From Streptococcus iniae (GTDB lineage: Bacteria > Bacillota > Bacilli > Lactobacillales > Streptococcaceae): DNA of 64,000 bases. Below the pieces are notes generated by a model, which saw only the letters and a list, made by a program, of their open reading frames with translations, searched no databases and was not told the DNA's origin. The translations under genes and the position numbers were made by a program. Shown here one piece after another: positions 1 to 64,000 of this stretch; the first letter of the stretch is position 1, and each line of letters starts with the position of its first letter. The stretch spans positions 214,001-278,000 of the forward strand of contig NZ_CP132230.1 in NCBI RefSeq assembly GCF_030732225.1, in the 5' to 3' direction.

Positions 1-1
1 T

Positions 2-2050
2 ATTCGAACGAAAGCTCAGATTGAAGAGCAAGTTGCCAAAGGAACAAAAGAAGCAAAGGAAAAAGGCATTGAAGCAGTTGCACATCTTAGTAAGGCTGAA
101 GCCGCTGCGGTTAAAGAAGCCCGCGCAAGTGGCCGTTACACAACAGATGATGGCTATATTTTTAGTCCAACTGATGTCATTGATGACATGGGAGATGCCT
201 TCCTAGTGCCACACGGCAATCATTTCCATTACATTCCAAAGAAAGATTTATCTGCTTCAGAACTAGCTGCTGCACAGGCCTACTGGAATAACAAGTCAGG
301 TGGTAAAGTTGATTTTTCTGGGAAACATATTTTTGCAAATAATCAGTGGGCTTCAGGTAATCATTCAGATTGGACAGCTGGAACTCCCAATTATCAGCCT
401 GTTGGGCATTTGCCAAGCGCAGCCATTTCAGGTAATGAATACAAGAACAAATCATTTGGAGAATTGCTAGATCAACTGCACCGCCTTGATCTGTCAAAAA
501 GACATGTGGAAGAAGATGGGTTGATTTTTGAGCCAACTCAAGTTACCCGTGCAAATGCTTTTGGTTATGTTATTCCACACGGGGATCATTTCCATATTAT
601 TCCTCGTTGGCAGTTGTCTCCTCTTGAGATTACTTTAGCAGAACGTTATCTTGCTGGGCAAACTCAGGGAACTTCAATGGGACCAGTGCAACCTATCCCT
701 ACAACACTAGCTCCAGCTTCAAGCGAAGTGCCAGATTCTGGGGTTAATCATCAGTTCTTAGGTCATACGATTCGTGCTTATGGAAAAGGTTTGGATGGTA
801 GACCTTATGACACTAGCGACAGCTATATTTTTACCAAAGCTTCTATTTCAATGGTTGATAAAGCAGGTGTAACGGCTAAGCATGGGGATCATTTCCATTA
901 CATGGGCTTTGGTGAATTGGAGCAAGATGAACTCAATCAGGTTGAGGCTTGGCTGAAAGAACATCAACAAGATCAAGACATTAAAGCAAGTTTAGTTCAA
1001 ATCAAGGTTGGGCAATCCTTATTTGAGCCAAAGAATGTCTTAACTAAAAAGACTGAGAATGGCAAAGTTGGCTATCTTGTTCGTGAAAATGGTGAGGAGA
1101 TTTTTTACGATCGCAATCACCTTGACTGGACACAAATTGCCTTTGCTGAGCAAGAATTAATGTTAAAAGATACTTCGAACTACAAATATGATGTGGCTAA
1201 AAGCACTATAGAGCCACGCTTAGCTGTTCAAGTATCAAGTTTACCAATGCATGCTGGTAATGCTACTTTTGATACAGGAAAAGAATTTATTATTCCTCAC
1301 ATTGACCATATTCATGTGGTGCCTTACCTTTGGTTGAATGAAGAACAAATTGCAACCATTAAGTATGTCATGTTGCATCCAGAAGCTCGTCCTAATATTT
1401 GGTCAAACCCAGGGCATGAAGAAGTCGGAACTGTTATTGCAAATAGCACGCCAAAAGAAAAACGTGCAGGTCTAGCTAATTGGCAAATTATTCATACTGC
1501 AGAGGAAGTTCAAGAAGCGATTAAAGCAGGGCGTTATGCCACAAATGATGGTTACATTTTTGAGGCCAACGATGTTCTGACACCTGGAACTAGGGTTTGG
1601 AGTGATAACTCCTTTAGTATCCCTCGTCCTGGAGGTGAATCAATGCGAAATATCAGCAAAGACCAATTGTCTGATGCAGAATGGCAAAAAGTCCAAGAAG
1701 TGCTTGCAAGTAAGAAAGCTAGCGCTACACCACCAAAAGCAGTTGAAACACTAGAAACAGACCAAGAGAATGCAGATAAGGAAGGGCCTTTAGCAACAGA
1801 AACTCAAACTGAACCAGCTAGTGAAGACAAGGCTAAAGATAGCCTTGATGACGTTTCTGGTGAGGAAAAAGCAGAAGGAAGCAATCCATTTGGTATGGAC
1901 CAAGCAAGTTTCAAAGCAAATTTAGCAGCAATTGCAAGTAAGGCAGGGCTTCAAGTGAATCAATTAATTGTTAACGCTTCTGGTGTTCAACACTATGATC
2001 AAAATGGTGATTTAGTGACTTATGATATCCATACGATGCAGAAAAAATAA
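2..2050 (+). CDS. Histidine triad (Pht/HtpA-like) surface protein, 5' end outside window
   Basis: The reading frame is already open at the left edge and runs to TAA at 2048-2050, so the N-terminus and signal sequence are missing. At least four histidine-triad (HxxHxH) motifs are visible: HGNHFH, two HGDHFH and HIDHIH. They are separated by repeated GRYTTDDGYIF / DGLIFEP / DGYIFEAND segments, the layout of streptococcal Pht proteins. The family binds zinc at the cell surface, helps zinc delivery to AdcA-type binding proteins and interacts with complement factor H. The C-terminal 100 residues are Glu/Ala/Ser-rich, then a compact tail. No LPxTG anchor is present, as usual for this family. Zinc control by AdcR is typical but cannot be judged because the promoter is outside. 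Confidence 0.9.
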   Translation: MRTKAQIEEQVAKGTKEAKEKGIEAVAHLSKAEAAAVKEARASGRYTTDDGYIFSPTDVIDDMGDAFLVPHGNHFHYIPKKDLSASELAAAQAYWNNKSGGKVDFSGKHIFANNQWASGNHSDWTAGTPNYQPVGHLPSAAISGNEYKNKSFGELLDQLHRLDLSKRHVEEDGLIFEPTQVTRANAFGYVIPHGDHFHIIPRWQLSPLEITLAERYLAGQTQGTSMGPVQPIPTTLAPASSEVPDSGVNHQFLGHTIRAYGKGLDGRPYDTSDSYIFTKASISMVDKAGVTAKHGDHFHYMGFGELEQDELNQVEAWLKEHQQDQDIKASLVQIKVGQSLFEPKNVLTKKTENGKVGYLVRENGEEIFYDRNHLDWTQIAFAEQELMLKDTSNYKYDVAKSTIEPRLAVQVSSLPMHAGNATFDTGKEFIIPHIDHIHVVPYLWLNEEQIATIKYVMLHPEARPNIWSNPGHEEVGTVIANSTPKEKRAGLANWQIIHTAEEVQEAIKAGRYATNDGYIFEANDVLTPGTRVWSDNSFSIPRPGGESMRNISKDQLSDAEWQKVQEVLASKKASATPPKAVETLETDQENADKEGPLATETQTEPASEDKAKDSLDDVSGEEKAEGSNPFGMDQASFKANLAAIASKAGLQVNQLIVNASGVQHYDQNGDLVTYDIHTMQKK

Positions 2051-2362
2051 GCCTTGCAATTACTGTAGTGAGCCAATGCATAGCAATTAGTGGTGATTGC
2101 ACCGTGTTTTATTTCCTTGGGTCAAAGCAGGTTAAGTAAATGGTCTCATCTGAGCACATTGCTTGGTCTGAATCAATAGTTTCTCAAAAGCAATTTACTT
2201 AATTGATACCCAAGGTTAACCTTGGGTTAGTCATACAGTTTTCAATGAAAATGACTTGTTTACAGGTCATTTTCTTAGCAGTTTTTGGGATTAACCTTTA
2301 CAAAAAATAATGCCACAAAGGGGTGAAATCACTCTATAAAAACCTATCATAAAGGAGAAAAA
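2051..2362. other. Intergenic region with competing RNA stems between two Pht genes
   Basis: No convincing gene is seen. The stretch holds a two-part long-range stem (2115-2122 with 2208-2215, and 2132-2140 with 2194-2202), a perfect 20-bp palindrome at 2208-2227, and a GAAAATGAC/GTCATTTTC hairpin at 2247-2274 followed by a T-run. The hairpin probably ends transcription of the upstream gene. The arm at 2208-2215 can pair with either of two identical partners, so the region could fold in alternative ways. Confidence 0.6.
2247..2283 (+). terminator. Probable terminator of the Pht gene
   Basis: Nine-bp perfect stem (2247-2255 with 2266-2274), 10-nt loop, followed by TTAGCAGTTTTT. The stem is A+T-rich and the T-run imperfect, so efficiency is uncertain. 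Confidence 0.5.
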
Positions 2363-2866
2363 ATGAAAAAGACAGCTGCTTATCTAACTGGTGTTTTAGT
2401 AGTTGTGCTTGTACTTGTAGGCCTCTTTAGCTTTTACCAAGTTGGTAAGCAAGATAGCAATGCTGGAAAAAAACAAAGGAGTGTCGCCTATATTGACAGT
2501 AAGGCATCGCAATCGCAGGCTAAACCATCTGGTGCTAAAACCATGGACCAAATTAGTGCTGAAGAAGGCATATCTGCTGAGCAAATTGTCGTTAAAATCA
2601 CAGATCAAGGCTATGTCACCTCACATGGCGACCATTTTCATTTCTATAATGGGAAAGTCCCTTATGATGCTATTGTTAGTGAAGAATTGTTAATGACAGA
2701 CCCTAATTATCAGTTGACACCGTCTGATGTCATTTCTGAAATGAGTGAAGCTGCAATTATTAAGGTTGATGACTCTTATGCTGTTTATGTCTTTCCAGAC
2801 AGTAGTCGAAAAAATATCCGAACAAAAGATGAAATTGCCCAAGAAGTGGCTAAGGCAAACAAATAG
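2363..2866 (+). CDS. Small exported single-triad Pht-like protein
   Basis: A 167-residue protein that starts at ATG 2363 behind AAAGGAG. It has a Lys-rich start and one hydrophobic segment (residues 7-26) that could be an uncleaved signal anchor. One histidine triad, HGDHFHFY, lies near residue 90. The following segment (YNGKVPYDAIVSEELLMTDPNYQL) matches the repeat seen after triads in full-length Pht proteins. It is far shorter than the usual 800-1000 residues, but the end is clean and the frame intact, so it is either a genuine mini-Pht or a C-terminally truncated paralogue. Its place directly after a full-size Pht gene suggests a zinc-related surface role (inference). Confidence 0.8.
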   Translation: MKKTAAYLTGVLVVVLVLVGLFSFYQVGKQDSNAGKKQRSVAYIDSKASQSQAKPSGAKTMDQISAEEGISAEQIVVKITDQGYVTSHGDHFHFYNGKVPYDAIVSEELLMTDPNYQLTPSDVISEMSEAAIIKVDDSYAVYVFPDSSRKNIRTKDEIAQEVAKANK

Positions 2867-2926
2867 CAGTATGCTAATCGTGGTCGGGGGATTTTTCAAG
2901 TGGAAAAGATATGACAAATAATATCA

Positions 2927-2965
2927 AACAAGCTCTTTATCTGACGATAGATAGCTTGTTTTTTT
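2927..2965 (+). terminator. Rho-independent terminator
   Basis: Perfect 8-bp stem AACAAGCT/AGCTTGTT (2927-2934 with 2953-2960) followed by a T-run. It separates the mini-Pht gene from the protease gene and argues that the protease starts downstream at 3016. Confidence 0.85.
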
Positions 2966-3015
2966 GTTTAAAATATTGTAATATAATAATAAAAGCATTA
3001 AAAAGGGGTAGTCCT

Positions 3016-3942
3016 ATGACTAAAAATATGTTAGTTCTAGCAACTGAGCGTTATAAAAAACTGCCGGCTTGGTTGATGACGATTATTGCCTGCTTGTTAG
3101 TATTGTTCTTTCTCCTACTTGGTGAATTAAGTGCTAGTTTATTATTGGCCTTAGTTGCCTTAGTAGCAGCGGTTATGCAAGGTGGAGATACTGCGACTTT
3201 CTTTGAAACCGTAACATTATTTGATAATATTTATATTATGCTTGCCATTGCTGGTGCACCGGCAATTATCTTATTTTTCTGGTTACGTTGGTATGAGAAG
3301 CGACCATTTTCGAGTCTTGGCTTTTTTAAAAAATCATGGTTTGCAGAGATCATAAAGGGCTGGATGATTGGTATGTTCCTGCTATCTGTTTCTTTACTTG
3401 TTTCCTATTTGTTAGGAGGCTTGAAGTTGGTTTCTATTGATTTTTCTCTACAAACCATATTAAAAGTGCTAATCATTATTCCTTTCTGGTTTGTACAAGG
3501 TGGTACAGAAGAATTGTTGACCAGAGGATGGTTATTACCGTTGATTAATAAGAGAACGAATCTTATTTTTGCCCTTGTTCTTACAAGTAGTTTATTTGGG
3601 ATATTGCACTTGGGCAATGACCATGTTACCTTTTTATCCATTCTAAGTATTACCCTATCTGGCTTATTAATGGCCTTATATATGCTTAAAACGGATAATA
3701 TTTGGGGCGCTGCAGGCCTTCATGGAGCTTGGAATTTTACCCAAGGAAATATTTTTGGCGTTGCTGTCAGTGGGACAGATGCAGGTGCTTCACTCTTTAA
3801 ATTTGCAGTGAAACCTGACAGTGCACAGTGGATTTCTGGTGGGATGTTTGGCACAGAAGGAAGTTTGATTGCTAGTATTGTTTTAATGATTGGTATTCTT
3901 GTTTTACTAAAACAATTGCGTCAAGAAAAATTGCAAAAGTAG
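3016..3942 (+). CDS. CPBP-family intramembrane metalloprotease (Abi domain)
   Basis: A 308-residue polytopic membrane protein. ATG 3016 is preceded by AAAGGGGTAG; the frame stays open upstream, but that part contains a terminator and no RBS. About eight hydrophobic segments are visible. The three CPBP motifs are present in order in the C-terminal half: EELLTRGWLL (EExxxR), FGILHLGND (FxxxH) and LHGAWNFTQG (HxxxN). Family members include Rce1-like CAAX proteases and streptococcal Abi proteins linked to bacteriocin self-immunity. No bacteriocin gene adjoins, so the substrate is unknown. Confidence 0.85.
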   Translation: MTKNMLVLATERYKKLPAWLMTIIACLLVLFFLLLGELSASLLLALVALVAAVMQGGDTATFFETVTLFDNIYIMLAIAGAPAIILFFWLRWYEKRPFSSLGFFKKSWFAEIIKGWMIGMFLLSVSLLVSYLLGGLKLVSIDFSLQTILKVLIIIPFWFVQGGTEELLTRGWLLPLINKRTNLIFALVLTSSLFGILHLGNDHVTFLSILSITLSGLLMALYMLKTDNIWGAAGLHGAWNFTQGNIFGVAVSGTDAGASLFKFAVKPDSAQWISGGMFGTEGSLIASIVLMIGILVLLKQLRQEKLQK

Positions 3943-3944
3943 AG

Positions 3945-3971
3945 GTTTCCCTATTTTAGGGGACTTTTTTT
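3945..3971 (+). terminator. Rho-independent terminator
   Basis: Stem GTTTCCCT/AGGGGAC with loop ATTTT followed by seven T residues, directly after the protease stop codon. Confidence 0.8.
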
Positions 3972-3990
3972 AGTGCCATAAAGAAATACA

Positions 3991-4128
3991 AAAAGGGGCT
4001 GGGCAAAAAGCCTAATATAAACAAAACCGCATGAAATCTTTCGTTTACAAACGTTGATTTCATGCGGTTTCTTATTTCGGAAATTTGAAAAAATCAATGA
4101 GATTTCGATTTTTTGCCCAGCCCCTTTT
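3991..4128. repeat. Palindromic GGGGCTGGGCAAAA intergenic repeat
   Basis: The outer arms AAAAGGGGCTGGGCAAAA (3991-4008) and TTTTGCCCAGCCCCTTTT (4111-4128) are perfect inverted repeats. Inner arms AAACCGCATGAAATC and GATTTCATGCGGTTT form a second stem. This type of element recurs in streptococcal genomes between convergent genes. It lies between the protease terminator and the end of kdgA and probably terminates the minus-strand kdgA operon. Confidence 0.85.
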
Positions 4129-4150
4129 AAATAAATTTTTATGCTTGCTT

Positions 4151-4792
4151 TTAGTGAGCTTCATTTAAGATTTGGTGATAGGTTTTTGCAATTTCTGTGA
4201 TGCTGTCAAATTGTCCTTGGGCTGCCAATTTATTAAAGTCACCGCCAATCCCGAGTGCGCAAGCACCTGCAGCAAACCATTCTGTCATATTGTGCTGGTT
4301 AACACCGCCTGTTACCATGACTTGTACATGTGGTAATGGGGCTTTTAAGGATGCTATAAAGGATGGCCCTAAGTTGCCTCCTGGAAAGACCTTAACCATC
4401 TCACTGCCGGCTTCAAGGGCTCTTGTTACTTCTGAGATAGTCATACAGCCAGGAATATAGGGAATAGCATAACGGTTACACATTCTAGCAGTTTCGTCAT
4501 TAAATGATGGAGAAACAATAAATTGTGCGCCAGATAAAATGGCTAGCCGTGCTGTTTGAGCATCTAAAACAGTCCCGGCTCCTATTAGGATTTCCCGATT
4601 TTGTGCATATGCCTCTTTTAAATGGTTAATGACTTCGCTAGCTTTTGTGTTGGTGTAGGCAATTTCAACTACTCTTATGCCACCTTCAATACAAGCTTGA
4701 GATGCTTTAATCGCTTCTTGAGCAGTCTCTCCTCTGATTACCACAACGAGTTTTTGTGCTATTAAGGCTAAAATGGTTTCTGATTTTGTCAT
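4151..4792 (-). CDS. kdgA: KDPG/KDG-phosphate aldolase
   Basis: A 213-residue class I aldolase. It cleaves 2-keto-3-deoxy-6-phosphogluconate to pyruvate and glyceraldehyde-3-phosphate, the last step of the uronate branch. The Schiff-base lysine is K134 in EMVKVFPGG and the catalytic glutamate is E43 in VVEIAYTN. Length matches the family (about 205-215). It is the last gene of a minus-strand operon, 11 bp after kdgK. All four genes together convert the unsaturated uronate released from hyaluronan into central metabolites. Confidence 0.95.
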   Translation of the reverse strand: MTKSETILALIAQKLVVVIRGETAQEAIKASQACIEGGIRVVEIAYTNTKASEVINHLKEAYAQNREILIGAGTVLDAQTARLAILSGAQFIVSPSFNDETARMCNRYAIPYIPGCMTISEVTRALEAGSEMVKVFPGGNLGPSFIASLKAPLPHVQVMVTGGVNQHNMTEWFAAGACALGIGGDFNKLAAQGQFDSITEIAKTYHQILNEAH

Positions 4793-4803
4793 ATGTTTCC
4801 CTT

Positions 4804-5811
4804 TTATCTGATAATATCTTGTGCTAGATTAAGAACCTTAGAAATGGTGTTTGGAGATTCAAACATATTGTCCCCTTTAAGTGTGCATTTTAGGCTAGCA
4901 CTAGCAACAGCAAAATCGACGGTCCTTTTAGCATCAGCTGTTTGTAACAGTTGGTAAAGGGCTCCAGCAACAAATGCATCGCCACTTCCAACACGTTCTA
5001 AGACAGGAGTTGTGATGGTTTGTGATGTTATAAAGCCGTCATGAACACTTAGCATATAGGCTTTGTAATGGTTTCTTCCAAAAGAATCTAAGTGCCTATG
5101 GGTATGAAATAAAGCTTCGAAATGAAAAGTTTCCATTAATGCAAGCATTCGACTCTCAATGTCATCTTCACAGGCTTGCTCTCGTTTAAAAAAGGTAAGA
5201 TCTGAAGCGTTTGCCATTAACGGTTCAATGCCAAAACAAATATCAGCATAGGAGGCGAATTCAGAAAATAGTTTTTTGGCCTGGTCGGCTGCTAATAGTG
5301 AACGGCGGTAATTGAGGTCAAAGGAGATTTTAATGCCTCTTTTTTGGGCTTCTTCTAATAGCAAGTGGCTTATTTTTTGAATGTCCTTGCTTAAGGATAA
5401 GGTGATTCCGCTGAAGTGAAAAAGACTGACATCATCAAATAAGGCATCTAGATCAATCTTATCATAGCAGAGGTTATGAATACTTGAATGCTTGCGGTCA
5501 TAGTCAAGAAAAGCTTGTCTGCAACCAAAGGCATTTTCTAGGAAATAAAGTCCCAGACGCTCGCCGCTTTTTTGAATAAACTGAGTGTCTATTTTATTTT
5601 GCTCTAGAAATGTTAGAAGGTTTTGACCAAGTCTTGTATTTGGAAGGCAAGTGAGGAGTCTGGTTTCTTGTCCCATACCTTCAAGTGCCCTTGCGACATT
5701 AACTTCAGTGCCACCAAAGAAGAGCTGACAAGTTTCTGCATTTGACAAATGTGTCTTGTCTTGAGGGCTTAGGCGCATGAGAGCTTCGCCGAAAAAGAGA
5801 ATTTTAGGCAT
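4804..5811 (-). CDS. kdgK: 2-keto-3-deoxygluconate kinase (PfkB family)
   Basis: A 335-residue ribokinase-family sugar kinase that phosphorylates 2-keto-3-deoxygluconate with ATP. The N-terminal FFGEALMRLSPQ and FFGGTEVNVARAL segments form the sugar-binding part. The C-terminal GSGDAFVAGAL motif carries the catalytic base D278 and the anion hole. The gene lies between dhuI and kdgA in the uronate operon, which fixes KDG rather than another sugar as the likely substrate. Confidence 0.93.
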   Translation of the reverse strand: MPKILFFGEALMRLSPQDKTHLSNAETCQLFFGGTEVNVARALEGMGQETRLLTCLPNTRLGQNLLTFLEQNKIDTQFIQKSGERLGLYFLENAFGCRQAFLDYDRKHSSIHNLCYDKIDLDALFDDVSLFHFSGITLSLSKDIQKISHLLLEEAQKRGIKISFDLNYRRSLLAADQAKKLFSEFASYADICFGIEPLMANASDLTFFKREQACEDDIESRMLALMETFHFEALFHTHRHLDSFGRNHYKAYMLSVHDGFITSQTITTPVLERVGSGDAFVAGALYQLLQTADAKRTVDFAVASASLKCTLKGDNMFESPNTISKVLNLAQDIIR

Positions 5812-5833
5812 ATCTTATCCTTTCGCTATGCTG

Positions 5834-6475
5834 TTACGCCTTTAAGACTTCTTTGAGATAATCTGCAATTTCTGGTTTTTGGCAATTGTCAAAGAAATAG
5901 TCTTTGAAATAATGTCCAGAAATGGTTTCTTTTAGGAAGTTTTGATCAATTGTTTTTAAAAGGGTTAGGATATCGGTGTGGCTTACTTTTTTGATGTTTT
6001 CTAAAATTCGAGCGTTACGTTGTTCAGCAATAGCGCGTTCTTTAGGATAACCTCCGCCAATGTCATCTTGGAAAAGGCGTTCAAACATGTAGGTTAAATT
6101 GAGTTCAGCTCCCCACCCAAAGCCCTTAGCAAATGGAATAGATAAGGCATTGCCACCATTAATTTGAGAAAAGAGGTAGGCATCTAGAGGGTCAGCAGCA
6201 AAACCGCAGACCACGCCAGTAAAACTATTGCATGCAAGCATTGCGCCAACCCCTGTTCCGCAACCTGTAATCACAAAGTCAGCAGCACCGCTATTTAATA
6301 AGATGGCAGTAAGTAAGCCGTTTTGAACATAGGTTAATTGGCTTTCTCCTTCAACCCCATACATACCATAATTAAAGGTCTGAAAGCCTTTTTGATCAGC
6401 GACGGCTTTAAGTTGATTAAAGATGAGTTCGTTTTTAGAAGCTTGGCTATTTTCATTAATAAGTGCAATTTTCAT
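5834..6475 (-). CDS. dhuI: DhuI-type 4-deoxy-5-hexosulose-uronate isomerase (RpiB/LacAB fold)
   Basis: A 213-residue protein of the RpiB/LacA/LacB superfamily: MKIALINENS at the start, then ITGCGTGVGAMLACN for phosphate/sugar binding. The start at 6475 follows AGAAAGGAACACTT; an in-frame upstream start at 6508 would overlap dhuD and has no better RBS. In streptococci this family member (DhuI) replaces KduI and isomerises the keto form of unsaturated glucuronate. The adjacent SDR gene then completes the step to KDG. The functional call rests on operon context plus the described streptococcal DhuI/DhuD pair. Confidence 0.85.
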   Translation of the reverse strand: MKIALINENSQASKNELIFNQLKAVADQKGFQTFNYGMYGVEGESQLTYVQNGLLTAILLNSGAADFVITGCGTGVGAMLACNSFTGVVCGFAADPLDAYLFSQINGGNALSIPFAKGFGWGAELNLTYMFERLFQDDIGGGYPKERAIAEQRNARILENIKKVSHTDILTLLKTIDQNFLKETISGHYFKDYFFDNCQKPEIADYLKEVLKA

Positions 6476-6488
6476 AAGTGTTCCTTTC

Positions 6489-7301
6489 TTATTGAGGCTG
6501 TTTTCCAATGTAAGCTAAAATGCCACCGTCAACATAGAGAATATGTCCGTTGATAAAGTTTGAGGCATCGCTGGCTAAAAATACTGCAGGAGCAGCTAGA
6601 TCTTCGGCTTCTCCCCAACGCGCTGCGGGTGTTTTCGAAATAATAAACTGGTCAAATGGGTGTCGGCTACCATCTTCTTGTACTTGACGAAGAGGCGCAG
6701 TTTGTGGAGTTGCGATGTAACCAGGTCCAATGCCGTTGCACTGAATGTTAGCACTGCCAAATTCAGAGGCAATGTTTTTGGTTAACATTTTAAGGCCTCC
6801 TTTTGCAGCAGCATAAGCAGCGACAGTCTCACGGCCAAGTTCACTCATCATGGAGCAAATGTTAATGATTTTACCATGGCCTTTTTCAATCATTCCTGGT
6901 AGGACCGCTTTTGAAACGATGAATGGAGCATTTAAGTCAATATCAATAACTTGTCGAAAATCACTGGCAGTCATCTCAAGCATAGGCGTGCGTTTGATAA
7001 TGCCTGCATTGTTGACTAAGATATCTACAATGCCAACCTCTGTTTTTATTTTAGCAATCAAGTTCGTGATGGCTTCTTCATCAGTCACATCACAAAGATA
7101 GCCGTGTGCTTTAATGCCTAATTTTTGGTAGTTTTCAAGTCCTTGATCAATCAAATCCTGACGAATATCATTAAAGATGATGGTCGCGCCAGCCTCTGCT
7201 AAAGCGGTTGCGATGGAAAACCCGATTCCATAAGAGGCGCCGGTGACAAGAGCAATTTTTCCCTTGAGAGAAAAGGAGTCAAAAATAGTATTACGATCCA
7301 T
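6489..7301 (-). CDS. dhuD: DhuD-type NADH-dependent short-chain dehydrogenase
   Basis: A 270-residue SDR. It has the Rossmann motif TGASYGIGFSIA near residue 20, the NNAG motif, a catalytic Ser in ICSMMSE, and the YAAAK active-site pair (Tyr/Lys) near residue 165. It should reduce 3-deoxy-D-glycero-2,5-hexodiulosonate to KDG, the role of streptococcal DhuD. It is the first gene of the minus-strand operon and is transcribed divergently from the PTS-Ugl operon across a 329-bp control region. Confidence 0.9.
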   Translation of the reverse strand: MDRNTIFDSFSLKGKIALVTGASYGIGFSIATALAEAGATIIFNDIRQDLIDQGLENYQKLGIKAHGYLCDVTDEEAITNLIAKIKTEVGIVDILVNNAGIIKRTPMLEMTASDFRQVIDIDLNAPFIVSKAVLPGMIEKGHGKIINICSMMSELGRETVAAYAAAKGGLKMLTKNIASEFGSANIQCNGIGPGYIATPQTAPLRQVQEDGSRHPFDQFIISKTPAARWGEAEDLAAPAVFLASDASNFINGHILYVDGGILAYIGKQPQ

Positions 7302-7349
7302 GAAGTTATCCTCCGTTATAATTATCAGGTGGTAAACCTGTTCACTTGA

Positions 7350-7378
7350 ATCCTACCAAAGTAAACCGGTTTTGTCAA
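7350..7378 (-). promoter_or_regulatory. dhuD operon promoter with RegR-type operator in the spacer
   Basis: On the minus strand: -35 TTGACA (7378-7373), 17-bp spacer, -10 TAGGAT (7355-7350). The spacer contains AAACCGGTTTACT (operator about 7360-7373), so a bound LacI-type repressor would block polymerase. Confidence 0.75.
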
Positions 7379-7562
7379 TGCTAAGCCTCTTTTTTTTGAA
7401 AATACTCCGAAATTTAGAATAGTCAAAAAAGGAATTCATATATAGTAGAAAGTGATTAAAGAGTGGTTTTTAATTCTATTTACTAATTGTAAAGCCTCAA
7501 CTAAAGCTATTTGAAGGTGAAAAGATATTAGTGACAAGAAGCGCTTTTTTTAAAAAAAAGGA

Positions 7563-7591
7563 TTGACAGCCCAAAAAGAAAGCGCTATAAT
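7563..7591 (+). promoter_or_regulatory. Promoter of the PTS-ugl operon
   Basis: Consensus -35 TTGACA (7563-7568), 17-bp spacer, consensus -10 TATAAT (7586-7591). The spacer end and -10 overlap AGAAAGCGCTATAA, a two-mismatch cre-like site. Confidence 0.85.
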
Positions 7592-7602
7592 TTATGTATT
7601 CA

Positions 7603-7618
7603 AGTAAACCGGTAAACC
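7603..7618 (+). promoter_or_regulatory. RegR-type operator upstream of the PTS-ugl operon
   Basis: AAGTAAACCGGTAAACC lies just downstream of the -10 box and before the IIA start. The AAACCGGT core is shared with the sites at 7360 and (as AAACCGAT) 18151. Assignment to RegR is by repetition within the locus. Confidence 0.7.
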
Positions 7619-7630
7619 AAAGGAGATGAA

Positions 7631-8065
7631 ATGTTAAAAATAATAATTGTCGCTCATGGTCATTTTTCAGATGGCATTATGAGTGCTTTAGAATTAATTG
7701 CAGGAAAACAAGAAGACCTCGTTGCTCTTAATTTTATTGAAGGAATGTCTTCTCAAGAATTAGAAACCGCTATTAATAGTGAATTGGTTGCTAAACAAGA
7801 GTATTTAATTCTGACCGATTTGCTCGGTGGCACACCTTTTAATCTTGCGACTGGCCTGATGGTGTCGCATCCAGATAAAGTCATTCGTGTGCTGTCAGGA
7901 CTTAATCTTGCCATGTTAATAGAAGCTGTTTTTTCACGAAACAGCATCTCTGATATTGATCAGTTGGTTGATTCGCTGATAAGTTCATCTCAAAAGGCTA
8001 TTGTTGATGCTAAGGTTTGCGTGGCAGTTCAAGAAGATGAGCTTCCTTTTGAAGGAGGGATTTGA
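7631..8065 (+). CDS. PTS mannose-family EIIA component
   Basis: A 144-residue EIIA-Man-type protein. The phospho-accepting histidine is H9 in IIIVAHGHFSDG and the LTDLLGGTPFN motif is typical of the fold. It passes phosphate from HPr to EIIB (9301-9792). ATG follows AAAGGAG, and the stop overlaps the next start as ATGA. In streptococci this PTS (AgaF/V/W/D-type, SP_0321-0325 in pneumococcus) imports unsaturated hyaluronan disaccharide with phosphorylation. Confidence 0.92.
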   Translation: MLKIIIVAHGHFSDGIMSALELIAGKQEDLVALNFIEGMSSQELETAINSELVAKQEYLILTDLLGGTPFNLATGLMVSHPDKVIRVLSGLNLAMLIEAVFSRNSISDIDQLVDSLISSSQKAIVDAKVCVAVQEDELPFEGGI

Positions 8066-9264
8066 TGGTGACAAAACTAAAAACAATCACGATTGAACCT
8101 ATTGAAAATCCTGGCCGATTTCAAGAGGCCAAACTTCTGACAAAAGAAGAGATTGAAATTGCCTTAAAAGAAGCCCTTAATCAAGTCAAAAATAATATGG
8201 CATATTTCAAGCAGGCCTTTCCTAGACCTGCAACTGTAGACAATAGTTACCCTATTATGGATAATACCGAATGGACCAATGGTTTTTGGACGGGATGTTT
8301 ATGGTTAGCCTACGAATACAGCAAGGATGACAGCATTAAAGATTTGGCTCATCAAAATGTCCTCTCTTTTAGAGATCGTGTAGAGAATGATATTGCATTA
8401 GATCATCATGATTTAGGATTTCTCTATTCTCCATCTTGTGTAGCAGAATACCGTATCAATGGCAATCAAGAGGCGAAATTGGCAGCATTACAAGCAGCAG
8501 ATAAGCTCATTGAACGCTTTCAAGAAAAAGGCGGTTTCATTCAAGCTTGGGGGCAACTTGGAAAAGCGGAAGATTACCGCCTCATCATTGATTGTCTGCT
8601 CAATATTCAGTTGCTTTTCTTTGCTTATGAAGAGACTGGTAAAAGGGTTTATAAAGACATGGCTGAAAGTCATTTCTGTGCTTCGGCAAATCATGTGATT
8701 CGTGATGACGCCTCATCTTTTCATACCTTTTATTTTGATCCTGAAACTGGTCAAGCTCTAAAAGGTGTTACACGTCAGGGCTACAGTGATGATTCTTGTT
8801 GGGCGAGAGGTCAAGCTTGGGGTGTATACGGTATTCCACTAAGCTATCGTAAAATGAAAGACCCAGGGCAAGTTAACCTCTTTAAAGGGGTGACGCATTA
8901 CTTCTTGAACCGTTTACCAAAAGATCATGTGTCTTATTGGGATTTGATATTTAATGATGGGTCTGACCACTCTAGGGATTCATCAGCAACAGCCATTGCT
9001 GTTTGTGGTATCCATGAAATGTTGAAATATTTACCTGACTCAGATAGTGATAAGGAAACCTATCAGTATGCCATGCATGCTATGTTGAGAAGTTTGATTG
9101 ACAATTACACGCCTAAAAAAGTAAGCTCAGGAGGCCCTCTTTTGGTGCATGGTGTTTATTCTTGGCATTCCGGAAAAGGTGTTGATGAAGGTAATATTTG
9201 GGGAGATTACTATTATCTGGAAGCTCTTCTGCGTTTTTACAAAGATTGGGAACTCTATTGGTAA
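8065..9264 (+). CDS. ugl: Unsaturated glucuronyl hydrolase (GH88)
   Basis: A 399-residue cytosolic GH88 enzyme. It hydrates the 4,5 double bond of the imported unsaturated disaccharide and releases unsaturated glucuronate and the amino sugar. The conserved aspartates are in LDHHDLGFLYSPS and LIIDCLLNIQLL; aromatic-rich motifs TNGFWTGCLWLAY, GYSDDSCWARGQAWG and WGDYYYLEALLRF line the (alpha/alpha)6 barrel. The ATG at 8065 overlaps the EIIA TGA and follows GAAGGAGGG, so the two are translationally coupled. Confidence 0.95.
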   Translation: MVTKLKTITIEPIENPGRFQEAKLLTKEEIEIALKEALNQVKNNMAYFKQAFPRPATVDNSYPIMDNTEWTNGFWTGCLWLAYEYSKDDSIKDLAHQNVLSFRDRVENDIALDHHDLGFLYSPSCVAEYRINGNQEAKLAALQAADKLIERFQEKGGFIQAWGQLGKAEDYRLIIDCLLNIQLLFFAYEETGKRVYKDMAESHFCASANHVIRDDASSFHTFYFDPETGQALKGVTRQGYSDDSCWARGQAWGVYGIPLSYRKMKDPGQVNLFKGVTHYFLNRLPKDHVSYWDLIFNDGSDHSRDSSATAIAVCGIHEMLKYLPDSDSDKETYQYAMHAMLRSLIDNYTPKKVSSGGPLLVHGVYSWHSGKGVDEGNIWGDYYYLEALLRFYKDWELYW

Positions 9265-9300
9265 ACACATAAACTTAAGGGATTAATAAGGAGAACACTA

Positions 9301-9792
9301 ATGACAAAACCAAACATTATCATGACAAGGGTTGATGAACGCCTGATACATGGTCAAGGTCAACTATGGGTAAAATTTTTAAGTTGTAACACTGTTATTG
9401 TGGCAAATGATGCTGTTTCAGAGGATAAAATGCAACAAACCTTGATGAAAACAGTTGTTCCAGAATCTGTAGCCCTTCGTTTCTTTAGCATTCAAAAAGT
9501 GATTGATGTGATTCATAAAGCTAGTCCGGCACAAACCATCTTTATTATTATCAAGGACTTGAAAGACGCTTTGAAACTGATTGAAGGTGGCGTTCCGATT
9601 ACAGCAATCAACATCGGAAATATTCATAATGCTCCAGGAAAAGAACAGGTGACACGCTCTATTTTCTTAGGAGTTGAGGATAAATTGGCCATTGAAAACA
9701 TGCACCAAAAATATGGGGTGACCTTTAATACCAAAACGACACCAACAGGAAATGATGGTGCCGCTGACATTAATATTTTAGACAACATATAA
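9301..9792 (+). CDS. PTS mannose-family EIIB component
   Basis: A 163-residue EIIB of the mannose/sorbose family. The active histidine is H17 in TRVDERLIHGQGQ. It accepts phosphate from EIIA and donates it to sugar crossing the IIC/IID channel. It follows ugl by 36 bp with an AAGGAG RBS and sits in the IIA-ugl-IIB-IIC-IID order usual for the hyaluronan PTS. Confidence 0.93.
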   Translation: MTKPNIIMTRVDERLIHGQGQLWVKFLSCNTVIVANDAVSEDKMQQTLMKTVVPESVALRFFSIQKVIDVIHKASPAQTIFIIIKDLKDALKLIEGGVPITAINIGNIHNAPGKEQVTRSIFLGVEDKLAIENMHQKYGVTFNTKTTPTGNDGAADINILDNI

Positions 9793-9812
9793 TCATTTTT
9801 AAGGAGAAAACT

Positions 9813-10679
9813 ATGGATATCAGTATCGTTCAAGCTGTTTTGATTGGATTGTGGACAGCTTTCTGTTTTAGTGGTATGTTATTAGGGCTTTACACAAATA
9901 GGTGTATTGTGCTATCACTCGGTGTAGGGGTTATTTTAGGAGATATTCAGACTGCTTTGGCAGTAGGGGCTATTTCTGAGTTAGCTTATATGGGATTTGG
10001 TGTTGGCGCTGGTGGAACGGTACCGCCAAATCCAATTGGACCTGGGATATTTGGGACCTTAATGGCTATTACCACAGTAGCTGCTAAAGATAAAATTACC
10101 CCTGAAGCAGCCCTTGCTTTGTCAACACCTATTGCAGTAGGCATTCAGTTCTTACAAACAGCAACTTATACTGCATTTGCAGGGTCGCCAGAAGCAGCTA
10201 AAAAAGCTTTACAAAAAGGCAATATGAAAGCCTTTAAAATTGCTGCTAACGGCACGATTTGGGCATTTGCGGGTCTGGGCTTCTTGTTAGGTTTGGTAGG
10301 TGCACTTTCAATGGAAACCTTGACCAGTCTATTTGCTATGATTCCTCCAGTCTTATTAAATGGTCTAACATTAGCAGGAAAAATGCTACCAGCAATTGGT
10401 TTTGCAATGATTTTATCTGTAATGGCTAAAAAAGAATTAATCCCTTATATTATTTTAGGTTATGTTTTGGCTGTTTATTTTGGTCTACCACTTTTAACAC
10501 CAACAAGCAATGCAGATGGTCTCTTAACAGCTGTATCAGCAGGGTCAGTCGCAGGTGTGCCAACTATTGGTGTCGCTTTAATTGCAACTATTTTTGCTCT
10601 TATTGATGTCTTTAGAAGACCAACTGTGAAATCTGTTGAAACAAAAACTGAAGGAGATGACCGAGATGACTGGATCTAA
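9813..10679 (+). CDS. PTS mannose-family EIIC permease
   Basis: A 288-residue integral membrane EIIC with about seven to eight hydrophobic segments. The signature GVGAGGTVPPNPIGPGIFGT for the substrate pathway lies near residues 65-85. It pairs with EIID to form the channel. Its C-terminus overlaps the start of the IID gene by 14 bp. Confidence 0.92.
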   Translation: MDISIVQAVLIGLWTAFCFSGMLLGLYTNRCIVLSLGVGVILGDIQTALAVGAISELAYMGFGVGAGGTVPPNPIGPGIFGTLMAITTVAAKDKITPEAALALSTPIAVGIQFLQTATYTAFAGSPEAAKKALQKGNMKAFKIAANGTIWAFAGLGFLLGLVGALSMETLTSLFAMIPPVLLNGLTLAGKMLPAIGFAMILSVMAKKELIPYIILGYVLAVYFGLPLLTPTSNADGLLTAVSAGSVAGVPTIGVALIATIFALIDVFRRPTVKSVETKTEGDDRDDWI

Positions 10680-11481
10680 TAAATTAACAAAAAGTGATTA
10701 CACAAAAACAGCCTTAAGGGCATTCTATTTGCAAAATGGCTTTAACTACAGTAATTATCAAGGTTTAGGCTATGCTAATGTTATGTATCCGGCCTTGAAG
10801 AAATATTACGGCAATGACAAAGAAGCACTTTCAAAAGCCTTAGAAGAAAATGTTGAATTCTACAATACAAACCCACACTTCTTGCCATTTGTCACTAGCT
10901 TGCATTTGGCGATGTTAGACAATGAGCGTCCAGAAGAAGAAGTTCGTGGCATTAAGATGGCCTTGATGGGACCATTGGCTGGTATTGGTGATTCGCTATC
11001 ACAATTCTGTTTGGCACCTTTGTTCTCAACGATTGCAGCTTCATTGGCATCAGATGGTTTGGTGCTTGGCCCTATCTTGTTTTTCCTTGCCATGAATACC
11101 ATCTTAACAGCCATTAAACTAGCAACTGGGCATTATGGTTATAAACTTGGAACAGGCTTTATTGACAAGTTAAGTGAACAAATGGAAGTGATTTCTAGAG
11201 CTGCCAATATCGTTGGGGTAACAGTTATTTCTAGCTTAGCAGCAACTCAGGTTAAACTGACAATTCCTTACACTTTTGCTCCGGATAAAGTCACCAGTGC
11301 ATCACAAAAAATTGTGACCATTCAAGGGATGCTTGATAAAATTGCACCAGCCATGTTGCCGGTTTTATATACCTTATTGATGTTCTATCTGATAAAAAAT
11401 AAAAAATGGACAACCTATAAATTAGTTGTGTTAACAGTTGTGATTGGGATTATTGGAAGCTGGCTTGGAATTCTTGCATAG
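10666..11481 (+). CDS. PTS mannose-family EIID component
   Basis: A 271-residue EIID with the family signature GPLAGIGDSLSQF. ATG 10666 is chosen because GAAGGAGATGACCGAG precedes it; the longer in-frame start at 10636 has no RBS. It overlaps EIIC, so coupling is likely. A terminator hairpin follows, giving the next gene partly separate expression. Confidence 0.92.
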   Translation: MTGSNKLTKSDYTKTALRAFYLQNGFNYSNYQGLGYANVMYPALKKYYGNDKEALSKALEENVEFYNTNPHFLPFVTSLHLAMLDNERPEEEVRGIKMALMGPLAGIGDSLSQFCLAPLFSTIAASLASDGLVLGPILFFLAMNTILTAIKLATGHYGYKLGTGFIDKLSEQMEVISRAANIVGVTVISSLAATQVKLTIPYTFAPDKVTSASQKIVTIQGMLDKIAPAMLPVLYTLLMFYLIKNKKWTTYKLVVLTVVIGIIGSWLGILA

Positions 11482-11491
11482 GTAATGTGTG

Positions 11492-11527
11492 AAAAAGAAT
11501 GGGTTGATCCGTTAACTCATTCTTTTT
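11492..11527 (+). terminator. Terminator after the PTS genes
   Basis: Stem AAAAAGAATG..GTT / AAC..CATTCTTTTT with a short loop, ending in T residues and located 10 bp after the EIID stop. Because the heparinase-like gene starts only 24 bp further on, it may attenuate rather than fully stop transcription. Confidence 0.7.
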
Positions 11528-11551
11528 ACTTTGAGTAAATAGGGATGTCAT

Positions 11552-13468
11552 ATGATTAGTAAGAGACAGGAAAAAACAAGCCAATTCTTTAGTGGCTTTG
11601 ACGATGAGTTTTGTAGGTATTATCTTATTCAGGAAGAAAAGGATGCTTATCTTAACCTGAAAAAAACAGTTGATATGATGATGGTAAATACCTTTATCTT
11701 TAATGATAATTGGGATATGGAGCCTTGTTTGACCCCTTATAGGTTAGAGCCCATGCAGTGGGATAAAGAGGTTAATGGGGATAAAGAGTGGAATTATATG
11801 CTCAATAGGCATACCTACCTCTTGAAATTTATGACGGTTTATCTGGTGGAACAGAACCCTCATTATTTAGACAAGGTCAAAGCCTTGATGTTTCATTGGA
11901 TTGATCACAACCAGCTTAAGGCGGACTCACTTGTATCCAGAACTCTTGATACAGGAATGCGGTGTTTTACTTGGTTAAAATTACTTCTGTATTTAGAGCA
12001 TTTTGAGGCTCTGACAGAAGCTGAGTATCAAAAAATTGTTGCATCCATGAAGGAACAACTTCAATTCCTTTGGGATAACTATGTGGATAAATACAGTTTG
12101 AGTAATTGGGGTGTTCTTCAAACGACGGCTATGTTAGCTTGTCTTGATTATTTTGCTGACGATGTGACGATTGCTGGTTTACAATCATTTGCTGAGAGTG
12201 AACTTAAGGAACAATTAAGGCTACAAATTCTAGATGATGGTAGTCAATATGAGCAATCGGTTATGTACCATGTTGAAGTCTTTAGAAGTTTGATGGACTT
12301 AGCTATTTTTTGCCCTCAGTACAGACCAATCTTGGAAGAAAAATTGCAAGAGATGGCATTGTATATTTATATGATGACTGGTCCAGATCATTGCCAAGTA
12401 GCTTTAGGTGACAGTGATATCACTGATACAAGAGACATGATGACGCTAGCAACGATTTTCTTTCAATCTGGGATGTATAAAGAGGCTGCTTTTGACAAGG
12501 TTGATTGTGATAATGTCATGCTTTTTGGGAAAGCAGGTATTTCTCACTTTGAAGAGATAAAAGCTCTTGCCATGGATCATCAGGCGAAACATTTCAAATC
12601 AAGTGGACATATTTGTCTAAAGGATTCGAGACGTTACCTGTTCTTTAAATGTGGACCTTTTGGGAGTGCACATAGCCACAGTGACCAAAATGCATTGTGT
12701 CTATATGATAAAGGAAAGCCTATTGTTATTGATCCGGGGCGTTACACTTATAAGGAAGATCCGCAACGCTACTTTCTTAAGAGTGCAAAGAGTCATTCAA
12801 CTTGTACCCTAAGTGATATAAAAACAGAAGACATCCGTGATTCTTGGACCTATGAAAGTTATCCTAGTGCTGTCATGTCTGATCTACAAGAAAAAGGGCC
12901 TTTTCAATTAATAGAAGGGGTTTATCAGGTTGAAGCTTCTAATGGCAAGACTTTTGAACACAGACGCCTTATTTTATGTTTACCAAATGCTATAACATTG
13001 ATTTTTGATCACCTAATCGCTAAAGGAGACCATTGTTTGGAAACGCAGTTTGTTTTAGACAAGGACCTTGTTTGTTCTGTGGATAAGTTGAATGACCTTA
13101 AGCTTGTTAGTGAAGTGCCTTTCAAATTGGAGCAAATGAGGATTTCTCAGCGCTATAACCAACTGCATCACACAAATGTTTTGAAGAAAACAGTACCCTT
13201 TACGGATGAGGGTTATGATTATACCTTGTTTTTAGATGAGCAGTTGGAGGTGACAAGGCTTCCCCTTATTCAAACAGGGTCTGTAAAAACACTAGCATCA
13301 GGCTTTGGATGTGACATCAAAGGACCTAACACTCATTATCTGCTTGGTATTTTGCCGCAGGCTATTATTCAAGGGGATAAACTGTATCAGATTGGGAATC
13401 AAAAGTTTAGAGGAAGAGTTGTGGTCTATGATGTTATTGCTGATAAACATTATTGCTTAAAGAGTTGA
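11552..13468 (+). CDS. Heparinase II/III-family polysaccharide lyase-like protein
   Basis: A 638-residue protein with no signal peptide, so probably cytoplasmic. The N-terminal half is an (alpha/alpha) toroid (SNWGVLQTTAML, DGSQYEQSVMYHVEVFRSL, with candidate catalytic Tyr and His). The C-terminal half is the beta-sandwich heparinase II/III domain (GPFGSAHSHSDQNALCLYDKGKPIVIDPGRYTY). It keeps the usual locus position between the PTS and regR. Its likely role is cleavage of longer imported glycosaminoglycan fragments, but the substrate cannot be read from sequence. Confidence 0.88.
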   Translation: MISKRQEKTSQFFSGFDDEFCRYYLIQEEKDAYLNLKKTVDMMMVNTFIFNDNWDMEPCLTPYRLEPMQWDKEVNGDKEWNYMLNRHTYLLKFMTVYLVEQNPHYLDKVKALMFHWIDHNQLKADSLVSRTLDTGMRCFTWLKLLLYLEHFEALTEAEYQKIVASMKEQLQFLWDNYVDKYSLSNWGVLQTTAMLACLDYFADDVTIAGLQSFAESELKEQLRLQILDDGSQYEQSVMYHVEVFRSLMDLAIFCPQYRPILEEKLQEMALYIYMMTGPDHCQVALGDSDITDTRDMMTLATIFFQSGMYKEAAFDKVDCDNVMLFGKAGISHFEEIKALAMDHQAKHFKSSGHICLKDSRRYLFFKCGPFGSAHSHSDQNALCLYDKGKPIVIDPGRYTYKEDPQRYFLKSAKSHSTCTLSDIKTEDIRDSWTYESYPSAVMSDLQEKGPFQLIEGVYQVEASNGKTFEHRRLILCLPNAITLIFDHLIAKGDHCLETQFVLDKDLVCSVDKLNDLKLVSEVPFKLEQMRISQRYNQLHHTNVLKKTVPFTDEGYDYTLFLDEQLEVTRLPLIQTGSVKTLASGFGCDIKGPNTHYLLGILPQAIIQGDKLYQIGNQKFRGRVVVYDVIADKHYCLKS

Positions 13469-13563
13469 CAGACGCTATTAAAATTAGTAAACTTGCTGAT
13501 AGAAAACAGTTTAGTTAGTCTAAACTAAGCCCGAAAAATAAAGAAGTAAAGGAGGTCTAGCTT

Positions 13564-14565
13564 GTGTCTAAAAAAGTAACAATTACAGATATTGCCCGTT
13601 TGTCAGAAACATCCAAAACAACGGTTTCTTTCTATTTAAATAAGAAATATGAAAAGATGTCAGATGAAACCAGACACCGTATTGAAAGTGTTATTAAAAA
13701 AACAGGATATCGTCCAAGCACAATTGCTCGAAGCCTCAATTCCAAAAAAACAAATCTTATTGGTGTCCTTATTGGTGACATTACAAATACCTTTTCCAAT
13801 CAAATTGTTAAAGGAATAGAGGATGTGACTAAAGAAAAATGCTATCAGGTAATTATTGGTAACAGTAATTACGACTCACAAAGAGAAGACCAATACATTG
13901 AAAATATGCTCAATTTAGGGGTGGATGGCTTTATTATTCAACCAACGTCTCACTTCAGAAAATACTCTAGAATTATCAATGAGAAAGAAAAACACATGGT
14001 GTTTTTTGATAGTCAACTGTATGAACATAAAACCAATTGGGTAAAAACCAATAATTATGATGCCGTTTATGACATGGTGCAAGGTGCTATGGAAAAGGGT
14101 TATACGGAATTTGTGATGATAACGGCTGATACGAGTCTATTAAGTACCCGAATTGAACGCGCTTCAGGCTTTATTGATGCTTTGTCTGAAAAAGATAATC
14201 ATCATAAAAAATTAGTCATTGACCAGTACTCCACGCAATCAGAAGAGATTGAAAAATTTTTAGAGGAGGCTATTGATCGACGCAAAAAGACCTTGGTCTT
14301 TGTCCCCAACTGTTGGGCACTTCCAATGGTCTTTAGTGCGATGAAAAAACTTCAGTTTGATATGCCAATGACAGGTTTAGTTGGTTTTGATAACTTAGAA
14401 TGGACCAATTTTTCATCTCCTTCGGTGTCAACGATTGTGCAACCAGCTTACCAAGAAGGAATGGAAGCTGCAAAATTGCTGATCAATGAGATTGAAGGGC
14501 AATTTCAAGAAGAAAGTCAAAAAATATTTGATTGCCAAATTGAATGGAAAGATTCAACTTATTAG
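13564..14565 (+). CDS. regR: LacI-family repressor of hyaluronan utilisation
   Basis: A 333-residue LacI/GalR regulator. The N-terminal helix-turn-helix is TITDIARLSETSKTTVSFYLN, the hinge is about residues 45-60, and the rest is a periplasmic-binding-protein-like sensor ending GLVGFDNLEWTNFSSPSVSTI. Start is GTG 13564, six bases after AAAGGAGG. RegR homologues in streptococci repress hyaluronate lyase and the uronate genes. Three AAACCGGT-type sites in this locus fit that role. Confidence 0.92.
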   Translation: MSKKVTITDIARLSETSKTTVSFYLNKKYEKMSDETRHRIESVIKKTGYRPSTIARSLNSKKTNLIGVLIGDITNTFSNQIVKGIEDVTKEKCYQVIIGNSNYDSQREDQYIENMLNLGVDGFIIQPTSHFRKYSRIINEKEKHMVFFDSQLYEHKTNWVKTNNYDAVYDMVQGAMEKGYTEFVMITADTSLLSTRIERASGFIDALSEKDNHHKKLVIDQYSTQSEEIEKFLEEAIDRRKKTLVFVPNCWALPMVFSAMKKLQFDMPMTGLVGFDNLEWTNFSSPSVSTIVQPAYQEGMEAAKLLINEIEGQFQEESQKIFDCQIEWKDSTY

Positions 14566-14576
14566 TCGGAAAACAT

Positions 14577-14613
14577 AAAAAGTCGCTGATGCTTGGGCAT
14601 CAACGGCTTTTTT
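14577..14613. terminator. Bidirectional terminator between regR and hyaluronate lyase
   Basis: AAAAAGTCGCTGATGC-TTGG-GCATCAACGGCTTTTTT forms a stem with A-run and T-run on either side, so it can serve both convergent genes. Confidence 0.85.
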
Positions 14614-14624
14614 AGCTGATTTTC

Positions 14625-17600
14625 TTAAAACGCTTTTGAGATGGTCTGGTGTCTAAAGTAGCCTTTATGTGCATTGGCTAAGTAAAAGGGGGTTTTTAAT
14701 GTTTTAGGAGCTTTTAAAGCCCAGTTCTTGCTGTCAAAGCTGATTTTCTTAGCCTTAGTTTGTGTTTTTAGAGAAGAAATGTCATTTTTGAAGGCATTAG
14801 CTGAACTTAAGCTCTGCAAAAGAGGTGCATTTGAGCCTTTAGGTGATAGCGTTTCAGGTAAAAGCAGTCGAGTGATTGTTTTGCTGGATGGCTCAGTTCT
14901 ATCAGGTTGGTAATAGTTTTCCTGATAATAATCTCCCATATTTTTAAAAAGGTAAAGTCCAGCTTTTTCAGTTCTTAGATAATTGTTAACCGTTAGTTTA
15001 TCATCCTTGTACTTGATTAAGGCCCAAATATCATTTCCTTTATCATGAATAAGCTGTTGCTGTTTACTGTTTTCGATAATGGTAATGTCTTGATTCATGC
15101 TTATTTTTTGGAAACTATCTTTATCAGTATTTGGAATCAAAAGGTAGGCGTAACTATCATCTGTCTTAAAGTGATTTTGAGAAATAGTGATGAAAGCATT
15201 AGTGATGCGGTCTTTGTTTTTAGAACTTGTGTTGATGTCAAAAAAGCTACCGCTTTGTGTTTGCCGTTTCAAATCAATGGTCGTTGGTTTGAGGAAGATG
15301 TAACCAAAACTTCGATTTGGTAGAGCTGACTCTAAAAAGATACTGTCTGTTTCAGAAAAACTGTAAGTGACTCCATCAGACAGTCTTACTTGTTTGCCGT
15401 TTATATAAACTTGATAAGGTGCTTGCGCATCCTCCTTACGTTGGTCAATAGTGGTGGATACTTTCCCGCTGTGATTAAGGTTTTGAATATCACTTCCTAA
15501 AAAGACAATCTTATCATCTAGGATACCCCATCCTTTTTTGGCTGTTAGGGTTCTGTCCCAGTTGGCAAAATCCATAGCTGCAATTCCTAGTTTAGGTGAT
15601 AATGCCAAGGAGCCCACAAAAGGAGAGTGGCCAGTGACTTGGCCGGTTTCTTTTTTGGCGTCTTGTTTGAGAGCGGTCAGCTTATCCATCAGCTCTTTTG
15701 TGGTATTAAGGCGACTGTCATCTTTTTCAGTTGTTCCAGGCATTTTGTAAGGGTTGACAGTGGCCCAGTAGCCCTTTGTGTAATGTTCTTGGTCGTCGTT
15801 ATAAAGATAGAACATGCCATCTGCGGTGTACCATCCTCTAGTGTTTTCGCCATTCATGCCTTCATAATTTTGAGTACGACTGGAGTGCATTGAAAGAGCA
15901 AAAGCAAAGTCTTTTTCAGCGTTGTAGTAGGCTAACTTATCCATGCTATTAAATGTCGAGAGGTAGGATGAAATGGGTTTAATAGCAATGGAGTTGTCAG
16001 CTAAGAGTTGATTCATGTTAGCAATGTCGGTATACGTTTTGAGGTTTCTGTAAAGGTGCCCTGTTTTATCTTGACTAAGGATAGATTTTAGGGTGCTTTG
16101 CAACTGGCTATTGCGATCATTTTTAGACATGTTTGTGAGTCGTAATAATCCACGGAAAATCTCAATAGCTGCATCGTGTGCATCTGCGCTTTCCCTACTA
16201 ATAGAACGGCCCCTACTCATATCCATCAATTCTCCCTTGACGATTAAAGGAAGAAAAGCTTTGTTAATCCAAGAATAGAGGGTATCTAGTTGAGCGGTTG
16301 AAAAAGTGTCAGGTGATTGCTGAACCAAGGGGATGAGTTGTGTGAGGCCATCAATCAAGACACTACCATAAGCCCCAGTATAAGCAAGGTTGGTGTGATC
16401 AATATAGGAACCATCTGCATAGAAGCCTTCGCCTTTATCAACAGTTTTAAAGAGGTTATATAAGGATGAAACAGTCTGTTGAAACATGTCCTTATCTTGT
16501 CTTAGGATGGCTGTTAATAGTTTAACACGCCCCATATCCACGAGATTTCCACCTAATGCTTTGAAGGGATTGACCAAGGTTTTTCTGAAATAATAAGGGT
16601 CTGGCACAAAGTGATTAATAGCATCCGTGTGTCTTTGAATTTCCTGATCTGAGAAAAAGGGTAGCATCATGGTTAAGGTATTAACGATAGCGCGTGGACT
16701 ACCAATCTCATAATCCCACCAATTGGCGGTTGCTTCAATGTCCTTATTCGCATTATAATGGTTCAAAGAGAGCCAGTCGAGGGCTTCTTTGACAAGGCGA
16801 ATGGCAGCTGCGTCATGGTAGAGTGTTGAAGCAGGGTTGGTAATTTGTTTTGCTAAATCCTCAAGACGTCGGTAATGAGCTGTTAACTGTGCAGAATTAC
16901 TGAAATTATTGAGGTCATTCCAGAGACAGTTTTTGTTTTCATCTGTGTTGACTGTAGTTAGTGCTAGTTTAGCCTTGTTTTCCAAGTCCTCAAACAAAGC
17001 TAGCATATTTGGATCCTTGTCATTATAGGACTTGTTGCCAAGAGTGATAGTATTCCAAAGCTGACTTAGTTGCTTGAACTGGCTATCTGAAGCCTCGGTA
17101 ATCTTTAGAGGAATTATTTGAATCACTTCTTGTTTAGCATTTTTTACCTCTACAACCGTTGTTCCAAGGTGAAGGGGTGTGATTATCCCGTCTTTTAGAG
17201 TGGCGATTTTAGGGTCACGAACAGTATAGGAATACTCTTCCATGCACATTAAATGATAGTTGTTAAGTGGTAATGTAATGTCTTTTTCAAGAGTTCTATT
17301 TAGAGGTTTTGGTAGCTCAGAATCTTTTTTGCCCAAGGGAATCATTGAAATGTTGTCAAAACTCACTTTGCCAGTGCCTTGTTCATAATAGAGTTCAATG
17401 GTAACGTCTGAAACGGCAAGTTTTGGAGAATATATTTTACGGACGGTATGCCAGTTGCTTGTGCCACTAGTCATTGGGGAGAGCCAAAGTCGGTTAGCTT
17501 GACCAGGATTAGTGTTTTTTTCCACAATTCGTAGGAAAGCTTGGCCTTCTTTATTTTCGGTAGCGATGTCAAAGCTGATATCATACTGTTGTGAAGGGTC

Positions 17601-18128
17601 AATCTTGACGACTTGTGTGACCGCACCTCTAAATCCTATCTGGCTTTCCATCGTTAGTTTGGCATCATCTGATATTGCAATAAGAGGATGGGAATCACTT
17701 GTATTATTTGAGTCGATGTAAGGTGACCAGTTTTCAACCTCCATCGCATTAGACCATTTGGTATTTGGTGTGGTGGGAGATTTTTGGGTTACCTGATCAA
17801 AGTGACCATTTTGAATCCTATTTTGAGGTTTTCCGGATTCATTAGGGGCCTTATTTGAGCTTTCTGTTAGCAAGTTGAGACTGGTAGTGTTTGTAGCAGT
17901 AGTTGTTTGTGAACTTGGCTCAGTATTTTGCTTAGGGGTTACCTCTGTAACTGGGGGTTCTTTAGGTGGAGTTGTGGCGTTTTCTTTTTGGTTAAAGCTG
18001 ATGCTACTTGTTTGTGGTGCTAAAGTCTCCTCAGCCAAGATTGTAGTAGGTGCTGCACTTAGCACTAGAGCTCCTAAAAATAAGCCCGAGTAACGAAAAT
18101 AATGTGGTTTGGACTTTGGATTTCCCAT
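14625..18128 (-). CDS. hylA: Secreted hyaluronate lyase (PL8)
   Basis: A 1167-residue PL8 lyase that cleaves hyaluronan by beta-elimination. Residues 1-32 form a signal peptide (hydrophobic GLFLGALVLSAAP, cut near ILAEE). A Thr/Ser/Pro-rich linker follows, then a galactose-binding-like module about 100-265 (NGHFDQ..ENWSPY..) and an Ig-like segment. The alpha-toroid carries NWWDYEIG (catalytic Asn, about 470) and DGSYIDHTNLAYTGAYG (His and Tyr, about 577-586); beta-sandwich domains follow. There is no LPxTG, so it is probably released. Its promoter region carries a RegR-like site. Confidence 0.96.
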   Translation of the reverse strand: MGNPKSKPHYFRYSGLFLGALVLSAAPTTILAEETLAPQTSSISFNQKENATTPPKEPPVTEVTPKQNTEPSSQTTTATNTTSLNLLTESSNKAPNESGKPQNRIQNGHFDQVTQKSPTTPNTKWSNAMEVENWSPYIDSNNTSDSHPLIAISDDAKLTMESQIGFRGAVTQVVKIDPSQQYDISFDIATENKEGQAFLRIVEKNTNPGQANRLWLSPMTSGTSNWHTVRKIYSPKLAVSDVTIELYYEQGTGKVSFDNISMIPLGKKDSELPKPLNRTLEKDITLPLNNYHLMCMEEYSYTVRDPKIATLKDGIITPLHLGTTVVEVKNAKQEVIQIIPLKITEASDSQFKQLSQLWNTITLGNKSYNDKDPNMLALFEDLENKAKLALTTVNTDENKNCLWNDLNNFSNSAQLTAHYRRLEDLAKQITNPASTLYHDAAAIRLVKEALDWLSLNHYNANKDIEATANWWDYEIGSPRAIVNTLTMMLPFFSDQEIQRHTDAINHFVPDPYYFRKTLVNPFKALGGNLVDMGRVKLLTAILRQDKDMFQQTVSSLYNLFKTVDKGEGFYADGSYIDHTNLAYTGAYGSVLIDGLTQLIPLVQQSPDTFSTAQLDTLYSWINKAFLPLIVKGELMDMSRGRSISRESADAHDAAIEIFRGLLRLTNMSKNDRNSQLQSTLKSILSQDKTGHLYRNLKTYTDIANMNQLLADNSIAIKPISSYLSTFNSMDKLAYYNAEKDFAFALSMHSSRTQNYEGMNGENTRGWYTADGMFYLYNDDQEHYTKGYWATVNPYKMPGTTEKDDSRLNTTKELMDKLTALKQDAKKETGQVTGHSPFVGSLALSPKLGIAAMDFANWDRTLTAKKGWGILDDKIVFLGSDIQNLNHSGKVSTTIDQRKEDAQAPYQVYINGKQVRLSDGVTYSFSETDSIFLESALPNRSFGYIFLKPTTIDLKRQTQSGSFFDINTSSKNKDRITNAFITISQNHFKTDDSYAYLLIPNTDKDSFQKISMNQDITIIENSKQQQLIHDKGNDIWALIKYKDDKLTVNNYLRTEKAGLYLFKNMGDYYQENYYQPDRTEPSSKTITRLLLPETLSPKGSNAPLLQSLSSANAFKNDISSLKTQTKAKKISFDSKNWALKAPKTLKTPFYLANAHKGYFRHQTISKAF

Positions 18129-18150
18129 GTCATTTCTCCTAAATAAGATA

Positions 18151-18176
18151 TAGTAAACCGATTTAATTAAATTATA
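18151..18176 (-). promoter_or_regulatory. hylA promoter with RegR-like operator
   Basis: On the minus strand a TATAAT -10 box (18176-18171) has a weak TTTACT -35 sixteen bases upstream. AAATCGGTTTACTA (18164-18151) lies just downstream and shares the RegR-type core. A cre-like AGAAAACGCTTTAC lies near 18198-18211. Confidence 0.7.
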
Positions 18177-18297
18177 GCATGGGTTTTGGAAAAGTAAAGC
18201 GTTTTCTAGATAAACTTATAAGGATTTGTCAAATTTTGCTTTTAACTAAAATACCAAAGTGTGACCGATAGTTGTTTTGCAATCGAAGATGACTTTT

Positions 18298-18315
18298 GTC
18301 ATGGCAAGTCATGAC
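18298..18315 (+). promoter_or_regulatory. Palindromic candidate response-regulator site
   Basis: GTCATG-GCAAGT-CATGAC is a perfect 6-bp inverted repeat and is embedded in a direct repeat of ATGACTTTT (18289 and 18311). It lies 79 bp upstream of the ABC transporter start. DesR-type LuxR regulators bind such dyads, so the response regulator at 21090 is the obvious candidate. Confidence 0.5.
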
Positions 18316-18393
18316 TTTTTGTACTAAAACTAATGTGACATTTGAGCTAAACTAGACCTATCGTATCCCCAAATAATGTAAGAGGTAGAAGTT

Positions 18394-19269
18394 ATGATAA
18401 GTGTTGAAAAAGTGTCAAAAACCATTAAAGGTAAACGAATTTTAGATAATCTAACCTTTTCGGTTAATAAAGGAGAGTGTGTAGCTTTGATTGGGCCAAA
18501 TGGTGCTGGAAAGACAAGCCTATTATCACTTCTTTTAGGTGATTTAAAAACAAGTGAGGGTTCTGTTTTAATTGATCATCACCCACCAAAAGCTACTTGG
18601 TTGAAGGGAAAAATTGCAGTTTTACAACAAGAGAACACCATTCCTAAAAGTGTAAAAGTTAAGGAATTAATCCAATTTTTTAGAGAGATTGCTAAGCGGC
18701 CCTTAACAGAAGAAACCATTGATAGTCTCTTGGGATTTACTGCTGAGCAGAAAAATCAACTGGCTGATAAATTATCTGGTGGGCAACGTCGCTTGCTCTC
18801 ATTTGTTTTAATTCTGATTAACCAAACAGACCTTCTTTTTTTAGATGAGCCGACAGCAGGCATGGATACTTCCACACGAAGACGTTTTTGGGAGATTATT
18901 GCTACTTTGAAAAAAGAAGGTAAGACCATTATCTATACTAGTCATTATATAGAAGAAGTTGAAGATACTGCCGAACGCATCTTGATTTTAAACAAGGGGC
19001 AACTTGTGAAAGACACCACACCTTATGCTTTAGGAAACGCTGAACAAGAAAAAGAATTTGTTCTTCCCAAAAGCTATTTAGAATTAGTGGAAAAATCAAC
19101 TGTCATCAATAGCATAATTGCCAAAAAAGATAGTATACGCTTTAGGACTTACGAGATTGAGGAAGTTTGGGCGTATTTACAGGAAAATGGGGTTTCTATT
19201 TCAGAAATACAAATTCAGAACAAATCACTCTTGGAGACTTTATTTGAGCAAACTAAGGAGGAAGTCTAA
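18394..19269 (+). CDS. ABC transporter ATP-binding protein
   Basis: A 291-residue ABC ATPase: Walker A GPNGAGKTS, signature LSGGQRRLL, Walker B LLFLDEPTAGMD, H-loop YTSHYIEE. The C-terminal 80 residues are an accessory domain common in drug and antimicrobial-peptide exporters. It overlaps the permease gene by one base (TAATG) and forms a four-gene unit with a sensor kinase and response regulator, an arrangement typical of lipid-stress or peptide-responsive exporters. Substrate not identifiable. Confidence 0.9.
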   Translation: MISVEKVSKTIKGKRILDNLTFSVNKGECVALIGPNGAGKTSLLSLLLGDLKTSEGSVLIDHHPPKATWLKGKIAVLQQENTIPKSVKVKELIQFFREIAKRPLTEETIDSLLGFTAEQKNQLADKLSGGQRRLLSFVLILINQTDLLFLDEPTAGMDTSTRRRFWEIIATLKKEGKTIIYTSHYIEEVEDTAERILILNKGQLVKDTTPYALGNAEQEKEFVLPKSYLELVEKSTVINSIIAKKDSIRFRTYEIEEVWAYLQENGVSISEIQIQNKSLLETLFEQTKEEV

Positions 19270-20003
19270 TGGGACCATTACTTAAAATAGAGTGGATTAA
19301 ACTGTGGCGTGAATGGCCAGTTCTTATTATGGGAATAGGGATGCCTGTTGGCTTTTTTGTATTCTATTCAGGAATGACAATGTCACCTAACAAGGAAACA
19401 CAAAATCAATTCATTCAAAATTATATGTTAACCATGACAGCTTTTTCGATGTCAAGTTTTGGCTTTTTCTCATTCCCGGCAATGCTTTTTGAAGATCAAA
19501 AAAATCATTGGATTCACTATTTAAAGCATTCTAATGTGACTATTGGTCACTATTACATTTCCAAGATTTGTCGCGTCTACTTTAGTTTTATCACCTCTAT
19601 TCTGGTGACATTTTTGGTGGCCGCTATTTTTAGAAATGTCCATCTAACATTTGGAAGATGGATAGGCTCAGCAGTCCTACTTTTAGTGTCTGGACTTGTT
19701 TTTCTTGCTTTGGGCTTACTGATTAGCCAGATTCCTTCTCCTCAGCTCATGACTATTGTTGGCAATGTTTCCTTCTTGTTATTAGCTATTATTGGAGGGT
19801 CTTGGATGCCGATAAGCCTCTTTCCAAATTGGGTGCAGACCATCTCTAAATTAACCCCGACCTATCATGTGAATCAGCTGATTACTCAATTTGCCAAATC
19901 AGGGTCACTTAATTGGCAGTCCTTGCTTCTTGTTATTAGCTATGCCATAATAGTGATAACAATAGCCCTCTGGCTAAAACGACAGAAAGAAGAGTTGGCA
20001 TGA
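19269..20003 (+). CDS. ABC-2-type transporter permease
   Basis: A 244-residue ABC-2 membrane subunit with six hydrophobic segments and no ATPase domain. It partners the ATPase encoded just upstream. The stop overlaps the kinase start (ATGA at 20000-20003), so the genes are translationally coupled. Confidence 0.88.
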   Translation: MGPLLKIEWIKLWREWPVLIMGIGMPVGFFVFYSGMTMSPNKETQNQFIQNYMLTMTAFSMSSFGFFSFPAMLFEDQKNHWIHYLKHSNVTIGHYYISKICRVYFSFITSILVTFLVAAIFRNVHLTFGRWIGSAVLLLVSGLVFLALGLLISQIPSPQLMTIVGNVSFLLLAIIGGSWMPISLFPNWVQTISKLTPTYHVNQLITQFAKSGSLNWQSLLLVISYAIIVITIALWLKRQKEELA

Positions 20004-21088
20004 TAACAGGTTGGAAACGAGAGAATCCTCTCTTTTATACTCCCTTATTTTTTATGGCATTCCCCATACTTGGACTCATCTATTTTGATTACCCTATTTG
20101 GACGCTCTCGATAACCTTACTTTTTCTGGCAGCTTATTTATTTTTAGTCCATGAAAAACCATCTCGATTAAGCCATCTTATCTGGTTATATATGCTAGGT
20201 TATATTGCTTACATGACTCTTTTTGTAAATGCTGGCATGATTTGGTTTTTGTTTTACCTCAATTCCTTATTTGTCTATAAATTTAAGGATTCTCTAAACA
20301 GTTTTCGGTTTTGGACTTACCTTGTAACAGAACTTTTGATGATTCTTAGTGTGTTTTTATTGTCAAATGATATTTCATTTCGTGCCATGGTTTTGATTGC
20401 CCCTTTCATTAATAGTTCCATGTTGATTTTTATGACAAATGAACGGCAAAAGGTAGAGGCAAAAGAAGTGCTTCAAGAAAAGAACAAGTCCATCAATTTA
20501 CTGTTAGCTGAAAATGAAAGAAACCGAATTGGTCAAGATTTACACGATACTTTGGGGCATGTCTTTGTGATGATGTCGGTTAAAGCTGAATTGGTTCAAA
20601 CCCTTTTAGAGAGAAAAGACATTGAAAAAGCACAAAAAGAAGTTGCTGATTTGCAAGCTATTTCTCAGACAGCAATGTCAGAAGTGCGTCAAATGGTTAC
20701 TAATCTTAAAGAACATAAAATTAATCAGGAACTGCTTATTATTCAAAACATCATGGAACTAGCAGGAATTGAGCTAACAATTAAAGGGGCTAAAGAGTGT
20801 AATGTGCTTCCAGATCACCTTCAGACTAAAATCAGTATGATTTTAAGAGAACTAACCAATAATCTTCTCAAACATAGTCATGCAGACCAGTGTTTGTTGC
20901 AATTTATAAATGAAAAAGATAGATTTCAGCTGGTCTATCAGGATAATGGCCAAGGATTTTTGGAGCCTTACCATCATGACTTACATAGCATCAAAGACAG
21001 ACTAGTTCTCATTAAAGGTAATTTAAGCATTACCTCCTATAAAAATCCCACTCAAATTGACGTAACCATTCCCTTAAAGGACATCTAA
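20000..21088 (+). CDS. DesK-like sensor histidine kinase
   Basis: A 362-residue kinase. Five or so N-terminal transmembrane segments (residues 12-150) have almost no extracellular loops. Then comes a HisKA_3 dimerisation domain with the phospho-acceptor His in [13 protein letters not shown], and an HATPase domain ([17 protein letters not shown]). Multi-pass sensors of this kind detect membrane state, as in Bacillus DesK. It probably phosphorylates the adjacent LuxR-type regulator. Confidence 0.9.
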
Positions 21089-21089
21089 A

Positions 21090-21686
21090 ATGAAACTATT
21101 AGTCGCAGAAGACCAATCAATGCTTAGAGATGCTTTATGTCAGCTTTTGTCTTTTCAAGATGAGGTGACCCAGGTATTCTCAGCGGAAAATGGGCAAAAA
21201 GCAATTCAACTCCTTTCAAAAGAAGTTATCGATGTCGCCATTTTAGACATTGAGATGCCAGAGCAATCAGGACTTGATGTGTTAGAATGGATTCGAGAAA
21301 ATCAAGACATTAAAGTCATCATCGTGACAACTTTCAAACGAAAAGGTTATTTTCAACGGGCCTTAAAAGCTCATGTTGATGGGTATGTCTTGAAAGATCG
21401 CTCTATTTCCGAACTCATGAAAACAATCAATTTAGTCTTGGAAGGGCATAAAGAATATTCTCCCGAACTTATTGAAGAAGTGGCTTTTTCTTCCAATCCA
21501 CTAAGTTTAAGAGAGCAAGAGATTCTTAAAGAGGTAGCCACGGGTTCTAGCAACCAAGAAATAGCAGAAACCCTTTTTCTATCTCATGGAACAGTGAGAA
21601 ACTACATGTCCTCAATTCTGATTAAATTATCAGCTAGCAATCGAACGGATGCCGTCAGAATAGCACGTGACCAAGGGTGGTTATAA
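21090..21686 (+). CDS. LuxR/NarL-family response regulator
   Basis: A 198-residue regulator. The receiver domain has the acidic pocket (AEDQ), phospho-acceptor Asp in [13 protein letters not shown] and Lys in YVLKDRS. The C-terminal LuxR helix-turn-helix is [38 protein letters not shown]. It starts one base after the kinase stop. A likely target is the palindrome at 18298. Confidence 0.93.
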
Positions 21687-21733
21687 TTAATTCTTAAATT
21701 TCTTAGCCCTTCTAAAGCCATTATTAGATTCAA

Positions 21734-21757
21734 AAGTCTTCTATAAGGCTTTTTTTG
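21734..21757 (+). terminator. Terminator after the two-component operon
   Basis: AAGTCTT-CTAT-AAGGCTT stem followed by a T-run, 47 bp after the response regulator stop. Confidence 0.7.
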
Positions 21758-21984
21758 TTATATAATGTTTAGGCTTGGAAAACTTGCCTCCAAGGGAAAG
21801 GTTTACCTGCTGGTTAGACTGCTATTAGGAATTGTTAGCAGCAAGGTCTTGTTTTTTGTTTTAACTGGAGTGAAAAATAAACTGATCATTTCAAGTCTCA
21901 AAAAGCTATTTTATCATCTTTTAGGACATTTAGGCAGTTTTTTTTGAAGCTAATGTCAGTCTTTAAGAATGATTCTAAAGAATC

Positions 21985-22015
21985 TTGACCTTGCCCTTAA
22001 GGACAGGTTTACAAT
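21985..22015 (+). promoter_or_regulatory. MerR-type promoter of merR, 19-bp spacer
   Basis: -35 TTGACC (21985-21990) and -10 TACAAT (22010-22015) are separated by 19 bp, with an imperfect dyad CCTTGCCCTTAAGGACAGG (21989-22007) filling the spacer. Overlong spacers with a central dyad are the hallmark of MerR-activated promoters. The hexamers are identical to those of the cut operon promoter at 23372. Confidence 0.8.
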
Positions 22016-22175
22016 AGAAATTATCAGAAACTGTTCTATAAAAATAACCTTGACTATGAAAGAATAGTTTATTAAAATAGTTTGAAAAAATCGAGATGAG
22101 AAAGCTTTTACTGAATGAAGTCATTGTAAAAAAATGTGAACTGCAAAAATAAAAACGAGAAGGTAGAGGAAAAAG

Positions 22176-23051
22176 ATGGTAGAAGACAGCTTATTTTCTA
22201 TAGGACGAGCGGCAAACATGAGTGGTGTATCTGCAAAAACACTGCGTTATTATGAAAGTTTAGGACTGATTCATCCTAAATATGTTTCTAAAGAAAATGG
22301 TTATCGTTTTTACGATAAAGAAACCTTATTATTGATACCAATTATTAAATATTATCAGCAAGTTGGTTTAAATTTAAAAAGGATTAAGGAATTGATTTCC
22401 TTAACAGGCTGTTCCAATCATTATAAGTATTTGAAAAAACGCAAATCAGAAATTCAAGCAGAAAGAGAAAGGTTACTCATTTCCTTGGCTTCAATTGATG
22501 ATTGGATTCAACTCATTATTGAAGGGGAAATGTGTTTGCAAAATGATCTGCATTCAGAAGCAATGGCTGTCAGTCACATTGTTAGTGTCAAGTATTATGC
22601 AGAAGAATCCAGTTACTGTTCAATTGAGCAGCCTTATTATTACAGTTATAAGGAGTCTATCATTAATCTTGATTGGATTAAATATTTAGAAGACAATCAG
22701 TTGGAAGTTTCTGGGCCAGTTATCTTAAAATATGATTCACACGAGCAAAAAGTCAAGGGGCAGACGGAAAAAGCAACTATTTTACAGCATTGTTTTCCAG
22801 AGTCCTCTGATTTTTCAAATTTTGGTGGCTTCATGGCCTTGTCTTGCTATCACATTGGGGCCTTGGATTCTGTTAATGAGACTTATCAAAAAATCAGAGA
22901 TTACGCTGCTGCCCACAATTACACTTTAAAAGAAGAATGTTTTGAACGTCATGTTATTGATTACTGGGTGACCCAAAATCTGGATGAGTTTGTTACAGAA
23001 ATCATCATTCCCATTGTTACAAAAGATGAGATAACAAGAAGTGATTGGTGA
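22176..23051 (+). CDS. MerR-family regulator of the choline microcompartment operon
   Basis: A 291-residue MerR protein. The winged HTH covers residues 7-75 (FSIGRAANMSGVSAKTLRYYESLGLI, NGYRFYDKETL), a coiled-coil dimerisation helix follows (residues 80-115), and the C-terminal 170 residues resemble a GyrI/BmrR-like effector-binding domain. Start ATG follows AGGTAGAGGAAAAAG. The effector is probably choline or a product, by position. Two promoters with 19-bp spacers, one for merR itself and one for the operon, suggest positive autoregulation plus activation. Confidence 0.85.
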   Translation: MVEDSLFSIGRAANMSGVSAKTLRYYESLGLIHPKYVSKENGYRFYDKETLLLIPIIKYYQQVGLNLKRIKELISLTGCSNHYKYLKKRKSEIQAERERLLISLASIDDWIQLIIEGEMCLQNDLHSEAMAVSHIVSVKYYAEESSYCSIEQPYYYSYKESIINLDWIKYLEDNQLEVSGPVILKYDSHEQKVKGQTEKATILQHCFPESSDFSNFGGFMALSCYHIGALDSVNETYQKIRDYAAAHNYTLKEECFERHVIDYWVTQNLDEFVTEIIIPIVTKDEITRSDW

Positions 23052-23096
23052 TGTTCTGTGTAGAAGAAGCCATATCTATCTCAAGCACAAGGTGTA

Positions 23097-23120
23097 AGAG
23101 TCCTTTATAGGGCTTTTTTT
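23097..23120 (+). terminator. Terminator of merR
   Basis: AGTCC-TTTATA-GGGCT stem followed by a run of T residues, 46 bp after the merR stop. Confidence 0.7.
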
Positions 23121-23371
23121 GATGTTTTTTTTAACTTGAAGTGCTCTGACGGTATTTCCTTTTGGACTTGTCAAACATTTCTCTAAGAGTAAGGTTATAA
23201 GCCAATAAAAGCTTACCTTGGAAGGTCAATAGCTTGAACAGTGCTTGGTTTTGTTAGAAATTGTAGTTGCTAATGCTGAGCATGACAAGCTAGTATTCCC
23301 TTATTTATAAGGCTTTTACAAAAAAAGTTTTTTTGCTTGCCTTCACTGTTACATTTTTTACCTATCTCATA

Positions 23372-23402
23372 TTGACCTTCCAGTTATGGAAGGGCTTACA
23401 AT
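23372..23402 (+). promoter_or_regulatory. MerR-type promoter of the cut operon, 19-bp spacer
   Basis: -35 TTGACC (23372-23377), 19-bp spacer, -10 TACAAT (23397-23402). A perfect dyad CCTTCC-AGTTAT-GGAAGG (23376-23393) occupies the spacer, as in SoxR/BmrR-type promoters where the activator twists the DNA to realign the two boxes. Confidence 0.85.
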
Positions 23403-23487
23403 TGACTGAGATAGACTTTTAATAAGTAGTACTGAAGAAAAAGTCCTAAAAGTGTTTTAGTTAAAAAAATATATTGGAGGTAGTCTT

Positions 23488-23763
23488 ATGAATTCCGAAG
23501 CATTAGGAATGATTGAAACAAAAGGATTGGTTAGCTCAATTGAGGCAGCAGATGCCATGGTAAAAGCTGCAAATGTGACTTTGATTGGCAAAGAGTTAGT
23601 TGGTGGAGGGCTTGTTACAGTTCTTGTCCGAGGGGATGTCGGTGCTGTTAAAGCAGCCACAGATGCAGGTGCCGCTGCGGCACAACGGATTGGAGAATTG
23701 GTTTCAGTTCATGTTATTCCACGTCCACATGGTGAAGTGGAAATGATTTTACCGACTAAATAA
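23488..23763 (+). CDS. BMC hexameric shell protein
   Basis: A 91-residue single-domain BMC-H protein (PduA/EutM type): [27 protein letters not shown], then the pore-proximal [27 protein letters not shown] and the edge motif HVIPRPH. Hexamers tile the facets of the compartment, and the central pore passes small polar molecules. It is the first gene of the operon, behind GGAGGTAG. It is closely related to the three tandem copies at 37585-38471. Confidence 0.95.
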
Positions 23764-23771
23764 CGTTATAA

Positions 23772-23791
23772 GAAGAAGGAGTCACTTCTTC
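23772..23791 (+). other. Intercistronic hairpin
   Basis: GAAGAAG-GAGTCA-CTTCTTC, perfect 7-bp arms, directly after the first shell gene. There is no T-run, so mRNA processing or stability is more likely than termination. Confidence 0.5.
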
Positions 23792-23817
23792 ACTATCTTA
23801 GAAAAAGAGGTATAGCA

Positions 23818-24099
23818 ATGGGTTTACTACCAGCACGCACAGCTGTTCTAAATTACATGAACACTGTTTCTGAAGCCGATGTACATCAAGTGATGGCTGC
23901 CCTAAAGCCACAATATGGTCAGGAAAAACAATTTAAAGAGCCCTTGTTCTTAGAACACTTAATGTCCTTGGAATGCAATGGTTATCTAGAGCAAGCGGGT
24001 TATGATTTGGATGATAAGGATGATCTACGAATTTTATTTAGAATCACTGATGATGGCCGTTTAGCCGTACAAAAATATATTTCAAAAACATTTCAATAA
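23818..24099 (+). CDS. Small unknown protein, winged-helix-like, in the cut operon
   Basis: A 93-residue protein of unknown function between shell genes, with an AAAAAGAGG RBS. No family is recognised with confidence. The layout (TVSEADVHQVMAALKPQYG, then LFLEHLMSLECNGYLEQAGYDL, then an acidic turn and LFRITDDGRLAVQKYI) resembles a small winged helix with a YxITxxG wing-like strand. It could be a DNA- or protein-binding adaptor of the compartment. The position within the shell cluster suggests a structural or assembly role. Confidence 0.7.
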   Translation: MGLLPARTAVLNYMNTVSEADVHQVMAALKPQYGQEKQFKEPLFLEHLMSLECNGYLEQAGYDLDDKDDLRILFRITDDGRLAVQKYISKTFQ

Positions 24100-24117
24100 T
24101 AAAAGGAGTAAAGTGAT

Positions 24118-24417
24118 ATGAGATATCATGGAGGACAAGCTTTAGGACTTGTTGAGACTGTTGGTCTAGTCCCGGCTTTAGAAGCTTGTGACAAAATGTT
24201 AAAAGCCAGCAATGTTAAACTGGTCTCTTACGAAAATGTCGGATCAACCTTAGTGACAATTATGGTTGTTGGAGATGTTGCTGCTGTTGAAGCTTCTGTT
24301 GAAGCAGGGGCACAAGCAGCAGCTGCAATAGGAAAATTAACCTCTCATAATGTGATGCCAAGACCCATTCCCTCTGTTGGGGATATTGTTTCCGTGCATG
24401 ATATTGATAATGAATAA
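24118..24417 (+). CDS. BMC hexameric shell protein
   Basis: A 99-residue BMC-H protein, divergent from the first: GQALGLVETVGLVPALEACDKMLKASNVKLVSYENVGSTLVTIMVVGDVAAVEASVEAG, ending with the short tail VGDIVSVHDIDNE. The pore loop (YENVGSTLV) differs from the [10 protein letters not shown] type, so its pore chemistry is probably different. AAAGGAG RBS, 18 bp after the previous gene. Confidence 0.93.
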   Translation: MRYHGGQALGLVETVGLVPALEACDKMLKASNVKLVSYENVGSTLVTIMVVGDVAAVEASVEAGAQAAAAIGKLTSHNVMPRPIPSVGDIVSVHDIDNE

Positions 24418-24428
24418 AGGAGAATACC

Positions 24429-24746
24429 GTGGAAAGATATCAAGCAATTGGTGCCATTGAAACATTTGGATTGGTCTATATCCTAGAAGCAGCAGATGCA
24501 ATGGTAAAAGCTTCAGAAGTTGATGTTATTGGTTATGAGAATACCGCTTCAGGTTATATTTCTGTGATTGTTCAAGGAGAAACAGAAGCTTGTAAAACGG
24601 CTGTTGCAGCAGGTGTTAAAGCTGTTGAAAAAATGGGAACAGAAGTTTACAGCCATGTAGTTATTCCTGGCCCCCATGAAGACTTAAGAAAAATTATTGA
24701 CCGTTATTCATTATCCTTACTTTTACCAGAAGAGAGTCAAGAATAA
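24429..24746 (+). CDS. BMC hexameric shell protein
   Basis: A 105-residue BMC-H protein with GTG start (24429) behind AAAGGAGAA. The fold is shown by [54 protein letters not shown] and HVVIPGPHEDL. It has a C-terminal tail of about 15 residues. The pore loop YENTASGY is different again from the other shell proteins. Confidence 0.93.
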   Translation: MERYQAIGAIETFGLVYILEAADAMVKASEVDVIGYENTASGYISVIVQGETEACKTAVAAGVKAVEKMGTEVYSHVVIPGPHEDLRKIIDRYSLSLLLPEESQE

Positions 24747-24761
24747 GAAAGTGTAGTTTAG

Positions 24762-26117
24762 ATGAGATATATTGACAAAGATTTAGATTCCATTCAAGAA
24801 ACCAGAAATCTCCTCCTCAATGCGAAATCTTCTTTTCTTCAATTGCAAAGCCTTAATCAAAGTGATTTAGATACTTATAGTAAAAGCTTCATTAGCCAAT
24901 TGAGCAGTCAGGCTGACGCTTTGATCCATGCTTTTACAATTGGGAATGATTATGGTGTTGAAAAGGACGAAGGTTTTCTTTGTCATACCTTTCTTCAACG
25001 TTTTAGTGACACCTTCCAAAACGAAAGCTATGTTGGTATTGTAGCTGGGGATGCAGATGACAAAGTGATTGAAATCGGTGTTCCATTAGGTGTGGTGGCG
25101 GTTTTGTTGCCAAGTCATCCAAGTTTTAGCCTAGTTGTGAATTTGATTTTAATAGCGATAAAATCAGGAAACGCCATGATTTTGGTAGCTAATAAACAGT
25201 CAAAACTTGCAACTTTAACAGGTATTAAAGAGCTTATTGCGCTAAACGATGAAAGCGGTTACTTAAATGGTGCTATAAGTTTGGCAGAAATTGTTAGTGA
25301 CGCTGGGATTTCTGAACTTTTAGCTAGTGATAAATTAGACTTACTTGTCAATATTGGATGTCCAGAATACATTTCTAAAGAGTTTAAGAGCAATACCCCT
25401 TGTATCTTTGGAGGCGAATCTTCTGGGCCAGTCTTTATTGAAAGAAGTGCAGATATTGAGCAAGCTGTTAGGGATGTTATTTACTCCAGAAGTTTTCACA
25501 ATGGGATTTTACCAGGAGCAGAACAGTTTCTTGTGACGGAAAATATTATCGCGCAGCCACTAAAAGCTAGCCTTACAGCTAATGGTGCTTACCTCCTCAC
25601 AACAGATGAAAGGCGCAAGCTGATTACTTTTTTAAAAGTATCAGAAAAAAACATTAGCAATAATTACATGGGCAAGTCAGCTAAATGGATTGCCAAGATG
25701 GCTGGTATTTCAGTGCCAGAAAGCACAAAAGTGTTGGTTTGTGTTCAAGATTATTTGACAGAAGAAGACTATTTTAGTCAAAAATTACTGTGTCCGATTA
25801 TTGTGGTTTATTTGGAACCAGATTGGACCTTGGCTTGTAGCAAGTGTATGTCTTTATTGTCAGAACTTAGAATGGGGCACACCTTGACCATTCACTCCAC
25901 TAACTGGCAGGTGATTCGAGAATTTGCCATGGTCAAGGCAGTTGGCCGTATTGTTGTTAATGCTCCAACGTCTTGCGCGGCAACAGGACTGACGTCAAGT
26001 TTTCCACCGTCTTTAATTTTAGGAGGGATTACGACAGGACGTGGTTATAGTTCAGAAAATATGACTCCCAAACATTGGACTTACACTAGGCGAGTTGGTT
26101 TCAAACTAGAGAAATAA
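24762..26117 (+). CDS. Aldehyde dehydrogenase-like protein lacking the catalytic cysteine
   Basis: A 451-residue homologue of CoA-acylating aldehyde dehydrogenases (EutE/PduP/CutF). It aligns with the paralogue at 35202 from IDKDLDSIQETR onward. Where the active paralogue has NGTICASEQ with C251, this protein has NGILPGAEQ with P251 at the same residue number. The central Rossmann segment GVPLGVVAVLLPSHPSFSLV is also altered. It lacks the 70-residue C-terminal extension of its paralogue. Acylating activity is therefore unlikely; a scaffold, regulatory or cofactor-retention role is possible. The frame is intact, which argues against simple decay. Confidence 0.85.
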   Translation: MRYIDKDLDSIQETRNLLLNAKSSFLQLQSLNQSDLDTYSKSFISQLSSQADALIHAFTIGNDYGVEKDEGFLCHTFLQRFSDTFQNESYVGIVAGDADDKVIEIGVPLGVVAVLLPSHPSFSLVVNLILIAIKSGNAMILVANKQSKLATLTGIKELIALNDESGYLNGAISLAEIVSDAGISELLASDKLDLLVNIGCPEYISKEFKSNTPCIFGGESSGPVFIERSADIEQAVRDVIYSRSFHNGILPGAEQFLVTENIIAQPLKASLTANGAYLLTTDERRKLITFLKVSEKNISNNYMGKSAKWIAKMAGISVPESTKVLVCVQDYLTEEDYFSQKLLCPIIVVYLEPDWTLACSKCMSLLSELRMGHTLTIHSTNWQVIREFAMVKAVGRIVVNAPTSCAATGLTSSFPPSLILGGITTGRGYSSENMTPKHWTYTRRVGFKLEK

Positions 26118-26129
26118 TGATAGAAATGA

Positions 26130-26149
26130 GAAGTCGCTTAGGCGATTTC
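26130..26149 (+). other. Hairpin upstream of cutC
   Basis: GAAGTCGC-TTAG-GCGATTTC (one G-U pair) in the 54-bp gap before cutC, with no T-run. It probably stabilises the 5' end of a processed cutC mRNA (inference). Confidence 0.5.
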
Positions 26150-26171
26150 TAAATGAGAGGAAATATCACAA

Positions 26172-28718
26172 ATGGATATGAAAGAATTTACAGCTAAGTT
26201 GGAAGAAGCAACGAAGCAATTAAGTGATGCTGAACGTGCCTCACTAGAAAAATTATTCCAAAGTGTATCAGGCGATATTACTAAAGCTGATGACACTCAA
26301 AAAGAAAGTCCTCTGATTGCAGCAGAAGGAACTGAAGTGCCAGACGGCATTACCCCACGTTTGAATGCTTTGAAAAAACAATATTTGGAAGCCAAACCAA
26401 CCATTTCATTGATTAGAGCAATTAACTTAACAAAGATTTCTAAAGAAAATGAAGGCCTGCCAAAAGCTGTTTTACGTGGGACCGCTTTTAAAGAATTTTG
26501 TAAAATTGCGCCATTGATTATTCAAGATAATGAATTGCTTGTTGGGGCACCAAATGGTGGTGCACGCTTTGGTGCTTTCTCACCGGACATTTCTTGGCGT
26601 TGGTTACGTGATGAGCTTGATACTGTATCAACTCGTCCACAAGACCCATATGCCTTATCTGAAGAAGATAAGAAAATTTTAGTCGATGAAATCTTCCCAT
26701 ATTGGACTGGTAAATCTGTTGATGAAGCTTGTGAATCACAATACCGTGAAGCAGGTGCATGGGAATTATCAGGTGAATCCTTTGTTTCTGACTGTTCATA
26801 CCATGCAACATCAGGTGGTGGTGACTCAAACCCAGGTTATGATGTCATTGCTATGACTAAAGGGATGCTAGATGTTAAAGCACAAGCACAAGAACACTTG
26901 GCTGACCTTGATTATGGTAACCCAGATGATTTAGAGAAAATTTACTTCTATAAAGCACAAATTTTAACTGCTGAAGGGGTTATGATTTATGCTCAAAGAA
27001 TGTCTGACTATGCCGCACAACTTGCCGCTAAAGAAAGCAATCCAAAACGTAAAGCAGAATTAGAAGCTATTTCTCGAGTTAATGCTAATGTGCCTGCTCA
27101 TAAACCAGAAACCTTCTGGGAAGCTATGCAATATGTTGTGACCATTCAAAACTTGCTTCTTTGTGAAGAAAACCAAACGGGTCTTTCAATTGGACGTGTT
27201 GACCAATACATGTACCCACTTTATAAAAGAGATATTGAAGCTGGCCGCATGACACCCTACCAAGCTTTTGAATTGTCAGGTGCTATGTTCATTAAGATGT
27301 CAGAAATGATGTGGTTGACCTCTGAAGGCTCATCTCAATTCTTCGCCGGTTACCAACCATTTGTCAACATGTGTGTTGGTGGTGTTACTCGTGATGGTCG
27401 TGATGCTACCAATGACTTAACTTATCTTTTGATGGATGCTGTTCGTCACGTCAAAGTATACCAACCAACCCTTGCAACCCGTGTTCACAATAAATCTCCG
27501 CGTGACTACTTGAAGAAAATTGTTGAGGTTGTTCGTGCAGGTATTGGATTCCCAGCTTGTCACTTTGATGACACTCACATCAAGATGATGTTAGCTAAAG
27601 GTGTGTCAATGGAAGATGCCCGTGATTACTGTTTGATGGGCTGTGTTGAACCTCAAAAATCAGGTCGCCTTTACCAATGGACATCAACAGCTTACACACA
27701 ATGGCCAATCTTAATTGAAACAACCTTGAATCATGGTATTCCCCTTTGGTATGGAAAACCAGTTACCCCAGACATGGGATCACTTGATCACTATAAAACA
27801 TTTGAAGCGTTTGAAACAGCTGTTAAAGAAACCATTAAGTATGTCACTAAATGGACATCTGTAATGACTGTTATTTCGCAACGTGTTCAACGGGAATTGG
27901 CACCAGTACCGTTGATGTCAATCATGTATGAAGGCACTATGGAAAATGGACGTGATGTTAAAGCTGGTGGGGCAATGTATAACTTTGGTCCAGGTGTTGT
28001 TTGGTCAGGACTTGCGAACTATGCAGACTCAATGGCTGCCATTAAAAAATTAGTTTTTGAAGATAAAAAATACAGTCTTGAAGAATTAAACAAAGCTTTA
28101 GTCGCAGACTTTGAAGGTTATGATCAGGTTCGTGCTGATTGCTTGTCGGTTCCTAAGTATGGGAATGACGATGACTATGTTGATTACTTCACGTCAGACA
28201 TCATTGCCTTCACAGAAGCTGAACACCGTAAATACAAGACTTTGTATTCTGTCTTAAGTCATGGAACCTTGTCTATTTCAAACAACACACCATTAGGGCA
28301 AATCACAGCGGCATCAGCATCAGGTCGTCGTGCGTGGACACCATTATCAGATGGGATTTCACCAGATCATGGTATGGATACCAAAGGACCAACAGCAATT
28401 ATTAAATCTGTTTCTAAGATGGCCAATGAAAACATGAATATTGGTCTTGTTCACAACTTTAAGATTATGGCTGGTTTACTTGATACACCTCAAGGAGAAG
28501 AAAGTTTAATCACCCTTCTTAGAACAGCAAGTATTCTTGGTAATGGTGAGATGCAATTTAACTATCTTGACAACAATACCTTGATTGACGCTCAAAAACA
28601 TCCTGAAAAATACCGTGACTTAATTGTCCGTGTTGCAGGATACAGTGCCTTCTTTGTTGAATTGTGCAAAGATGTTCAAGATGAAATTATTGCAAGAACA
28701 GTTTTAACCAGAATTTAA
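26172..28718 (+). CDS. cutC: Choline trimethylamine-lyase, glycyl radical enzyme
   Basis: An 848-residue glycyl radical enzyme that cleaves choline to trimethylamine and acetaldehyde. The CutC active site is complete: D218 in [11 protein letters not shown]491 and E493 in [15 protein letters not shown], and radical glycine G823 in RVAGYSAFF. These are each two residues later than the described D216/C489/E491/G821 set. GCVEP separates CutC from glycerol and propanediol dehydratases. Residues 1-40 form an amphipathic helix plus linker, a likely encapsulation peptide. Length fits the short CutC type (GRM1) rather than the long enterobacterial type. The enzyme needs CutD for activation and is destroyed by oxygen. 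Confidence 0.96.
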
Positions 28719-28730
28719 GCAAATAAATGT

Positions 28731-28765
28731 CCTATAGCAGTCTTAAGTGTAACGGCTTCTATAGG
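28731..28765 (+). other. Intercistronic hairpin between cutC and cutD
   Basis: Arms CCTATAG (28731-28737) and CTATAGG (28759-28765), with AGTC/GGCT inside. No T-run follows. It could limit cutD expression relative to cutC or protect the cutC 3' end, since the lyase is needed in excess of its activase. Confidence 0.5.
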
Positions 28766-28783
28766 AATAATTAGGAGAAAATA

Positions 28784-29740
28784 GTGGTGGTAACAACACA
28801 TAAACATGAAACGCGAATTAATGTCTTCAATGTTCAAAAATACAACCTCTATGATGGTCCAGGAATCCGCACCATCGTCTTCTTTAAGGGGTGTCCGATG
28901 CGGTGTAAGTGGTGTGCCAATCCAGAAGGATTGGCATTTGGGACAAACATGATGTATAAAGAGACTCTGTGTAAACCCTATAATTCATGTGCGCAGACCT
29001 GTCCTCTTGGCAAAGTTTGCTTTGATTACACAGATAAAGAACATCCCATTGATATTAGGAATTACCAGAAAAAACTACCAAGCCAAGAGGATATTAAGGG
29101 CTGTCCAGAAGGTGCCTTAAGCATTGCCGGTCAGTCAAAAACCATCTCAGAACTCATGGCCATTATTCATGAAGACGATGCCTTTTATGACATGTCAGGT
29201 GGTGGTGTTACCTTGTCAGGTGGGGAATGTCTGGCACAACCTGAGGGTGCAATTGCTCTTTTACAAGCCTGTAAGCAAGATGGTTTGAACACAGCTGTTG
29301 AAACAGCTGGTCATGTGCCTAATAAGGTTGTTATGGCAGTTGCTGAATATACCGATTTATTCTTATTTGACATGAAGCACATGGATTCAAAACGACACAA
29401 TGAACTTACAGGTGTTGGAAATGAACGGATTTTAGCAAATTTAAAATACATTATTGAAGCAGGATATCAGGTTAAAATCAGAATGCCGATGCTAAAAGAG
29501 ATTAACGACAGTGAAGAAGAGATTAAATCAGTTATTGAGTTTTTGCTTCCTTACAAAAATTATCCCAATTTTCAAGGGATTGATTTGTTGCCCTATCACA
29601 AATTAGGGGTCAATAAGTACAATCAATTAGGCTTGGAATATAAGATAAAAGGAGACCCTTCGTTAAGTCAATATGATTTAGATCGGATTGAAAGTTATAT
29701 ATTATCTTATGATTTTCCAGTAACTGTTGTGAAGCACTGA
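28784..29740 (+). CDS. cutD: Choline TMA-lyase activating enzyme, radical SAM
   Basis: A 318-residue glycyl-radical activase. The radical-SAM cluster motif CxxxCxxC is in KGCPMRCKWCANPE (residues about 36-44). A ferredoxin-like insertion follows (CKPYNSC..CPLGKVC..GCPEGAL), then GGGVTLSGGECL for SAM binding. It installs the radical on G823 of CutC and needs a low-potential one-electron donor. Start is GTG 28784 (or GTG 28787) after TTAGGAG. Directly downstream of cutC, as usual. Confidence 0.95.
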   Translation: MVVTTHKHETRINVFNVQKYNLYDGPGIRTIVFFKGCPMRCKWCANPEGLAFGTNMMYKETLCKPYNSCAQTCPLGKVCFDYTDKEHPIDIRNYQKKLPSQEDIKGCPEGALSIAGQSKTISELMAIIHEDDAFYDMSGGGVTLSGGECLAQPEGAIALLQACKQDGLNTAVETAGHVPNKVVMAVAEYTDLFLFDMKHMDSKRHNELTGVGNERILANLKYIIEAGYQVKIRMPMLKEINDSEEEIKSVIEFLLPYKNYPNFQGIDLLPYHKLGVNKYNQLGLEYKIKGDPSLSQYDLDRIESYILSYDFPVTVVKH

Positions 29741-29756
29741 TGATGTCAGGAGGAAA

Positions 29757-30110
29757 ATGGTGTTTGAAGAAATGGGAAAAATAGATCGAATCATTCAAGA
29801 ATCGGTACCAGGAAAACAAATTACCCTTGCTCATTGCATTGCAGCTCCAATTGATGCTGTTTATGACAGTTTAGGAGTTTCAAAACAAGGTGCTATTGGT
29901 ATTTTGGCCTTAACACCTTATGAAACTGCTATTATAGCAGCAGATATTGCAGGTAAAGCAGCAGATGTTGATATTTGTTTTGTTGATCGCTTTACAGGTT
30001 CTCTCATGTTTAGCGGCGATGTTCAGAGTGTTGAAACCTCTTTAGAAAGTATCTTAGATTATTTCAAGGAAAAATTAGGATTTTCAACAGTTTCCCTAAC
30101 ACGATCATGA
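29757..30110 (+). CDS. EutS/PduU-type circularly permuted shell protein
   Basis: A 117-residue BMC protein of the permuted EutS/PduU class: an N-terminal strand (RIIQESVPGKQITLAHCIA) that forms a beta-barrel over the pore, then the permuted BMC core (GVSKQGAIGILALTPYETAIIAADIAGKAADVDICFVDRFTGSL). The hexamers are thought to have a capped pore. AGGAGG RBS; its stop overlaps the next start. Confidence 0.9.
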   Translation: MVFEEMGKIDRIIQESVPGKQITLAHCIAAPIDAVYDSLGVSKQGAIGILALTPYETAIIAADIAGKAADVDICFVDRFTGSLMFSGDVQSVETSLESILDYFKEKLGFSTVSLTRS

Positions 30111-30553
30111 AAAAAAGAATCCTTGTTATTGGTCCAGAGGACGATGAGAAAAGAAAACTTCTTGCAATGATTGAGAAGAGTCATTCTTTGAAGCAAGTAA
30201 ACTCAATTGTTTATCATGACCACACCATTGATGTTCCAAGTTCTTATTTAAGAAGTCCTTGGATGACACGTCACATTATTGCCTGTCAGCAAAATGCTTA
30301 CTGCGTTTTAATGTTACTGAATGAAAATCGTGAATTTAGGGTTTATTCTCCCAATTTTGCCAGAGCATTTCGAGTGCCAAGTATTGGACTAATCTTACGC
30401 AGTGAAGCTAATGACTTGGCTCAACGAGAGGACTGTCATAGAGAATTGGAAGAAGCTAGTCTTGATGAGATTTATGAGATTGTAATAGACGCTCAAGAAG
30501 ATTGTCAGAGATTAGTCGATAAAATCAAATTATTAAGAGAAGGTAAACAATGA
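30107..30553 (+). CDS. EutP/PduV-like protein with degenerate P-loop
   Basis: A 148-residue protein whose beginning (KKRILVIGPEDDEKRKLLAMIE) occupies the place of a Walker A motif but lacks GxxxxGKS/T. The YHDHTIDVPSSYL segment corresponds to the DTPGEY-like G3 region of EutP/PduV small GTPase-like proteins. Nucleotide binding is therefore doubtful. It overlaps its upstream neighbour by 4 bp and the alcohol dehydrogenase by 4 bp. PduV-like proteins associate with shell proteins, and a similar role is possible here. Confidence 0.75.
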   Translation: MKKRILVIGPEDDEKRKLLAMIEKSHSLKQVNSIVYHDHTIDVPSSYLRSPWMTRHIIACQQNAYCVLMLLNENREFRVYSPNFARAFRVPSIGLILRSEANDLAQREDCHRELEEASLDEIYEIVIDAQEDCQRLVDKIKLLREGKQ

Positions 30554-31680
30554 AAGTGCAAGAATTTAAGGTAGGGCCTAAGTTTATATTTGGTAATGGG
30601 TCCATAAAAGAAATTTCAAAGTTACCCATAAAAAAAGCTTATGTCATTTGCGATCCCTTTATGGAAAAAAACCATATGGTTGATGAAGTTTTAAAAAACT
30701 TGAAAGCAGCTGGAGCAGAAACCATGGTCTTTTCAAAAGTTGTTCCAGACCCAACTGTTCAAGTGGTTTCGCAAGGAGTAGCAGAAATTAAAGCCTTTAA
30801 ACCTGATACAGTCATTGCGTTAGGTGGTGGTTCAGCCATGGACTCAGCTAAGGCTGTTATAAGGGTTTATACGGAGTCAGAAAAGGTTGACAAGCCAAGG
30901 TTAATTGCCATACCAACAACAAGTGGGTCAGGGAGTGAAAATACTGCTTTTGCCGTTATTTCAGACCCAACCTATAATGAAAAAATTGCCTTGGTAGATT
31001 CATCAATGGTTCCAGATATTGCTATTTTAGACAATACCTTTACCATGAGTGTTCCCAAAGCAGTAACAGCAGATGCCGGAATGGATGTCTTAACACACTG
31101 TTTAGAAGCCTATGTTTCAAATCAAGCGAGTGATTTTTCAGATGCTTGTGCTGAAAAAGGAATTGCTCTAACTTGGAAATACTTACCAGTAACTTACAAA
31201 TATGGTGAGGATAAGCTGGCGCGTGAAAAGATGCATAATGCCTCATCGATTGCAGGAATTGCCTTTAACAATGCTGGTTTAGGTATTTGCCATAGCTTAT
31301 CACATGCTATTGGTGCTTTCTTCCATGTTCCTCATGGTAGAATTAATGCCTTTTTGTTACCGCATGTCATTGCTTTTAATGCGTCAGTTAATGAATCCCA
31401 TGAAACTGAAGTGACAAAACGTTATGCCCAAGTGGCTGAGATTTTAAATTTACAAAGATCAACTGCTAAACAAAGTGTCATGGCTCTAATGGCAGCTATT
31501 AAACGGATGTCACAAGCTTTTGGCATACCAAATACTCTTGAAGACTTAGGGATTGATCGAGCAGCGTTTGAAAAAATGATTCCAGAAATGGCAAAGCGTG
31601 TTATGGCAGATGCTTGTACACCAACAAATCCTCGCCCGGTAACTCTTAAAGATATTGAGACCATTTACCGAGGCTTGTAG
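30550..31680 (+). CDS. cutO: Iron-type alcohol dehydrogenase
   Basis: A 376-residue group III Fe-ADH (EutG/CutO type). The NAD site is ALGGGSAMDSAKAV; metal ligands lie in DAGMDVLTHCLEAY, ICHSLSHAIGAFFHVPHG. It reduces acetaldehyde to ethanol, regenerating NAD+ for the aldehyde dehydrogenase inside the compartment. The ATGA overlap with the EutP-like gene implies coupled translation. Confidence 0.92.
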   Translation: MKVQEFKVGPKFIFGNGSIKEISKLPIKKAYVICDPFMEKNHMVDEVLKNLKAAGAETMVFSKVVPDPTVQVVSQGVAEIKAFKPDTVIALGGGSAMDSAKAVIRVYTESEKVDKPRLIAIPTTSGSGSENTAFAVISDPTYNEKIALVDSSMVPDIAILDNTFTMSVPKAVTADAGMDVLTHCLEAYVSNQASDFSDACAEKGIALTWKYLPVTYKYGEDKLAREKMHNASSIAGIAFNNAGLGICHSLSHAIGAFFHVPHGRINAFLLPHVIAFNASVNESHETEVTKRYAQVAEILNLQRSTAKQSVMALMAAIKRMSQAFGIPNTLEDLGIDRAAFEKMIPEMAKRVMADACTPTNPRPVTLKDIETIYRGL

Positions 31681-31745
31681 TTGCTTACTTATGATTTGAG
31701 AATCACACTAAGTCACAAGATGAACAAAAGGGAAAGAAGAAAAGG

Positions 31746-32384
31746 ATGAAATTTTTAACAGAAGATGATTTACGCCTGAAGTATAATGCCTTTCCTTTCG
31801 AAACGTTTACCATTGAAAACAATACTAGATTAACACCAGGAGCAAAAACCTTTCTAATGGATCGTAAAGTCACTATTTATGATGATAATGATCCTCTTTG
31901 GCAAAAGAAAAAAGCTATGACAGTGAAGAGAAAATCTAACACACAAAATGCAAAGTCAAAAGGCTTTCGACACTTGCCAGAACAAGCAGAATGGTTTGCC
32001 ATCCGGTGTGAGTTTTTAAAAACTGCCTCTGATTTGGCACATTTAGACTTGGTTTTAGCTAAAGAATTAGGCGTTTTAGAAAATTGTTTAGCTCTTAGTC
32101 TAGTAGGTGAGAAGCAGTCTCCACCACAATTGAAGCTTGAAAAACCACTAAAAGAAATTGATAAGACCTATATCATCACTAACCTGTCAACTGTTTCCAT
32201 GTTCTTGGAATTGGATAAGGGAAAAATATTGACTAGACTTTATCCTCTTTATTTTCGTTTAGAAGCTTTCATTGAACAACTGTCTGATACAGAAAGTGAC
32301 CAATTCAAACTGGTTTCTGAGAGGTTGGAGGAGTTGATTGCTTATTACCTGAACAAGAGTGAGGAGGAAAGTTATCATGCATGA
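31746..32384 (+). CDS. EutT-like protein without cobalamin adenosyltransferase motif
   Basis: A 212-residue protein that resembles EutT in its N-terminal third (FLTEDDLRLKY..ENNTRLTPGAKTFLMDRKVTIYDD) and in its helical C-terminal part. The Hx11CCxxC metal motif of EutT is not present; only two cysteines remain, neither paired. A corrinoid role would make no sense beside the B12-independent CutC. I infer a repurposed homologue, perhaps structural or cargo-related. It overlaps eutJ by 8 bp. Confidence 0.7.
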   Translation: MKFLTEDDLRLKYNAFPFETFTIENNTRLTPGAKTFLMDRKVTIYDDNDPLWQKKKAMTVKRKSNTQNAKSKGFRHLPEQAEWFAIRCEFLKTASDLAHLDLVLAKELGVLENCLALSLVGEKQSPPQLKLEKPLKEIDKTYIITNLSTVSMFLELDKGKILTRLYPLYFRLEAFIEQLSDTESDQFKLVSERLEELIAYYLNKSEEESYHA

Positions 32385-33216
32385 TGGATTATCAAAAACC
32401 TGTGATACTTATGTTGAAGCATTTGAACACGCTCAACAAAACCCCATCAAGAGTAAAGGTGGTGTTTATTTAACAGGCGTTGATTTAGGGACTGCTTACA
32501 TTGTTTTAGTTGTCTTAGACGAGAATAAAAAAATTGTTGCGGGAGCTCACAGACATGCCAGTGTTATTCGTGACGGTATGGTTGTTGATTACATGGGAGC
32601 GATTCAAATCGTTCGTGACTTGAAAAAAAGTCTAGAAGAACAATTAGATGCAGAACTCTTATACGCAGCGGCAGCTATTCCACCTGGGACGGATGCCTTA
32701 GATGGTGGCGCCATTAAAAATGTGGTGCAAGGAGCAGGCTTTGAGTTGACGGCCTTGTTGGATGAGCCAACAGCAGCTAATACGATTGTTGGTTTGCAAA
32801 ATGGAGCTATTGTTGATATTGGTGGTGGAACAACAGGGATTTCAATTTTAAAAGACGGTCAAGTGGTGAAATGCATTGATGAGCCAACTGGTGGGACACA
32901 TTTTTCACTGGTGGTATCAGGGGCCTACCATCTGGATTTTGAAGCAGCAGATGCTTATAAACGGGACCCTCATAACCACAAGGAATTGCTAGGTGTTCTT
33001 AAGCCTGTAGTGGAAAAAGTTGCTTCTATCATTACAAAACACATTGAAGGTTATGATCTTGATCTTATCTATTTAGTTGGTGGAAGCAGTTGCTTAACGG
33101 GGATTGAAAGCATTATTGAAAAAGAGACTAAGATCAAAACCATCAAACCTAAAAATCCAATGTTTGTAACACCAATTGGTATTGCGATGAATTGCAGTCA
33201 AACCATTATCTATTAA
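32377..33216 (+). CDS. eutJ: EutJ-like actin/Hsp70-fold chaperone
   Basis: A 279-residue protein with phosphate-binding loops of the Hsp70/actin fold: YLTGVDLGTAYIVLVVLDE, GAIVDIGGGTTGISIL and YLVGGSSCLTGIE. EutJ proteins are thought to help assembly or folding of compartment enzymes. The ATG at 32377 sits 6 bp after GAGGAGGAAA. An in-frame GTG at 32359 overlaps that RBS and is rejected. Confidence 0.88.
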   Translation: MHDGLSKTCDTYVEAFEHAQQNPIKSKGGVYLTGVDLGTAYIVLVVLDENKKIVAGAHRHASVIRDGMVVDYMGAIQIVRDLKKSLEEQLDAELLYAAAAIPPGTDALDGGAIKNVVQGAGFELTALLDEPTAANTIVGLQNGAIVDIGGGTTGISILKDGQVVKCIDEPTGGTHFSLVVSGAYHLDFEAADAYKRDPHNHKELLGVLKPVVEKVASIITKHIEGYDLDLIYLVGGSSCLTGIESIIEKETKIKTIKPKNPMFVTPIGIAMNCSQTIIY

Positions 33217-33227
33217 AAGGAGAAACG

Positions 33228-33524
33228 ATGTTAGTTGCAGAGTTAGTTGATAATATATGGGCAACAAGAAAATCTGATGCCCTGAGTGGCGCAAAGTTAT
33301 TGCTAGCAGAAGTTAAAGGTGGCAGTAAAGCAGGAGAGCTTATTGTTGTTGTAGATATGATTGGTGCAGGAATTGGTGACCGCGTTATTATTACGACAGG
33401 TTCTGCAGCTCGTCGCATGATGGGAGACGACCAAATGCCAGTTGATGCCGCAGTTGTTGGAATCATTGATGACAATTATGATGACGTTAAAAAACAAAAT
33501 GGTAAACAAGAAAGATTTTCGTAA
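33228..33524 (+). CDS. eutN: EutN/CcmL-type pentameric vertex protein
   Basis: A 98-residue BMC-P protein: MLVAELVDNIWATRKSDALSGAKLLLAEV, then VVVDMIGAGIGDRVIITTGSAARRMMG and DAAVVGIIDDNYD. Pentamers close the twelve vertices of the shell. It is the only pentamer gene seen. Start ATG 33228 follows AAAAGGAGAAACG; the earlier frame opening at 33192 lies inside eutJ. Confidence 0.93.
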   Translation: MLVAELVDNIWATRKSDALSGAKLLLAEVKGGSKAGELIVVVDMIGAGIGDRVIITTGSAARRMMGDDQMPVDAAVVGIIDDNYDDVKKQNGKQERFS

Positions 33525-33946
33525 CGGAAAGCTTTACGGTCACTACAATGAGTGATAATAAAAAAGGTGTCACAAGATGCCTTAGAAACTTAATGAGAAT
33601 TGAACTCGGACGGAAAACGAGGAATTTAGATGACTTCCTTCTGAAATCAGGATTTCAGGCAAGCCCCTAAAATTCAGTCGTTTTCTAAACGTCCTTAGTA
33701 TCTTAATGAGAATTGAACTCGGACGGAAAACGAGGAATTTAGATGACTTCCTTCTGAAATCAGGATTTCAGGTAAGCCCCTAAAATTCAGTCGTTTTCTA
33801 GACGTCCTTAGTATCTTAATGAGAATTGAACTCGGACGGAAAACGAGGAATTTAGATGACTTCCTTCTGAAATCAGGATTTCAGGTAAGCCCCTAAAATT
33901 CAGTCGTTTTCTAAACGTCCTTAGTATCTTAATTAAAGGAGAAATA
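33525..33946. other. Intergenic region within the cut operon filled by tandem repeats
   Basis: A 422-bp gap, by far the largest inside the operon, with no gene. Almost all of it is the three-copy 113-bp repeat at 33589-33927. The rest is a short spacer after eutN and the AAAGGAG RBS of eutQ. Confidence 0.85.
33589..33927 (+). repeat. Three tandem 113-bp structured repeats
   Basis: Units begin at 33589, 33702 and 33815 (exact 113-bp period), with a 6-bp start of a fourth at 33928. Only two positions differ between units (C/T in CAGGYAAGC, A/G in TCTARACG). Each unit can fold: outer arms GGACG..AACGA..AATTT and AAATT..TCGTT..CGTCC, plus an inner CTGAAAT-CAGG-ATTTCAG hairpin. A related single element lies at 53358-53460. 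Confidence 0.93.
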
Positions 33947-34579
33947 ATGGCAAATTTAATTGTTGCTAAAGATGTTTTGGCTTGTTTTGAAAAGGGTCAG
34001 ACAACTTGTTACATCGACCCAGGAACAATCATTACACCTGCTGCTAAAGATGAAGCTAAAAAACGAGGGGTGACTTTTGTAGACTGTCAACAACCTTGTT
34101 CAAAACAAGAAACCACTTGTAATGGCGACATAACTTCAGATGAATTGTTGTCCTTATTAAAAAAAATGTTGAGCAATTGTGATGAGAAGGCTGCTAAACC
34201 AAGTTTACCTTATCGTAGTGTTGTTCACTCAAATGGTTTAAAAATTGTTAAGGGTGGCACTGTTAGAATGGATGTTTTTGATACTGGAAACCCCGAAGAT
34301 AAGATTGGTTTCCAAGAGCTTGTTAGTAAAGACGAATCCAAAATGAGTGCTGGTTTCTTAACCATTGACCATTCGAGCTTTGCTTGGAAATTACCATATG
34401 AGGAGATTGACTATGTGATTTCTGGAACAGTTTCCATTGATATTGACGGTCAAACCTATGTTGGTCGTGCTGGGGACGTTATATTTGTTCCAGAAGGATC
34501 TGATGTGGTTTGGGGCTCGCCTGATAATGCGAAACTCTTTTACACCACTTTTCCAGCTAATTGGGCAGATTTAATGTAA
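33947..34579 (+). CDS. eutQ: EutQ-like cupin protein
   Basis: A 210-residue protein. The N-terminal part (GTIITPAAKDEAKKRGVTFVD) is a short domain shared with EutT/EutQ. The C-terminal 110 residues are the EutQ cupin (FLTIDHSSFAWKLPYEEIDYVISGTVSIDIDGQTYVGRAGDVIFVPEGSDVVW). Salmonella EutQ has acetate kinase activity and interacts with the shell. Here it could turn acetyl-phosphate into acetate plus ATP within or near the compartment (inference). Confidence 0.88.
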   Translation: MANLIVAKDVLACFEKGQTTCYIDPGTIITPAAKDEAKKRGVTFVDCQQPCSKQETTCNGDITSDELLSLLKKMLSNCDEKAAKPSLPYRSVVHSNGLKIVKGGTVRMDVFDTGNPEDKIGFQELVSKDESKMSAGFLTIDHSSFAWKLPYEEIDYVISGTVSIDIDGQTYVGRAGDVIFVPEGSDVVWGSPDNAKLFYTTFPANWADLM

Positions 34580-34594
34580 CAAAGGGGAGTGTAG

Positions 34595-35170
34595 ATGAAA
34601 GCATTAGGAATGATTGAAACTTATGGCCTTATTGCTGCAATTGAAGCAGCAGATGTGATGTTGAAAGTTGCTGATGTTTCCTTGATGGGGTCACAAAAGG
34701 TTCGCGGTGGTCTTGTGATGGTTAGCGTAGAAGGTGATGTCGGAGCCGTTAAAACAGCAGTTGAAGCAGGTGCTAGTGCCATAAGACGTTTAGAAGAGGC
34801 TTGTTTCATTAGCTCGCATGTCATTCCTCGACCAGATGATCAGTTAGCTACTATTTATCAAAAAGCTAATCAGTCTATCGCGCAGCCTATTGACACTAAA
34901 AAAGAAATCACAATAGCTCAAGAGACAGAGATGATTGCAAAAACAGATGTTTCTCTTTCTGAGGAAGAACTCTCCCTAATGACTGCTGTGTCAGAAATGT
35001 CAATCAAAGAGTACAGACGGACTCTAGAGAAAATGAAGGTTGACGCTTTGAGACGTATAGTTGCTGTCAATGAGCGGCTTCTAGTAGCTTCAGAAAAACT
35101 GGAGAAAATGGTTCGGCGAGACATGATTGACATGTTGGTCAAAGATTTTAAATCACAACATATGAACTGA
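34595..35170 (+). CDS. BMC shell protein with long C-terminal helical extension
   Basis: A 191-residue protein. Residues 1-88 are a BMC-H domain (KALGMIETYGLIAAIEAADVMLKVADVSLMGSQKVRGGLVMVSVEGDVGAVKTAVEAG, ending SHVIPRPDD). A polar linker follows, then residues 120-190 form charged helices (LSLMTAVSEMSIKEYRRTLEKMKVDALRRIVAVNERLLVASEKL). The extension is a likely adaptor to cargo or neighbouring shell. It differs from the HTH tail of EutK and the Fe-S tail of PduT. Confidence 0.88.
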   Translation: MKALGMIETYGLIAAIEAADVMLKVADVSLMGSQKVRGGLVMVSVEGDVGAVKTAVEAGASAIRRLEEACFISSHVIPRPDDQLATIYQKANQSIAQPIDTKKEITIAQETEMIAKTDVSLSEEELSLMTAVSEMSIKEYRRTLEKMKVDALRRIVAVNERLLVASEKLEKMVRRDMIDMLVKDFKSQHMN

Positions 35171-35201
35171 TGATCAAAAAAGATAAGGGGGAATGGATTA
35201 A

Positions 35202-36863
35202 ATGAAGACAATCGATATTGATCTCTGCTCGATTCAAGAAGCACGAGATCTTGCAAAAAAAGGGAAAGAAGCGGCTGATAAAGTGGCACACTTCTCTGAT
35301 GAACAAATTGATGCGATTTTACAGAATATTGTTAAAGCTGTTCAAGCTAATGCCTATCACTTGGCAGAAATGGCAGTTGAAGAAACAGGATTTGGAAAAG
35401 TAGCTGATAAAGCTTATAAAAATCATGCGGCATCACATTTGCTTTATGAAGAGATTAAGCATCAAAAAACCTCAGGAATTATTGAATTTGATGAAAAAAA
35501 TAAACTTTTCAATGTAGCAGAACCAATGGGGTTGATACTAGGGATAACCCCTTCTACAAACCCAACGTCAACCATCATTTTTAAAGCAATGATTGCAATC
35601 AAGGCACGTAATGCCATTGTTTTTGCACCTCATCCAGCTGCTAAACGGTGTAGTATTGCGGCAACAGAACTTGTTCGAAAAGCAGCCATTGAAGCAGGAG
35701 CACCAGAACATTTGGTTGCTTGCGTGATGAACCCTTCTTTAGAATCAAGTAATACCTTGATGCATGCTAAAGAAGTTTCAATGATTATTGCTACTGGCGG
35801 TCCTGGTATGGTTAAAGCAGCTTACAGCAGTGGTAAACCAGCAATAGGTGTTGGGGCAGGAAACTCGCCAGCCTATATTGAACGAACAGCAGATGTTAAA
35901 AAAGCCGTTTCAAACATCCTAGCCTCTAAAACCTTTGATAATGGCACCATCTGTGCTTCTGAACAAGCCATTATCTGTGAAGAAGTCAATAAAGATGAGG
36001 TTATTCGTGAATTAAAAGCACAAGGTTGTTACTTTATGACCAAAGAGGAAACAGATAAGGTTTGTGATGTTCTCTTTAGAGGCAATTCACAAGGGTGCAA
36101 CCCATCAATGAGTCCGAAATTTGTTGGAAAACCTGCAACCGAAATTGCTGAGGCAGTTGGCTTAGCCGTTCCAAAGGATACTAAAGTTCTTGTGGGTCCT
36201 CAATCAGGTGTCGGTCAAGGCAATCCATTGTCATTTGAAAAATTAACAACAGTTTTAGGTTTCTATGTGGTTAAGAACTGGGAAGAAGCCTGTGCTTTGA
36301 GTATTCGTCTCTTGCAAAATGGCATTGGGCACACCATGAGTCTACACACAGAAGATCCAAAAATGATTTTCCGCTTCTCAACAAAACCAGCCTCTCGTAT
36401 TCTGGTTAATACAGGTGGTAGTCAAGGTGGCACTGGAATCTCAACAGGTTTACCAGTTGCTTTCACACTTGGTTGCGGTACAGCAGGAGGAAGTTCGGTT
36501 TCTGAAAACCTTGGACCCAAACATTTGATGAACATCAAAACAGTAGCTTATGGCATAAAAGATGTGACAAACTTAGTGGCCGATGATGCTATTTTTCAGG
36601 CTTTGCCAAAAGGGTGCCCAACACAGTCAATGAAAGAAGAGGTATCAGTAGTGTCTTCTGCATCCATTCACTGCAAAGAGACTAGCGTTTCTTGCCAGAC
36701 ACAAAAAGCCTTTCTCGATCAAACGCCTCAATCCATTCAAGAGGCATTTGAAAGACGGCAGGCACAAAAACCTTCTGATGATAGCATAAAAATCAATGCC
36801 AATACTGCAGTAGACAATGACACTATTGTAAGAGAAATCTTATCAGCTTTAAAACAGAAATAA
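35202..36863 (+). CDS. cutF: CoA-acylating acetaldehyde dehydrogenase with encapsulation tail
   Basis: A 553-residue enzyme that oxidises acetaldehyde to acetyl-CoA with NAD+ and CoA. Catalytic C251 is in KTFDNGTICASEQ. The nucleotide site is EPMGLILGITPSTNPTSTIIFK, and the CoA-region motif GGSQGGTGISTGLPVAFTLGCGTAGG is intact. Residues about 480-553 are an extra Gln/Ser-rich linker ending in an amphipathic helix (NDTIVREILSALKQK), a probable encapsulation peptide. Compare the cysteine-less paralogue at 24762. Confidence 0.93.
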   Translation: MKTIDIDLCSIQEARDLAKKGKEAADKVAHFSDEQIDAILQNIVKAVQANAYHLAEMAVEETGFGKVADKAYKNHAASHLLYEEIKHQKTSGIIEFDEKNKLFNVAEPMGLILGITPSTNPTSTIIFKAMIAIKARNAIVFAPHPAAKRCSIAATELVRKAAIEAGAPEHLVACVMNPSLESSNTLMHAKEVSMIIATGGPGMVKAAYSSGKPAIGVGAGNSPAYIERTADVKKAVSNILASKTFDNGTICASEQAIICEEVNKDEVIRELKAQGCYFMTKEETDKVCDVLFRGNSQGCNPSMSPKFVGKPATEIAEAVGLAVPKDTKVLVGPQSGVGQGNPLSFEKLTTVLGFYVVKNWEEACALSIRLLQNGIGHTMSLHTEDPKMIFRFSTKPASRILVNTGGSQGGTGISTGLPVAFTLGCGTAGGSSVSENLGPKHLMNIKTVAYGIKDVTNLVADDAIFQALPKGCPTQSMKEEVSVVSSASIHCKETSVSCQTQKAFLDQTPQSIQEAFERRQAQKPSDDSIKINANTAVDNDTIVREILSALKQK

Positions 36864-36873
36864 GAGGGAGAAG

Positions 36874-37572
36874 ATGGAGCAAGATTTAGAACGTTTATTT
36901 TATCAGGTCATTGATCAATTGAGTGGTTTGACGTCTTCAGAAAATCTCAGTCAGGAATCAGCCTTAGTAAAGCCTTCTTGTCCAAGAGATTTGGATACAA
37001 ATGGGTTTGTTATCCCATTAGGTGTTTCAAACCATCATATCCATCTGTCACAGGCTGATGCGGACCTTCTCTTTGGAGAAGGGTATGTCTTTCAAAAACT
37101 CAAAGATCTCTCTCAACCAGGTCAGTTTGCTTTTCAAGAATGTGTCACAATTGCAGGGCCAAAAGGTGTGATTGACAAAGTGCGTATCTTAGGACCAGTT
37201 AGAGGAGAAAGCCAAGTTGAAATCACAGCAACAGATGGCTTTAAATTAGGAATTAATGCCCCCTTACGTCTCTCAGGAGACCTAGAAGCTACGCCTAGTT
37301 GTACGGTTATCGGACCAGCCGGTTCAGTCCAATTGAAAAAGGGATGTATTATTGCTAAACGCCATATTCATATGACACCAGAAGATGCCAAATGTTTTGG
37401 GGTTGTCGACAAAGAAGAAGTCGCCTTAGAGTTGCCAGGTGAGCGTGGCGGTATTCTCAAAAATGTGACCATCCGTGTTAAAGAAACATTTGCACTAGAA
37501 TGCCATTTAGATACCGAAGAAGCCAACGCCCTGGGAGTTACAGGCAAGGATAAATTACGTTTAATGAAATAA
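36874..37572 (+). CDS. pduL: PduL-type phosphate acyltransferase
   Basis: A 232-residue PduL enzyme that turns acetyl-CoA and phosphate into acetyl-phosphate, recycling CoA inside the compartment. The two zinc-binding clusters are SNHHIHLSQADA and AKRHIHMTPEDA. The N-terminal 25 residues (MEQDLERLFYQVIDQLSGL) form an amphipathic helix, a likely encapsulation peptide. It follows the aldehyde dehydrogenase by 10 bp. Confidence 0.94.
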   Translation: MEQDLERLFYQVIDQLSGLTSSENLSQESALVKPSCPRDLDTNGFVIPLGVSNHHIHLSQADADLLFGEGYVFQKLKDLSQPGQFAFQECVTIAGPKGVIDKVRILGPVRGESQVEITATDGFKLGINAPLRLSGDLEATPSCTVIGPAGSVQLKKGCIIAKRHIHMTPEDAKCFGVVDKEEVALELPGERGGILKNVTIRVKETFALECHLDTEEANALGVTGKDKLRLMK

Positions 37573-37584
37573 AAGGAGATAAAA

Positions 37585-37860
37585 ATGACTTCAGAAGCAT
37601 TAGGAATGATTGAAACCAAAGGGTTGATTGGCTCGATAGAAGCCGCAGATGCTATGGTAAAAGCCGCCAACGTTACTTTAATTGGAAAAGAATTTGTTGG
37701 GGGAGGTCTAGTAACCGTCTTGGTACGTGGAGATGTAGGAGCAGTAAAAGCCGCCACAGATGCAGGAGCCGCTGCCGCACAACGTGTTGGAGAACTTATT
37801 TCAGTTCACGTTATCCCACGACCTCATAGCGAAGTTGAACTGATTTTACCAAATAAATAA
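37585..37860 (+). CDS. BMC hexameric shell protein, tandem copy 1
   Basis: A 91-residue BMC-H protein, nearly identical to the next two and close to the one at 23488 ([54 protein letters not shown]). AAAAGGAG RBS. It is probably a main facet protein, and gene dosage may matter. Confidence 0.95.
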
Positions 37861-37890
37861 TGGCTATTGCCAAAAGAAAGAGGAATACAC

Positions 37891-38166
37891 ATGAACTCAG
37901 AAGCATTAGGAATGGTTGAAACTAAAGGATTAATTGGTTCAATAGAAGCCGCAGACGCCATGGTAAAAGCCGCCAACGTTACTTTAATTGGAAAAGAATT
38001 TGTTGGAGGGGGTCTAGTAACCGTCTTGGTACGTGGAGATGTAGGAGCAGTAAAAGCCGCCACAGATGCAGGAGCCGCTGCCGCACAACGTGTTGGAGAA
38101 CTTATTTCAGTTCACGTTATCCCACGCCCTCACAGTGAAGTTGAATTGATTTTACCAACAAAATAA
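37891..38166 (+). CDS. BMC hexameric shell protein, tandem copy 2
   Basis: A 91-residue BMC-H protein. It starts at ATG 37891 behind AAAGAGG; an in-frame TTG at 37867 is rejected for lack of an RBS. It differs from copy 1 at only a few residues (N-terminal MNS for MTS, GMVE for GMIE, T for N near the end). The nucleotide sequence is almost identical over the central 200 bp, a sign of recent duplication or gene conversion. Confidence 0.94.
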
Positions 38167-38195
38167 GGCAAATAAAAAAAGAAAGAGGAATACAC

Positions 38196-38471
38196 ATGAA
38201 CTCAGAAGCATTAGGAATGATTGAAACTAAAGGATTAATTGGTTCAATAGAAGCCGCAGACGCCATGGTAAAAGCCGCCAACGTTACTTTAATTGGAAAA
38301 GAATTTGTTGGAGGGGGTCTAGTAACCGTCTTGGTACGTGGAGATGTAGGAGCAGTAAAAGCCGCCACAGATGCAGGAGCCGCTGCCGCCCAACGTGTTG
38401 GGGAACTTATTTCAGTTCACGTTATCCCACGTCCTCACAGTGAAGTTGAACTCATTTTACCAAAACACTAA
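38196..38471 (+). CDS. BMC hexameric shell protein, tandem copy 3
   Basis: A 91-residue BMC-H protein with the same upstream AAAGAGGAATACAC as copy 2, so the duplicated unit includes the RBS. The C-terminus ends LPKH rather than LPTK. It is the last shell gene. A 122-bp gap then precedes the PFOR gene. Confidence 0.94.
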
Positions 38472-38593
38472 TTGGAATCAACAGAGTTGCTGACTGGTAG
38501 TGTCAAGTTGCCGGTCTTTACTCTGACAGATGTGTTTGCTTTTAAACAAAGAATGTAACGATTTTTAAAGACAGATTAGAAAGGAGGTAAAGG

Positions 38594-41500
38594 ATGCACA
38601 AAGAAATCATGGATGGCAATACAGCCGCAGCTCACATTGCATATGCTTTTAGTGATATGGCAGGTATTTATCCCATTACGCCAAGTTCAACTATGGCTGA
38701 ATCAGTGGATATCTGGCAAACAGAAGGACGAAAGAATCTGTTTGGGCAAGAACTGAAGGTTGTTGAGATGCAGTCAGAGGCGGGTGTCGCTGGCTTTGTT
38801 CACGGTGCATTAAAAACAGGAGCGTTAACAACCACCTTTACCTCCTCACAAGGACTCTTACTCATGTTGCCTAACCTTTATAAAATTGCAGGGGAACTAC
38901 TTCCCGCAGTTTTTCATGTGGCAGCAAGAGCAGTGACTACTAATGCACTTAGTATTTTTGGTGACCATAGTGATGTCATGTCTGTTCGTCAAAGTGGTTG
39001 TGCCATGCTAGCGGAAAGTTCTGTTCAAGAGGTTATGGATTTATCAGTTCTTGCGCATTTGGCAACTCTAGAAACCAGTATTCCTTTTGTCAGCTTTTTT
39101 GACGGCTTTAGAACAAGTCATGAATTGCAACGCATAGAGGTTTTTGATAATGATGATTTAAGACCACTCTTAAACGAGGAGGCACTTGCTGTTTTCCGTT
39201 CAAGGGCTATGAATCCAAACCACCCCAAGGTTTCTGGAAGCAACCAAGGGCCAGAACTCTATTTTCAACAACGTGAAACGGTCAATAGACATTATCAGAT
39301 TATCCCTTATGTCGTTCAAAAGTACATGCAAAAAATCAATGCCTTGCGAGGAACCCATTATGATTTAATGACTTATTATGGGGATAAACAAGCAAGTGAA
39401 CTGATTATTGCAATGGGTTCAGTAGCACAAACCATTGAACAAACCGTGTATTATTTGAATCAAAAAGGGCGAAAAGTTGGTTTTATTAATGTCCACCTTT
39501 ACCGCCCATTTCCCAAAGAGCATTTCTTAGCCATTTTACCTAAGAGTGTCCAAGCAATTGCTGTCTTAGACAGAACCAAAGAGCCAGGTGCTATTGGTGA
39601 GCCACTTTTTATGGATGTGCAATCAGCTCTGTTTGAAAGTGCTTGTCGTCCTAAGGTTATTGGTGGTAGATATGGTATTGGCTGTAAGGATACAGGACCA
39701 GAGCAGATTATTGCAGTCTTTGACGAGTTACAAAAATCAGATGCTAAAAAACACTTTACACTTGGAATTGAAGATGATGTCACCCATTTATCTCTAGCTC
39801 TAGGAGAAACTCTTGATTTAACAGGAAAAAACAGTTATCAGGTTAAGTTCTGGGGCTTAGGTGGTGATGGAACAGTCAGTCTCAATAAATCCAATGTCAA
39901 AATTATTGGTGAGCATACTGATAAGGAAGTTCAAGCCTATTTTTATTATGATTCGCGTAAGCAAAATGGTTTAACGGTTTCCCATTTGAGGTTTAGCCCA
40001 GAAGCCATCAAATCTTCTTATTTTGTTCAAGAACCTGATTTTGTGGGGGTGTCAACAGCTGCCTACCTGAGGCAATACGACTTGCTCAAAGGGTTGAAAC
40101 AAGGAGGGATTTTTCTTCTTAATACCACTTGGAGTCAGGAGCAACTTCATCGCAATTTGCCTGCTAATCTAAAAAAATACCTAGCAGATCATCAGATTCG
40201 TTTTTATACAATCAACGCCTATCAAATTGCTCAAACTGTTGGCCTAGACCGCAAATCAAGCATCTGCATGCAGACGGCATTTTTTAAGTTGACACAACTT
40301 TTACCAATGCAAGAAGCTATTTTGGCCATGAAAGATCACGTTTTAAAGACTTATAAGCAGAAATCGCCAGAGGTCGTTGCAAAAAATCTCAAGGCAATAG
40401 CCTTGTCCATGGATGCTCTGCAAAAGATTGATGTTCCTAAAGAATGGAGTTATGCTCAGCCAACTAGCATGAAAAGGATGGCTCAGACAAATGCTTATTT
40501 TAGAGATATTCAAGAGCCTACAACTAGATTGGAAGGCGATACGATATCTGTAGGGCAATTGATCAAACATGGTATGGTAGCAGGTGATTTACCTTTAGGA
40601 CAGGTAGTGCATGAAAAACGCAGTTTAGCCCTTGAAGTTCCTGAATGGAATGCGGATGCATGCATTCAGTGTAATCAGTGTGCTTTTGTTTGTCCACATG
40701 CAGCCATTCGACCTTTTCTAATCGATCAAGATGAGCTCAATGTGGCGCCAAAGGGCTACAACGTTAGAGATTTCAAAGGACAAGATGGTCTTCTATACAG
40801 AATTCAAGTGTCAGTAGAAAACTGTACAGGCTGTGAACTCTGTGTTAAAACTTGCCCAGCCAGAGGCAAGGCCCTTAAAATGGTGCCAGTAACCAGTGAC
40901 AATGAGCTCAAAATGAAAGAAGAAGCCATCAATTGGGCTTTCGCCATGTCTTTGCGGGCCAAAGAGAATCCCGCAAAACCAGGGAGTCTTCTATTCACGC
41001 AATTTGAGCAACCCTTATTAGAGTTTTCAGGAGCTTGTCCGGGTTGTGGGGAAACCCCTTATATCAAACTCTTAACACAATTATTTGGTGACCGCATGAT
41101 GGTGGCAAATGCCACAGGTTGTTCCTCAATCTGGGGAGTCATGGCACCTGCAACTCCTTACAGTACAAACGCTTTAGGGCAAGGCCCTGCTTTAAGCAAT
41201 TCCCTTCTAGAGGACAATGCTGAATTTGGTTATGGCATGATGCTTGCTAATAAAAATCAAAGGCAAGCTTTGGTGCCATTAATGCAAAAGGCAATGCCAG
41301 TTGCTAGTTTGGACTTGAAAGCTTTGATGCAAGACTGGATTGAGCATCTACATCAGGGTCTGGGATCTCGGGCACGAAGTGCAAAATTAAGGTCAGCTTT
41401 ATCTGAGGAAATGCAAGACCAACCACTTTTAAAAGAGCTTTATGCTCACAGTGATTTATTTGTTAAGCCTTCACAATGGTTAATTGGTGGTGATGGTTGG

Positions 41501-42229
41501 GCTTATGACATTGGTTTTGGTGGGCTTGATCATGTCTTAGCCAGTGGAGCAGATCTTAATATTTTGGTGCTTGATAATGAAACTTATTCTAACACCGGAG
41601 GTCATGTGTCTAAAGGGACGCCAAAATCAGCCATAGCCAAATTCTCATCCTCTGGGAACCGTGGCTCCAAAAAAGATTTGGGCATGATGGCCATGACATA
41701 TGGCAACGTTTACGTTGCCCAAGTAGCTAGTGGCGCAAATCCGATTCAGCTTATTAAAGCTTTTGAAGAGGCAGAACGTTATCCGGGACCATCCCTTATT
41801 ATTGCTTATGTGCCTTGTATTAGTCATGGACTTGCAGGTGGTCTAAAAGAGAGCCTAGAGGAAGCTAGGGAGGCTGTGGCATCTGGTTATTGGTCTCTCT
41901 ACCGATACAACCCGCAATTACAAGAAATGGGTAAGAACCCCATGCAGCTTGATTATAAAAGGCCTCAATTCGATAAAATGATTGACTTTATGGTGAAACA
42001 AGAACGTTTTTCAGCCTTGGAGCAGGTCAATCCTATTGCAGCTAAACAATTACTACAAGAAACCGTCAGCAATGCTAGACGTCGATTTCTAACTTATGCT
42101 AAGCTATCAGGAGACCATGACAGTTTCATCTCTAAATCAGAGGTCACCCATGCTAGAGCAAATGCTAAAAAAGGAACAGTCATGGCAAATGACTCCCTAG
42201 AAGAAATTTTAAAAAGTCTCGACTTTTAA
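38594..42229 (+). CDS. nifJ: Pyruvate:ferredoxin (flavodoxin) oxidoreductase
   Basis: A 1211-residue single-chain PFOR, full length. Order: N-terminal pyrimidine domain (AYAFSDMAGIYPITPSSTMAE), CoA domain, two 4Fe-4S clusters (CIQCNQCAFVCPHA near 690, CTGCELCVKTCPARG near 744), a further Fe-S cysteine pair (GACPGCGETPY) and the thiamine-diphosphate motif (GGDGWAYDIGFGGLDHVL..LDNETYSNTGG). It oxidises pyruvate to acetyl-CoA and reduces ferredoxin or flavodoxin. PFOR is unusual in streptococci, which rely on pyruvate formate-lyase. Strong RBS AAAGGAGG. It probably feeds electrons to CutD. Confidence 0.95.
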   Translation: MHKEIMDGNTAAAHIAYAFSDMAGIYPITPSSTMAESVDIWQTEGRKNLFGQELKVVEMQSEAGVAGFVHGALKTGALTTTFTSSQGLLLMLPNLYKIAGELLPAVFHVAARAVTTNALSIFGDHSDVMSVRQSGCAMLAESSVQEVMDLSVLAHLATLETSIPFVSFFDGFRTSHELQRIEVFDNDDLRPLLNEEALAVFRSRAMNPNHPKVSGSNQGPELYFQQRETVNRHYQIIPYVVQKYMQKINALRGTHYDLMTYYGDKQASELIIAMGSVAQTIEQTVYYLNQKGRKVGFINVHLYRPFPKEHFLAILPKSVQAIAVLDRTKEPGAIGEPLFMDVQSALFESACRPKVIGGRYGIGCKDTGPEQIIAVFDELQKSDAKKHFTLGIEDDVTHLSLALGETLDLTGKNSYQVKFWGLGGDGTVSLNKSNVKIIGEHTDKEVQAYFYYDSRKQNGLTVSHLRFSPEAIKSSYFVQEPDFVGVSTAAYLRQYDLLKGLKQGGIFLLNTTWSQEQLHRNLPANLKKYLADHQIRFYTINAYQIAQTVGLDRKSSICMQTAFFKLTQLLPMQEAILAMKDHVLKTYKQKSPEVVAKNLKAIALSMDALQKIDVPKEWSYAQPTSMKRMAQTNAYFRDIQEPTTRLEGDTISVGQLIKHGMVAGDLPLGQVVHEKRSLALEVPEWNADACIQCNQCAFVCPHAAIRPFLIDQDELNVAPKGYNVRDFKGQDGLLYRIQVSVENCTGCELCVKTCPARGKALKMVPVTSDNELKMKEEAINWAFAMSLRAKENPAKPGSLLFTQFEQPLLEFSGACPGCGETPYIKLLTQLFGDRMMVANATGCSSIWGVMAPATPYSTNALGQGPALSNSLLEDNAEFGYGMMLANKNQRQALVPLMQKAMPVASLDLKALMQDWIEHLHQGLGSRARSAKLRSALSEEMQDQPLLKELYAHSDLFVKPSQWLIGGDGWAYDIGFGGLDHVLASGADLNILVLDNETYSNTGGHVSKGTPKSAIAKFSSSGNRGSKKDLGMMAMTYGNVYVAQVASGANPIQLIKAFEEAERYPGPSLIIAYVPCISHGLAGGLKESLEEAREAVASGYWSLYRYNPQLQEMGKNPMQLDYKRPQFDKMIDFMVKQERFSALEQVNPIAAKQLLQETVSNARRRFLTYAKLSGDHDSFISKSEVTHARANAKKGTVMANDSLEEILKSLDF

Positions 42230-42248
42230 CTAAAAATGGAGTAAATAA

Positions 42249-43283
42249 ATGGAAAGCAAAAAACACACTCATATAGCTTCTGCGCAAAGTCAGATGGATA
42301 AAGTAACCAATCAATTTCGTGTTAAAGGTATGTTTCACGGTATTATGTCAGGTTTCACCTATGGCATTTATTCTGTGTTATTGATGGTTGCTAGTGGTTA
42401 TAGTCCTTTAGCGACAGCTGCAGGAATTTTAGCAGCTCCTTATGTCACATCGGGTCTTAATGACTTATTGTCTGGTTTGATTTTAACCCTTTATAATTTG
42501 AAACAAGGTAAGTTAAAAGAAATTCCTCGCACCCTAAAAACCCGTCCTGGTCAGCTTTTGATTATTGGCTTCTTATTAGGTGGGCCAATTGCTAGTGGGG
42601 CTTATCTTATTGGTCTTTATTTTGCAGGTGCATATGCTATTCCAATCTCAGCAACCAATGCTTTGTTTGGGGCACTTTTTTCAGCTATCTTCTTAAAAAC
42701 AAAAATCAATTTCCGTGTAGGTTCAGGAATGTTTATCTGTGTTACGGGTGCTATTATTATTAACTGGGTAAAACCAGAAGGTGCACCTAACTTCACATTG
42801 GGAATCATTTGTGCCCTTATTGCAGCTATCTGCTGGGGTGCTGAAGGGGTGTTTTCAGCTTTTGGTGGGGCTATGCTTGACCAAGAAGTTGCAGTTAATA
42901 TCCGTCAATTGATTTCAGGCTGTGTGAGCTTAATCTTGATTGTTCCATCTATTGGAGCAGTCGGTCTTTTAATCAAAACAATTAGTGTAGGTGTTCCAGT
43001 CTTTTGGTTAGCCTTAGCAGGGATTGCTGCGGGCATGTCTTTCATCTTTTGGTATAAGGCAAATTCGACAATTGGAACAGCTATTGGAATGTCCTTGAAC
43101 ATTACCTATGCCTTCTGGGGTGTCTTGTTCAGTATCATCTTCTTACACCAAGCTATTACACCAACAATTGTACTTGGTTCAATCATTATCATCGTGGGAG
43201 CAATCTTGGTAACCATGAACCCACTTGATTTCTTCAAAAAGCCAGAAACCATTGAAGAACAATTAAGCCTTGATAATGAGTAA
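42249..43283 (+). CDS. DMT-superfamily permease, candidate choline importer
   Basis: A 344-residue integral membrane protein with ten hydrophobic segments in two repeated EamA-like halves (AYAIPISATNALFGALFSAIFLK; TAIGMSLNITYAFWGVLFSIIFLH). It is the last gene of the operon, 19 bp after nifJ and before a strong terminator. No other transporter is present in the cut locus, so choline import (or trimethylamine/ethanolamine-type export) is the likely job. The family alone does not define the substrate. Confidence 0.8.
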   Translation: MESKKHTHIASAQSQMDKVTNQFRVKGMFHGIMSGFTYGIYSVLLMVASGYSPLATAAGILAAPYVTSGLNDLLSGLILTLYNLKQGKLKEIPRTLKTRPGQLLIIGFLLGGPIASGAYLIGLYFAGAYAIPISATNALFGALFSAIFLKTKINFRVGSGMFICVTGAIIINWVKPEGAPNFTLGIICALIAAICWGAEGVFSAFGGAMLDQEVAVNIRQLISGCVSLILIVPSIGAVGLLIKTISVGVPVFWLALAGIAAGMSFIFWYKANSTIGTAIGMSLNITYAFWGVLFSIIFLHQAITPTIVLGSIIIIVGAILVTMNPLDFFKKPETIEEQLSLDNE

Positions 43284-43315
43284 GAAGTCTTAGTTATTGG
43301 GTATGATGTAAAATG

Positions 43316-43345
43316 ACAAAAAGCCTTTCTCAAAGGCTTTTTGTT
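43316..43345 (+). terminator. Terminator of the choline microcompartment operon
   Basis: Perfect ACAAAAAGCCTTT-CTC-AAAGGCTTTTTGT stem with T-run, 32 bp after the permease stop. Confidence 0.92.
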
Positions 43346-43451
43346 AGGTGTGAACTAGCCTCTTCTCATTTTTTGTTTCTTTTAAGACTTAATAAATCCA
43401 TAAGCACTAATTAAGATTTAGTTAATAAATAATGTAGAATGCCTTAAGAAG

Positions 43452-44765
43452 GATACTGTCAATAATTTTGTGTAAACACAAGAGTAGAGTTTTTGAATAT
43501 TAGTCAAATAAGCTATCAAGTGTGTCAAAACATACTCCGAATCCTTTATGAATACGAGCTCCGAACTTAATGTTATAGTCTTCGAAAATACTTACAAGGC
43601 ATCGTTCTAAGGCTTCTTCATTTGGAAAAACCACCCTCTTCTTGCTTTGTCGCTTGATTTCTTTATTGAGTGATTCAATCAAGTTTGTAGAGTAAATACT
43701 AGACCAAATGTGATGTGGAAATTGATAGAAAGTTAGGAGATTTTCAGTTGTTTCAAGTGATGTCATAACCTTTTTGTAACGAGGTTTCCACTCAGAAACA
43801 AATTGTTCCAATAATTTAATAGCCTCCTGTAAATTTGTGGCACGATAAATCTGCTTGAACTGATTTAGAATAGGTGCCCTATCTACTCGTTTGACCTTAC
43901 TGGAGATATTGCGACCAATGTGAACCAGACACCGTTGCTGTTTAGCCATTGGATAGGCTTGTTGGATGATTTGATCCACACCGTTAAGCCCGTCTGTAAC
44001 AACTAGAGAAACTTGCTTAAGTCCTTGATTTTGTAGCCTCTTAAGAAGATCTGACCAAGAGACATTATTTTCATTAGGGGCAATCTCATAGCCAAGAACT
44101 GATTTATACCCTTCAGGCGTGATACCAAGTGCAATGTGAATACATTCTTTACTGACCGTACCTCGTCGCAAGGGTAAGTAAGTTCCGTCTAGATACAAGA
44201 CTGAGTAGTTAGTTTGAAAGGAACGCTCATGAAAGGCAGTGACACTTTCTTGAGTCACTTTTGTGATATTTGACACCGTTGCTGGACTGTAGTGGTGACC
44301 ATACATGCGCTCAATAATGTCACTGATTTCGCGTGTCGTAACGCCAGTTTGATAGAGTTTAATCACCATCTCTTCCAAGTGGTCATCTCGTCTAGCATAA
44401 GATGGTAATAAAACTGGTGAAAACTCGCCGTTTCGATCTCTTGGAATGATTAAATTGACTAAGCCATACTTCGTTTCAAACTGTCGAGAGTAGGTCCCAT
44501 TACGGCTATTACCTGTATTGTAACCTTCTTTTTTATATGGCTCATATCCAAGGAAAGCTGATAGTTCAACCTGCAAGAGATCATTCATAGCTATTTCTAA
44601 AGAGGATCGAAAGAATTCATCAATATCTTGTTTTTGCGCTAGGAAGTTAAGTAATTCTGTGGTAAACTGAGTCATGGGAATAAATCTCTTTCTAGTGAAG
44701 TGTCGTAACTCTACTATACAGGATTTATTCCTTTTTTGTGTTTACACAAGATATTTTACACTACC
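43452..44765 (-). mobile_element. Intact IS256-family element, copy 1
   Basis: A 1314-bp element from GATACTGTC to CACTACC. The imperfect terminal repeats share TTGTGTAAACACAA about 20 bp in from each end. An exact 8-bp target duplication TTAAGAAG flanks it (43444-43451 and 44766-44773), showing recent simple transposition. It encodes a full-length transposase. Confidence 0.95.
43500..44675 (-). CDS. IS256-family transposase, copy 1
   Basis: A 391-residue Mutator/IS256-type transposase with the DDE residues in YLDGTYLPLR, VVTDGLNG and the C-terminal NLIESLNKEIKRQSKKR region. Full length and intact. The protein is identical to the copy at 59784-60959. Confidence 0.96.
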   Translation of the reverse strand: MTQFTTELLNFLAQKQDIDEFFRSSLEIAMNDLLQVELSAFLGYEPYKKEGYNTGNSRNGTYSRQFETKYGLVNLIIPRDRNGEFSPVLLPSYARRDDHLEEMVIKLYQTGVTTREISDIIERMYGHHYSPATVSNITKVTQESVTAFHERSFQTNYSVLYLDGTYLPLRRGTVSKECIHIALGITPEGYKSVLGYEIAPNENNVSWSDLLKRLQNQGLKQVSLVVTDGLNGVDQIIQQAYPMAKQQRCLVHIGRNISSKVKRVDRAPILNQFKQIYRATNLQEAIKLLEQFVSEWKPRYKKVMTSLETTENLLTFYQFPHHIWSSIYSTNLIESLNKEIKRQSKKRVVFPNEEALERCLVSIFEDYNIKFGARIHKGFGVCFDTLDSLFD

Positions 44766-44780
44766 TTAAGAAGTGCTTGT

Positions 44781-44786
44781 TATACT
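44781..44786 (+). promoter_or_regulatory. -10 box of the SSURE gene, next to the IS insertion
   Basis: TATACT lies 30 bp before the ATG. The IS256 copy ends at 44765, so any original -35 box was moved away; the nearest replacement (TACACT, 44757-44762) lies inside the IS end, with an 18-bp spacer. Confidence 0.5.
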
Positions 44787-44816
44787 AAGGTCACTTAAAA
44801 GAAAAGAGGACATTTT

Positions 44817-45887
44817 ATGTTAAACACGTCTCAACAAAAAGGTAAACGCCCAACCACTTGGGTCAAAAAATCTGGATTACTCTTATCAAGTAGTCTGGTC
44901 TTATTGCTAGCAGTTCCTAGTCTAGCAATGGCTGAAGATGCCATGCCGTCTCAGATGGAGACAAATTCTATGATGATGACTGACGGCAATTCCAGTGATC
45001 AAATGGTCAAAAAAGCCCTCATGGAAAACATTAAGACTTCTATTGATGTTCCAGCCTCCTACCTGACAAATGCCATGTCTCCTGGTCCATTTACAGCGGG
45101 TGTTAACCAGTTCATTCCTTTTGAATTATTTGGTGGTGATGGTATGCTTACTCGACTTTTATTGCCCTCATCAAAAGATGCACCATGGTCAGATAATGGA
45201 ACAAGCATGCATGAGGCGCTCCTACCTTTTAAAGATTTAGAAAAAGGAATGTATTATTATCAGCTTAAACTCGATGGGCCAATGGGTGACTTGCAAGATA
45301 AAGCCTTGCTAGACAAGTTGCAAATGAATGGGAAAATGACCTATAAAGCAATGGTTGAGGTTTATGCTGCAAAAGATGGAATGCCTGATATGATGACTAA
45401 AGTCGCAAGCAAACCTGTCAAAGTGATGTTAAACAAAAGCACAAGTGATGAGGAAGTGAAAAAAGGCCTGAAATCAATGGTTTCAAAAACGATCCAAATT
45501 CCTAGAAAATATGTCAATAATGCCAAATTCCCTGGTCCATTTACAGCAGGTGTGAACGAAACATTGCCATTAGAAGCATTTGGTGGAGATGGCATGTTAA
45601 CTCGCCTTCTCTTAACGTCATCAAAAGGAGCTAAGTGGTCAGATAATGGTGACAAAAAACATAAGGCTCTCTTTCTTGTCAAAGACTTGGAAAAAAATAA
45701 ATATTTCTACCAAGTTAAATTGGATGGCAAAGCAGGTCAATTAGAAGACAAAGCCCTTTTAAGCAAACTCATGAAAAATGGGAAACACGATTACATGGCA
45801 GAGGTTACCATTTATGGGGCAAAAGATGGCAAAGCTGACATGACTAAGGTTATTGATCACAAAATGGTTACAATCATGGTAAAATAG
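44817..45887 (+). CDS. Secreted two-repeat SSURE-domain protein
   Basis: A 356-residue secreted protein. A positively charged start and hydrophobic core (GLLLSSSLVLLLAVPSLAMA) give a cleaved signal peptide ending near AMAED. A Met-rich spacer follows, then two repeats of about 145 residues, each with PGPFTAGVN..P.E.FGGDGMLTRLLL.SSK...WSDNG and YYQ/FYQ.KLDG. This matches the SSURE (streptococcal surface repeat) domain that binds fibronectin in pneumococcal PavB. No LPxTG or membrane anchor is seen, so it is presumably released or non-covalently held. Confidence 0.82.
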   Translation: MLNTSQQKGKRPTTWVKKSGLLLSSSLVLLLAVPSLAMAEDAMPSQMETNSMMMTDGNSSDQMVKKALMENIKTSIDVPASYLTNAMSPGPFTAGVNQFIPFELFGGDGMLTRLLLPSSKDAPWSDNGTSMHEALLPFKDLEKGMYYYQLKLDGPMGDLQDKALLDKLQMNGKMTYKAMVEVYAAKDGMPDMMTKVASKPVKVMLNKSTSDEEVKKGLKSMVSKTIQIPRKYVNNAKFPGPFTAGVNETLPLEAFGGDGMLTRLLLTSSKGAKWSDNGDKKHKALFLVKDLEKNKYFYQVKLDGKAGQLEDKALLSKLMKNGKHDYMAEVTIYGAKDGKADMTKVIDHKMVTIMVK

Positions 45888-45900
45888 CGCCTCAATGATA

Positions 45901-45941
45901 AAAAAGTCAAACTTGGTTTACTAACTCTGTTTGACTTTTTT
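45901..45941 (+). terminator. Terminator of the SSURE gene
   Basis: AAAAAGTCAAAC / GTTTGACTTTTTTT stem, 14 bp after the stop. Confidence 0.88.
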
Positions 45942-45959
45942 TAGGGTTAGTCCTTAAAA

Positions 45960-45992
45960 GGTCATATTCAGGTCACAATACTTTTTTATACT
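45960..45992 (+). promoter_or_regulatory. Candidate HssR box and promoter of the heme-efflux operon
   Basis: Direct repeat GGTCATATT-CA-GGTCACAAT (45960-45968 and 45971-45979), with TATACT as -10 (45987-45992). The spacing and sequence resemble the HssR box described for staphylococcal hrtAB (GTTCATATT, 2-bp gap, repeated). The repeat covers the expected -35 position, typical of an OmpR-type activator site. Confidence 0.65.
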
Positions 45993-46020
45993 AGGGTTAC
46001 TAAAAAAAGGAGTGACCGTG

Positions 46021-47106
46021 ATGAAAGTTGCATGGAGTGAACTTAGGTACCAACCTAAAAAATATATTTTGATTGAATTACTGATTGTTTTAATGATTTT
46101 TATGGTGATTTTTCTGACAGGCTTAACAAATGGTTTGGGACGTGCTGTTAGTGCTCAGATTGATAACTACGGCAACAAAACCTACCTTTTATCAGAAGAT
46201 GCCGAAGGGATTATTACCTTTTCAAATATTAGTAAAGACCTGGATCATACCATTGAAGATTTAGCTTTAAAAGATAAGGCAGAGCTTGTTATCCAACGTT
46301 CTGGTGTGCAATTAGGAAATAATGCACAAAGCAAAGACTTAACTTATTTTGCTATTGAAAAAAGTGACCTTTTAAATCCCAAAATTGTTGAAGGCAAAGC
46401 CTTGTCTGCAAAAGAAGGCGAAATTGTTTTGGATAGCTCTTTTAAAGAAACTCTTTCCATAGGGAGTTCTATTCGTGACAAAGCGTCACAAATGCCCCTA
46501 AAAGTTGTTGGTTTTACTGATGACGCCATGTATGGTCATAGCGCGGTAGGCTTTATCACTCCAAAAACATTTGAAACAATGAAAAAAGCAAGTAATCCAC
46601 AGTACCAGTGGCAAGCACAAGCCATTGTGACAAGTGATGTGATCAAACCTAAAAAATTGCCTAAAGAGCTTAAGGCCTATCAAAAAGAGGACATCATTAC
46701 AAAAATTCCAGGCTATCAGGCTGAACACTTAACCCTAACAATGATTACTTGGGTTTTATTAATAGCCTCATCAGCTATTTTAGGCGTTTTCTTTTATATT
46801 TTGACCCTGCAAAAATTGAAACAATTTGGAGTTCTAAAAGCTATTGGCATGTCCATGACAGCTATTACTGGCATCCAATTATCACAGATTTCACTTTTGT
46901 CTTTATTTGGCCTTGTGACAGGACTTGGCTTAACTAGTCTTCTGGCTAGCATTTTACCATCAGCTATGCCTTTTTACCTCAAAACAAGCAATGTCTTGTT
47001 GGTGTCCCTTAGTTTTTTGGTGATTTCAATTAGTTGTGGGGCATTATCTCTCTTTAAGGTTAGACAAGTTGATCCTGTTGAAGTGATTGGTGGAAATGGA
47101 GAATAA
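46021..47106 (+). CDS. hrtB: ABC transporter permease, HrtB-like (heme efflux)
   Basis: A 361-residue FtsX/MacB-type permease: one N-terminal transmembrane segment, a large extracellular domain (about residues 45-225), then three more transmembrane segments. This four-helix single-permease form is that of HrtB, which extracts heme from the membrane. ATG 46021 lies 8 bp after AAAAAAAGGAG; upstream GTG codons are less well spaced. It is first in an hrtB-hrtA-hssR-hssS unit. Confidence 0.75.
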   Translation: MKVAWSELRYQPKKYILIELLIVLMIFMVIFLTGLTNGLGRAVSAQIDNYGNKTYLLSEDAEGIITFSNISKDLDHTIEDLALKDKAELVIQRSGVQLGNNAQSKDLTYFAIEKSDLLNPKIVEGKALSAKEGEIVLDSSFKETLSIGSSIRDKASQMPLKVVGFTDDAMYGHSAVGFITPKTFETMKKASNPQYQWQAQAIVTSDVIKPKKLPKELKAYQKEDIITKIPGYQAEHLTLTMITWVLLIASSAILGVFFYILTLQKLKQFGVLKAIGMSMTAITGIQLSQISLLSLFGLVTGLGLTSLLASILPSAMPFYLKTSNVLLVSLSFLVISISCGALSLFKVRQVDPVEVIGGNGE

Positions 47107-47107
47107 T

Positions 47108-47785
47108 ATGACAATCTTAGCATTAAGTGGTGTAACCAAAAAATTTCAAGATGGAGAAGGTGAACGAGTGGTCTTGGACCAACTTGATTTGAGTGTATCT
47201 AAAAATGAATTTGTGGCTATTTTAGGGCCGTCTGGGTCTGGGAAATCAACCCTTCTATCAATTGCAGGGCTCTTGCTATCAGCTGATTCTGGCAGTATTC
47301 GTATTGCAAATCAAGACCTATCTGCTTTGAAGCAGAAGCAATGGACACAAAAACGTCAAGAATTGTTAGGCTTTATTTTTCAGGACCATCAGTTGTTACC
47401 CTTTATGACCATTGGCAAGCAATTGCAAATGGTGGCTAAAATGAAAGGGATTAAGGATAAAAAAGCAGCAGATTTAGAAATCGACAGGCTTTTAGAGGAT
47501 TTGGGGATTAGTGCTTGTAAAGATAAGTACCCTAATAAGATGTCTGGTGGTCAAAAACAAAGGGCAGCAATTGCGCGTGCTTTTATAGGGAATCCTCAGG
47601 TGATTTTAGCTGACGAACCAACGGCTAGTCTGGATCCTGAAAGGGGGCGTGACATCGCGCGCTTGATTCAAATGGAGGTCAAACAAAAGGGAAAAGTAGC
47701 TATTATGGTAACCCATGACCAGTCTATTTTGGATTTGGTTGACACCATTTATGACCTTAAAAATGGAAAATTAATCAAGCGCTAG
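47108..47785 (+). CDS. hrtA: ABC transporter ATPase, HrtA-like
   Basis: A 225-residue MacB-type ATPase: Walker A GPSGSGKST, Q-loop FIFQDHQLLPFM, signature MSGGQKQR, Walker B VILADEPTASLD. It starts one base after the permease stop, with GGAG inside the preceding gene. With HrtB it forms a heme-toxicity exporter, as inferred from the linked HssRS-like system. Confidence 0.8.
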   Translation: MTILALSGVTKKFQDGEGERVVLDQLDLSVSKNEFVAILGPSGSGKSTLLSIAGLLLSADSGSIRIANQDLSALKQKQWTQKRQELLGFIFQDHQLLPFMTIGKQLQMVAKMKGIKDKKAADLEIDRLLEDLGISACKDKYPNKMSGGQKQRAAIARAFIGNPQVILADEPTASLDPERGRDIARLIQMEVKQKGKVAIMVTHDQSILDLVDTIYDLKNGKLIKR

Positions 47786-47827
47786 CTTTCAATGGCTCTG
47801 TGATATAATGAAGGAAAGGAGAGGCTT

Positions 47828-48517
47828 ATGTTTACCATTTTAGTTGCTGAAGACGATCGGTCATTAAATAAAATCATTTCAACCAAGTTAAAGCAAGAAA
47901 ACTTCAATGTGCATTCTGTTTTTAATGGCCAAGAAGCATTAGATGTTATGGAGTCACACCATATTGATCTCATTATCACAGACATCATGATGCCCCAGTT
48001 AGATGGTTATGGTTTTTTGAAGGTGTTGCGCCAATCAGGTTACCAATTACCAGTTTTGATGATTACAGCAAAATCTCAACTAGAATCTCTAGAAGAGGCT
48101 TTTAGGTTAGGCGTTGATGATTATTTGGTAAAACCTCTCAGGCTTCAAGAATTATTGCTGCGCGTGCAAGCCTTATTGAGGCGTGCGCAATTGGAAGTTG
48201 AACAGCAATTACAAGTTGGTCAGACAATCTTGGATTACAAGCAATTAACAGTGACCTTGTTAGAGCATCAAGAAGTCATTCAAGTTCCCCCAAAGGAATT
48301 TTACTTGCTCTATAAATTATTAAGTCGACCTGAACAAATTTTTACCCGCCTTGAATTGTTGGATGAGATTTGGGGAATGGAAGATGATAAGGATGAGAGG
48401 CTTGTTGACGCCTGTGTTAAAAGGGTTCGGCATAAATTTAATGCCAATACGGATTTTGAGATTATCACTATTAGAGGCTTAGGCTACAAAGGGAGATTAG
48501 GTCATGGCAAAGTCTAA
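47828..48517 (+). CDS. hssR: OmpR-family response regulator, HssR-like
   Basis: A 229-residue regulator. The receiver has LVAEDDRS, Asp in LIITDIMMPQLDG and Lys in DDYLVKPL. The C-terminal winged helix is OmpR-type (PPKEFYLLYKLLSRPEQIFTRLELLDEIWG..VDACVKRVRHK). Only 42 bp follow hrtA. It probably binds the direct repeat at 45960. Confidence 0.85.
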   Translation: MFTILVAEDDRSLNKIISTKLKQENFNVHSVFNGQEALDVMESHHIDLIITDIMMPQLDGYGFLKVLRQSGYQLPVLMITAKSQLESLEEAFRLGVDDYLVKPLRLQELLLRVQALLRRAQLEVEQQLQVGQTILDYKQLTVTLLEHQEVIQVPPKEFYLLYKLLSRPEQIFTRLELLDEIWGMEDDKDERLVDACVKRVRHKFNANTDFEIITIRGLGYKGRLGHGKV

Positions 48518-49565
48518 ACACTTGCAATTATCACTGCGATATTATTTTGTCTTGCTTTTTATAGGTATTTTACTGGTTACTTGCTTTTCAGGTCTATTTT
48601 TTATTTGCCTGCTACACCTCTTGTTTGGTGTTAAAGGCGGTTTAATGTTCTTTATTGGCAGTTACACAATGGTCATCCTTCTTTTAGGCAGCTTGATTAT
48701 GTGGCAAGGGTCAATCCACTTAACAAGGCCTATTCAGCAGTTGAATCAGGCCGTCAAAGAAGTGGCTAAGGGAAATTTTGACTATCAGGTGGTTCGTAAA
48801 AAATACCCTAATGACACAGCAGATTATCACAATGAACTGGATGAGCTATCTCAGAATCTTAATCAAATGGCTCAGGATTTGAAGAATTTAGACCAAATGA
48901 GGCAAGAATTTATTTCCAATGTGTCACATGAATTAAAGACGCCTGTGGCTTCACTCGTTGGGGTTAGTGACTTATTGGCAAGTCATCAGCTAACCTGCGA
49001 AGACCAAGCGGAGCTATTACAGATCATGCAGTCAGAAACAATCAGACTTAGCCGTCTTTGTGATGCTATCTTAAATCTTAACCGTTTGGATAGAGATTTT
49101 TTACTTGAAGTCAAGGAAACGAGGATTGATGAGCAACTGCGACAAGCCATGATTCTTTTGACCGAAAAGTGGAAAGAAAAGAAGATTTCTCTAGAAATGC
49201 CACCTCACGCAGTTAGGCTGGTGACAGACCCGCACTTGACCATGCAAGTGTGGATCAATCTCCTAGACAATGCCATAAAATATTCAGGGGATGACGTCAG
49301 ACTAGCTATTGCAATCATAGATCAAAAAGATAGTATCTCTGTTGTAATTACAGACCAAGGTATCGGCATTTCAAAAGAAGACCAAAGACGACTCTATGAA
49401 CCTTTTTATCAGAGTGATCATTCGCATTCACAAGAAGGCAACGGCCTTGGACTATCTATTGTAAAAAAAATTGTCACAGCTCTCTCAGGAACCATCACAA
49501 TCACAAGCCAATTAGGTCAAGGCACTAAAGTCAGTCTCACATTACCTAGAAATATAAGACCATAA
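48504..49565 (+). CDS. hssS: Sensor histidine kinase, HssS-like
   Basis: A 353-residue kinase: two transmembrane segments (residues 14-40 and 46-66) with almost no loop between them, then HAMP (RPIQQLNQAVKEVAKGNFDYQV), HisKA (FISNVSHELKTPVASL) and HATPase (NLLDNAIKY, DQGIGI, GNGLGLSIV). The short sensor part suggests intramembrane sensing, consistent with heme in the bilayer. Overlaps hssR by 14 bp. Confidence 0.85.
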   Translation: MAKSKHLQLSLRYYFVLLFIGILLVTCFSGLFFICLLHLLFGVKGGLMFFIGSYTMVILLLGSLIMWQGSIHLTRPIQQLNQAVKEVAKGNFDYQVVRKKYPNDTADYHNELDELSQNLNQMAQDLKNLDQMRQEFISNVSHELKTPVASLVGVSDLLASHQLTCEDQAELLQIMQSETIRLSRLCDAILNLNRLDRDFLLEVKETRIDEQLRQAMILLTEKWKEKKISLEMPPHAVRLVTDPHLTMQVWINLLDNAIKYSGDDVRLAIAIIDQKDSISVVITDQGIGISKEDQRRLYEPFYQSDHSHSQEGNGLGLSIVKKIVTALSGTITITSQLGQGTKVSLTLPRNIRP

Positions 49566-49607
49566 AAAGAATCCCTTTAACAAAACCTGTTGAGGGGATT
49601 CTTTTTG
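49564..49607 (+). terminator. Terminator of the heme operon
   Basis: AAAAAGAATCCC / GGGGATTCTTTTT stem with an 18-nt loop, overlapping the end of the kinase gene. Confidence 0.88.
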
Positions 49608-49719
49608 TAACTGCTAAAAGTAAGAAATAAATGTTATTTATCTATTAAGGCTTACGTTTCCCATAGCAAAACGATTTTCTATGAGAAATCAATCAAAAAG
49701 TTTTAGAGGAGGCTTTTTC

Positions 49720-50316
49720 TTAGTTATCAATCAGCATGTCCGCAAATTTTTCTGTGGTTTGGTAGTAGTGTTCATATTGTGAGCGTCTAACCCGTTGTGT
49801 TTGTTCAATACATTCTTTTTGCTGTCCTCTTTCAGAAACATCTCGATTAAGGCGTCTTTCGAGTTCAGATTCAGCATCAGTACGTAAACAAATGGACAAA
49901 TCAAATAATTCTCTAGGTAGGAAACCAGCTGACATTCCTTCGACAATTAGGATAGGTTTTTTAGCGATTAGCCGCTTACTTGGAGCCCAAGGCTCATCAA
50001 TGGTTATGATATCAATTCCGTTTCTTAAAGCTAGGATATCGCGTTGTAAGCTTTTAAGTTCGTGTGAAATTGGTGCGTTAGCCGTTACTTTCTGGTCCGG
50101 ATCACTTACTAAATGAACGAATTTTCTAAAAGTTCCATCAATAATGTAAGGATCCGTTTCAAGAAGGTTAACATCTTCAGGATTTAAGAGCTCAATCAAT
50201 TTTTTGGTAAACGTGGTTTTTCCAGATGCCCCGTGCCCATAAATACGAATAACACCTTTCTTTTTCTCGGAAATGAACTGAGTAATTAAAGGTAAGTAGT
50301 TACTATAATCTGGCAT
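49720..50316 (-). CDS. P-loop nucleoside/uridine kinase-like protein
   Basis: A 198-residue uridine kinase/phosphoribulokinase-like P-loop protein: Walker A GHGASGKTTFTKKL, an LLETDPYIIDGTFRK acidic segment like the base-binding region, and PILIVEGMSAGFLPRELFDLSICLRTDAESELERRLNRD (lid). Such proteins phosphorylate nucleosides or small metabolites. The substrate is not evident. Single-gene unit, minus strand. Confidence 0.75.
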   Translation of the reverse strand: MPDYSNYLPLITQFISEKKKGVIRIYGHGASGKTTFTKKLIELLNPEDVNLLETDPYIIDGTFRKFVHLVSDPDQKVTANAPISHELKSLQRDILALRNGIDIITIDEPWAPSKRLIAKKPILIVEGMSAGFLPRELFDLSICLRTDAESELERRLNRDVSERGQQKECIEQTQRVRRSQYEHYYQTTEKFADMLIDN

Positions 50317-50542
50317 AAAGAGCTCCTTTGAATGTTTTTTTCATTATACCATAAACCATAGAAAAGCCAGTCAGAAGACTAAAAGTAGCCTATTTTAGCC
50401 CAACATAGTTACGCACTTATGATAAAATAACTGTAAAAGAAAACATGAAAAGTTTTGATTAAGACAAGATTTTTTTGCATAAATGGGAAAATCAAAAGAA
50501 AAGCCAAGTCATCGCTATAATTGAAGTACTAAGGAGTATATT

Positions 50543-51412
50543 ATGGAACGCTATCAAAAACTAGGTAGTACCTTTAGGTTATTACGAAAAAATAGACATA
50601 TTTCTTTAAAGCAAGTTGCTACCGATGAGGTATCAGTTTCCCAATTGTCACGCTTTGAGCGAGGGGAATCAGCTCTTTCTGTGGAAAAATTTTTTATAGC
50701 ATTGGAAAACATTAATGTAGAGATGAAAGAATTCATGGATACATGGAATAACTATCAAAAGACAGAACAAATTCGCTTTATGTCATCTTTAATTGATTTA
50801 GAGTATAAGCGAGATATTCAAGGCTTTCGCCAATTATTGGTATCTGAGCAAGAAAAGTTCAAAGAACAGTCAAGTAATTATAGGCATTATCTAAATATTA
50901 TTTTGTTACAAGGCTTCATTTGCAAGTGTGATTCAAGTATCCCTTTTCCCAAAAAATATGTTGAAGAAATATCAGACTATCTTTTTTCCACAGAACAATG
51001 GGAAATTTACGAAATTATTTTAATAGGAAACCTTTATTTATTCATTGATGTTCCCTTGTTACATAAAATGGGTCAAGAAATTATTAATAGAAGAGATTTT
51101 TATCAAGAGATTGGAACACATAATGATCTGGTGATAATGACACTTTTAAATATCTGGGAATCCTGTTTACATCGAGATAGCATAGTAATTGCTAGGTATT
51201 ATCAGGCAGAAATTGAAAAATTACTGCACAATGAAACAAAGGTCTATGAACGAACCATTTATCTTTTCTTATTAGGTCTCCAAGAATATAAAGAAAAGTA
51301 CGCTTTATCTGGAATTGAAAAAATGAACCAAGCCATACAGATTTTTAAATGGCTTGGCTGTACTAATCTTGCCAATAACTACACCAATGACTTGAAAAAA
51401 TGCTTACATTAA
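50543..51412 (+). CDS. Rgg/GadR/MutR-family transcriptional regulator
   Basis: A 289-residue Rgg-type regulator. The N-terminal XRE helix-turn-helix is GSTFRLLRKNRHISLKQVATDEVSVSQLSRFERGESALSVEKF. The rest is the alpha-helical TPR-like Rgg domain that binds peptides in quorum-sensing members. No short hydrophobic peptide gene of SHP type is seen immediately beside it, so it may be a stand-alone member. The MFS gene 75 bp downstream is a plausible target. Confidence 0.88.
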   Translation: MERYQKLGSTFRLLRKNRHISLKQVATDEVSVSQLSRFERGESALSVEKFFIALENINVEMKEFMDTWNNYQKTEQIRFMSSLIDLEYKRDIQGFRQLLVSEQEKFKEQSSNYRHYLNIILLQGFICKCDSSIPFPKKYVEEISDYLFSTEQWEIYEIILIGNLYLFIDVPLLHKMGQEIINRRDFYQEIGTHNDLVIMTLLNIWESCLHRDSIVIARYYQAEIEKLLHNETKVYERTIYLFLLGLQEYKEKYALSGIEKMNQAIQIFKWLGCTNLANNYTNDLKKCLH

Positions 51413-51486
51413 TTTTTGTAGATTTGCGATTTTTTAAACTAAATCACTAAGATACCTTATACTATTAGCAATTAATAGGAGGTAGA

Positions 51487-52680
51487 ATGATGCACAAAAA
51501 TGAAGGTAAATTATTAGCTAGTGTTGGGATAAGTAAAATAGGCAATGTGATGTATGATTACGGAAATAGTACATGGCTTGCTGGTCTTGGTATACTTGGA
51601 CAAAAATACATTGGTTATTATCAATTAGCTGAAAATGTGATCTCACTTCTTTTAAATCCAATTGGAGGAGCAGTTGCTGATCGCTTTAAAAGACGAAAAA
51701 TATTATTGGTAACAGATTTGATAGCTTCTATCATGTGTCTAACTCTAGGTCTATTTGGGACAAAAGACATAATGCTTTGGGGGCTTATTGTAGTCAATGG
51801 CGTTTTGGCTGTGTTACATGCCTTTTCAGGGACTTCTTTTCGGTCCTATGTGGCAAATTTAGTTGAAGAAGATAGATTAGTTGCATTTAATGCTCATCTA
51901 GAAATGCTGTCACAAATTGTCAGTGTATCATCACCAATTTTAGCCTTTTTGTTTGTTGACAGATTTGGTTTAAAACCAACATTGATTAGTGATGGCATCA
52001 GTTTTATGGTATCATTTTTGATTTTATTGTCGCTAAAAGCACCGGAAGGACATGTTACAGAAAATAAACAAAGAGTAACTGTCAAAGAAATTTTTATGGA
52101 TATTATTGAAGGCCTTAAATTTGTTAGCACTGAAAAAGAGATTTTCTTTCTCTTGATTATAGCTTCTCTAGTGAATTTTTTTATAGCGGCCTATAACTAC
52201 CTGATTCCTTTTACCAATCAATTGTTTTCAAATCAGTCAAGTTATGCCAGTCTTCTAACAGCTGGTGCTTTGGGGGCCATCTTAGGAGCATTTCTTTCAA
52301 GTAAGGTATTTAAAAACACTTACAAAAGTCTCTTGCTCTCTCTTGCTTTAAGTGGATTGGGTCTTACCTTACTAACTGTGTTTGCAACTCTAGGTCTTCC
52401 TATAATAGTCATTCTTTTAGGGAACCTCATATTTTCTCTTTTTCTAACAATATTTAATATTCACTTTTTCACCTTGGTTTCTAAAAAAGTACCAGCAGAG
52501 TTGCTTGGTAGAGTATTTAGTTCAATCTACACGGTTGCAATAGTATTTATGCCATTAGGAACGTTTTTAATGACAGTATTGCCATCATCCGTTGATAGAA
52601 GGTCGTTTTTAGTTATTGGTTTAGCCATAACAGTACTGTCAGCTTTTGCTTATTCTTATGCTGTCAAAAATTTCAAATAG
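51487..52680 (+). CDS. MFS transporter
   Basis: A 397-residue major facilitator with about twelve hydrophobic segments and the motif-A-like GGAVADRFKRRKILL loop between helices 2 and 3. It resembles macrolide-efflux (MefA-like) permeases in length and N-terminus, but the substrate is unknown. It starts at ATG 51487 or 51490 behind TAGGAGG. Linked to the Rgg gene. Confidence 0.85.
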   Translation: MMHKNEGKLLASVGISKIGNVMYDYGNSTWLAGLGILGQKYIGYYQLAENVISLLLNPIGGAVADRFKRRKILLVTDLIASIMCLTLGLFGTKDIMLWGLIVVNGVLAVLHAFSGTSFRSYVANLVEEDRLVAFNAHLEMLSQIVSVSSPILAFLFVDRFGLKPTLISDGISFMVSFLILLSLKAPEGHVTENKQRVTVKEIFMDIIEGLKFVSTEKEIFFLLIIASLVNFFIAAYNYLIPFTNQLFSNQSSYASLLTAGALGAILGAFLSSKVFKNTYKSLLLSLALSGLGLTLLTVFATLGLPIIVILLGNLIFSLFLTIFNIHFFTLVSKKVPAELLGRVFSSIYTVAIVFMPLGTFLMTVLPSSVDRRSFLVIGLAITVLSAFAYSYAVKNFK

Positions 52681-52734
52681 AAACTGGGCATTTTCTTATC
52701 TTATGCATTGAGTCAAATGCTTTAAGGTGGTAAA

Positions 52735-52818
52735 ATGAAGTTGAAAAAAGAGTTTCTAATGAGTCCTGTTTACCAGATGATTGTAAAGGTTGTTAATCAT
52801 ATGAGGAGAAAAAAATGA
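52735..52818 (+). CDS. Possible 27-residue basic peptide (small gene)
   Basis: A 27-codon frame: starts MKLKKEFLMSPVYQ, ends NHMRRKK. ATG 52735 lies 4 bp after AAGGTGG. Its TGA overlaps the ATG of the next gene (ATGA), and the next gene's GAGGAG RBS lies inside its last codons. This is the usual layout of a translationally coupled leader. The peptide is strongly basic with a hydrophobic middle. Function unknown; it may simply be a leader controlling translation of the exported protein. Confidence 0.4.
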   Translation: MKLKKEFLMSPVYQMIVKVVNHMRRKK

Positions 52819-53270
52819 ATAAAATGAAGCATCTCATTGCCCTTTTGGCAACACTGTTGGCTGTATTTTTAGTGACTAAGGGATTGGATTCTAGCAGTAC
52901 CAATAAGGTTTCTACAAAACCTAACACGGCATCAATAAGTAAAATAGGTGCCGTTACAAGGGAGAAAGAGCTTGTTAAAACAGAAAATAAGACAGTAAAA
53001 ACCTTAGTAAAGGCCTACAAGGATAGTGATGAAGCATTTATCAATCAGATTTTGGACTATCCTGATTCACAAATAGTGATTGCAAACCCAGACGGAGGAA
53101 GTGGTTTTTTCACAAATATAATTCCAGACTTTGTTGGTGTTGGTGCCGTCATATCACATAAAGACGGAAAGCGAGTGTCAGTTGATACAAGAAGTCCTGA
53201 CGCAGCAACCGTTGGAGAAATCAAAGCAGCCCTAAGGCAAGCCAAAATGAATAAAACAGAGATAAACTAG
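52815..53270 (+). CDS. Small exported protein of unknown function
   Basis: A 151-residue protein with an N-terminal hydrophobic segment (HLIALLATLLAVFLVTKGL), either a signal peptide or a membrane anchor; no lipobox. The mature part is a Ser/Thr/Lys-rich linker (to about 65) and a compact domain (VKAYKDSDEAFINQIL, IVIANPDGGSGFFTNIIPDFVGVGAVIS). I do not recognise the family. Translation may be coupled to the small frame that overlaps its start. Confidence 0.75.
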   Translation: MNKMKHLIALLATLLAVFLVTKGLDSSSTNKVSTKPNTASISKIGAVTREKELVKTENKTVKTLVKAYKDSDEAFINQILDYPDSQIVIANPDGGSGFFTNIIPDFVGVGAVISHKDGKRVSVDTRSPDAATVGEIKAALRQAKMNKTEIN

Positions 53271-53310
53271 CATAAAAACAGAGAAAAAGCCTTTTTAAAA
53301 AAAAGGCTCA

Positions 53311-53345
53311 GAGTGAAGACAAAGTCCTTGTCTTCACTCTTTTTG
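53311..53345 (+). terminator. Rho-independent terminator
   Basis: GAGTGAAGACA / GTCTTCACTC stem followed by TTTTT. Confidence 0.88.
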
Positions 53346-53357
53346 ATGTTTTTCAAA

Positions 53358-53460
53358 AGTGGCTCGGACGTAAGCGACTTCCTTCGGAATTCCATTACTC
53401 ATTTTTTAGCCCTGGTCTAAAAAATTCCGTCGTGGCTTTTCTAATTCGGAATAAGCCACT
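53358..53460. repeat. Single palindromic element related to the 113-bp repeat
   Basis: Outer arms AGTGGCT (53358-53364) and AGCCACT (53454-53460); inner arms GGAATT and AATTCC. It shares CTCGGACG, GACTTCCTTC, AGCCC, CTAAAA, ATTC and GTCGT blocks in the same order with the repeats at 33589-33927, so the two belong to one dispersed small-element family. Confidence 0.7.
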
Positions 53461-53558
53461 CATGCCACCGGGAAAAACATCACAATCGTCATTAAAAGTG
53501 AGAGATTTTCTCTTCTTGGGAGTATAATAATAGAAAAAATAATTGTGAGGTGCTCTCT

Positions 53559-54920
53559 ATGTTTCACAAAGAAAATCCTAATTTCAATCGCAATCAAGTC
53601 GGTTTTTATACCCTAGATGAGTTAGTTCCAGAAGATCATCTGCTTCGTCAAATTGACCAAGCTATTGATTTCTCTTTTATTTATGACTTAGTGACAGATA
53701 GTTATTGTCTTGATAATGGGCGTCCTAGTTCAGATCCAGTGATGTTAGTTAAACTCCCTATTATCCAATGTCTCTTTGGTATTCGTTCTATGAGACAAAC
53801 CATTAAAGAGATAGAAGTGAATGTGGCTTACCGCTGGTTTCTTGGATTGACATTGGAAGATAAGGTCCCTCATTTTACGACTTACGGCAAGAACTACAGT
53901 CGTCGTTTTCAAGATAAACAAGTGATTGAAGCCATCTTTTCTCATATATTAGGGCTATGCCTTAATGCTGGGCTGATTGATCCGACTGAAATTTTTGTGG
54001 ATGGCACTCATATCAAGGCAGCTGCCAACAGTCACAAATATAGCAATCAGAAAGTTGATAGACAAGCTAAGTTTATGAGTGACCAATTGGAGCTGGAAAT
54101 TGCTAGGGACAGGGAGAAACATGAAAAAAAGTCGCTAGGGCTCGCCAAAGAAAAAGAGCCCATAAATAAGAAAGTTTCTACGACCGATCCTGAAAGTGGT
54201 TGGTATCATAAGGGAGAACATAAAGATGTCTTTGCTTACACAAGTCAAGTGGCATGCGATAAGAACGGTTGGGTCTTAGCCTATACTGTAGATGCAGGAA
54301 ATACTCATGATAGTCAAGCATTTCCTGCACTTTGGAAGAAGATAAAAGAGTTCCGGCCAGACTTTATTATCGCTGATTCTGGCTACAAGACTCCTAGTAT
54401 TGCCAAGTTACTCTTGGATAATGAAGTGAGACCTGTTTTCCCCTATACTAGGCCTCGTGGTAAGAAAGGCAATTTAAGACCAAATGATTTTATTTATGAC
54501 TCCTATTATGAGTGTTATCTTTGTCCTGAACACCAAGTATTGTCTTATACAACAACAAATCGAGCTGGCTACAGAGAATATAAAAGTGCCCCCGAAATTT
54601 GTGTTTCTTGTCCCCTTCTAGGAATTTGTACTGACAGTAAGAATCACCAAAAGGTAGTGACCCGACATATCTGGAAAGACTACCTGGATATTTGTGAGGA
54701 TATTCGGCATCAAAAAGGAATGAAGGAGCTCTATCAAAAACGTAAGGAAACGATTGAACGACTCTTTGGAACAGCAAAAGAATACCATAATTTACGTTAT
54801 GCAAGAGAAAGAGGAAAGTCCAAAATGGAAGACAAGGTTGGACTGACTTTGGCATGTCTTAATATCAAAAAACTGGTGAAAATGATGGCTGGGAAGCCTT
54901 TTTATTTTGTCCAAATCTGA
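53559..54920 (+). CDS. IS1182-family transposase
   Basis: A 453-residue transposase: N-terminal DUF772-type domain (LDELVPEDHLLRQIDQAIDFSFIYDLV), DDE residues in EIFVDGTHIKAAANS and FIIADSGYKTP, and a C-terminal RKETIERLFGTAKEYHNLRYARERG. Full length. ATG 53559 is preferred to GTG 53550 because GTGAGGTG lies just upstream. The terminal inverted repeats of the element could not be fixed with confidence. Confidence 0.9.
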   Translation: MFHKENPNFNRNQVGFYTLDELVPEDHLLRQIDQAIDFSFIYDLVTDSYCLDNGRPSSDPVMLVKLPIIQCLFGIRSMRQTIKEIEVNVAYRWFLGLTLEDKVPHFTTYGKNYSRRFQDKQVIEAIFSHILGLCLNAGLIDPTEIFVDGTHIKAAANSHKYSNQKVDRQAKFMSDQLELEIARDREKHEKKSLGLAKEKEPINKKVSTTDPESGWYHKGEHKDVFAYTSQVACDKNGWVLAYTVDAGNTHDSQAFPALWKKIKEFRPDFIIADSGYKTPSIAKLLLDNEVRPVFPYTRPRGKKGNLRPNDFIYDSYYECYLCPEHQVLSYTTTNRAGYREYKSAPEICVSCPLLGICTDSKNHQKVVTRHIWKDYLDICEDIRHQKGMKELYQKRKETIERLFGTAKEYHNLRYARERGKSKMEDKVGLTLACLNIKKLVKMMAGKPFYFVQI

Positions 54921-54950
54921 CAATTTCCACCATATTTCGGCAATATACAA

Positions 54951-54983
54951 AAAAAGACAAACCTCAAAAATGAAGTTTGTCTA
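54951..54983. terminator. Hairpin after the IS1182 transposase
   Basis: AAAGACAAAC / GTTTGTCT stem preceded by an A-run; it may act on minus-strand transcripts as well. Confidence 0.55.
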
Positions 54984-55032
54984 CAATCTGAAAGCCTTTA
55001 ATATAAGGCTTTTTTATGATGTTAAAGATGAC

Positions 55033-56475
55033 TTATTGTCTTAAGACTGCTCGTTCTGCTAATTTTTGAATTTTAATGGTTGAGTTATTCTGGTAAATGA
55101 CGCCATTGACTAAAGCACCATGGGCATATAAGGTAGGCATGATTCCATATTTGGGAGAAATCACCTGAACAGTCTCAGGAAAAATGGCGAGGCCACCTAA
55201 TGGATCAATTTGACAAAGTTGTTGATTAAGGAGGGATTGGAGCAGAGGAGTTGCTCTGGTTTGGTTTTCTTTGGTAAGGTTGTAGCCCGTTGCATTGATG
55301 ACCATATCAACCCTTTGTTCAGATGAGTCTTTGACTGTCAAAGAAAAACCAGAATCAGTAACATTGACTTCCTCAACATCCTCAACAATTGTAAGTCTCT
55401 TTGTTTTAGATGCCTCAAGGATTATCTGGGCAGATTCCTCTGGCATAGGATTTCGTAAATTAATAATAGCTTTCCCATAGATTTTTTGATACTCTTTTTG
55501 ATCTGACGGTGTCATCAAAGGCCATAAATCGGTAAACCAGTCAGTAACTCTTGAAGCCAATTGTTGTAAGAAAAAAAGCTGACGTGGGAATTGAGATGCC
55601 AAAGCAATGCCCTGTGTTCCAGTTGCCAAGAATTGATTTTTTGTACTTTCCCAGTCCTTAAAACCAAGGTTTTGTAATTCACCAAGGAAAAGCTCTTCAA
55701 ATTCTTCCATAGAAAAATGCTTAGTTTCTCGGTGTAATAGAGTTTGTAATTTTTCTTGAGTGAAAAACTGCCAGGGAATCGGCTGATTGTCAATAACCCG
55801 TGAGCTTGGAAAGGCATTGGACCGTGAAAAGGCTATGAGAGAGGTTTTAGTATTAGTAATCAGCCATTTAAGCACATCAACAGCAGCTAGTCCAGTTCCT
55901 ATCACAGCGATTCTTTTGGAATTCCAATTCATTTGAGCTAATTTTTGAATAGGGTAAGGATCAGAAATATAATTGGCATTTCCATCTAATTGGTATGGAT
56001 CACTAGTAGAGAGTTGCCCACAAGCAAGATGGAGTTCATCAAAAAGGGTTGGAAAAACTTCATTTTTAATAGTGATTTGCCATTGTTTTGTTTTTGAAAG
56101 GTAGTGCAAATCATTGATGCTCTCTTTAATTGTCCTAACAGGCAACTTATGAATAAAATCATCAGCTCTTTCGGATAAGTATTTGCCATAAAGAGACCTA
56201 GAAACATAGTTTTTCTCGGTGTCATAGCCATTCTCAGCGAGCCATTTAATGAAATCTTCCATGTCACGATAATCAAAAGAAATGTCATTAATAGGAGAAT
56301 TAATCAAAGCAGACTTATGGTCGCTTTGAAAGGGAATTCCTCGACCAAAATGTTTGGCATCATCAAAACAGTAGAGCTCGATATTAGCTAAATCATCTGA
56401 CTTAACACGGGAAAAAGCTAATAAAACAGCTAAACCGCTGACACCCATTCCCACAATAGCAATTTTTTTCGTCAC
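55033..56475 (-). CDS. FAD/NAD(P)-binding oxidoreductase (HpyO-like)
   Basis: A 480-residue flavoprotein: N-terminal FAD Rossmann motif IVGMGVSGLAVLLAF, a second dinucleotide motif IAVIGTGLAAVDVLKWLI near residue 190, and INATGYNL near the end. This is the FAD-NAD(P)-binding (PF13454-type) family, often labelled hydroxylase or amino-acid oxidase without proof. Monocistronic on the minus strand. Substrate unknown. Confidence 0.8.
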   Translation of the reverse strand: MTKKIAIVGMGVSGLAVLLAFSRVKSDDLANIELYCFDDAKHFGRGIPFQSDHKSALINSPINDISFDYRDMEDFIKWLAENGYDTEKNYVSRSLYGKYLSERADDFIHKLPVRTIKESINDLHYLSKTKQWQITIKNEVFPTLFDELHLACGQLSTSDPYQLDGNANYISDPYPIQKLAQMNWNSKRIAVIGTGLAAVDVLKWLITNTKTSLIAFSRSNAFPSSRVIDNQPIPWQFFTQEKLQTLLHRETKHFSMEEFEELFLGELQNLGFKDWESTKNQFLATGTQGIALASQFPRQLFFLQQLASRVTDWFTDLWPLMTPSDQKEYQKIYGKAIINLRNPMPEESAQIILEASKTKRLTIVEDVEEVNVTDSGFSLTVKDSSEQRVDMVINATGYNLTKENQTRATPLLQSLLNQQLCQIDPLGGLAIFPETVQVISPKYGIMPTLYAHGALVNGVIYQNNSTIKIQKLAERAVLRQ

Positions 56476-56556
56476 AAGTTACATCCTCCATTTCATAACT
56501 ATAATAGCATAAATCAGAGCCAAAACATGACAAAGAACACAGTATTCCTATATTGC

Positions 56557-57063
56557 CTATTTGACAGAGTTCATATAGTGATGTAACTGCTTTTGATTGT
56601 TTAAAATGATTGTTTTATGAGGATATCTTGCAATGACTGTTTTATATTTCCTTAAACGAGGTGTCGTACGACCATCGAACAGAATCCATTTCATAAATTC
56701 AAAATCAAACTTTTCAATACAATCTTCAGCCATATCAGGACGTGTTTGTCCCCGGTAGTTGAGATAGCGCTTAAAAGCTCGGTAGAAACAGGTAAATCTA
56801 TTGAAGTTAAAATAGATAATACAATCAGCCTCTTTCATTCGCTCTTCATAGAGACAATTGGAATAATTACCTTCAATAATCCAATGATCTTGCTGCATAA
56901 CTGTTGAAATATCAAGGGCCATGTCATTAACCGTTCGTTCTTGCCAGTTTGCTGCAAAATGAACTTTATCTAAATGAAGCACCTTACAATTGACGTGTTG
57001 ACCTAAAAAATTTGCTAAAGTCGATTTCCCAGAACCACTATGTCCAATTATTACAATTTTCAC
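56557..57063 (-). CDS. FlaR-like P-loop protein (adenylate kinase-like)
   Basis: A 168-residue single-domain P-loop protein: Walker A GHSGSGKSTLANFLG, an adenylate-kinase-like HLDKVHFAANWQERT, and an ADCIIYFNFNRF strand. These proteins are labelled DNA topology modulation protein FlaR, but most are uncharacterised small kinases. Length fits the family. Confidence 0.8.
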   Translation of the reverse strand: MKIVIIGHSGSGKSTLANFLGQHVNCKVLHLDKVHFAANWQERTVNDMALDISTVMQQDHWIIEGNYSNCLYEERMKEADCIIYFNFNRFTCFYRAFKRYLNYRGQTRPDMAEDCIEKFDFEFMKWILFDGRTTPRLRKYKTVIARYPHKTIILNNQKQLHHYMNSVK

Positions 57064-57155
57064 TCTTTATCTCCTAACACATTAATCACTACCATAGTAT
57101 ACCACGGTTACTGAAAAGGCAACACTTTTCTGTACAACATTTATAAAGTGTTTTT

Positions 57156-57935
57156 CTAGGCAATTAATCTTTTAGTCATTGGTGTTTGGTAGTTGAGACT
57201 ACCATGAATGCGGTGGTAATTCCACCAATGAACATAGTCTTTAGTCTTAAGAACTAGTTCTTCCAGCGATTGAAAGGTTTCTTGATCAACAAATTCAATT
57301 TTGAAAGCACGATACGTACTTTCAGCTACGGCATTGTCATAAGGACAACCAGCCTGACTAAGCGAACGTGTGATTCCAAAGGCTTCCAATATTTCATCAA
57401 TTAACTGATTATCAAACTCTTTGCCACGATCTGAATGGAACATCTTGACTTTGGTCAGGGCGTAAGGGATGCTTTGTATGGCTTGCTTAACGAGTTCAGC
57501 GGTCTTGTGCCAACCAAGAGACAGGCCGATGATTTCACGGTTGTATAGGTCAATGATGAGGCAAACATAAGCCCAACGATTGCCTACACGAACATAGGTT
57601 AAGTCAGTGACTAAGGCTTGTAGTGGTCTTTCTTGCTTAAACTGCCTGTCTAAGTGGTTGGGAATAGGGGCTTCATTCTTGCCTCTAGAATGTGGTTTGA
57701 AGGTGGCTTTCTGATAAACAGAAACCAAATTGAGTCGCTTCATAATGCGTCGAATCCGACGCCGTGAAAGTGTGATACCTTCGTTATTCAAGCATATTTT
57801 GATTTTTCTGGATCCGTATCTGGACTCGCTCTCGAGGAAAATTCTTTTAATAGTTTCTTCAAACTCCGTTTCAGATACTGACTCCACGGCTTGATAGTAA
57901 TAACTTGAGCGTGGCATATTCAGCCAGCGACACAT
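57156..57935 (-). CDS. IS3-family transposase OrfB
   Basis: A 259-residue integrase-core product with DDE residues in VTDLTYVRVG, FHSDRGKEFDNQ and NAVAESTYRAFKIE. It lies in the -1 phase relative to orfA and is open upstream of its ATG as far as the orfA end, so it is normally made as an OrfAB fusion by -1 frameshift. Confidence 0.93.
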   Translation of the reverse strand: MCRWLNMPRSSYYYQAVESVSETEFEETIKRIFLESESRYGSRKIKICLNNEGITLSRRRIRRIMKRLNLVSVYQKATFKPHSRGKNEAPIPNHLDRQFKQERPLQALVTDLTYVRVGNRWAYVCLIIDLYNREIIGLSLGWHKTAELVKQAIQSIPYALTKVKMFHSDRGKEFDNQLIDEILEAFGITRSLSQAGCPYDNAVAESTYRAFKIEFVDQETFQSLEELVLKTKDYVHWWNYHRIHGSLNYQTPMTKRLIA

Positions 57936-57970
57936 CTTTGAAATGCTGTATTTAGCCTTATTAGCAGTGA

Positions 57971-58261
57971 TTATTTCCCTTTTTGTGCCATAATCACTGC
58001 CGCTTGCTTTAGGATATCTAATTGCATTTCGAGTTCTTTATTGTGTTTCCTGAGTTCAATTAGCTCCCGCTGTTCATCTGTCAGATTATCAACAGACTTG
58101 AATGAACCAGTTGTTTTGGCTTGTCTAACCCACTTATCGAAGGTGGAAGGGGTTAGCTCGTATTCCTTGATGAGGCTGCTACGCTTTCTACCAGCATTGT
58201 AAAGGTCCACAATTTGTTGCTTAAAATCATCGGTGAAGTGACGACGTACTTTTCTAGACAT
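57971..58261 (-). CDS. IS3-family OrfA (HTH protein)
   Basis: A 96-residue HTH protein (RRHFTDDFKQQIVDLYNAGRKRSSLIKEYELTPSTFDKWVRQ) with a leucine-zipper-like C-terminus. The slippery run AAAAAGGG at 57984-57977, ten bases before the stop, fits the site for -1 frameshifting into orfB. Confidence 0.93.
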   Translation of the reverse strand: MSRKVRRHFTDDFKQQIVDLYNAGRKRSSLIKEYELTPSTFDKWVRQAKTTGSFKSVDNLTDEQRELIELRKHNKELEMQLDILKQAAVIMAQKGK

Positions 58262-58538
58262 GGTTTTTCTCCCGTTTTTCTTAAGTGTAGAACACTTTAT
58301 AATTTCTGTCTAGTTTAGTGTAACCTATTCATACTATGATAATTACTTGCTGAGTGTTATGGAATACATTAAAGGAGTTAAAGTTAGTTTTAAAAAGATT
58401 ATAGTTACATTATAGATGTTTGGTGCAGAAAGGAGTATAATAAATGGTATAGATGAGCTGGCTTTCTCTTTTATTAGATTAGGCAAGGTTGATGAAGTGA
58501 TGTGTCATATGGTTACATGGGTTAGAGAAGAGGAGAAT

Positions 58539-58859
58539 ATGCGAACTATATTAAGATTTTTAGTTATTATAAGTATTTCTGGAATAATATTATTTGTGAT
58601 AGGGAATGTGTACAATTTATCTTTGAAAAAAAACTTAATTCTTATTTTTTGGAGCTTTTTGTTTGAGTTACAAGTCTTTATTTTTACATGCAAACAAACT
58701 AAGGAGATACTTACAAGACAAGAATGGTTTAAACAAATTGTTTTATTTTTTAAGAGTACTATTATGGTACCTGTATTAATTATTCTTATTATTGTGAAAG
58801 AAATTTTGATACTGTCAATAATTTTGTGTAAACACGAGAGTAGAGTTTTTGAATATTAG
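58539..58859 (+). pseudogene. Membrane protein gene cut by IS256
   Basis: ATG 58539 follows GAAGAGGAG. About 90 native residues give three hydrophobic segments (LRFLVIISISGIILFVIGNVY, LILIFWSFLFELQVFIF, TIMVPVLIILIIVKEIL). Native sequence stops at 58807, where an IS256 end begins; the last residues and stop codon come from the IS. The region is very A+T-rich, like the lantibiotic-immunity genes to the right. Family not recognised. Confidence 0.6.
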
Positions 58860-59735
58860 TCAAATAAGCTATCAAGTGTGTCAAAACATACTCCGAATCC
58901 TTTATGAATACGAGCTCCGAACTTAATGTTATAGTCTTCGAAAATACTTACAAGGCATCGTTCTAAGGCTTCTTCATTTGGAAAAACCACCCTCTTCTTG
59001 CTTTGTCGCTTGATTTCTTTATTGAGTGATTCAATCAAGTTTGTAGAGTAAATACTAGACCAAATGTGATGTGGAAATTGATAGAAAGTTAGGAGATTTT
59101 CAGTTGTTTCAAGTGATGTCATAACCTTTTTGTAACGAGGTTTCCACTCAGAAACAAATTGTTCCAATAATTTAATAGCCTCCTGTAAATTTGTGGCACG
59201 ATAAATCTGCTTGAACTGATTTAGAATAGGTGCCCTATCTACTCGTTTGACCTTACTGGAGATATTGCGACCAATGTGAACCAGACACCGTTGCTGTTTA
59301 GCCATTGGATAGGCTTGTTGGATGATTTGATCCACACCGTTAAGCCCGTCTGTAACAACTAGAGAAACTTGCTTAAGTCCTTGATTTTGTAGCCTCTTAA
59401 GAAGATCTGACCAAGAGACATTATTTTCATTAGGGGCAATCTCATAGCCAAGAACTGATTTATACCCTTCAGGCGTGATACCAAGTGCAATGTGAATACA
59501 TTCTTTACTGACCGTACCTCGTCGCAAGGGTAAGTAAGTTCCGTCTAGATACAAGACTGAGTAGTTAGTTTGAAAGGAACGCTCATGAAAGGCAGTGACA
59601 CTTTCTTGAGTCACTTTTGTGATATTTGACACCGTTGCTGGACTGTAGTGGTGACCATACATGCGCTCAATAATGTCACTGATTTCGCGTGTCGTAACGC
59701 CAGTTTGATAGAGTTTAATCACCATCTCTTCCAAG
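58856..59735 (-). pseudogene. Transposase fragment (3' part) of IS256 copy 2
   Basis: The C-terminal 293 residues, identical to the intact transposase from LEEMVIKLYQTG onward. The open frame extends 26 codons into copy 3 (MTHLIAYLTN...), giving a chimera without the N-terminal domain. Confidence 0.92.
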
Positions 59736-61049
59736 GATACTGTCAATAATTTTGTGTAAACACAAGAGTAGAGTTTTTGAATATTAGTCAAATAAGCTAT
59801 CAAGTGTGTCAAAACATACTCCGAATCCTTTATGAATACGAGCTCCGAACTTAATGTTATAGTCTTCGAAAATACTTACAAGGCATCGTTCTAAGGCTTC
59901 TTCATTTGGAAAAACCACCCTCTTCTTGCTTTGTCGCTTGATTTCTTTATTGAGTGATTCAATCAAGTTTGTAGAGTAAATACTAGACCAAATGTGATGT
60001 GGAAATTGATAGAAAGTTAGGAGATTTTCAGTTGTTTCAAGTGATGTCATAACCTTTTTGTAACGAGGTTTCCACTCAGAAACAAATTGTTCCAATAATT
60101 TAATAGCCTCCTGTAAATTTGTGGCACGATAAATCTGCTTGAACTGATTTAGAATAGGTGCCCTATCTACTCGTTTGACCTTACTGGAGATATTGCGACC
60201 AATGTGAACCAGACACCGTTGCTGTTTAGCCATTGGATAGGCTTGTTGGATGATTTGATCCACACCGTTAAGCCCGTCTGTAACAACTAGAGAAACTTGC
60301 TTAAGTCCTTGATTTTGTAGCCTCTTAAGAAGATCTGACCAAGAGACATTATTTTCATTAGGGGCAATCTCATAGCCAAGAACTGATTTATACCCTTCAG
60401 GCGTGATACCAAGTGCAATGTGAATACATTCTTTACTGACCGTACCTCGTCGCAAGGGTAAGTAAGTTCCGTCTAGATACAAGACTGAGTAGTTAGTTTG
60501 AAAGGAACGCTCATGAAAGGCAGTGACACTTTCTTGAGTCACTTTTGTGATATTTGACACCGTTGCTGGACTGTAGTGGTGACCATACATGCGCTCAATA
60601 ATGTCACTGATTTCGCGTGTCGTAACGCCAGTTTGATAGAGTTTAATCACCATCTCTTCCAAGTGGTCATCTCGTCTAGCATAAGATGGTAATAAAACTG
60701 GTGAAAACTCGCCGTTTCGATCTCTTGGAATGATTAAATTGACTAAGCCATACTTCGTTTCAAACTGTCGAGAGTAGGTCCCATTACGGCTATTACCTGT
60801 ATTGTAACCTTCTTTTTTATATGGCTCATATCCAAGGAAAGCTGATAGTTCAACCTGCAAGAGATCATTCATAGCTATTTCTAAAGAGGATCGAAAGAAT
60901 TCATCAATATCTTGTTTTTGCGCTAGGAAGTTAAGTAATTCTGTGGTAAACTGAGTCATGGGAATAAATCTCTTTCTAGTGAAGTGTCGTAACTCTACTA
61001 TACAGGATTTATTCCTTTTTTGTGTTTACACAAGATATTTTACACTACC
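59736..61049 (-). mobile_element. Intact IS256-family element, copy 3, inside copy 2
   Basis: A 1314-bp full element with the same ends and length as copy 1. It is inserted in the same orientation within copy 2, with a 9-bp loss rather than a duplication at the junction. Confidence 0.93.
59784..60959 (-). CDS. IS256-family transposase, copy 3
   Basis: A 391-residue intact transposase, identical in protein sequence to copy 1 (43500-44675). Confidence 0.96.
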   Translation of the reverse strand: MTQFTTELLNFLAQKQDIDEFFRSSLEIAMNDLLQVELSAFLGYEPYKKEGYNTGNSRNGTYSRQFETKYGLVNLIIPRDRNGEFSPVLLPSYARRDDHLEEMVIKLYQTGVTTREISDIIERMYGHHYSPATVSNITKVTQESVTAFHERSFQTNYSVLYLDGTYLPLRRGTVSKECIHIALGITPEGYKSVLGYEIAPNENNVSWSDLLKRLQNQGLKQVSLVVTDGLNGVDQIIQQAYPMAKQQRCLVHIGRNISSKVKRVDRAPILNQFKQIYRATNLQEAIKLLEQFVSEWKPRYKKVMTSLETTENLLTFYQFPHHIWSSIYSTNLIESLNKEIKRQSKKRVVFPNEEALERCLVSIFEDYNIKFGARIHKGFGVCFDTLDSLFD

Positions 61050-61336
61050 CGTCTAGCATAAGATGGTAATAAAACTGGTGAAAACTCGCCGTTTCGATCT
61101 CTTGGAATGATTAAATTGACTAAGCCATACTTCGTTTCAAACTGTCGAGAGTAGGTCCCATTACGGCTATTACCTGTATTGTAACCTTCTTTTTTATATG
61201 GCTCATATCCAAGGAAAGCTGATAGTTCAACCTGCAAGAGATCATTCATAGCTATTTCTAAAGAGGATCGAAAGAATTCATCAATATCTTGTTTTTGCGC
61301 TAGGAAGTTAAGTAATTCTGTGGTAAACTGAGTCAT
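61050..61336 (-). pseudogene. Transposase fragment (5' part) of IS256 copy 2
   Basis: The N-terminal 95 residues of the transposase (MTQFTTELLNF to LLPSYARR), then it runs into copy 3 and stops after two or three foreign codons. Confidence 0.92.
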
Positions 61337-61638
61337 GGGAATAAATCTCTTTCTAGTGAAGTGTCGTAACTCTACTATACAGGATTTATTCCTTTTTTGT
61401 GTTTACACAAGATATTTTACACTACCTCGTTAATAGAGCAATAAAAATTAGTTACATCGAACTATAATAATTAAATATTAAAAAATATATCTAGAGAATT
61501 TAGAAAACCACTTAATCTTTCAGGTATATTTTTTTGAATTTTTTACAATTACATAAAAGGATTTTAAGGTCTAATTATGAGTTATAATTTAGTTATTTTT
61601 TTTATTTATACTAGACCTACTAAATAGGAGGTAATATT

Positions 61639-62337
61639 ATGACTAACATCATTGAAACGAAGAATTTAACAAAACTTTATCGAAAACAGGCTGTTTTAAC
61701 AAATGTATCAATAAATGTTGAAGAGGGTACTGTTTATGGTTTACTTGGACCAAATGGAGCAGGAAAGTCAACGTTACTAAAATTAATTACTAAAGTTATT
61801 CAGCCTAACTCTGGAGAAATTTTATTTGATGGAAATACATTAAGCGATAAGGAATTAAGGAAAATGGGAGCAATTATTGAAAATCCTGCGATCTATCCAA
61901 ATCTAACGGCTACTGAAAATTTGGAAGTATTAACAACATTATTGGGTATTGATAAGTCAAAAATCGATGAAGTATTACGTATTGTTTCTCTTCAAGACAC
62001 AGGAAATAAAAAGGTTAAGGAGTTCTCTTTAGGGATGAAACAAAGGCTTGGGATAGCGATGGCTTTAATTAATAACCCTAAACTTTTAATCCTTGATGAA
62101 CCTACCAATGGTCTAGATCCAATAGGAATACAAGAGTTAAGAGAATTAATCAGAAAATTTGCGGATAGAGGAATAACAATCATTCTATCAAGTCATATTC
62201 TAAGTGAGGTTCAACAAGTTGCTGATAAAGTTGGAATAATCAATAAAGGTCGTCTTTGCTATGAAGGTCCAAATAATATGAGAGAGTCTCATTTGGAGGA
62301 TTTGTTTATGGAAATAATAAAGAAGGAAGGGGTATGA
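61639..62337 (+). CDS. Lantibiotic-immunity-type ABC ATPase (LanF-like)
   Basis: A 232-residue ATPase: Walker A GPNGAGKST, signature FSLGMKQRL, Walker B LLILDEPTNGLDP, H-loop LSSHILSE. The usual Q-loop glutamine is replaced by glutamate in AIIENPAIYPN, the E-loop typical of LanF immunity proteins (NisF, SrtF, NukF). AGGAGG RBS. With the next two genes it forms a LanFEG-type self-protection exporter. A+T content is clearly higher than in the left part of the window, suggesting acquisition. Confidence 0.85.
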   Translation: MTNIIETKNLTKLYRKQAVLTNVSINVEEGTVYGLLGPNGAGKSTLLKLITKVIQPNSGEILFDGNTLSDKELRKMGAIIENPAIYPNLTATENLEVLTTLLGIDKSKIDEVLRIVSLQDTGNKKVKEFSLGMKQRLGIAMALINNPKLLILDEPTNGLDPIGIQELRELIRKFADRGITIILSSHILSEVQQVADKVGIINKGRLCYEGPNNMRESHLEDLFMEIIKKEGV

Positions 62338-62338
62338 G

Positions 62339-63094
62339 ATGGTTAATGAAATCAAATCAGAAATTATTAAAGAAAAACGTTCAGCTAACTCCAAATTAAT
62401 GGTTCTAGTACCTCCGATTTTTATTATTTTCAATATTATGATGGGTATGCTAATGGGTGAAAGCCCAGAAGGGAAAAGCTATTTAATGGCTACAGCTTTT
62501 AATTGGTATCCAATCATGGTTTTACCTATAATATTAAGTTTACTAGTCATCAATATTAATAATAAGGAGAAAAGATACCATTATATTCTGCAGCGTAGTT
62601 TAGGATTAAATGAACAAAAAATACTTATTGCAAAAAATTTAGTTGTCATAATGGAATTGTTTATTATTTTACTACTTTCCTCAATAGCAATTTTTATCTT
62701 TGGAACTTCTATTTTACAAGAAGAGATAAGTTTAAATAATATCAGTTTAGCGACTTTGGCCCTCTTTATAGGGAGTCTACCTGTAATTGGTCTATCATTC
62801 ATTATTAATAGACTTGTTAGAAAGAAATTCTTTCTTCTCCTTATCAATTTTCTTTTAACTTTTCCGTCAGCAATACTAGCCGTAAAAAAAACATGGGTAT
62901 TTTTTCCCTGGTCTTATAATTTACGTATTTTAACGCCAATAATAAAAGTTCATCCAAATGGAACATTTTTAGAAAAAGGGTCATCCTTTTTAGAAATGAA
63001 TACCGTTTATATTGGTATAGCACTAAGCATAGGCGTTTATATTATGTCACTAGTAATTCTCCTTATCTTAAAAAGGAGTAAAACCTATGATTAA
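62339..63094 (+). CDS. Lantibiotic-immunity-type ABC permease (LanE-like)
   Basis: A 251-residue permease with six hydrophobic segments of the LanE/MutE kind (FNIMMGMLMGESPEGKSYLMATAFNWYPIMVLPIILSLL, then YHYILQRSLGLNEQKILIAK). It starts one base after the ATPase stop (TGAGATG). It overlaps the following permease gene by 8 bp. Confidence 0.82.
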   Translation: MVNEIKSEIIKEKRSANSKLMVLVPPIFIIFNIMMGMLMGESPEGKSYLMATAFNWYPIMVLPIILSLLVININNKEKRYHYILQRSLGLNEQKILIAKNLVVIMELFIILLLSSIAIFIFGTSILQEEISLNNISLATLALFIGSLPVIGLSFIINRLVRKKFFLLLINFLLTFPSAILAVKKTWVFFPWSYNLRILTPIIKVHPNGTFLEKGSSFLEMNTVYIGIALSIGVYIMSLVILLILKRSKTYD

Positions 63095-63453
63095 ACTAAT
63101 TTTTTCTCAATGGCTTAGAACAAAAAGAATGCCTATAAGATTTTTTTTATTAATTTGTCCAATTGCTTTTACATTAATTTTTTGTAGCTATTTATCAGTT
63201 GGAAACGCTCTTAAAGGAGTGGAAGTATTTTCATTTTTCGGCTTATTTATTATTGTAGCAACTTTTGCAATTAGTTTTTTTGTTCCGATGTTATATGATG
63301 CTGATAAAGATGCTTGTTATTATGCGAATGAATTAAGAGTTGGGGTAAATAGAAGATTAATATTTCTTAGTAAATTTTTTTTGATGTTATTATTTGTATT
63401 AATTATTGAAATTATGGCTATTTCTTTATTTATTACGTTTTTAATGACTTTTA
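63087..63453 (+). pseudogene. LanG-like ABC permease truncated by IS256
   Basis: About 122 native residues of a second permease (IKLIFSQWLRTKRMPIRFFLLICPIAFTLIF, then FVPMLYDADKDACYYANELRVGVNRRLIFLSKFF). Family members have about 240 residues with six segments; only three are present. The IS256 end begins at 63454 and supplies the stop codon. Unless the rest lies beyond the IS, the immunity transporter is inactive. Confidence 0.85.
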
Positions 63454-64000
63454 GGTAGTGTAAAATATCTTGTGTAAACACAAAAAAGGAATAAATCCTG
63501 TATAGTAGAGTTACGACACTTCACTAGAAAGAGATTTATTCCCATGACTCAGTTTACCACAGAATTACTTAACTTCCTAGCGCAAAAACAAGATATTGAT
63601 GAATTCTTTCGATCCTCTTTAGAAATAGCTATGAATGATCTCTTGCAGGTTGAACTATCAGCTTTCCTTGGATATGAGCCATATAAAAAAGAAGGTTACA
63701 ATACAGGTAATAGCCGTAATGGGACCTACTCTCGACAGTTTGAAACGAAGTATGGCTTAGTCAATTTAATCATTCCAAGAGATCGAAACGGCGAGTTTTC
63801 ACCAGTTTTATTACCATCTTATGCTAGACGAGATGACCACTTGGAAGAGATGGTGATTAAACTCTATCAAACTGGCGTTACGACACGCGAAATCAGTGAC
63901 ATTATTGAGCGCATGTATGGTCACCACTACAGTCCAGCAACGGTGTCAAATATCACAAAAGTGACTCAAGAAAGTGTCACTGCCTTTCATGAGCGTTCCT
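63454..64000 (+). mobile_element. IS256-family element, copy 4, runs off right edge
   Basis: Starts GGTAGTGTAAAATATC, the complement of the right end of copies 1-3, so it is in the opposite orientation. The first 547 bp match the other copies. It interrupts the LanG-like gene. Confidence 0.95.
63544..64000 (+). CDS. IS256-family transposase, copy 4, partial
   Basis: The first 152 codons (MTQFTTELLNF to TAFHERS) are open to the window edge and match the intact copies. The C-terminal part is outside. Confidence 0.94.
   Translation, partial: MTQFTTELLNFLAQKQDIDEFFRSSLEIAMNDLLQVELSAFLGYEPYKKEGYNTGNSRNGTYSRQFETKYGLVNLIIPRDRNGEFSPVLLPSYARRDDHLEEMVIKLYQTGVTTREISDIIERMYGHHYSPATVSNITKVTQESVTAFHERS

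Follow-up and report, generated by a model that had tools for sequence, protein, structure and literature searches.

A pyruvate:ferredoxin oxidoreductase with a putative encapsulation tail in the GRM1-type choline microcompartment locus of Streptococcus iniae and other streptococci

The window analysed here is a stretch of 64,000 nt of the Streptococcus iniae genome (NZ_CP132230.1, positions 214,001 to 278,000). Positions 22176-43283 carry 23 genes on the + strand, whose content identifies a predicted GRM1-type (short CutC) choline microcompartment locus (Table 1). The initial annotation had proposed such a locus, and all the genes it named were found in their places. Its alcohol dehydrogenase (ADH), acetaldehyde dehydrogenase (AldDH), PduL, EutJ, EutQ, pyruvate:ferredoxin oxidoreductase (PFOR), EamA permease and MerR regulator were confirmed by family profiles, and its nine shell-type genes resolved into seven BMC-H EutM-like, one EutS-like and one EutN-type.

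Table 1. Features of the choline microcompartment locus, in window coordinates
Feature	Position	Strand	Basis or remark
MerR-type promoter TTGACC-19 bp-TACAAT	21985-22015	+	precedes MerR gene
MerR-family regulator	22176-23051	+	nearest NCBIfam model NF053782
MerR-type promoter, 19-bp spacer	23372-23402	+	precedes first shell gene
BMC-H shell protein, EutM type	23488-23763	+	passes NCBIfam EutM cut-off
PadR-like winged-helix protein, 93 aa	23818-24099	+	AF2 mean pLDDT 94.5; Foldseek to PadR structures
BMC-H shell protein	24118-24417	+	family profile match
BMC-H shell protein	24429-24746	+	family profile match
Pseudo-aldehyde dehydrogenase	24762-26117	+	Pro at catalytic Cys position
CutC choline trimethylamine-lyase, 848 aa	26172-28718	+	TIGR04394 equivalog; N-terminal extension read as encapsulation peptide
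CutD glycyl-radical activating enzyme	28784-29740	+	TIGR04395; CPMRCKWC radical-SAM motif and further Cys
BMC shell protein, EutS/PduU-like	29757-30110	+	NCBIfam/Pfam profiles
EutP/PduV-like protein without Walker A	30107-30553	+	NCBIfam/Pfam profiles, motif check
Iron-type alcohol dehydrogenase	30550-31680	+	family profile
EutT-like protein, no clear family	31746-32384	+	weak matches only
EutJ	32359-33216	+	family profile
EutN-type BMC-P vertex protein	33228-33524	+	NCBIfam/Pfam profiles
EutQ-like acetate kinase	33947-34579	+	131.8 bits, below equivalog cut-off 193
BMC-H with C-terminal extension, 191 aa	34595-35170	+	NCBIfam/Pfam profiles
Acetylating acetaldehyde dehydrogenase	35202-36863	+	catalytic Cys; C-terminal encapsulation peptide, ends DTIVREILSALKQK
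PduL phosphotransacylase	36874-37572	+	profiles; N-terminal extension read as encapsulation peptide
BMC-H tandem copy 1	37585-37860	+	sequence comparison
BMC-H tandem copy 2	37891-38166	+	sequence comparison
BMC-H tandem copy 3	38196-38471	+	sequence comparison
PFOR (ferredoxin or flavodoxin), 1211 aa	38594-42229	+	TIGR02176; [4Fe-4S] and thiamine motifs
PFOR C-terminal extension, residues 1173-1211	42110-42226	+	variable linker and terminal segment DSLEEILKSLDF; read as encapsulation peptide
EamA/DMT-type permease, 344 aa	42249-43283	+	NCBIfam/Pfam profiles

CutC scored 1516 bits against the CutC equivalog (cut-off 1050) and contained the active-site set claimed for it (D218, C491, E493 and G823); CutD scored 436 bits against its model (cut-off 360). 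In the PDB, the 849-aa choline lyase 5fau matched CutC with 1427 bits, more than the 1150-aa 9f3w (1233 bits) or 5a0u (1155 bits). Its length and short N-terminal extension of encapsulation type were those of GRM1, as had been suggested from length. GRM2 (Klebsiella, E. coli 536) shares the choline lyase, but its CutC is long, having an N-terminal extension of about 350 residues (PMC6325248) that the window CutC lacked. In a tree that held no GRM2 rows, the protein formed a single clade with the GRM1 CutCs of 12 other streptococci.

The remaining content was also that of GRM1 loci as found in Desulfovibrio alaskensis, Clostridium and Enterococcus, which share with the window the short, N-terminally extended CutC, CutD, AldDH, an inactive second AldDH, ADH, PduL, EutJ, EutQ, a EutP-like protein, EamA and EutM/EutN/EutS genes. 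Hexamer and pentamer shell genes were accompanied by AldDH, ADH and phosphotransacylase (PTAC). The second AldDH has Pro in place of the catalytic Cys; GRM1 loci with such an inactive second enzyme, bearing Ser or Pro at this position, are already described (PMC4207490). Six of the nine shell genes were run against family libraries, the three tandem copies being compared by sequence only. Of these six, the gene at 23488 exceeded an NCBIfam cut-off (EutM) and the others matched below theirs; the three run against Pfam all exceeded the Pfam cut-offs.

Several features were additional to the initial annotation. Besides the Cys-less AldDH, they included the PadR-like protein, with a homolog in most non-streptococcal GRM1 loci (66 of 71), and the EutP-like protein, which lacked Walker A throughout the streptococcal loci (13/13, the G221 copy aligning partly), whereas 51 of 64 others have it. 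For the EutT-like protein, neither NCBIfam nor Pfam gave a family at E 0.001; of 30 members aligned with it, 3 had weak matches to Cob_adeno_trans, the best at E 0.0053. The PFOR tail and the absence of GrpU and PduT, both described below, were likewise additional.

The MerR protein scored 230 bits against NF053782, a choline utilization transcriptional activator (cut-off 450), and a homolog was present in 53 of the 71 fetched non-streptococcal loci. The hallmark of MerR-activated promoters is a pair of -35 and -10 hexamers 19 bp apart. Only two such sites occurred on both strands of the window, against 0.045 expected per mononucleotide shuffle, and one lay upstream of the shell operon in 13/13 streptococcal loci. 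The spacer dyad was plain in the window (CCTTCC...GGAAGG) and in some other loci; a strict dyad filter kept few sites.

PFOR scored 1753 bits against TIGR02176 (cut-off 911). Among 284 Streptococcus genomes, 13 encoded CutC (E 1e-250) and 14 encoded PFOR (E 1e-100), including all 13 with CutC; the other 270 gave no PFOR at that threshold. The PFOR of the only genome that had PFOR without CutC (G084) lacked the C-terminal tail described below. The PFORs of the streptococcal loci formed one clade in a tree, as did the CutCs, so that the 13/13 association represents one evolutionary event. In a sample of the order Lactobacillales, 134 of 395 genomes encoded PFOR, and among the matches listed only streptococcal PFORs aligned to residue 1211. 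One streptococcal PFOR (G052) aligned to residue 1192 only, and direct reading of its sequence revealed the tail. In S. uberis G275, PFOR was split over three open frames, next to CutC and CutD genes that both matched over their whole length; the split may be real or a draft error.

The streptococcal loci differed from other GRM1 loci in their iron-sulfur proteins. For comparison, 71 non-streptococcal GRM1 loci were used, which remained when 9 streptococcal ones were taken out of the 80 best among 252 related stretches; counts covered up to 10 kb on each side of CutC, several stretches ending earlier at contig ends. A GrpU motif was found in 63/71 (61 by script, L017 and L082 by eye) and a PduT motif in seven of the remaining eight. 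In these 70 of the 71, the stretch fetched contained no PFOR. The exception, L034, had neither motif, and it alone had a PFOR there; this is likely a second evolutionary event. None of the 13 streptococcal loci contained a GrpU or PduT motif (that of S. merionis is cut by a contig end). Eight of 40 GRM1 genomes gave no PFOR at E 1e-100, and all eight carried GrpU or PduT motifs. GrpU is reported in about 85% and PduT/PduS in about 25% of GRM1 loci, common and not defining; GRM2 also is without GrpU/PduT/PduS (PMC6325248).

GrpU lay between EutJ and EutN in 63/63 loci; the corresponding gap in the window is 11 bp. The gap at 33525-33946 was considered as a possible GrpU remnant and rejected: it consisted mostly of a 113-bp tandem repeat, and GrpU ORFs gave only short matches of little weight there (E between 0.002 and 0.38), with three of five on the opposite strand. 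Streptococcal loci gave three weak matches to GrpU ORFs (E between 2e-7 and 2e-5), which all came from one frame of L054 and fell inside EutJ. The first part of this frame looks like EutJ DNA in another frame, and these matches were therefore not counted; comparison of the frame with EutJ protein gave nothing of weight. A PduT-motif match in L081 was dropped, as it was not a shell protein by sequence. PduS was checked through its RnfC_N domain in the S. iniae genome, which gave a single match, below cut-off and in an ORF that we read as efflux-adaptor-like.

Similarity of PFOR to solved structures ended at residues 1165-1172. In the streptococcal locus PFORs (13/13), what followed was a drifting linker and a conserved amphipathic terminal segment, hydrophobic at -3, -6, -7 and -10 in 13/13 and at -1 in 12/13. 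The core [ILVF]xx[IL][ILVF]xxL, at most 4 residues from the end, was present in 12/12 full streptococcal cut-locus PFORs and in the last S. uberis frame, and in 0/32 other PFORs. The same core was found in the AldDH of 13/13 streptococcal loci, against 2/97 AldDH-like ORFs of other loci. PFOR thus bears the same cargo tag as this lineage's own AldDH. As background, 29 of 1006 other ORFs of at least 250 aa had the core, 14 of them second AldDHs. Taken singly, only 4/13 tails had a hydrophobic moment, over their 12 terminal residues, above that of shuffles at p < 0.05, and a single-sequence AF2 model gave a tail helix at low confidence (the final ten residues averaging pLDDT 53). The PFOR tail has the pattern of an encapsulation peptide, a short amphipathic segment attached to one terminus through a linker of low conservation and lacking in homologs outside compartments. 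The closest relatives, the housekeeping PFORs of Enterococcus and Vagococcus (58-64% identity; Enterococcus and V. humatus forming the sister group in the tree), differed in having charged Arg/Ala/Glu-rich or short C-termini and no cut gene within about 1.5 kb.

We interpreted PFOR as a packaged cargo that probably gives CutD its low-potential electrons. MerR would switch the locus on, and CutD would make the glycyl radical on CutC, which, in the shell, would convert choline to trimethylamine and acetaldehyde. AldDH would then form acetyl-CoA, PduL acetyl phosphate and acetate kinase ATP, while ADH would make ethanol and recycle NAD. The CutD, CutC, AldDH, PduL, acetate kinase and ADH steps are established for the family, and are assigned here by homology. 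In other GRM1 loci, GrpU or PduT may conduct electrons through the shell; in streptococci, PFOR with its encapsulation peptide would take the place of this iron-sulfur shell protein. Once packaged, it would oxidise pyruvate entering the lumen with the lumenal CoA pool, pass electrons, directly or via flavodoxin or ferredoxin, to the clusters of CutD, and have its acetyl-CoA drained by PduL. The S. iniae genome encodes a flavodoxin and a ferredoxin, and a search for [FeFe] hydrogenase at E 0.001 gave none; this fits a PFOR that acts as primer. Streptococci activate pyruvate formate-lyase, yet most of their genomes gave no PFOR at E 1e-100, so PFOR is not the sole primer of glycyl radical enzymes. 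For the fuller proposition we put the chances as even: that PFOR truly travels in the lumen, being the first source of low-potential electrons with a tag in a glycyl-radical organelle known to us, and has functionally replaced GrpU or PduT, a conduit in the shell and generation inside it being interchangeable ways of reducing the activase.

PFOR might instead be a cytosolic neighbour that reduces flavodoxin outside, CutC being activated before closure and the tail having no role in targeting. Activation before encapsulation was proposed for GRM2 by Ferlez et al. (PMC6325248), and the flavodoxin gene lies elsewhere in the genome. The GrpU-less locus L034 has a PFOR without such a tail, so packaging is not required there. 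Against this, the full-length streptococcal locus PFORs were only 64.6-71.5% identical to that of the window, and all 13 kept the tail end while the linker drifted; the core common to PFOR and AldDH also argues for targeting. We consider the cytosolic arrangement unlikely. In the isethionate microcompartment of Bilophila, also glycyl-radical, PFOR and DsrAB both co-fractionated with the compartments; PFOR is discussed there as an electron acceptor outside, and the available text makes no mention of a packaging tail (PMC8667426). Since DsrAB behaved likewise, co-fractionation alone is no proof of tag-driven packaging.

The tail might also serve stability or protection from oxygen, as an additional C-terminal domain does in the PFOR of Desulfovibrio africanus. 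Streptococci are facultative anaerobes, which counts for this idea, and the chains of 1b0p and 7plm, which we take to be the D. africanus enzyme with its protective domain, run about 70 residues past the end of the alignment. Similarity to them stopped at residue 1165, before the tail, however, and the window tail, which has 39 residues and no Cys, and in which a short end is conserved behind a linker that varies, makes such a role highly improbable. Another use of PFOR would be to supply acetyl-CoA for ATP via PduL and acetate kinase, or to drain pyruvate, rather than to power CutD. Its product is indeed the substrate of PduL in the same locus, but bulk flux needs an electron sink, and neither the hydrogenase search nor the sub-threshold RnfC_N match provided one; we regard this as very unlikely.

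GRM1 loci as a kind are known; no description was found of the streptococcal variant, with a tailed PFOR and without a GrpU or PduT motif. PFOR as microcompartment cargo received no mention in the titles and abstract openings found on the subject, nor in the available text of PMC6325248, PMC4207490, PMC8217296, PMC8156839, PMC6620236, PMC8667426, PMC8571420 and PMC8473912. The electron source of the activase of an encapsulated glycyl radical enzyme is acknowledged as an open question (PMC6325248). The streptococcal loci would be a natural swap, iron-sulfur shell protein out and tagged PFOR in, which makes this question testable and suggests a role for GrpU and PduT in reducing the activase. 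If true, it would also enlarge the set of cargoes and tags with which anaerobic compartments can be built.

Trimethylamine production by streptococci is already on record: S. dysgalactiae is named among species turning choline into trimethylamine, and a cutC amplicon was obtained from three of its strains (PMC7019844). An empty site was sought in S. uberis, where the homologs of the two flanking genes, HK and secreted protein, lay about 7 kb apart in the other order on contig C23 and the cut locus on C4, so that no clean empty site emerged. The permease gene was at the 3' end of the locus in the window and in S. uberis, whereas the remaining 11 streptococcal loci had it flanked by a shell gene and the winged-helix gene.

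The choline microcompartment locus claimed in the initial annotation was borne out. Its 23 genes form one run, opened by a MerR regulator and closed by an EamA permease, and CutC and CutD scored beyond the curated equivalog cut-offs. The four CutC residues named there (D218, C491, E493 and G823) were all found, and nine shell-type genes were counted, in agreement with the claim. AldDH (692 bits versus a cut-off of 620), the PduL-type phosphotransacylase (264 versus 209), EutJ (384 versus 182) and PFOR (1753 versus 911) each passed the curated cut-off. EutQ, also listed, was matched with a score below its cut-off.

Features of the choline locus and its surroundings in the window
Feature	Position	Strand	Remark
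Probable hyaluronan-use island	4151-18128		
Choline microcompartment locus	22176-43283	+	23 genes
Second AldDH	24762-26117		
CutC	26172-28718	+	1516 bits; NCBIfam equivalog cut-off 1050
CutD	28784-29740	+	436 bits; NCBIfam equivalog cut-off 360
EutP-like protein	30107-30553		
EutT-like protein	31746-32384		putative, by reading of the sequence
Tandem repeat	33580-33933		113-bp unit, 3.1 copies, 97% matches
Tandem EutM-type genes	37585-38471		three copies
PFOR	38594-42229		1211 aa
Transposase copies or fragments	43500-44675, 58856-61336		several
Spy392987 (Rfam) matches	44674, 60958, 61335, 63483		
Secreted protein	44817-45887		two repeats of about 150 aa

CutC is 848 aa long with a short N-terminal extension, as the proposed GRM1 type would have it. 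Its best structure match, at 1427 bits, was 5fau, a choline lyase of 849 aa, followed by the 1150-aa 9f3w (1233) and 5a0u (1155). Judged by its sequence, the locus is of GRM1 type, because a short CutC extension is described by Ferlez et al. 2019 as what unifies GRM1 loci (PMC6325248). In a quick tree of 84 rows, with no GRM2 rows, the CutCs of the window and 12 other streptococci formed one clade (SH-aLRT 100), in which the window's CutC stood next to that of S. uberis (99). A streptococcal choline compartment is already known, since a cutC amplicon was obtained from S. dysgalactiae strains 485, 486 and A1.3, and this species is listed with those converting choline into TMA (PMC7019844). The known kind was confirmed, in a streptococcal variant that has a tail-bearing PFOR in place of the iron-sulfur shell proteins of other GRM1 loci.

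One of these proteins, GrpU, is reported from about 85% of GRM1 loci (PMC6325248). Scanning with the motif G.CPQ[NH] detected it in 61 of 71 non-streptococcal loci (L013-L083, from the best 80 of 252 related stretches), and it was recognised by eye in two more (L017 and L082). GrpU was therefore present in 63 of the 71, always between EutJ and EutN. In the window, EutJ and EutN are 11 bp apart. Seven of the eight loci lacking GrpU (L023, L024, L045, L050, L056, L075 and L076) contained a shell-protein-like ORF with the PduT pore motif. The remaining one, L034 from a Lactobacillus MAG, had neither motif in the fetched stretch, and it alone of the 71 showed a PFOR within that stretch. By motif scan, GrpU and PduT were absent from all 13 streptococcal loci.

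PFOR and CutC occurred together in the genus. Among 284 Streptococcus genomes, CutC was found in 13 (E 1e-250) and PFOR in 14 (E 1e-100), including all 13 with CutC; only one genome (G084) had PFOR without CutC. The co-occurrence gave 1.5e-21 in Fisher's exact test, with the loci forming one clade; it therefore represents linkage in a single lineage, not 13 independent events. In 12 of the 13 loci, PFOR lay behind the last tandem shell gene. In the other (S. merionis, G085), the contig ended behind the shell genes, and PFOR was near the start of another contig, adjoining a shell gene.

Of 40 GRM1 genomes, eight had no PFOR at E 1e-100 (L023, L024, L029, L038, L041, L043, L045 and L050), and all eight had the GrpU or PduT motif. 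An order-wide sample of 395 genomes contained CutC in 34, of which 30 were non-streptococcal. Among the matches listed, 27 of these 30 had PFOR, and G468, G512 and G593 had none at E 1e-100. The nearest listed pair on one contig, read by eye, was about 63 kb apart (G513); in the rest, the listed matches were farther apart or on separate contigs.

The 12 full-length PFORs of the streptococcal loci formed one clade (100), sister to those of Enterococcus and V. humatus. The L034 PFOR branched away from this clade, with Enterococcaceae rows, on a long branch of unsure placement. This suggests that PFOR was recruited a second time, separately, in L034. In the draft genome of S. uberis (G275; L106 and L118), PFOR was split over three open frames. 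Behind the permease there, two separate pieces gave matches to a second glycyl radical enzyme of CutC-like type.

The catalytic core of the window PFOR looks intact from its motifs: CIQCNQCAFVC at 690, CTGCELCVKTC at 744, CPGC at 815 and GDGWAYDIG at 966. The Cys residues and thiamine-site motif of the C-terminal part were invariant in 12 aligned rows. Similarity to solved structures stopped at residue 1172 (6cin) or 1165 (1b0p and 7plm) of 1211. The last 39 residues begin with a Lys-rich, drifting linker, and their end is conserved: positions -3, -6, -7 and -10 are hydrophobic in 13 of 13 tails and position -1 in 12, the third open frame representing S. uberis. Two results speak against reading this end as a packaging tag: row by row, the hydrophobic moment gave p below 0.05 in only four of the 13 tails, and the AF2 model predicted the tail helix with low confidence.

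Type I AldDHs, mostly EUT2, bear a C-terminal peptide (PMC8217296), and EUT2 and GRM1 AldDHs lie on a common trunk (PMC4207490). On these grounds, we took the peptide for the tag by which AldDHs of this type are packaged. In all 13 streptococcal loci, the last residues of AldDH were [IL]VREILS[AST]L followed by two or three more. The PFOR and AldDH tails had in common a core, [ILVF]xx[IL][ILVF]xxL, near the end. This core was present in 13/13 streptococcal AldDHs versus 2/97 AldDH-like ORFs of other loci. Every full PFOR of the streptococcal loci (12/12) had it too, as did the last of the S. uberis frames. Among 32 other PFORs, those of G084 and L034 included, it was absent. As background, the core occurred in 29 of the 1006 remaining ORFs with a length of 250 aa or more. 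Of these 29, 14 were second AldDHs from loci outside Streptococcus and may themselves be tagged. By sequence comparison, PFOR bears the putative tag in a form peculiar to the AldDH of the same lineage, and this fits the prediction of shared docking.

CutD requires a low-potential electron. Its route inside GRMs has been presented as an open question, with PduS, PduT and GrpU as candidates (PMC6325248). In the genome of the window, RnfC_N had no match above the cut-off and [FeFe] hydrogenase none at E 0.001; a flavodoxin and a small ferredoxin were encoded. We interpreted the tailed PFOR as probably packaged in the compartment. If so, it is likely to be the electron source for CutD: it would oxidise pyruvate, drawing on a private CoA pool already recycled by AldDH and PduL.

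In GRM1 loci with two AldDHs, the second is reported to have Ser or Pro for the catalytic Cys (PMC4207490). The second AldDH of the window has Pro. Over 79 such proteins (the window's and those from 78 of the best 80 of 252 stretches), the position was Ser in 37, Pro in 35, Ala in seven and Cys in none. A lone Cys row (L011) was rejected, being the true AldDH of that locus. No second AldDH was found in the L011 locus of Streptococcus sp. LYSM12 (G221; L105 and L011), and this natural absence could be used to probe the role of the pseudo-enzyme. An encapsulation-like C-terminal motif resembling the streptococcal PFOR tail was seen in 14 of 53 scanned second AldDH ORFs (e.g. L019, L025, L026, L036 and L046), none of them streptococcal. 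This raised the question of whether the tag moved from the pseudo-enzyme to PFOR.

TTGAC(C/T)-19 bp-TACAAT preceded the first shell gene in all 13 streptococcal loci. A 19-bp spacer is a hallmark of MerR-activated promoters. On both strands of the window, only two such sites occurred, ahead of MerR and of the shell operon, versus 0.045 expected per mononucleotide shuffle. The spacer dyad was clear in the window and weaker in several other streptococcal loci. MerR scored 230 bits against the choline activator model NF053782, short of the cut-off of 450. A PadR-like winged-helix protein is encoded among the shell genes, and was found in 66 of the 71 other loci from the best 80 of 252 stretches.

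Walker A is missing from the EutP-like protein here and in each of the other 12 streptococcal loci; of 64 EutP-like ORFs from elsewhere, 51 kept it. No B12-dependent enzyme was seen in the locus that encodes the EutT-like protein, and three of 30 aligned members matched cobalamin adenosyltransferase weakly. The tandem EutM-type genes were 93-97% identical in DNA, 3 aa apart; streptococcal loci had one to three copies. The tandem repeat lies between EutN and EutQ, and a gap of like size was present only in S. merionis among the other streptococcal loci.

Comparison of the flanks of 13 streptococcal loci gave no sign of a common insertion site. At the flanks of the 12 others, the window flank genes were either unmatched or matched by nothing more than paralogs (22-37% identity) from the common ABC and two-component families. 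For two flank genes, the S. uberis genes most like them (55 and 64%) were on a contig other than that of the cut locus. The transposases are presumably IS256-like. The first three Spy392987 matches are at transposase gene starts, so this RNA family may belong to the element. By reading of the sequences, the candidate hyaluronan-use island appears to encode sugar-acid catabolism, a PTS, a heparinase-like enzyme and a LacI-type regulator; it is accompanied by a 1167-aa hyaluronate lyase-like protein, on the minus strand. In other streptococci, the relatives of the secreted protein had open frames of up to 1194 aa carrying several matches.
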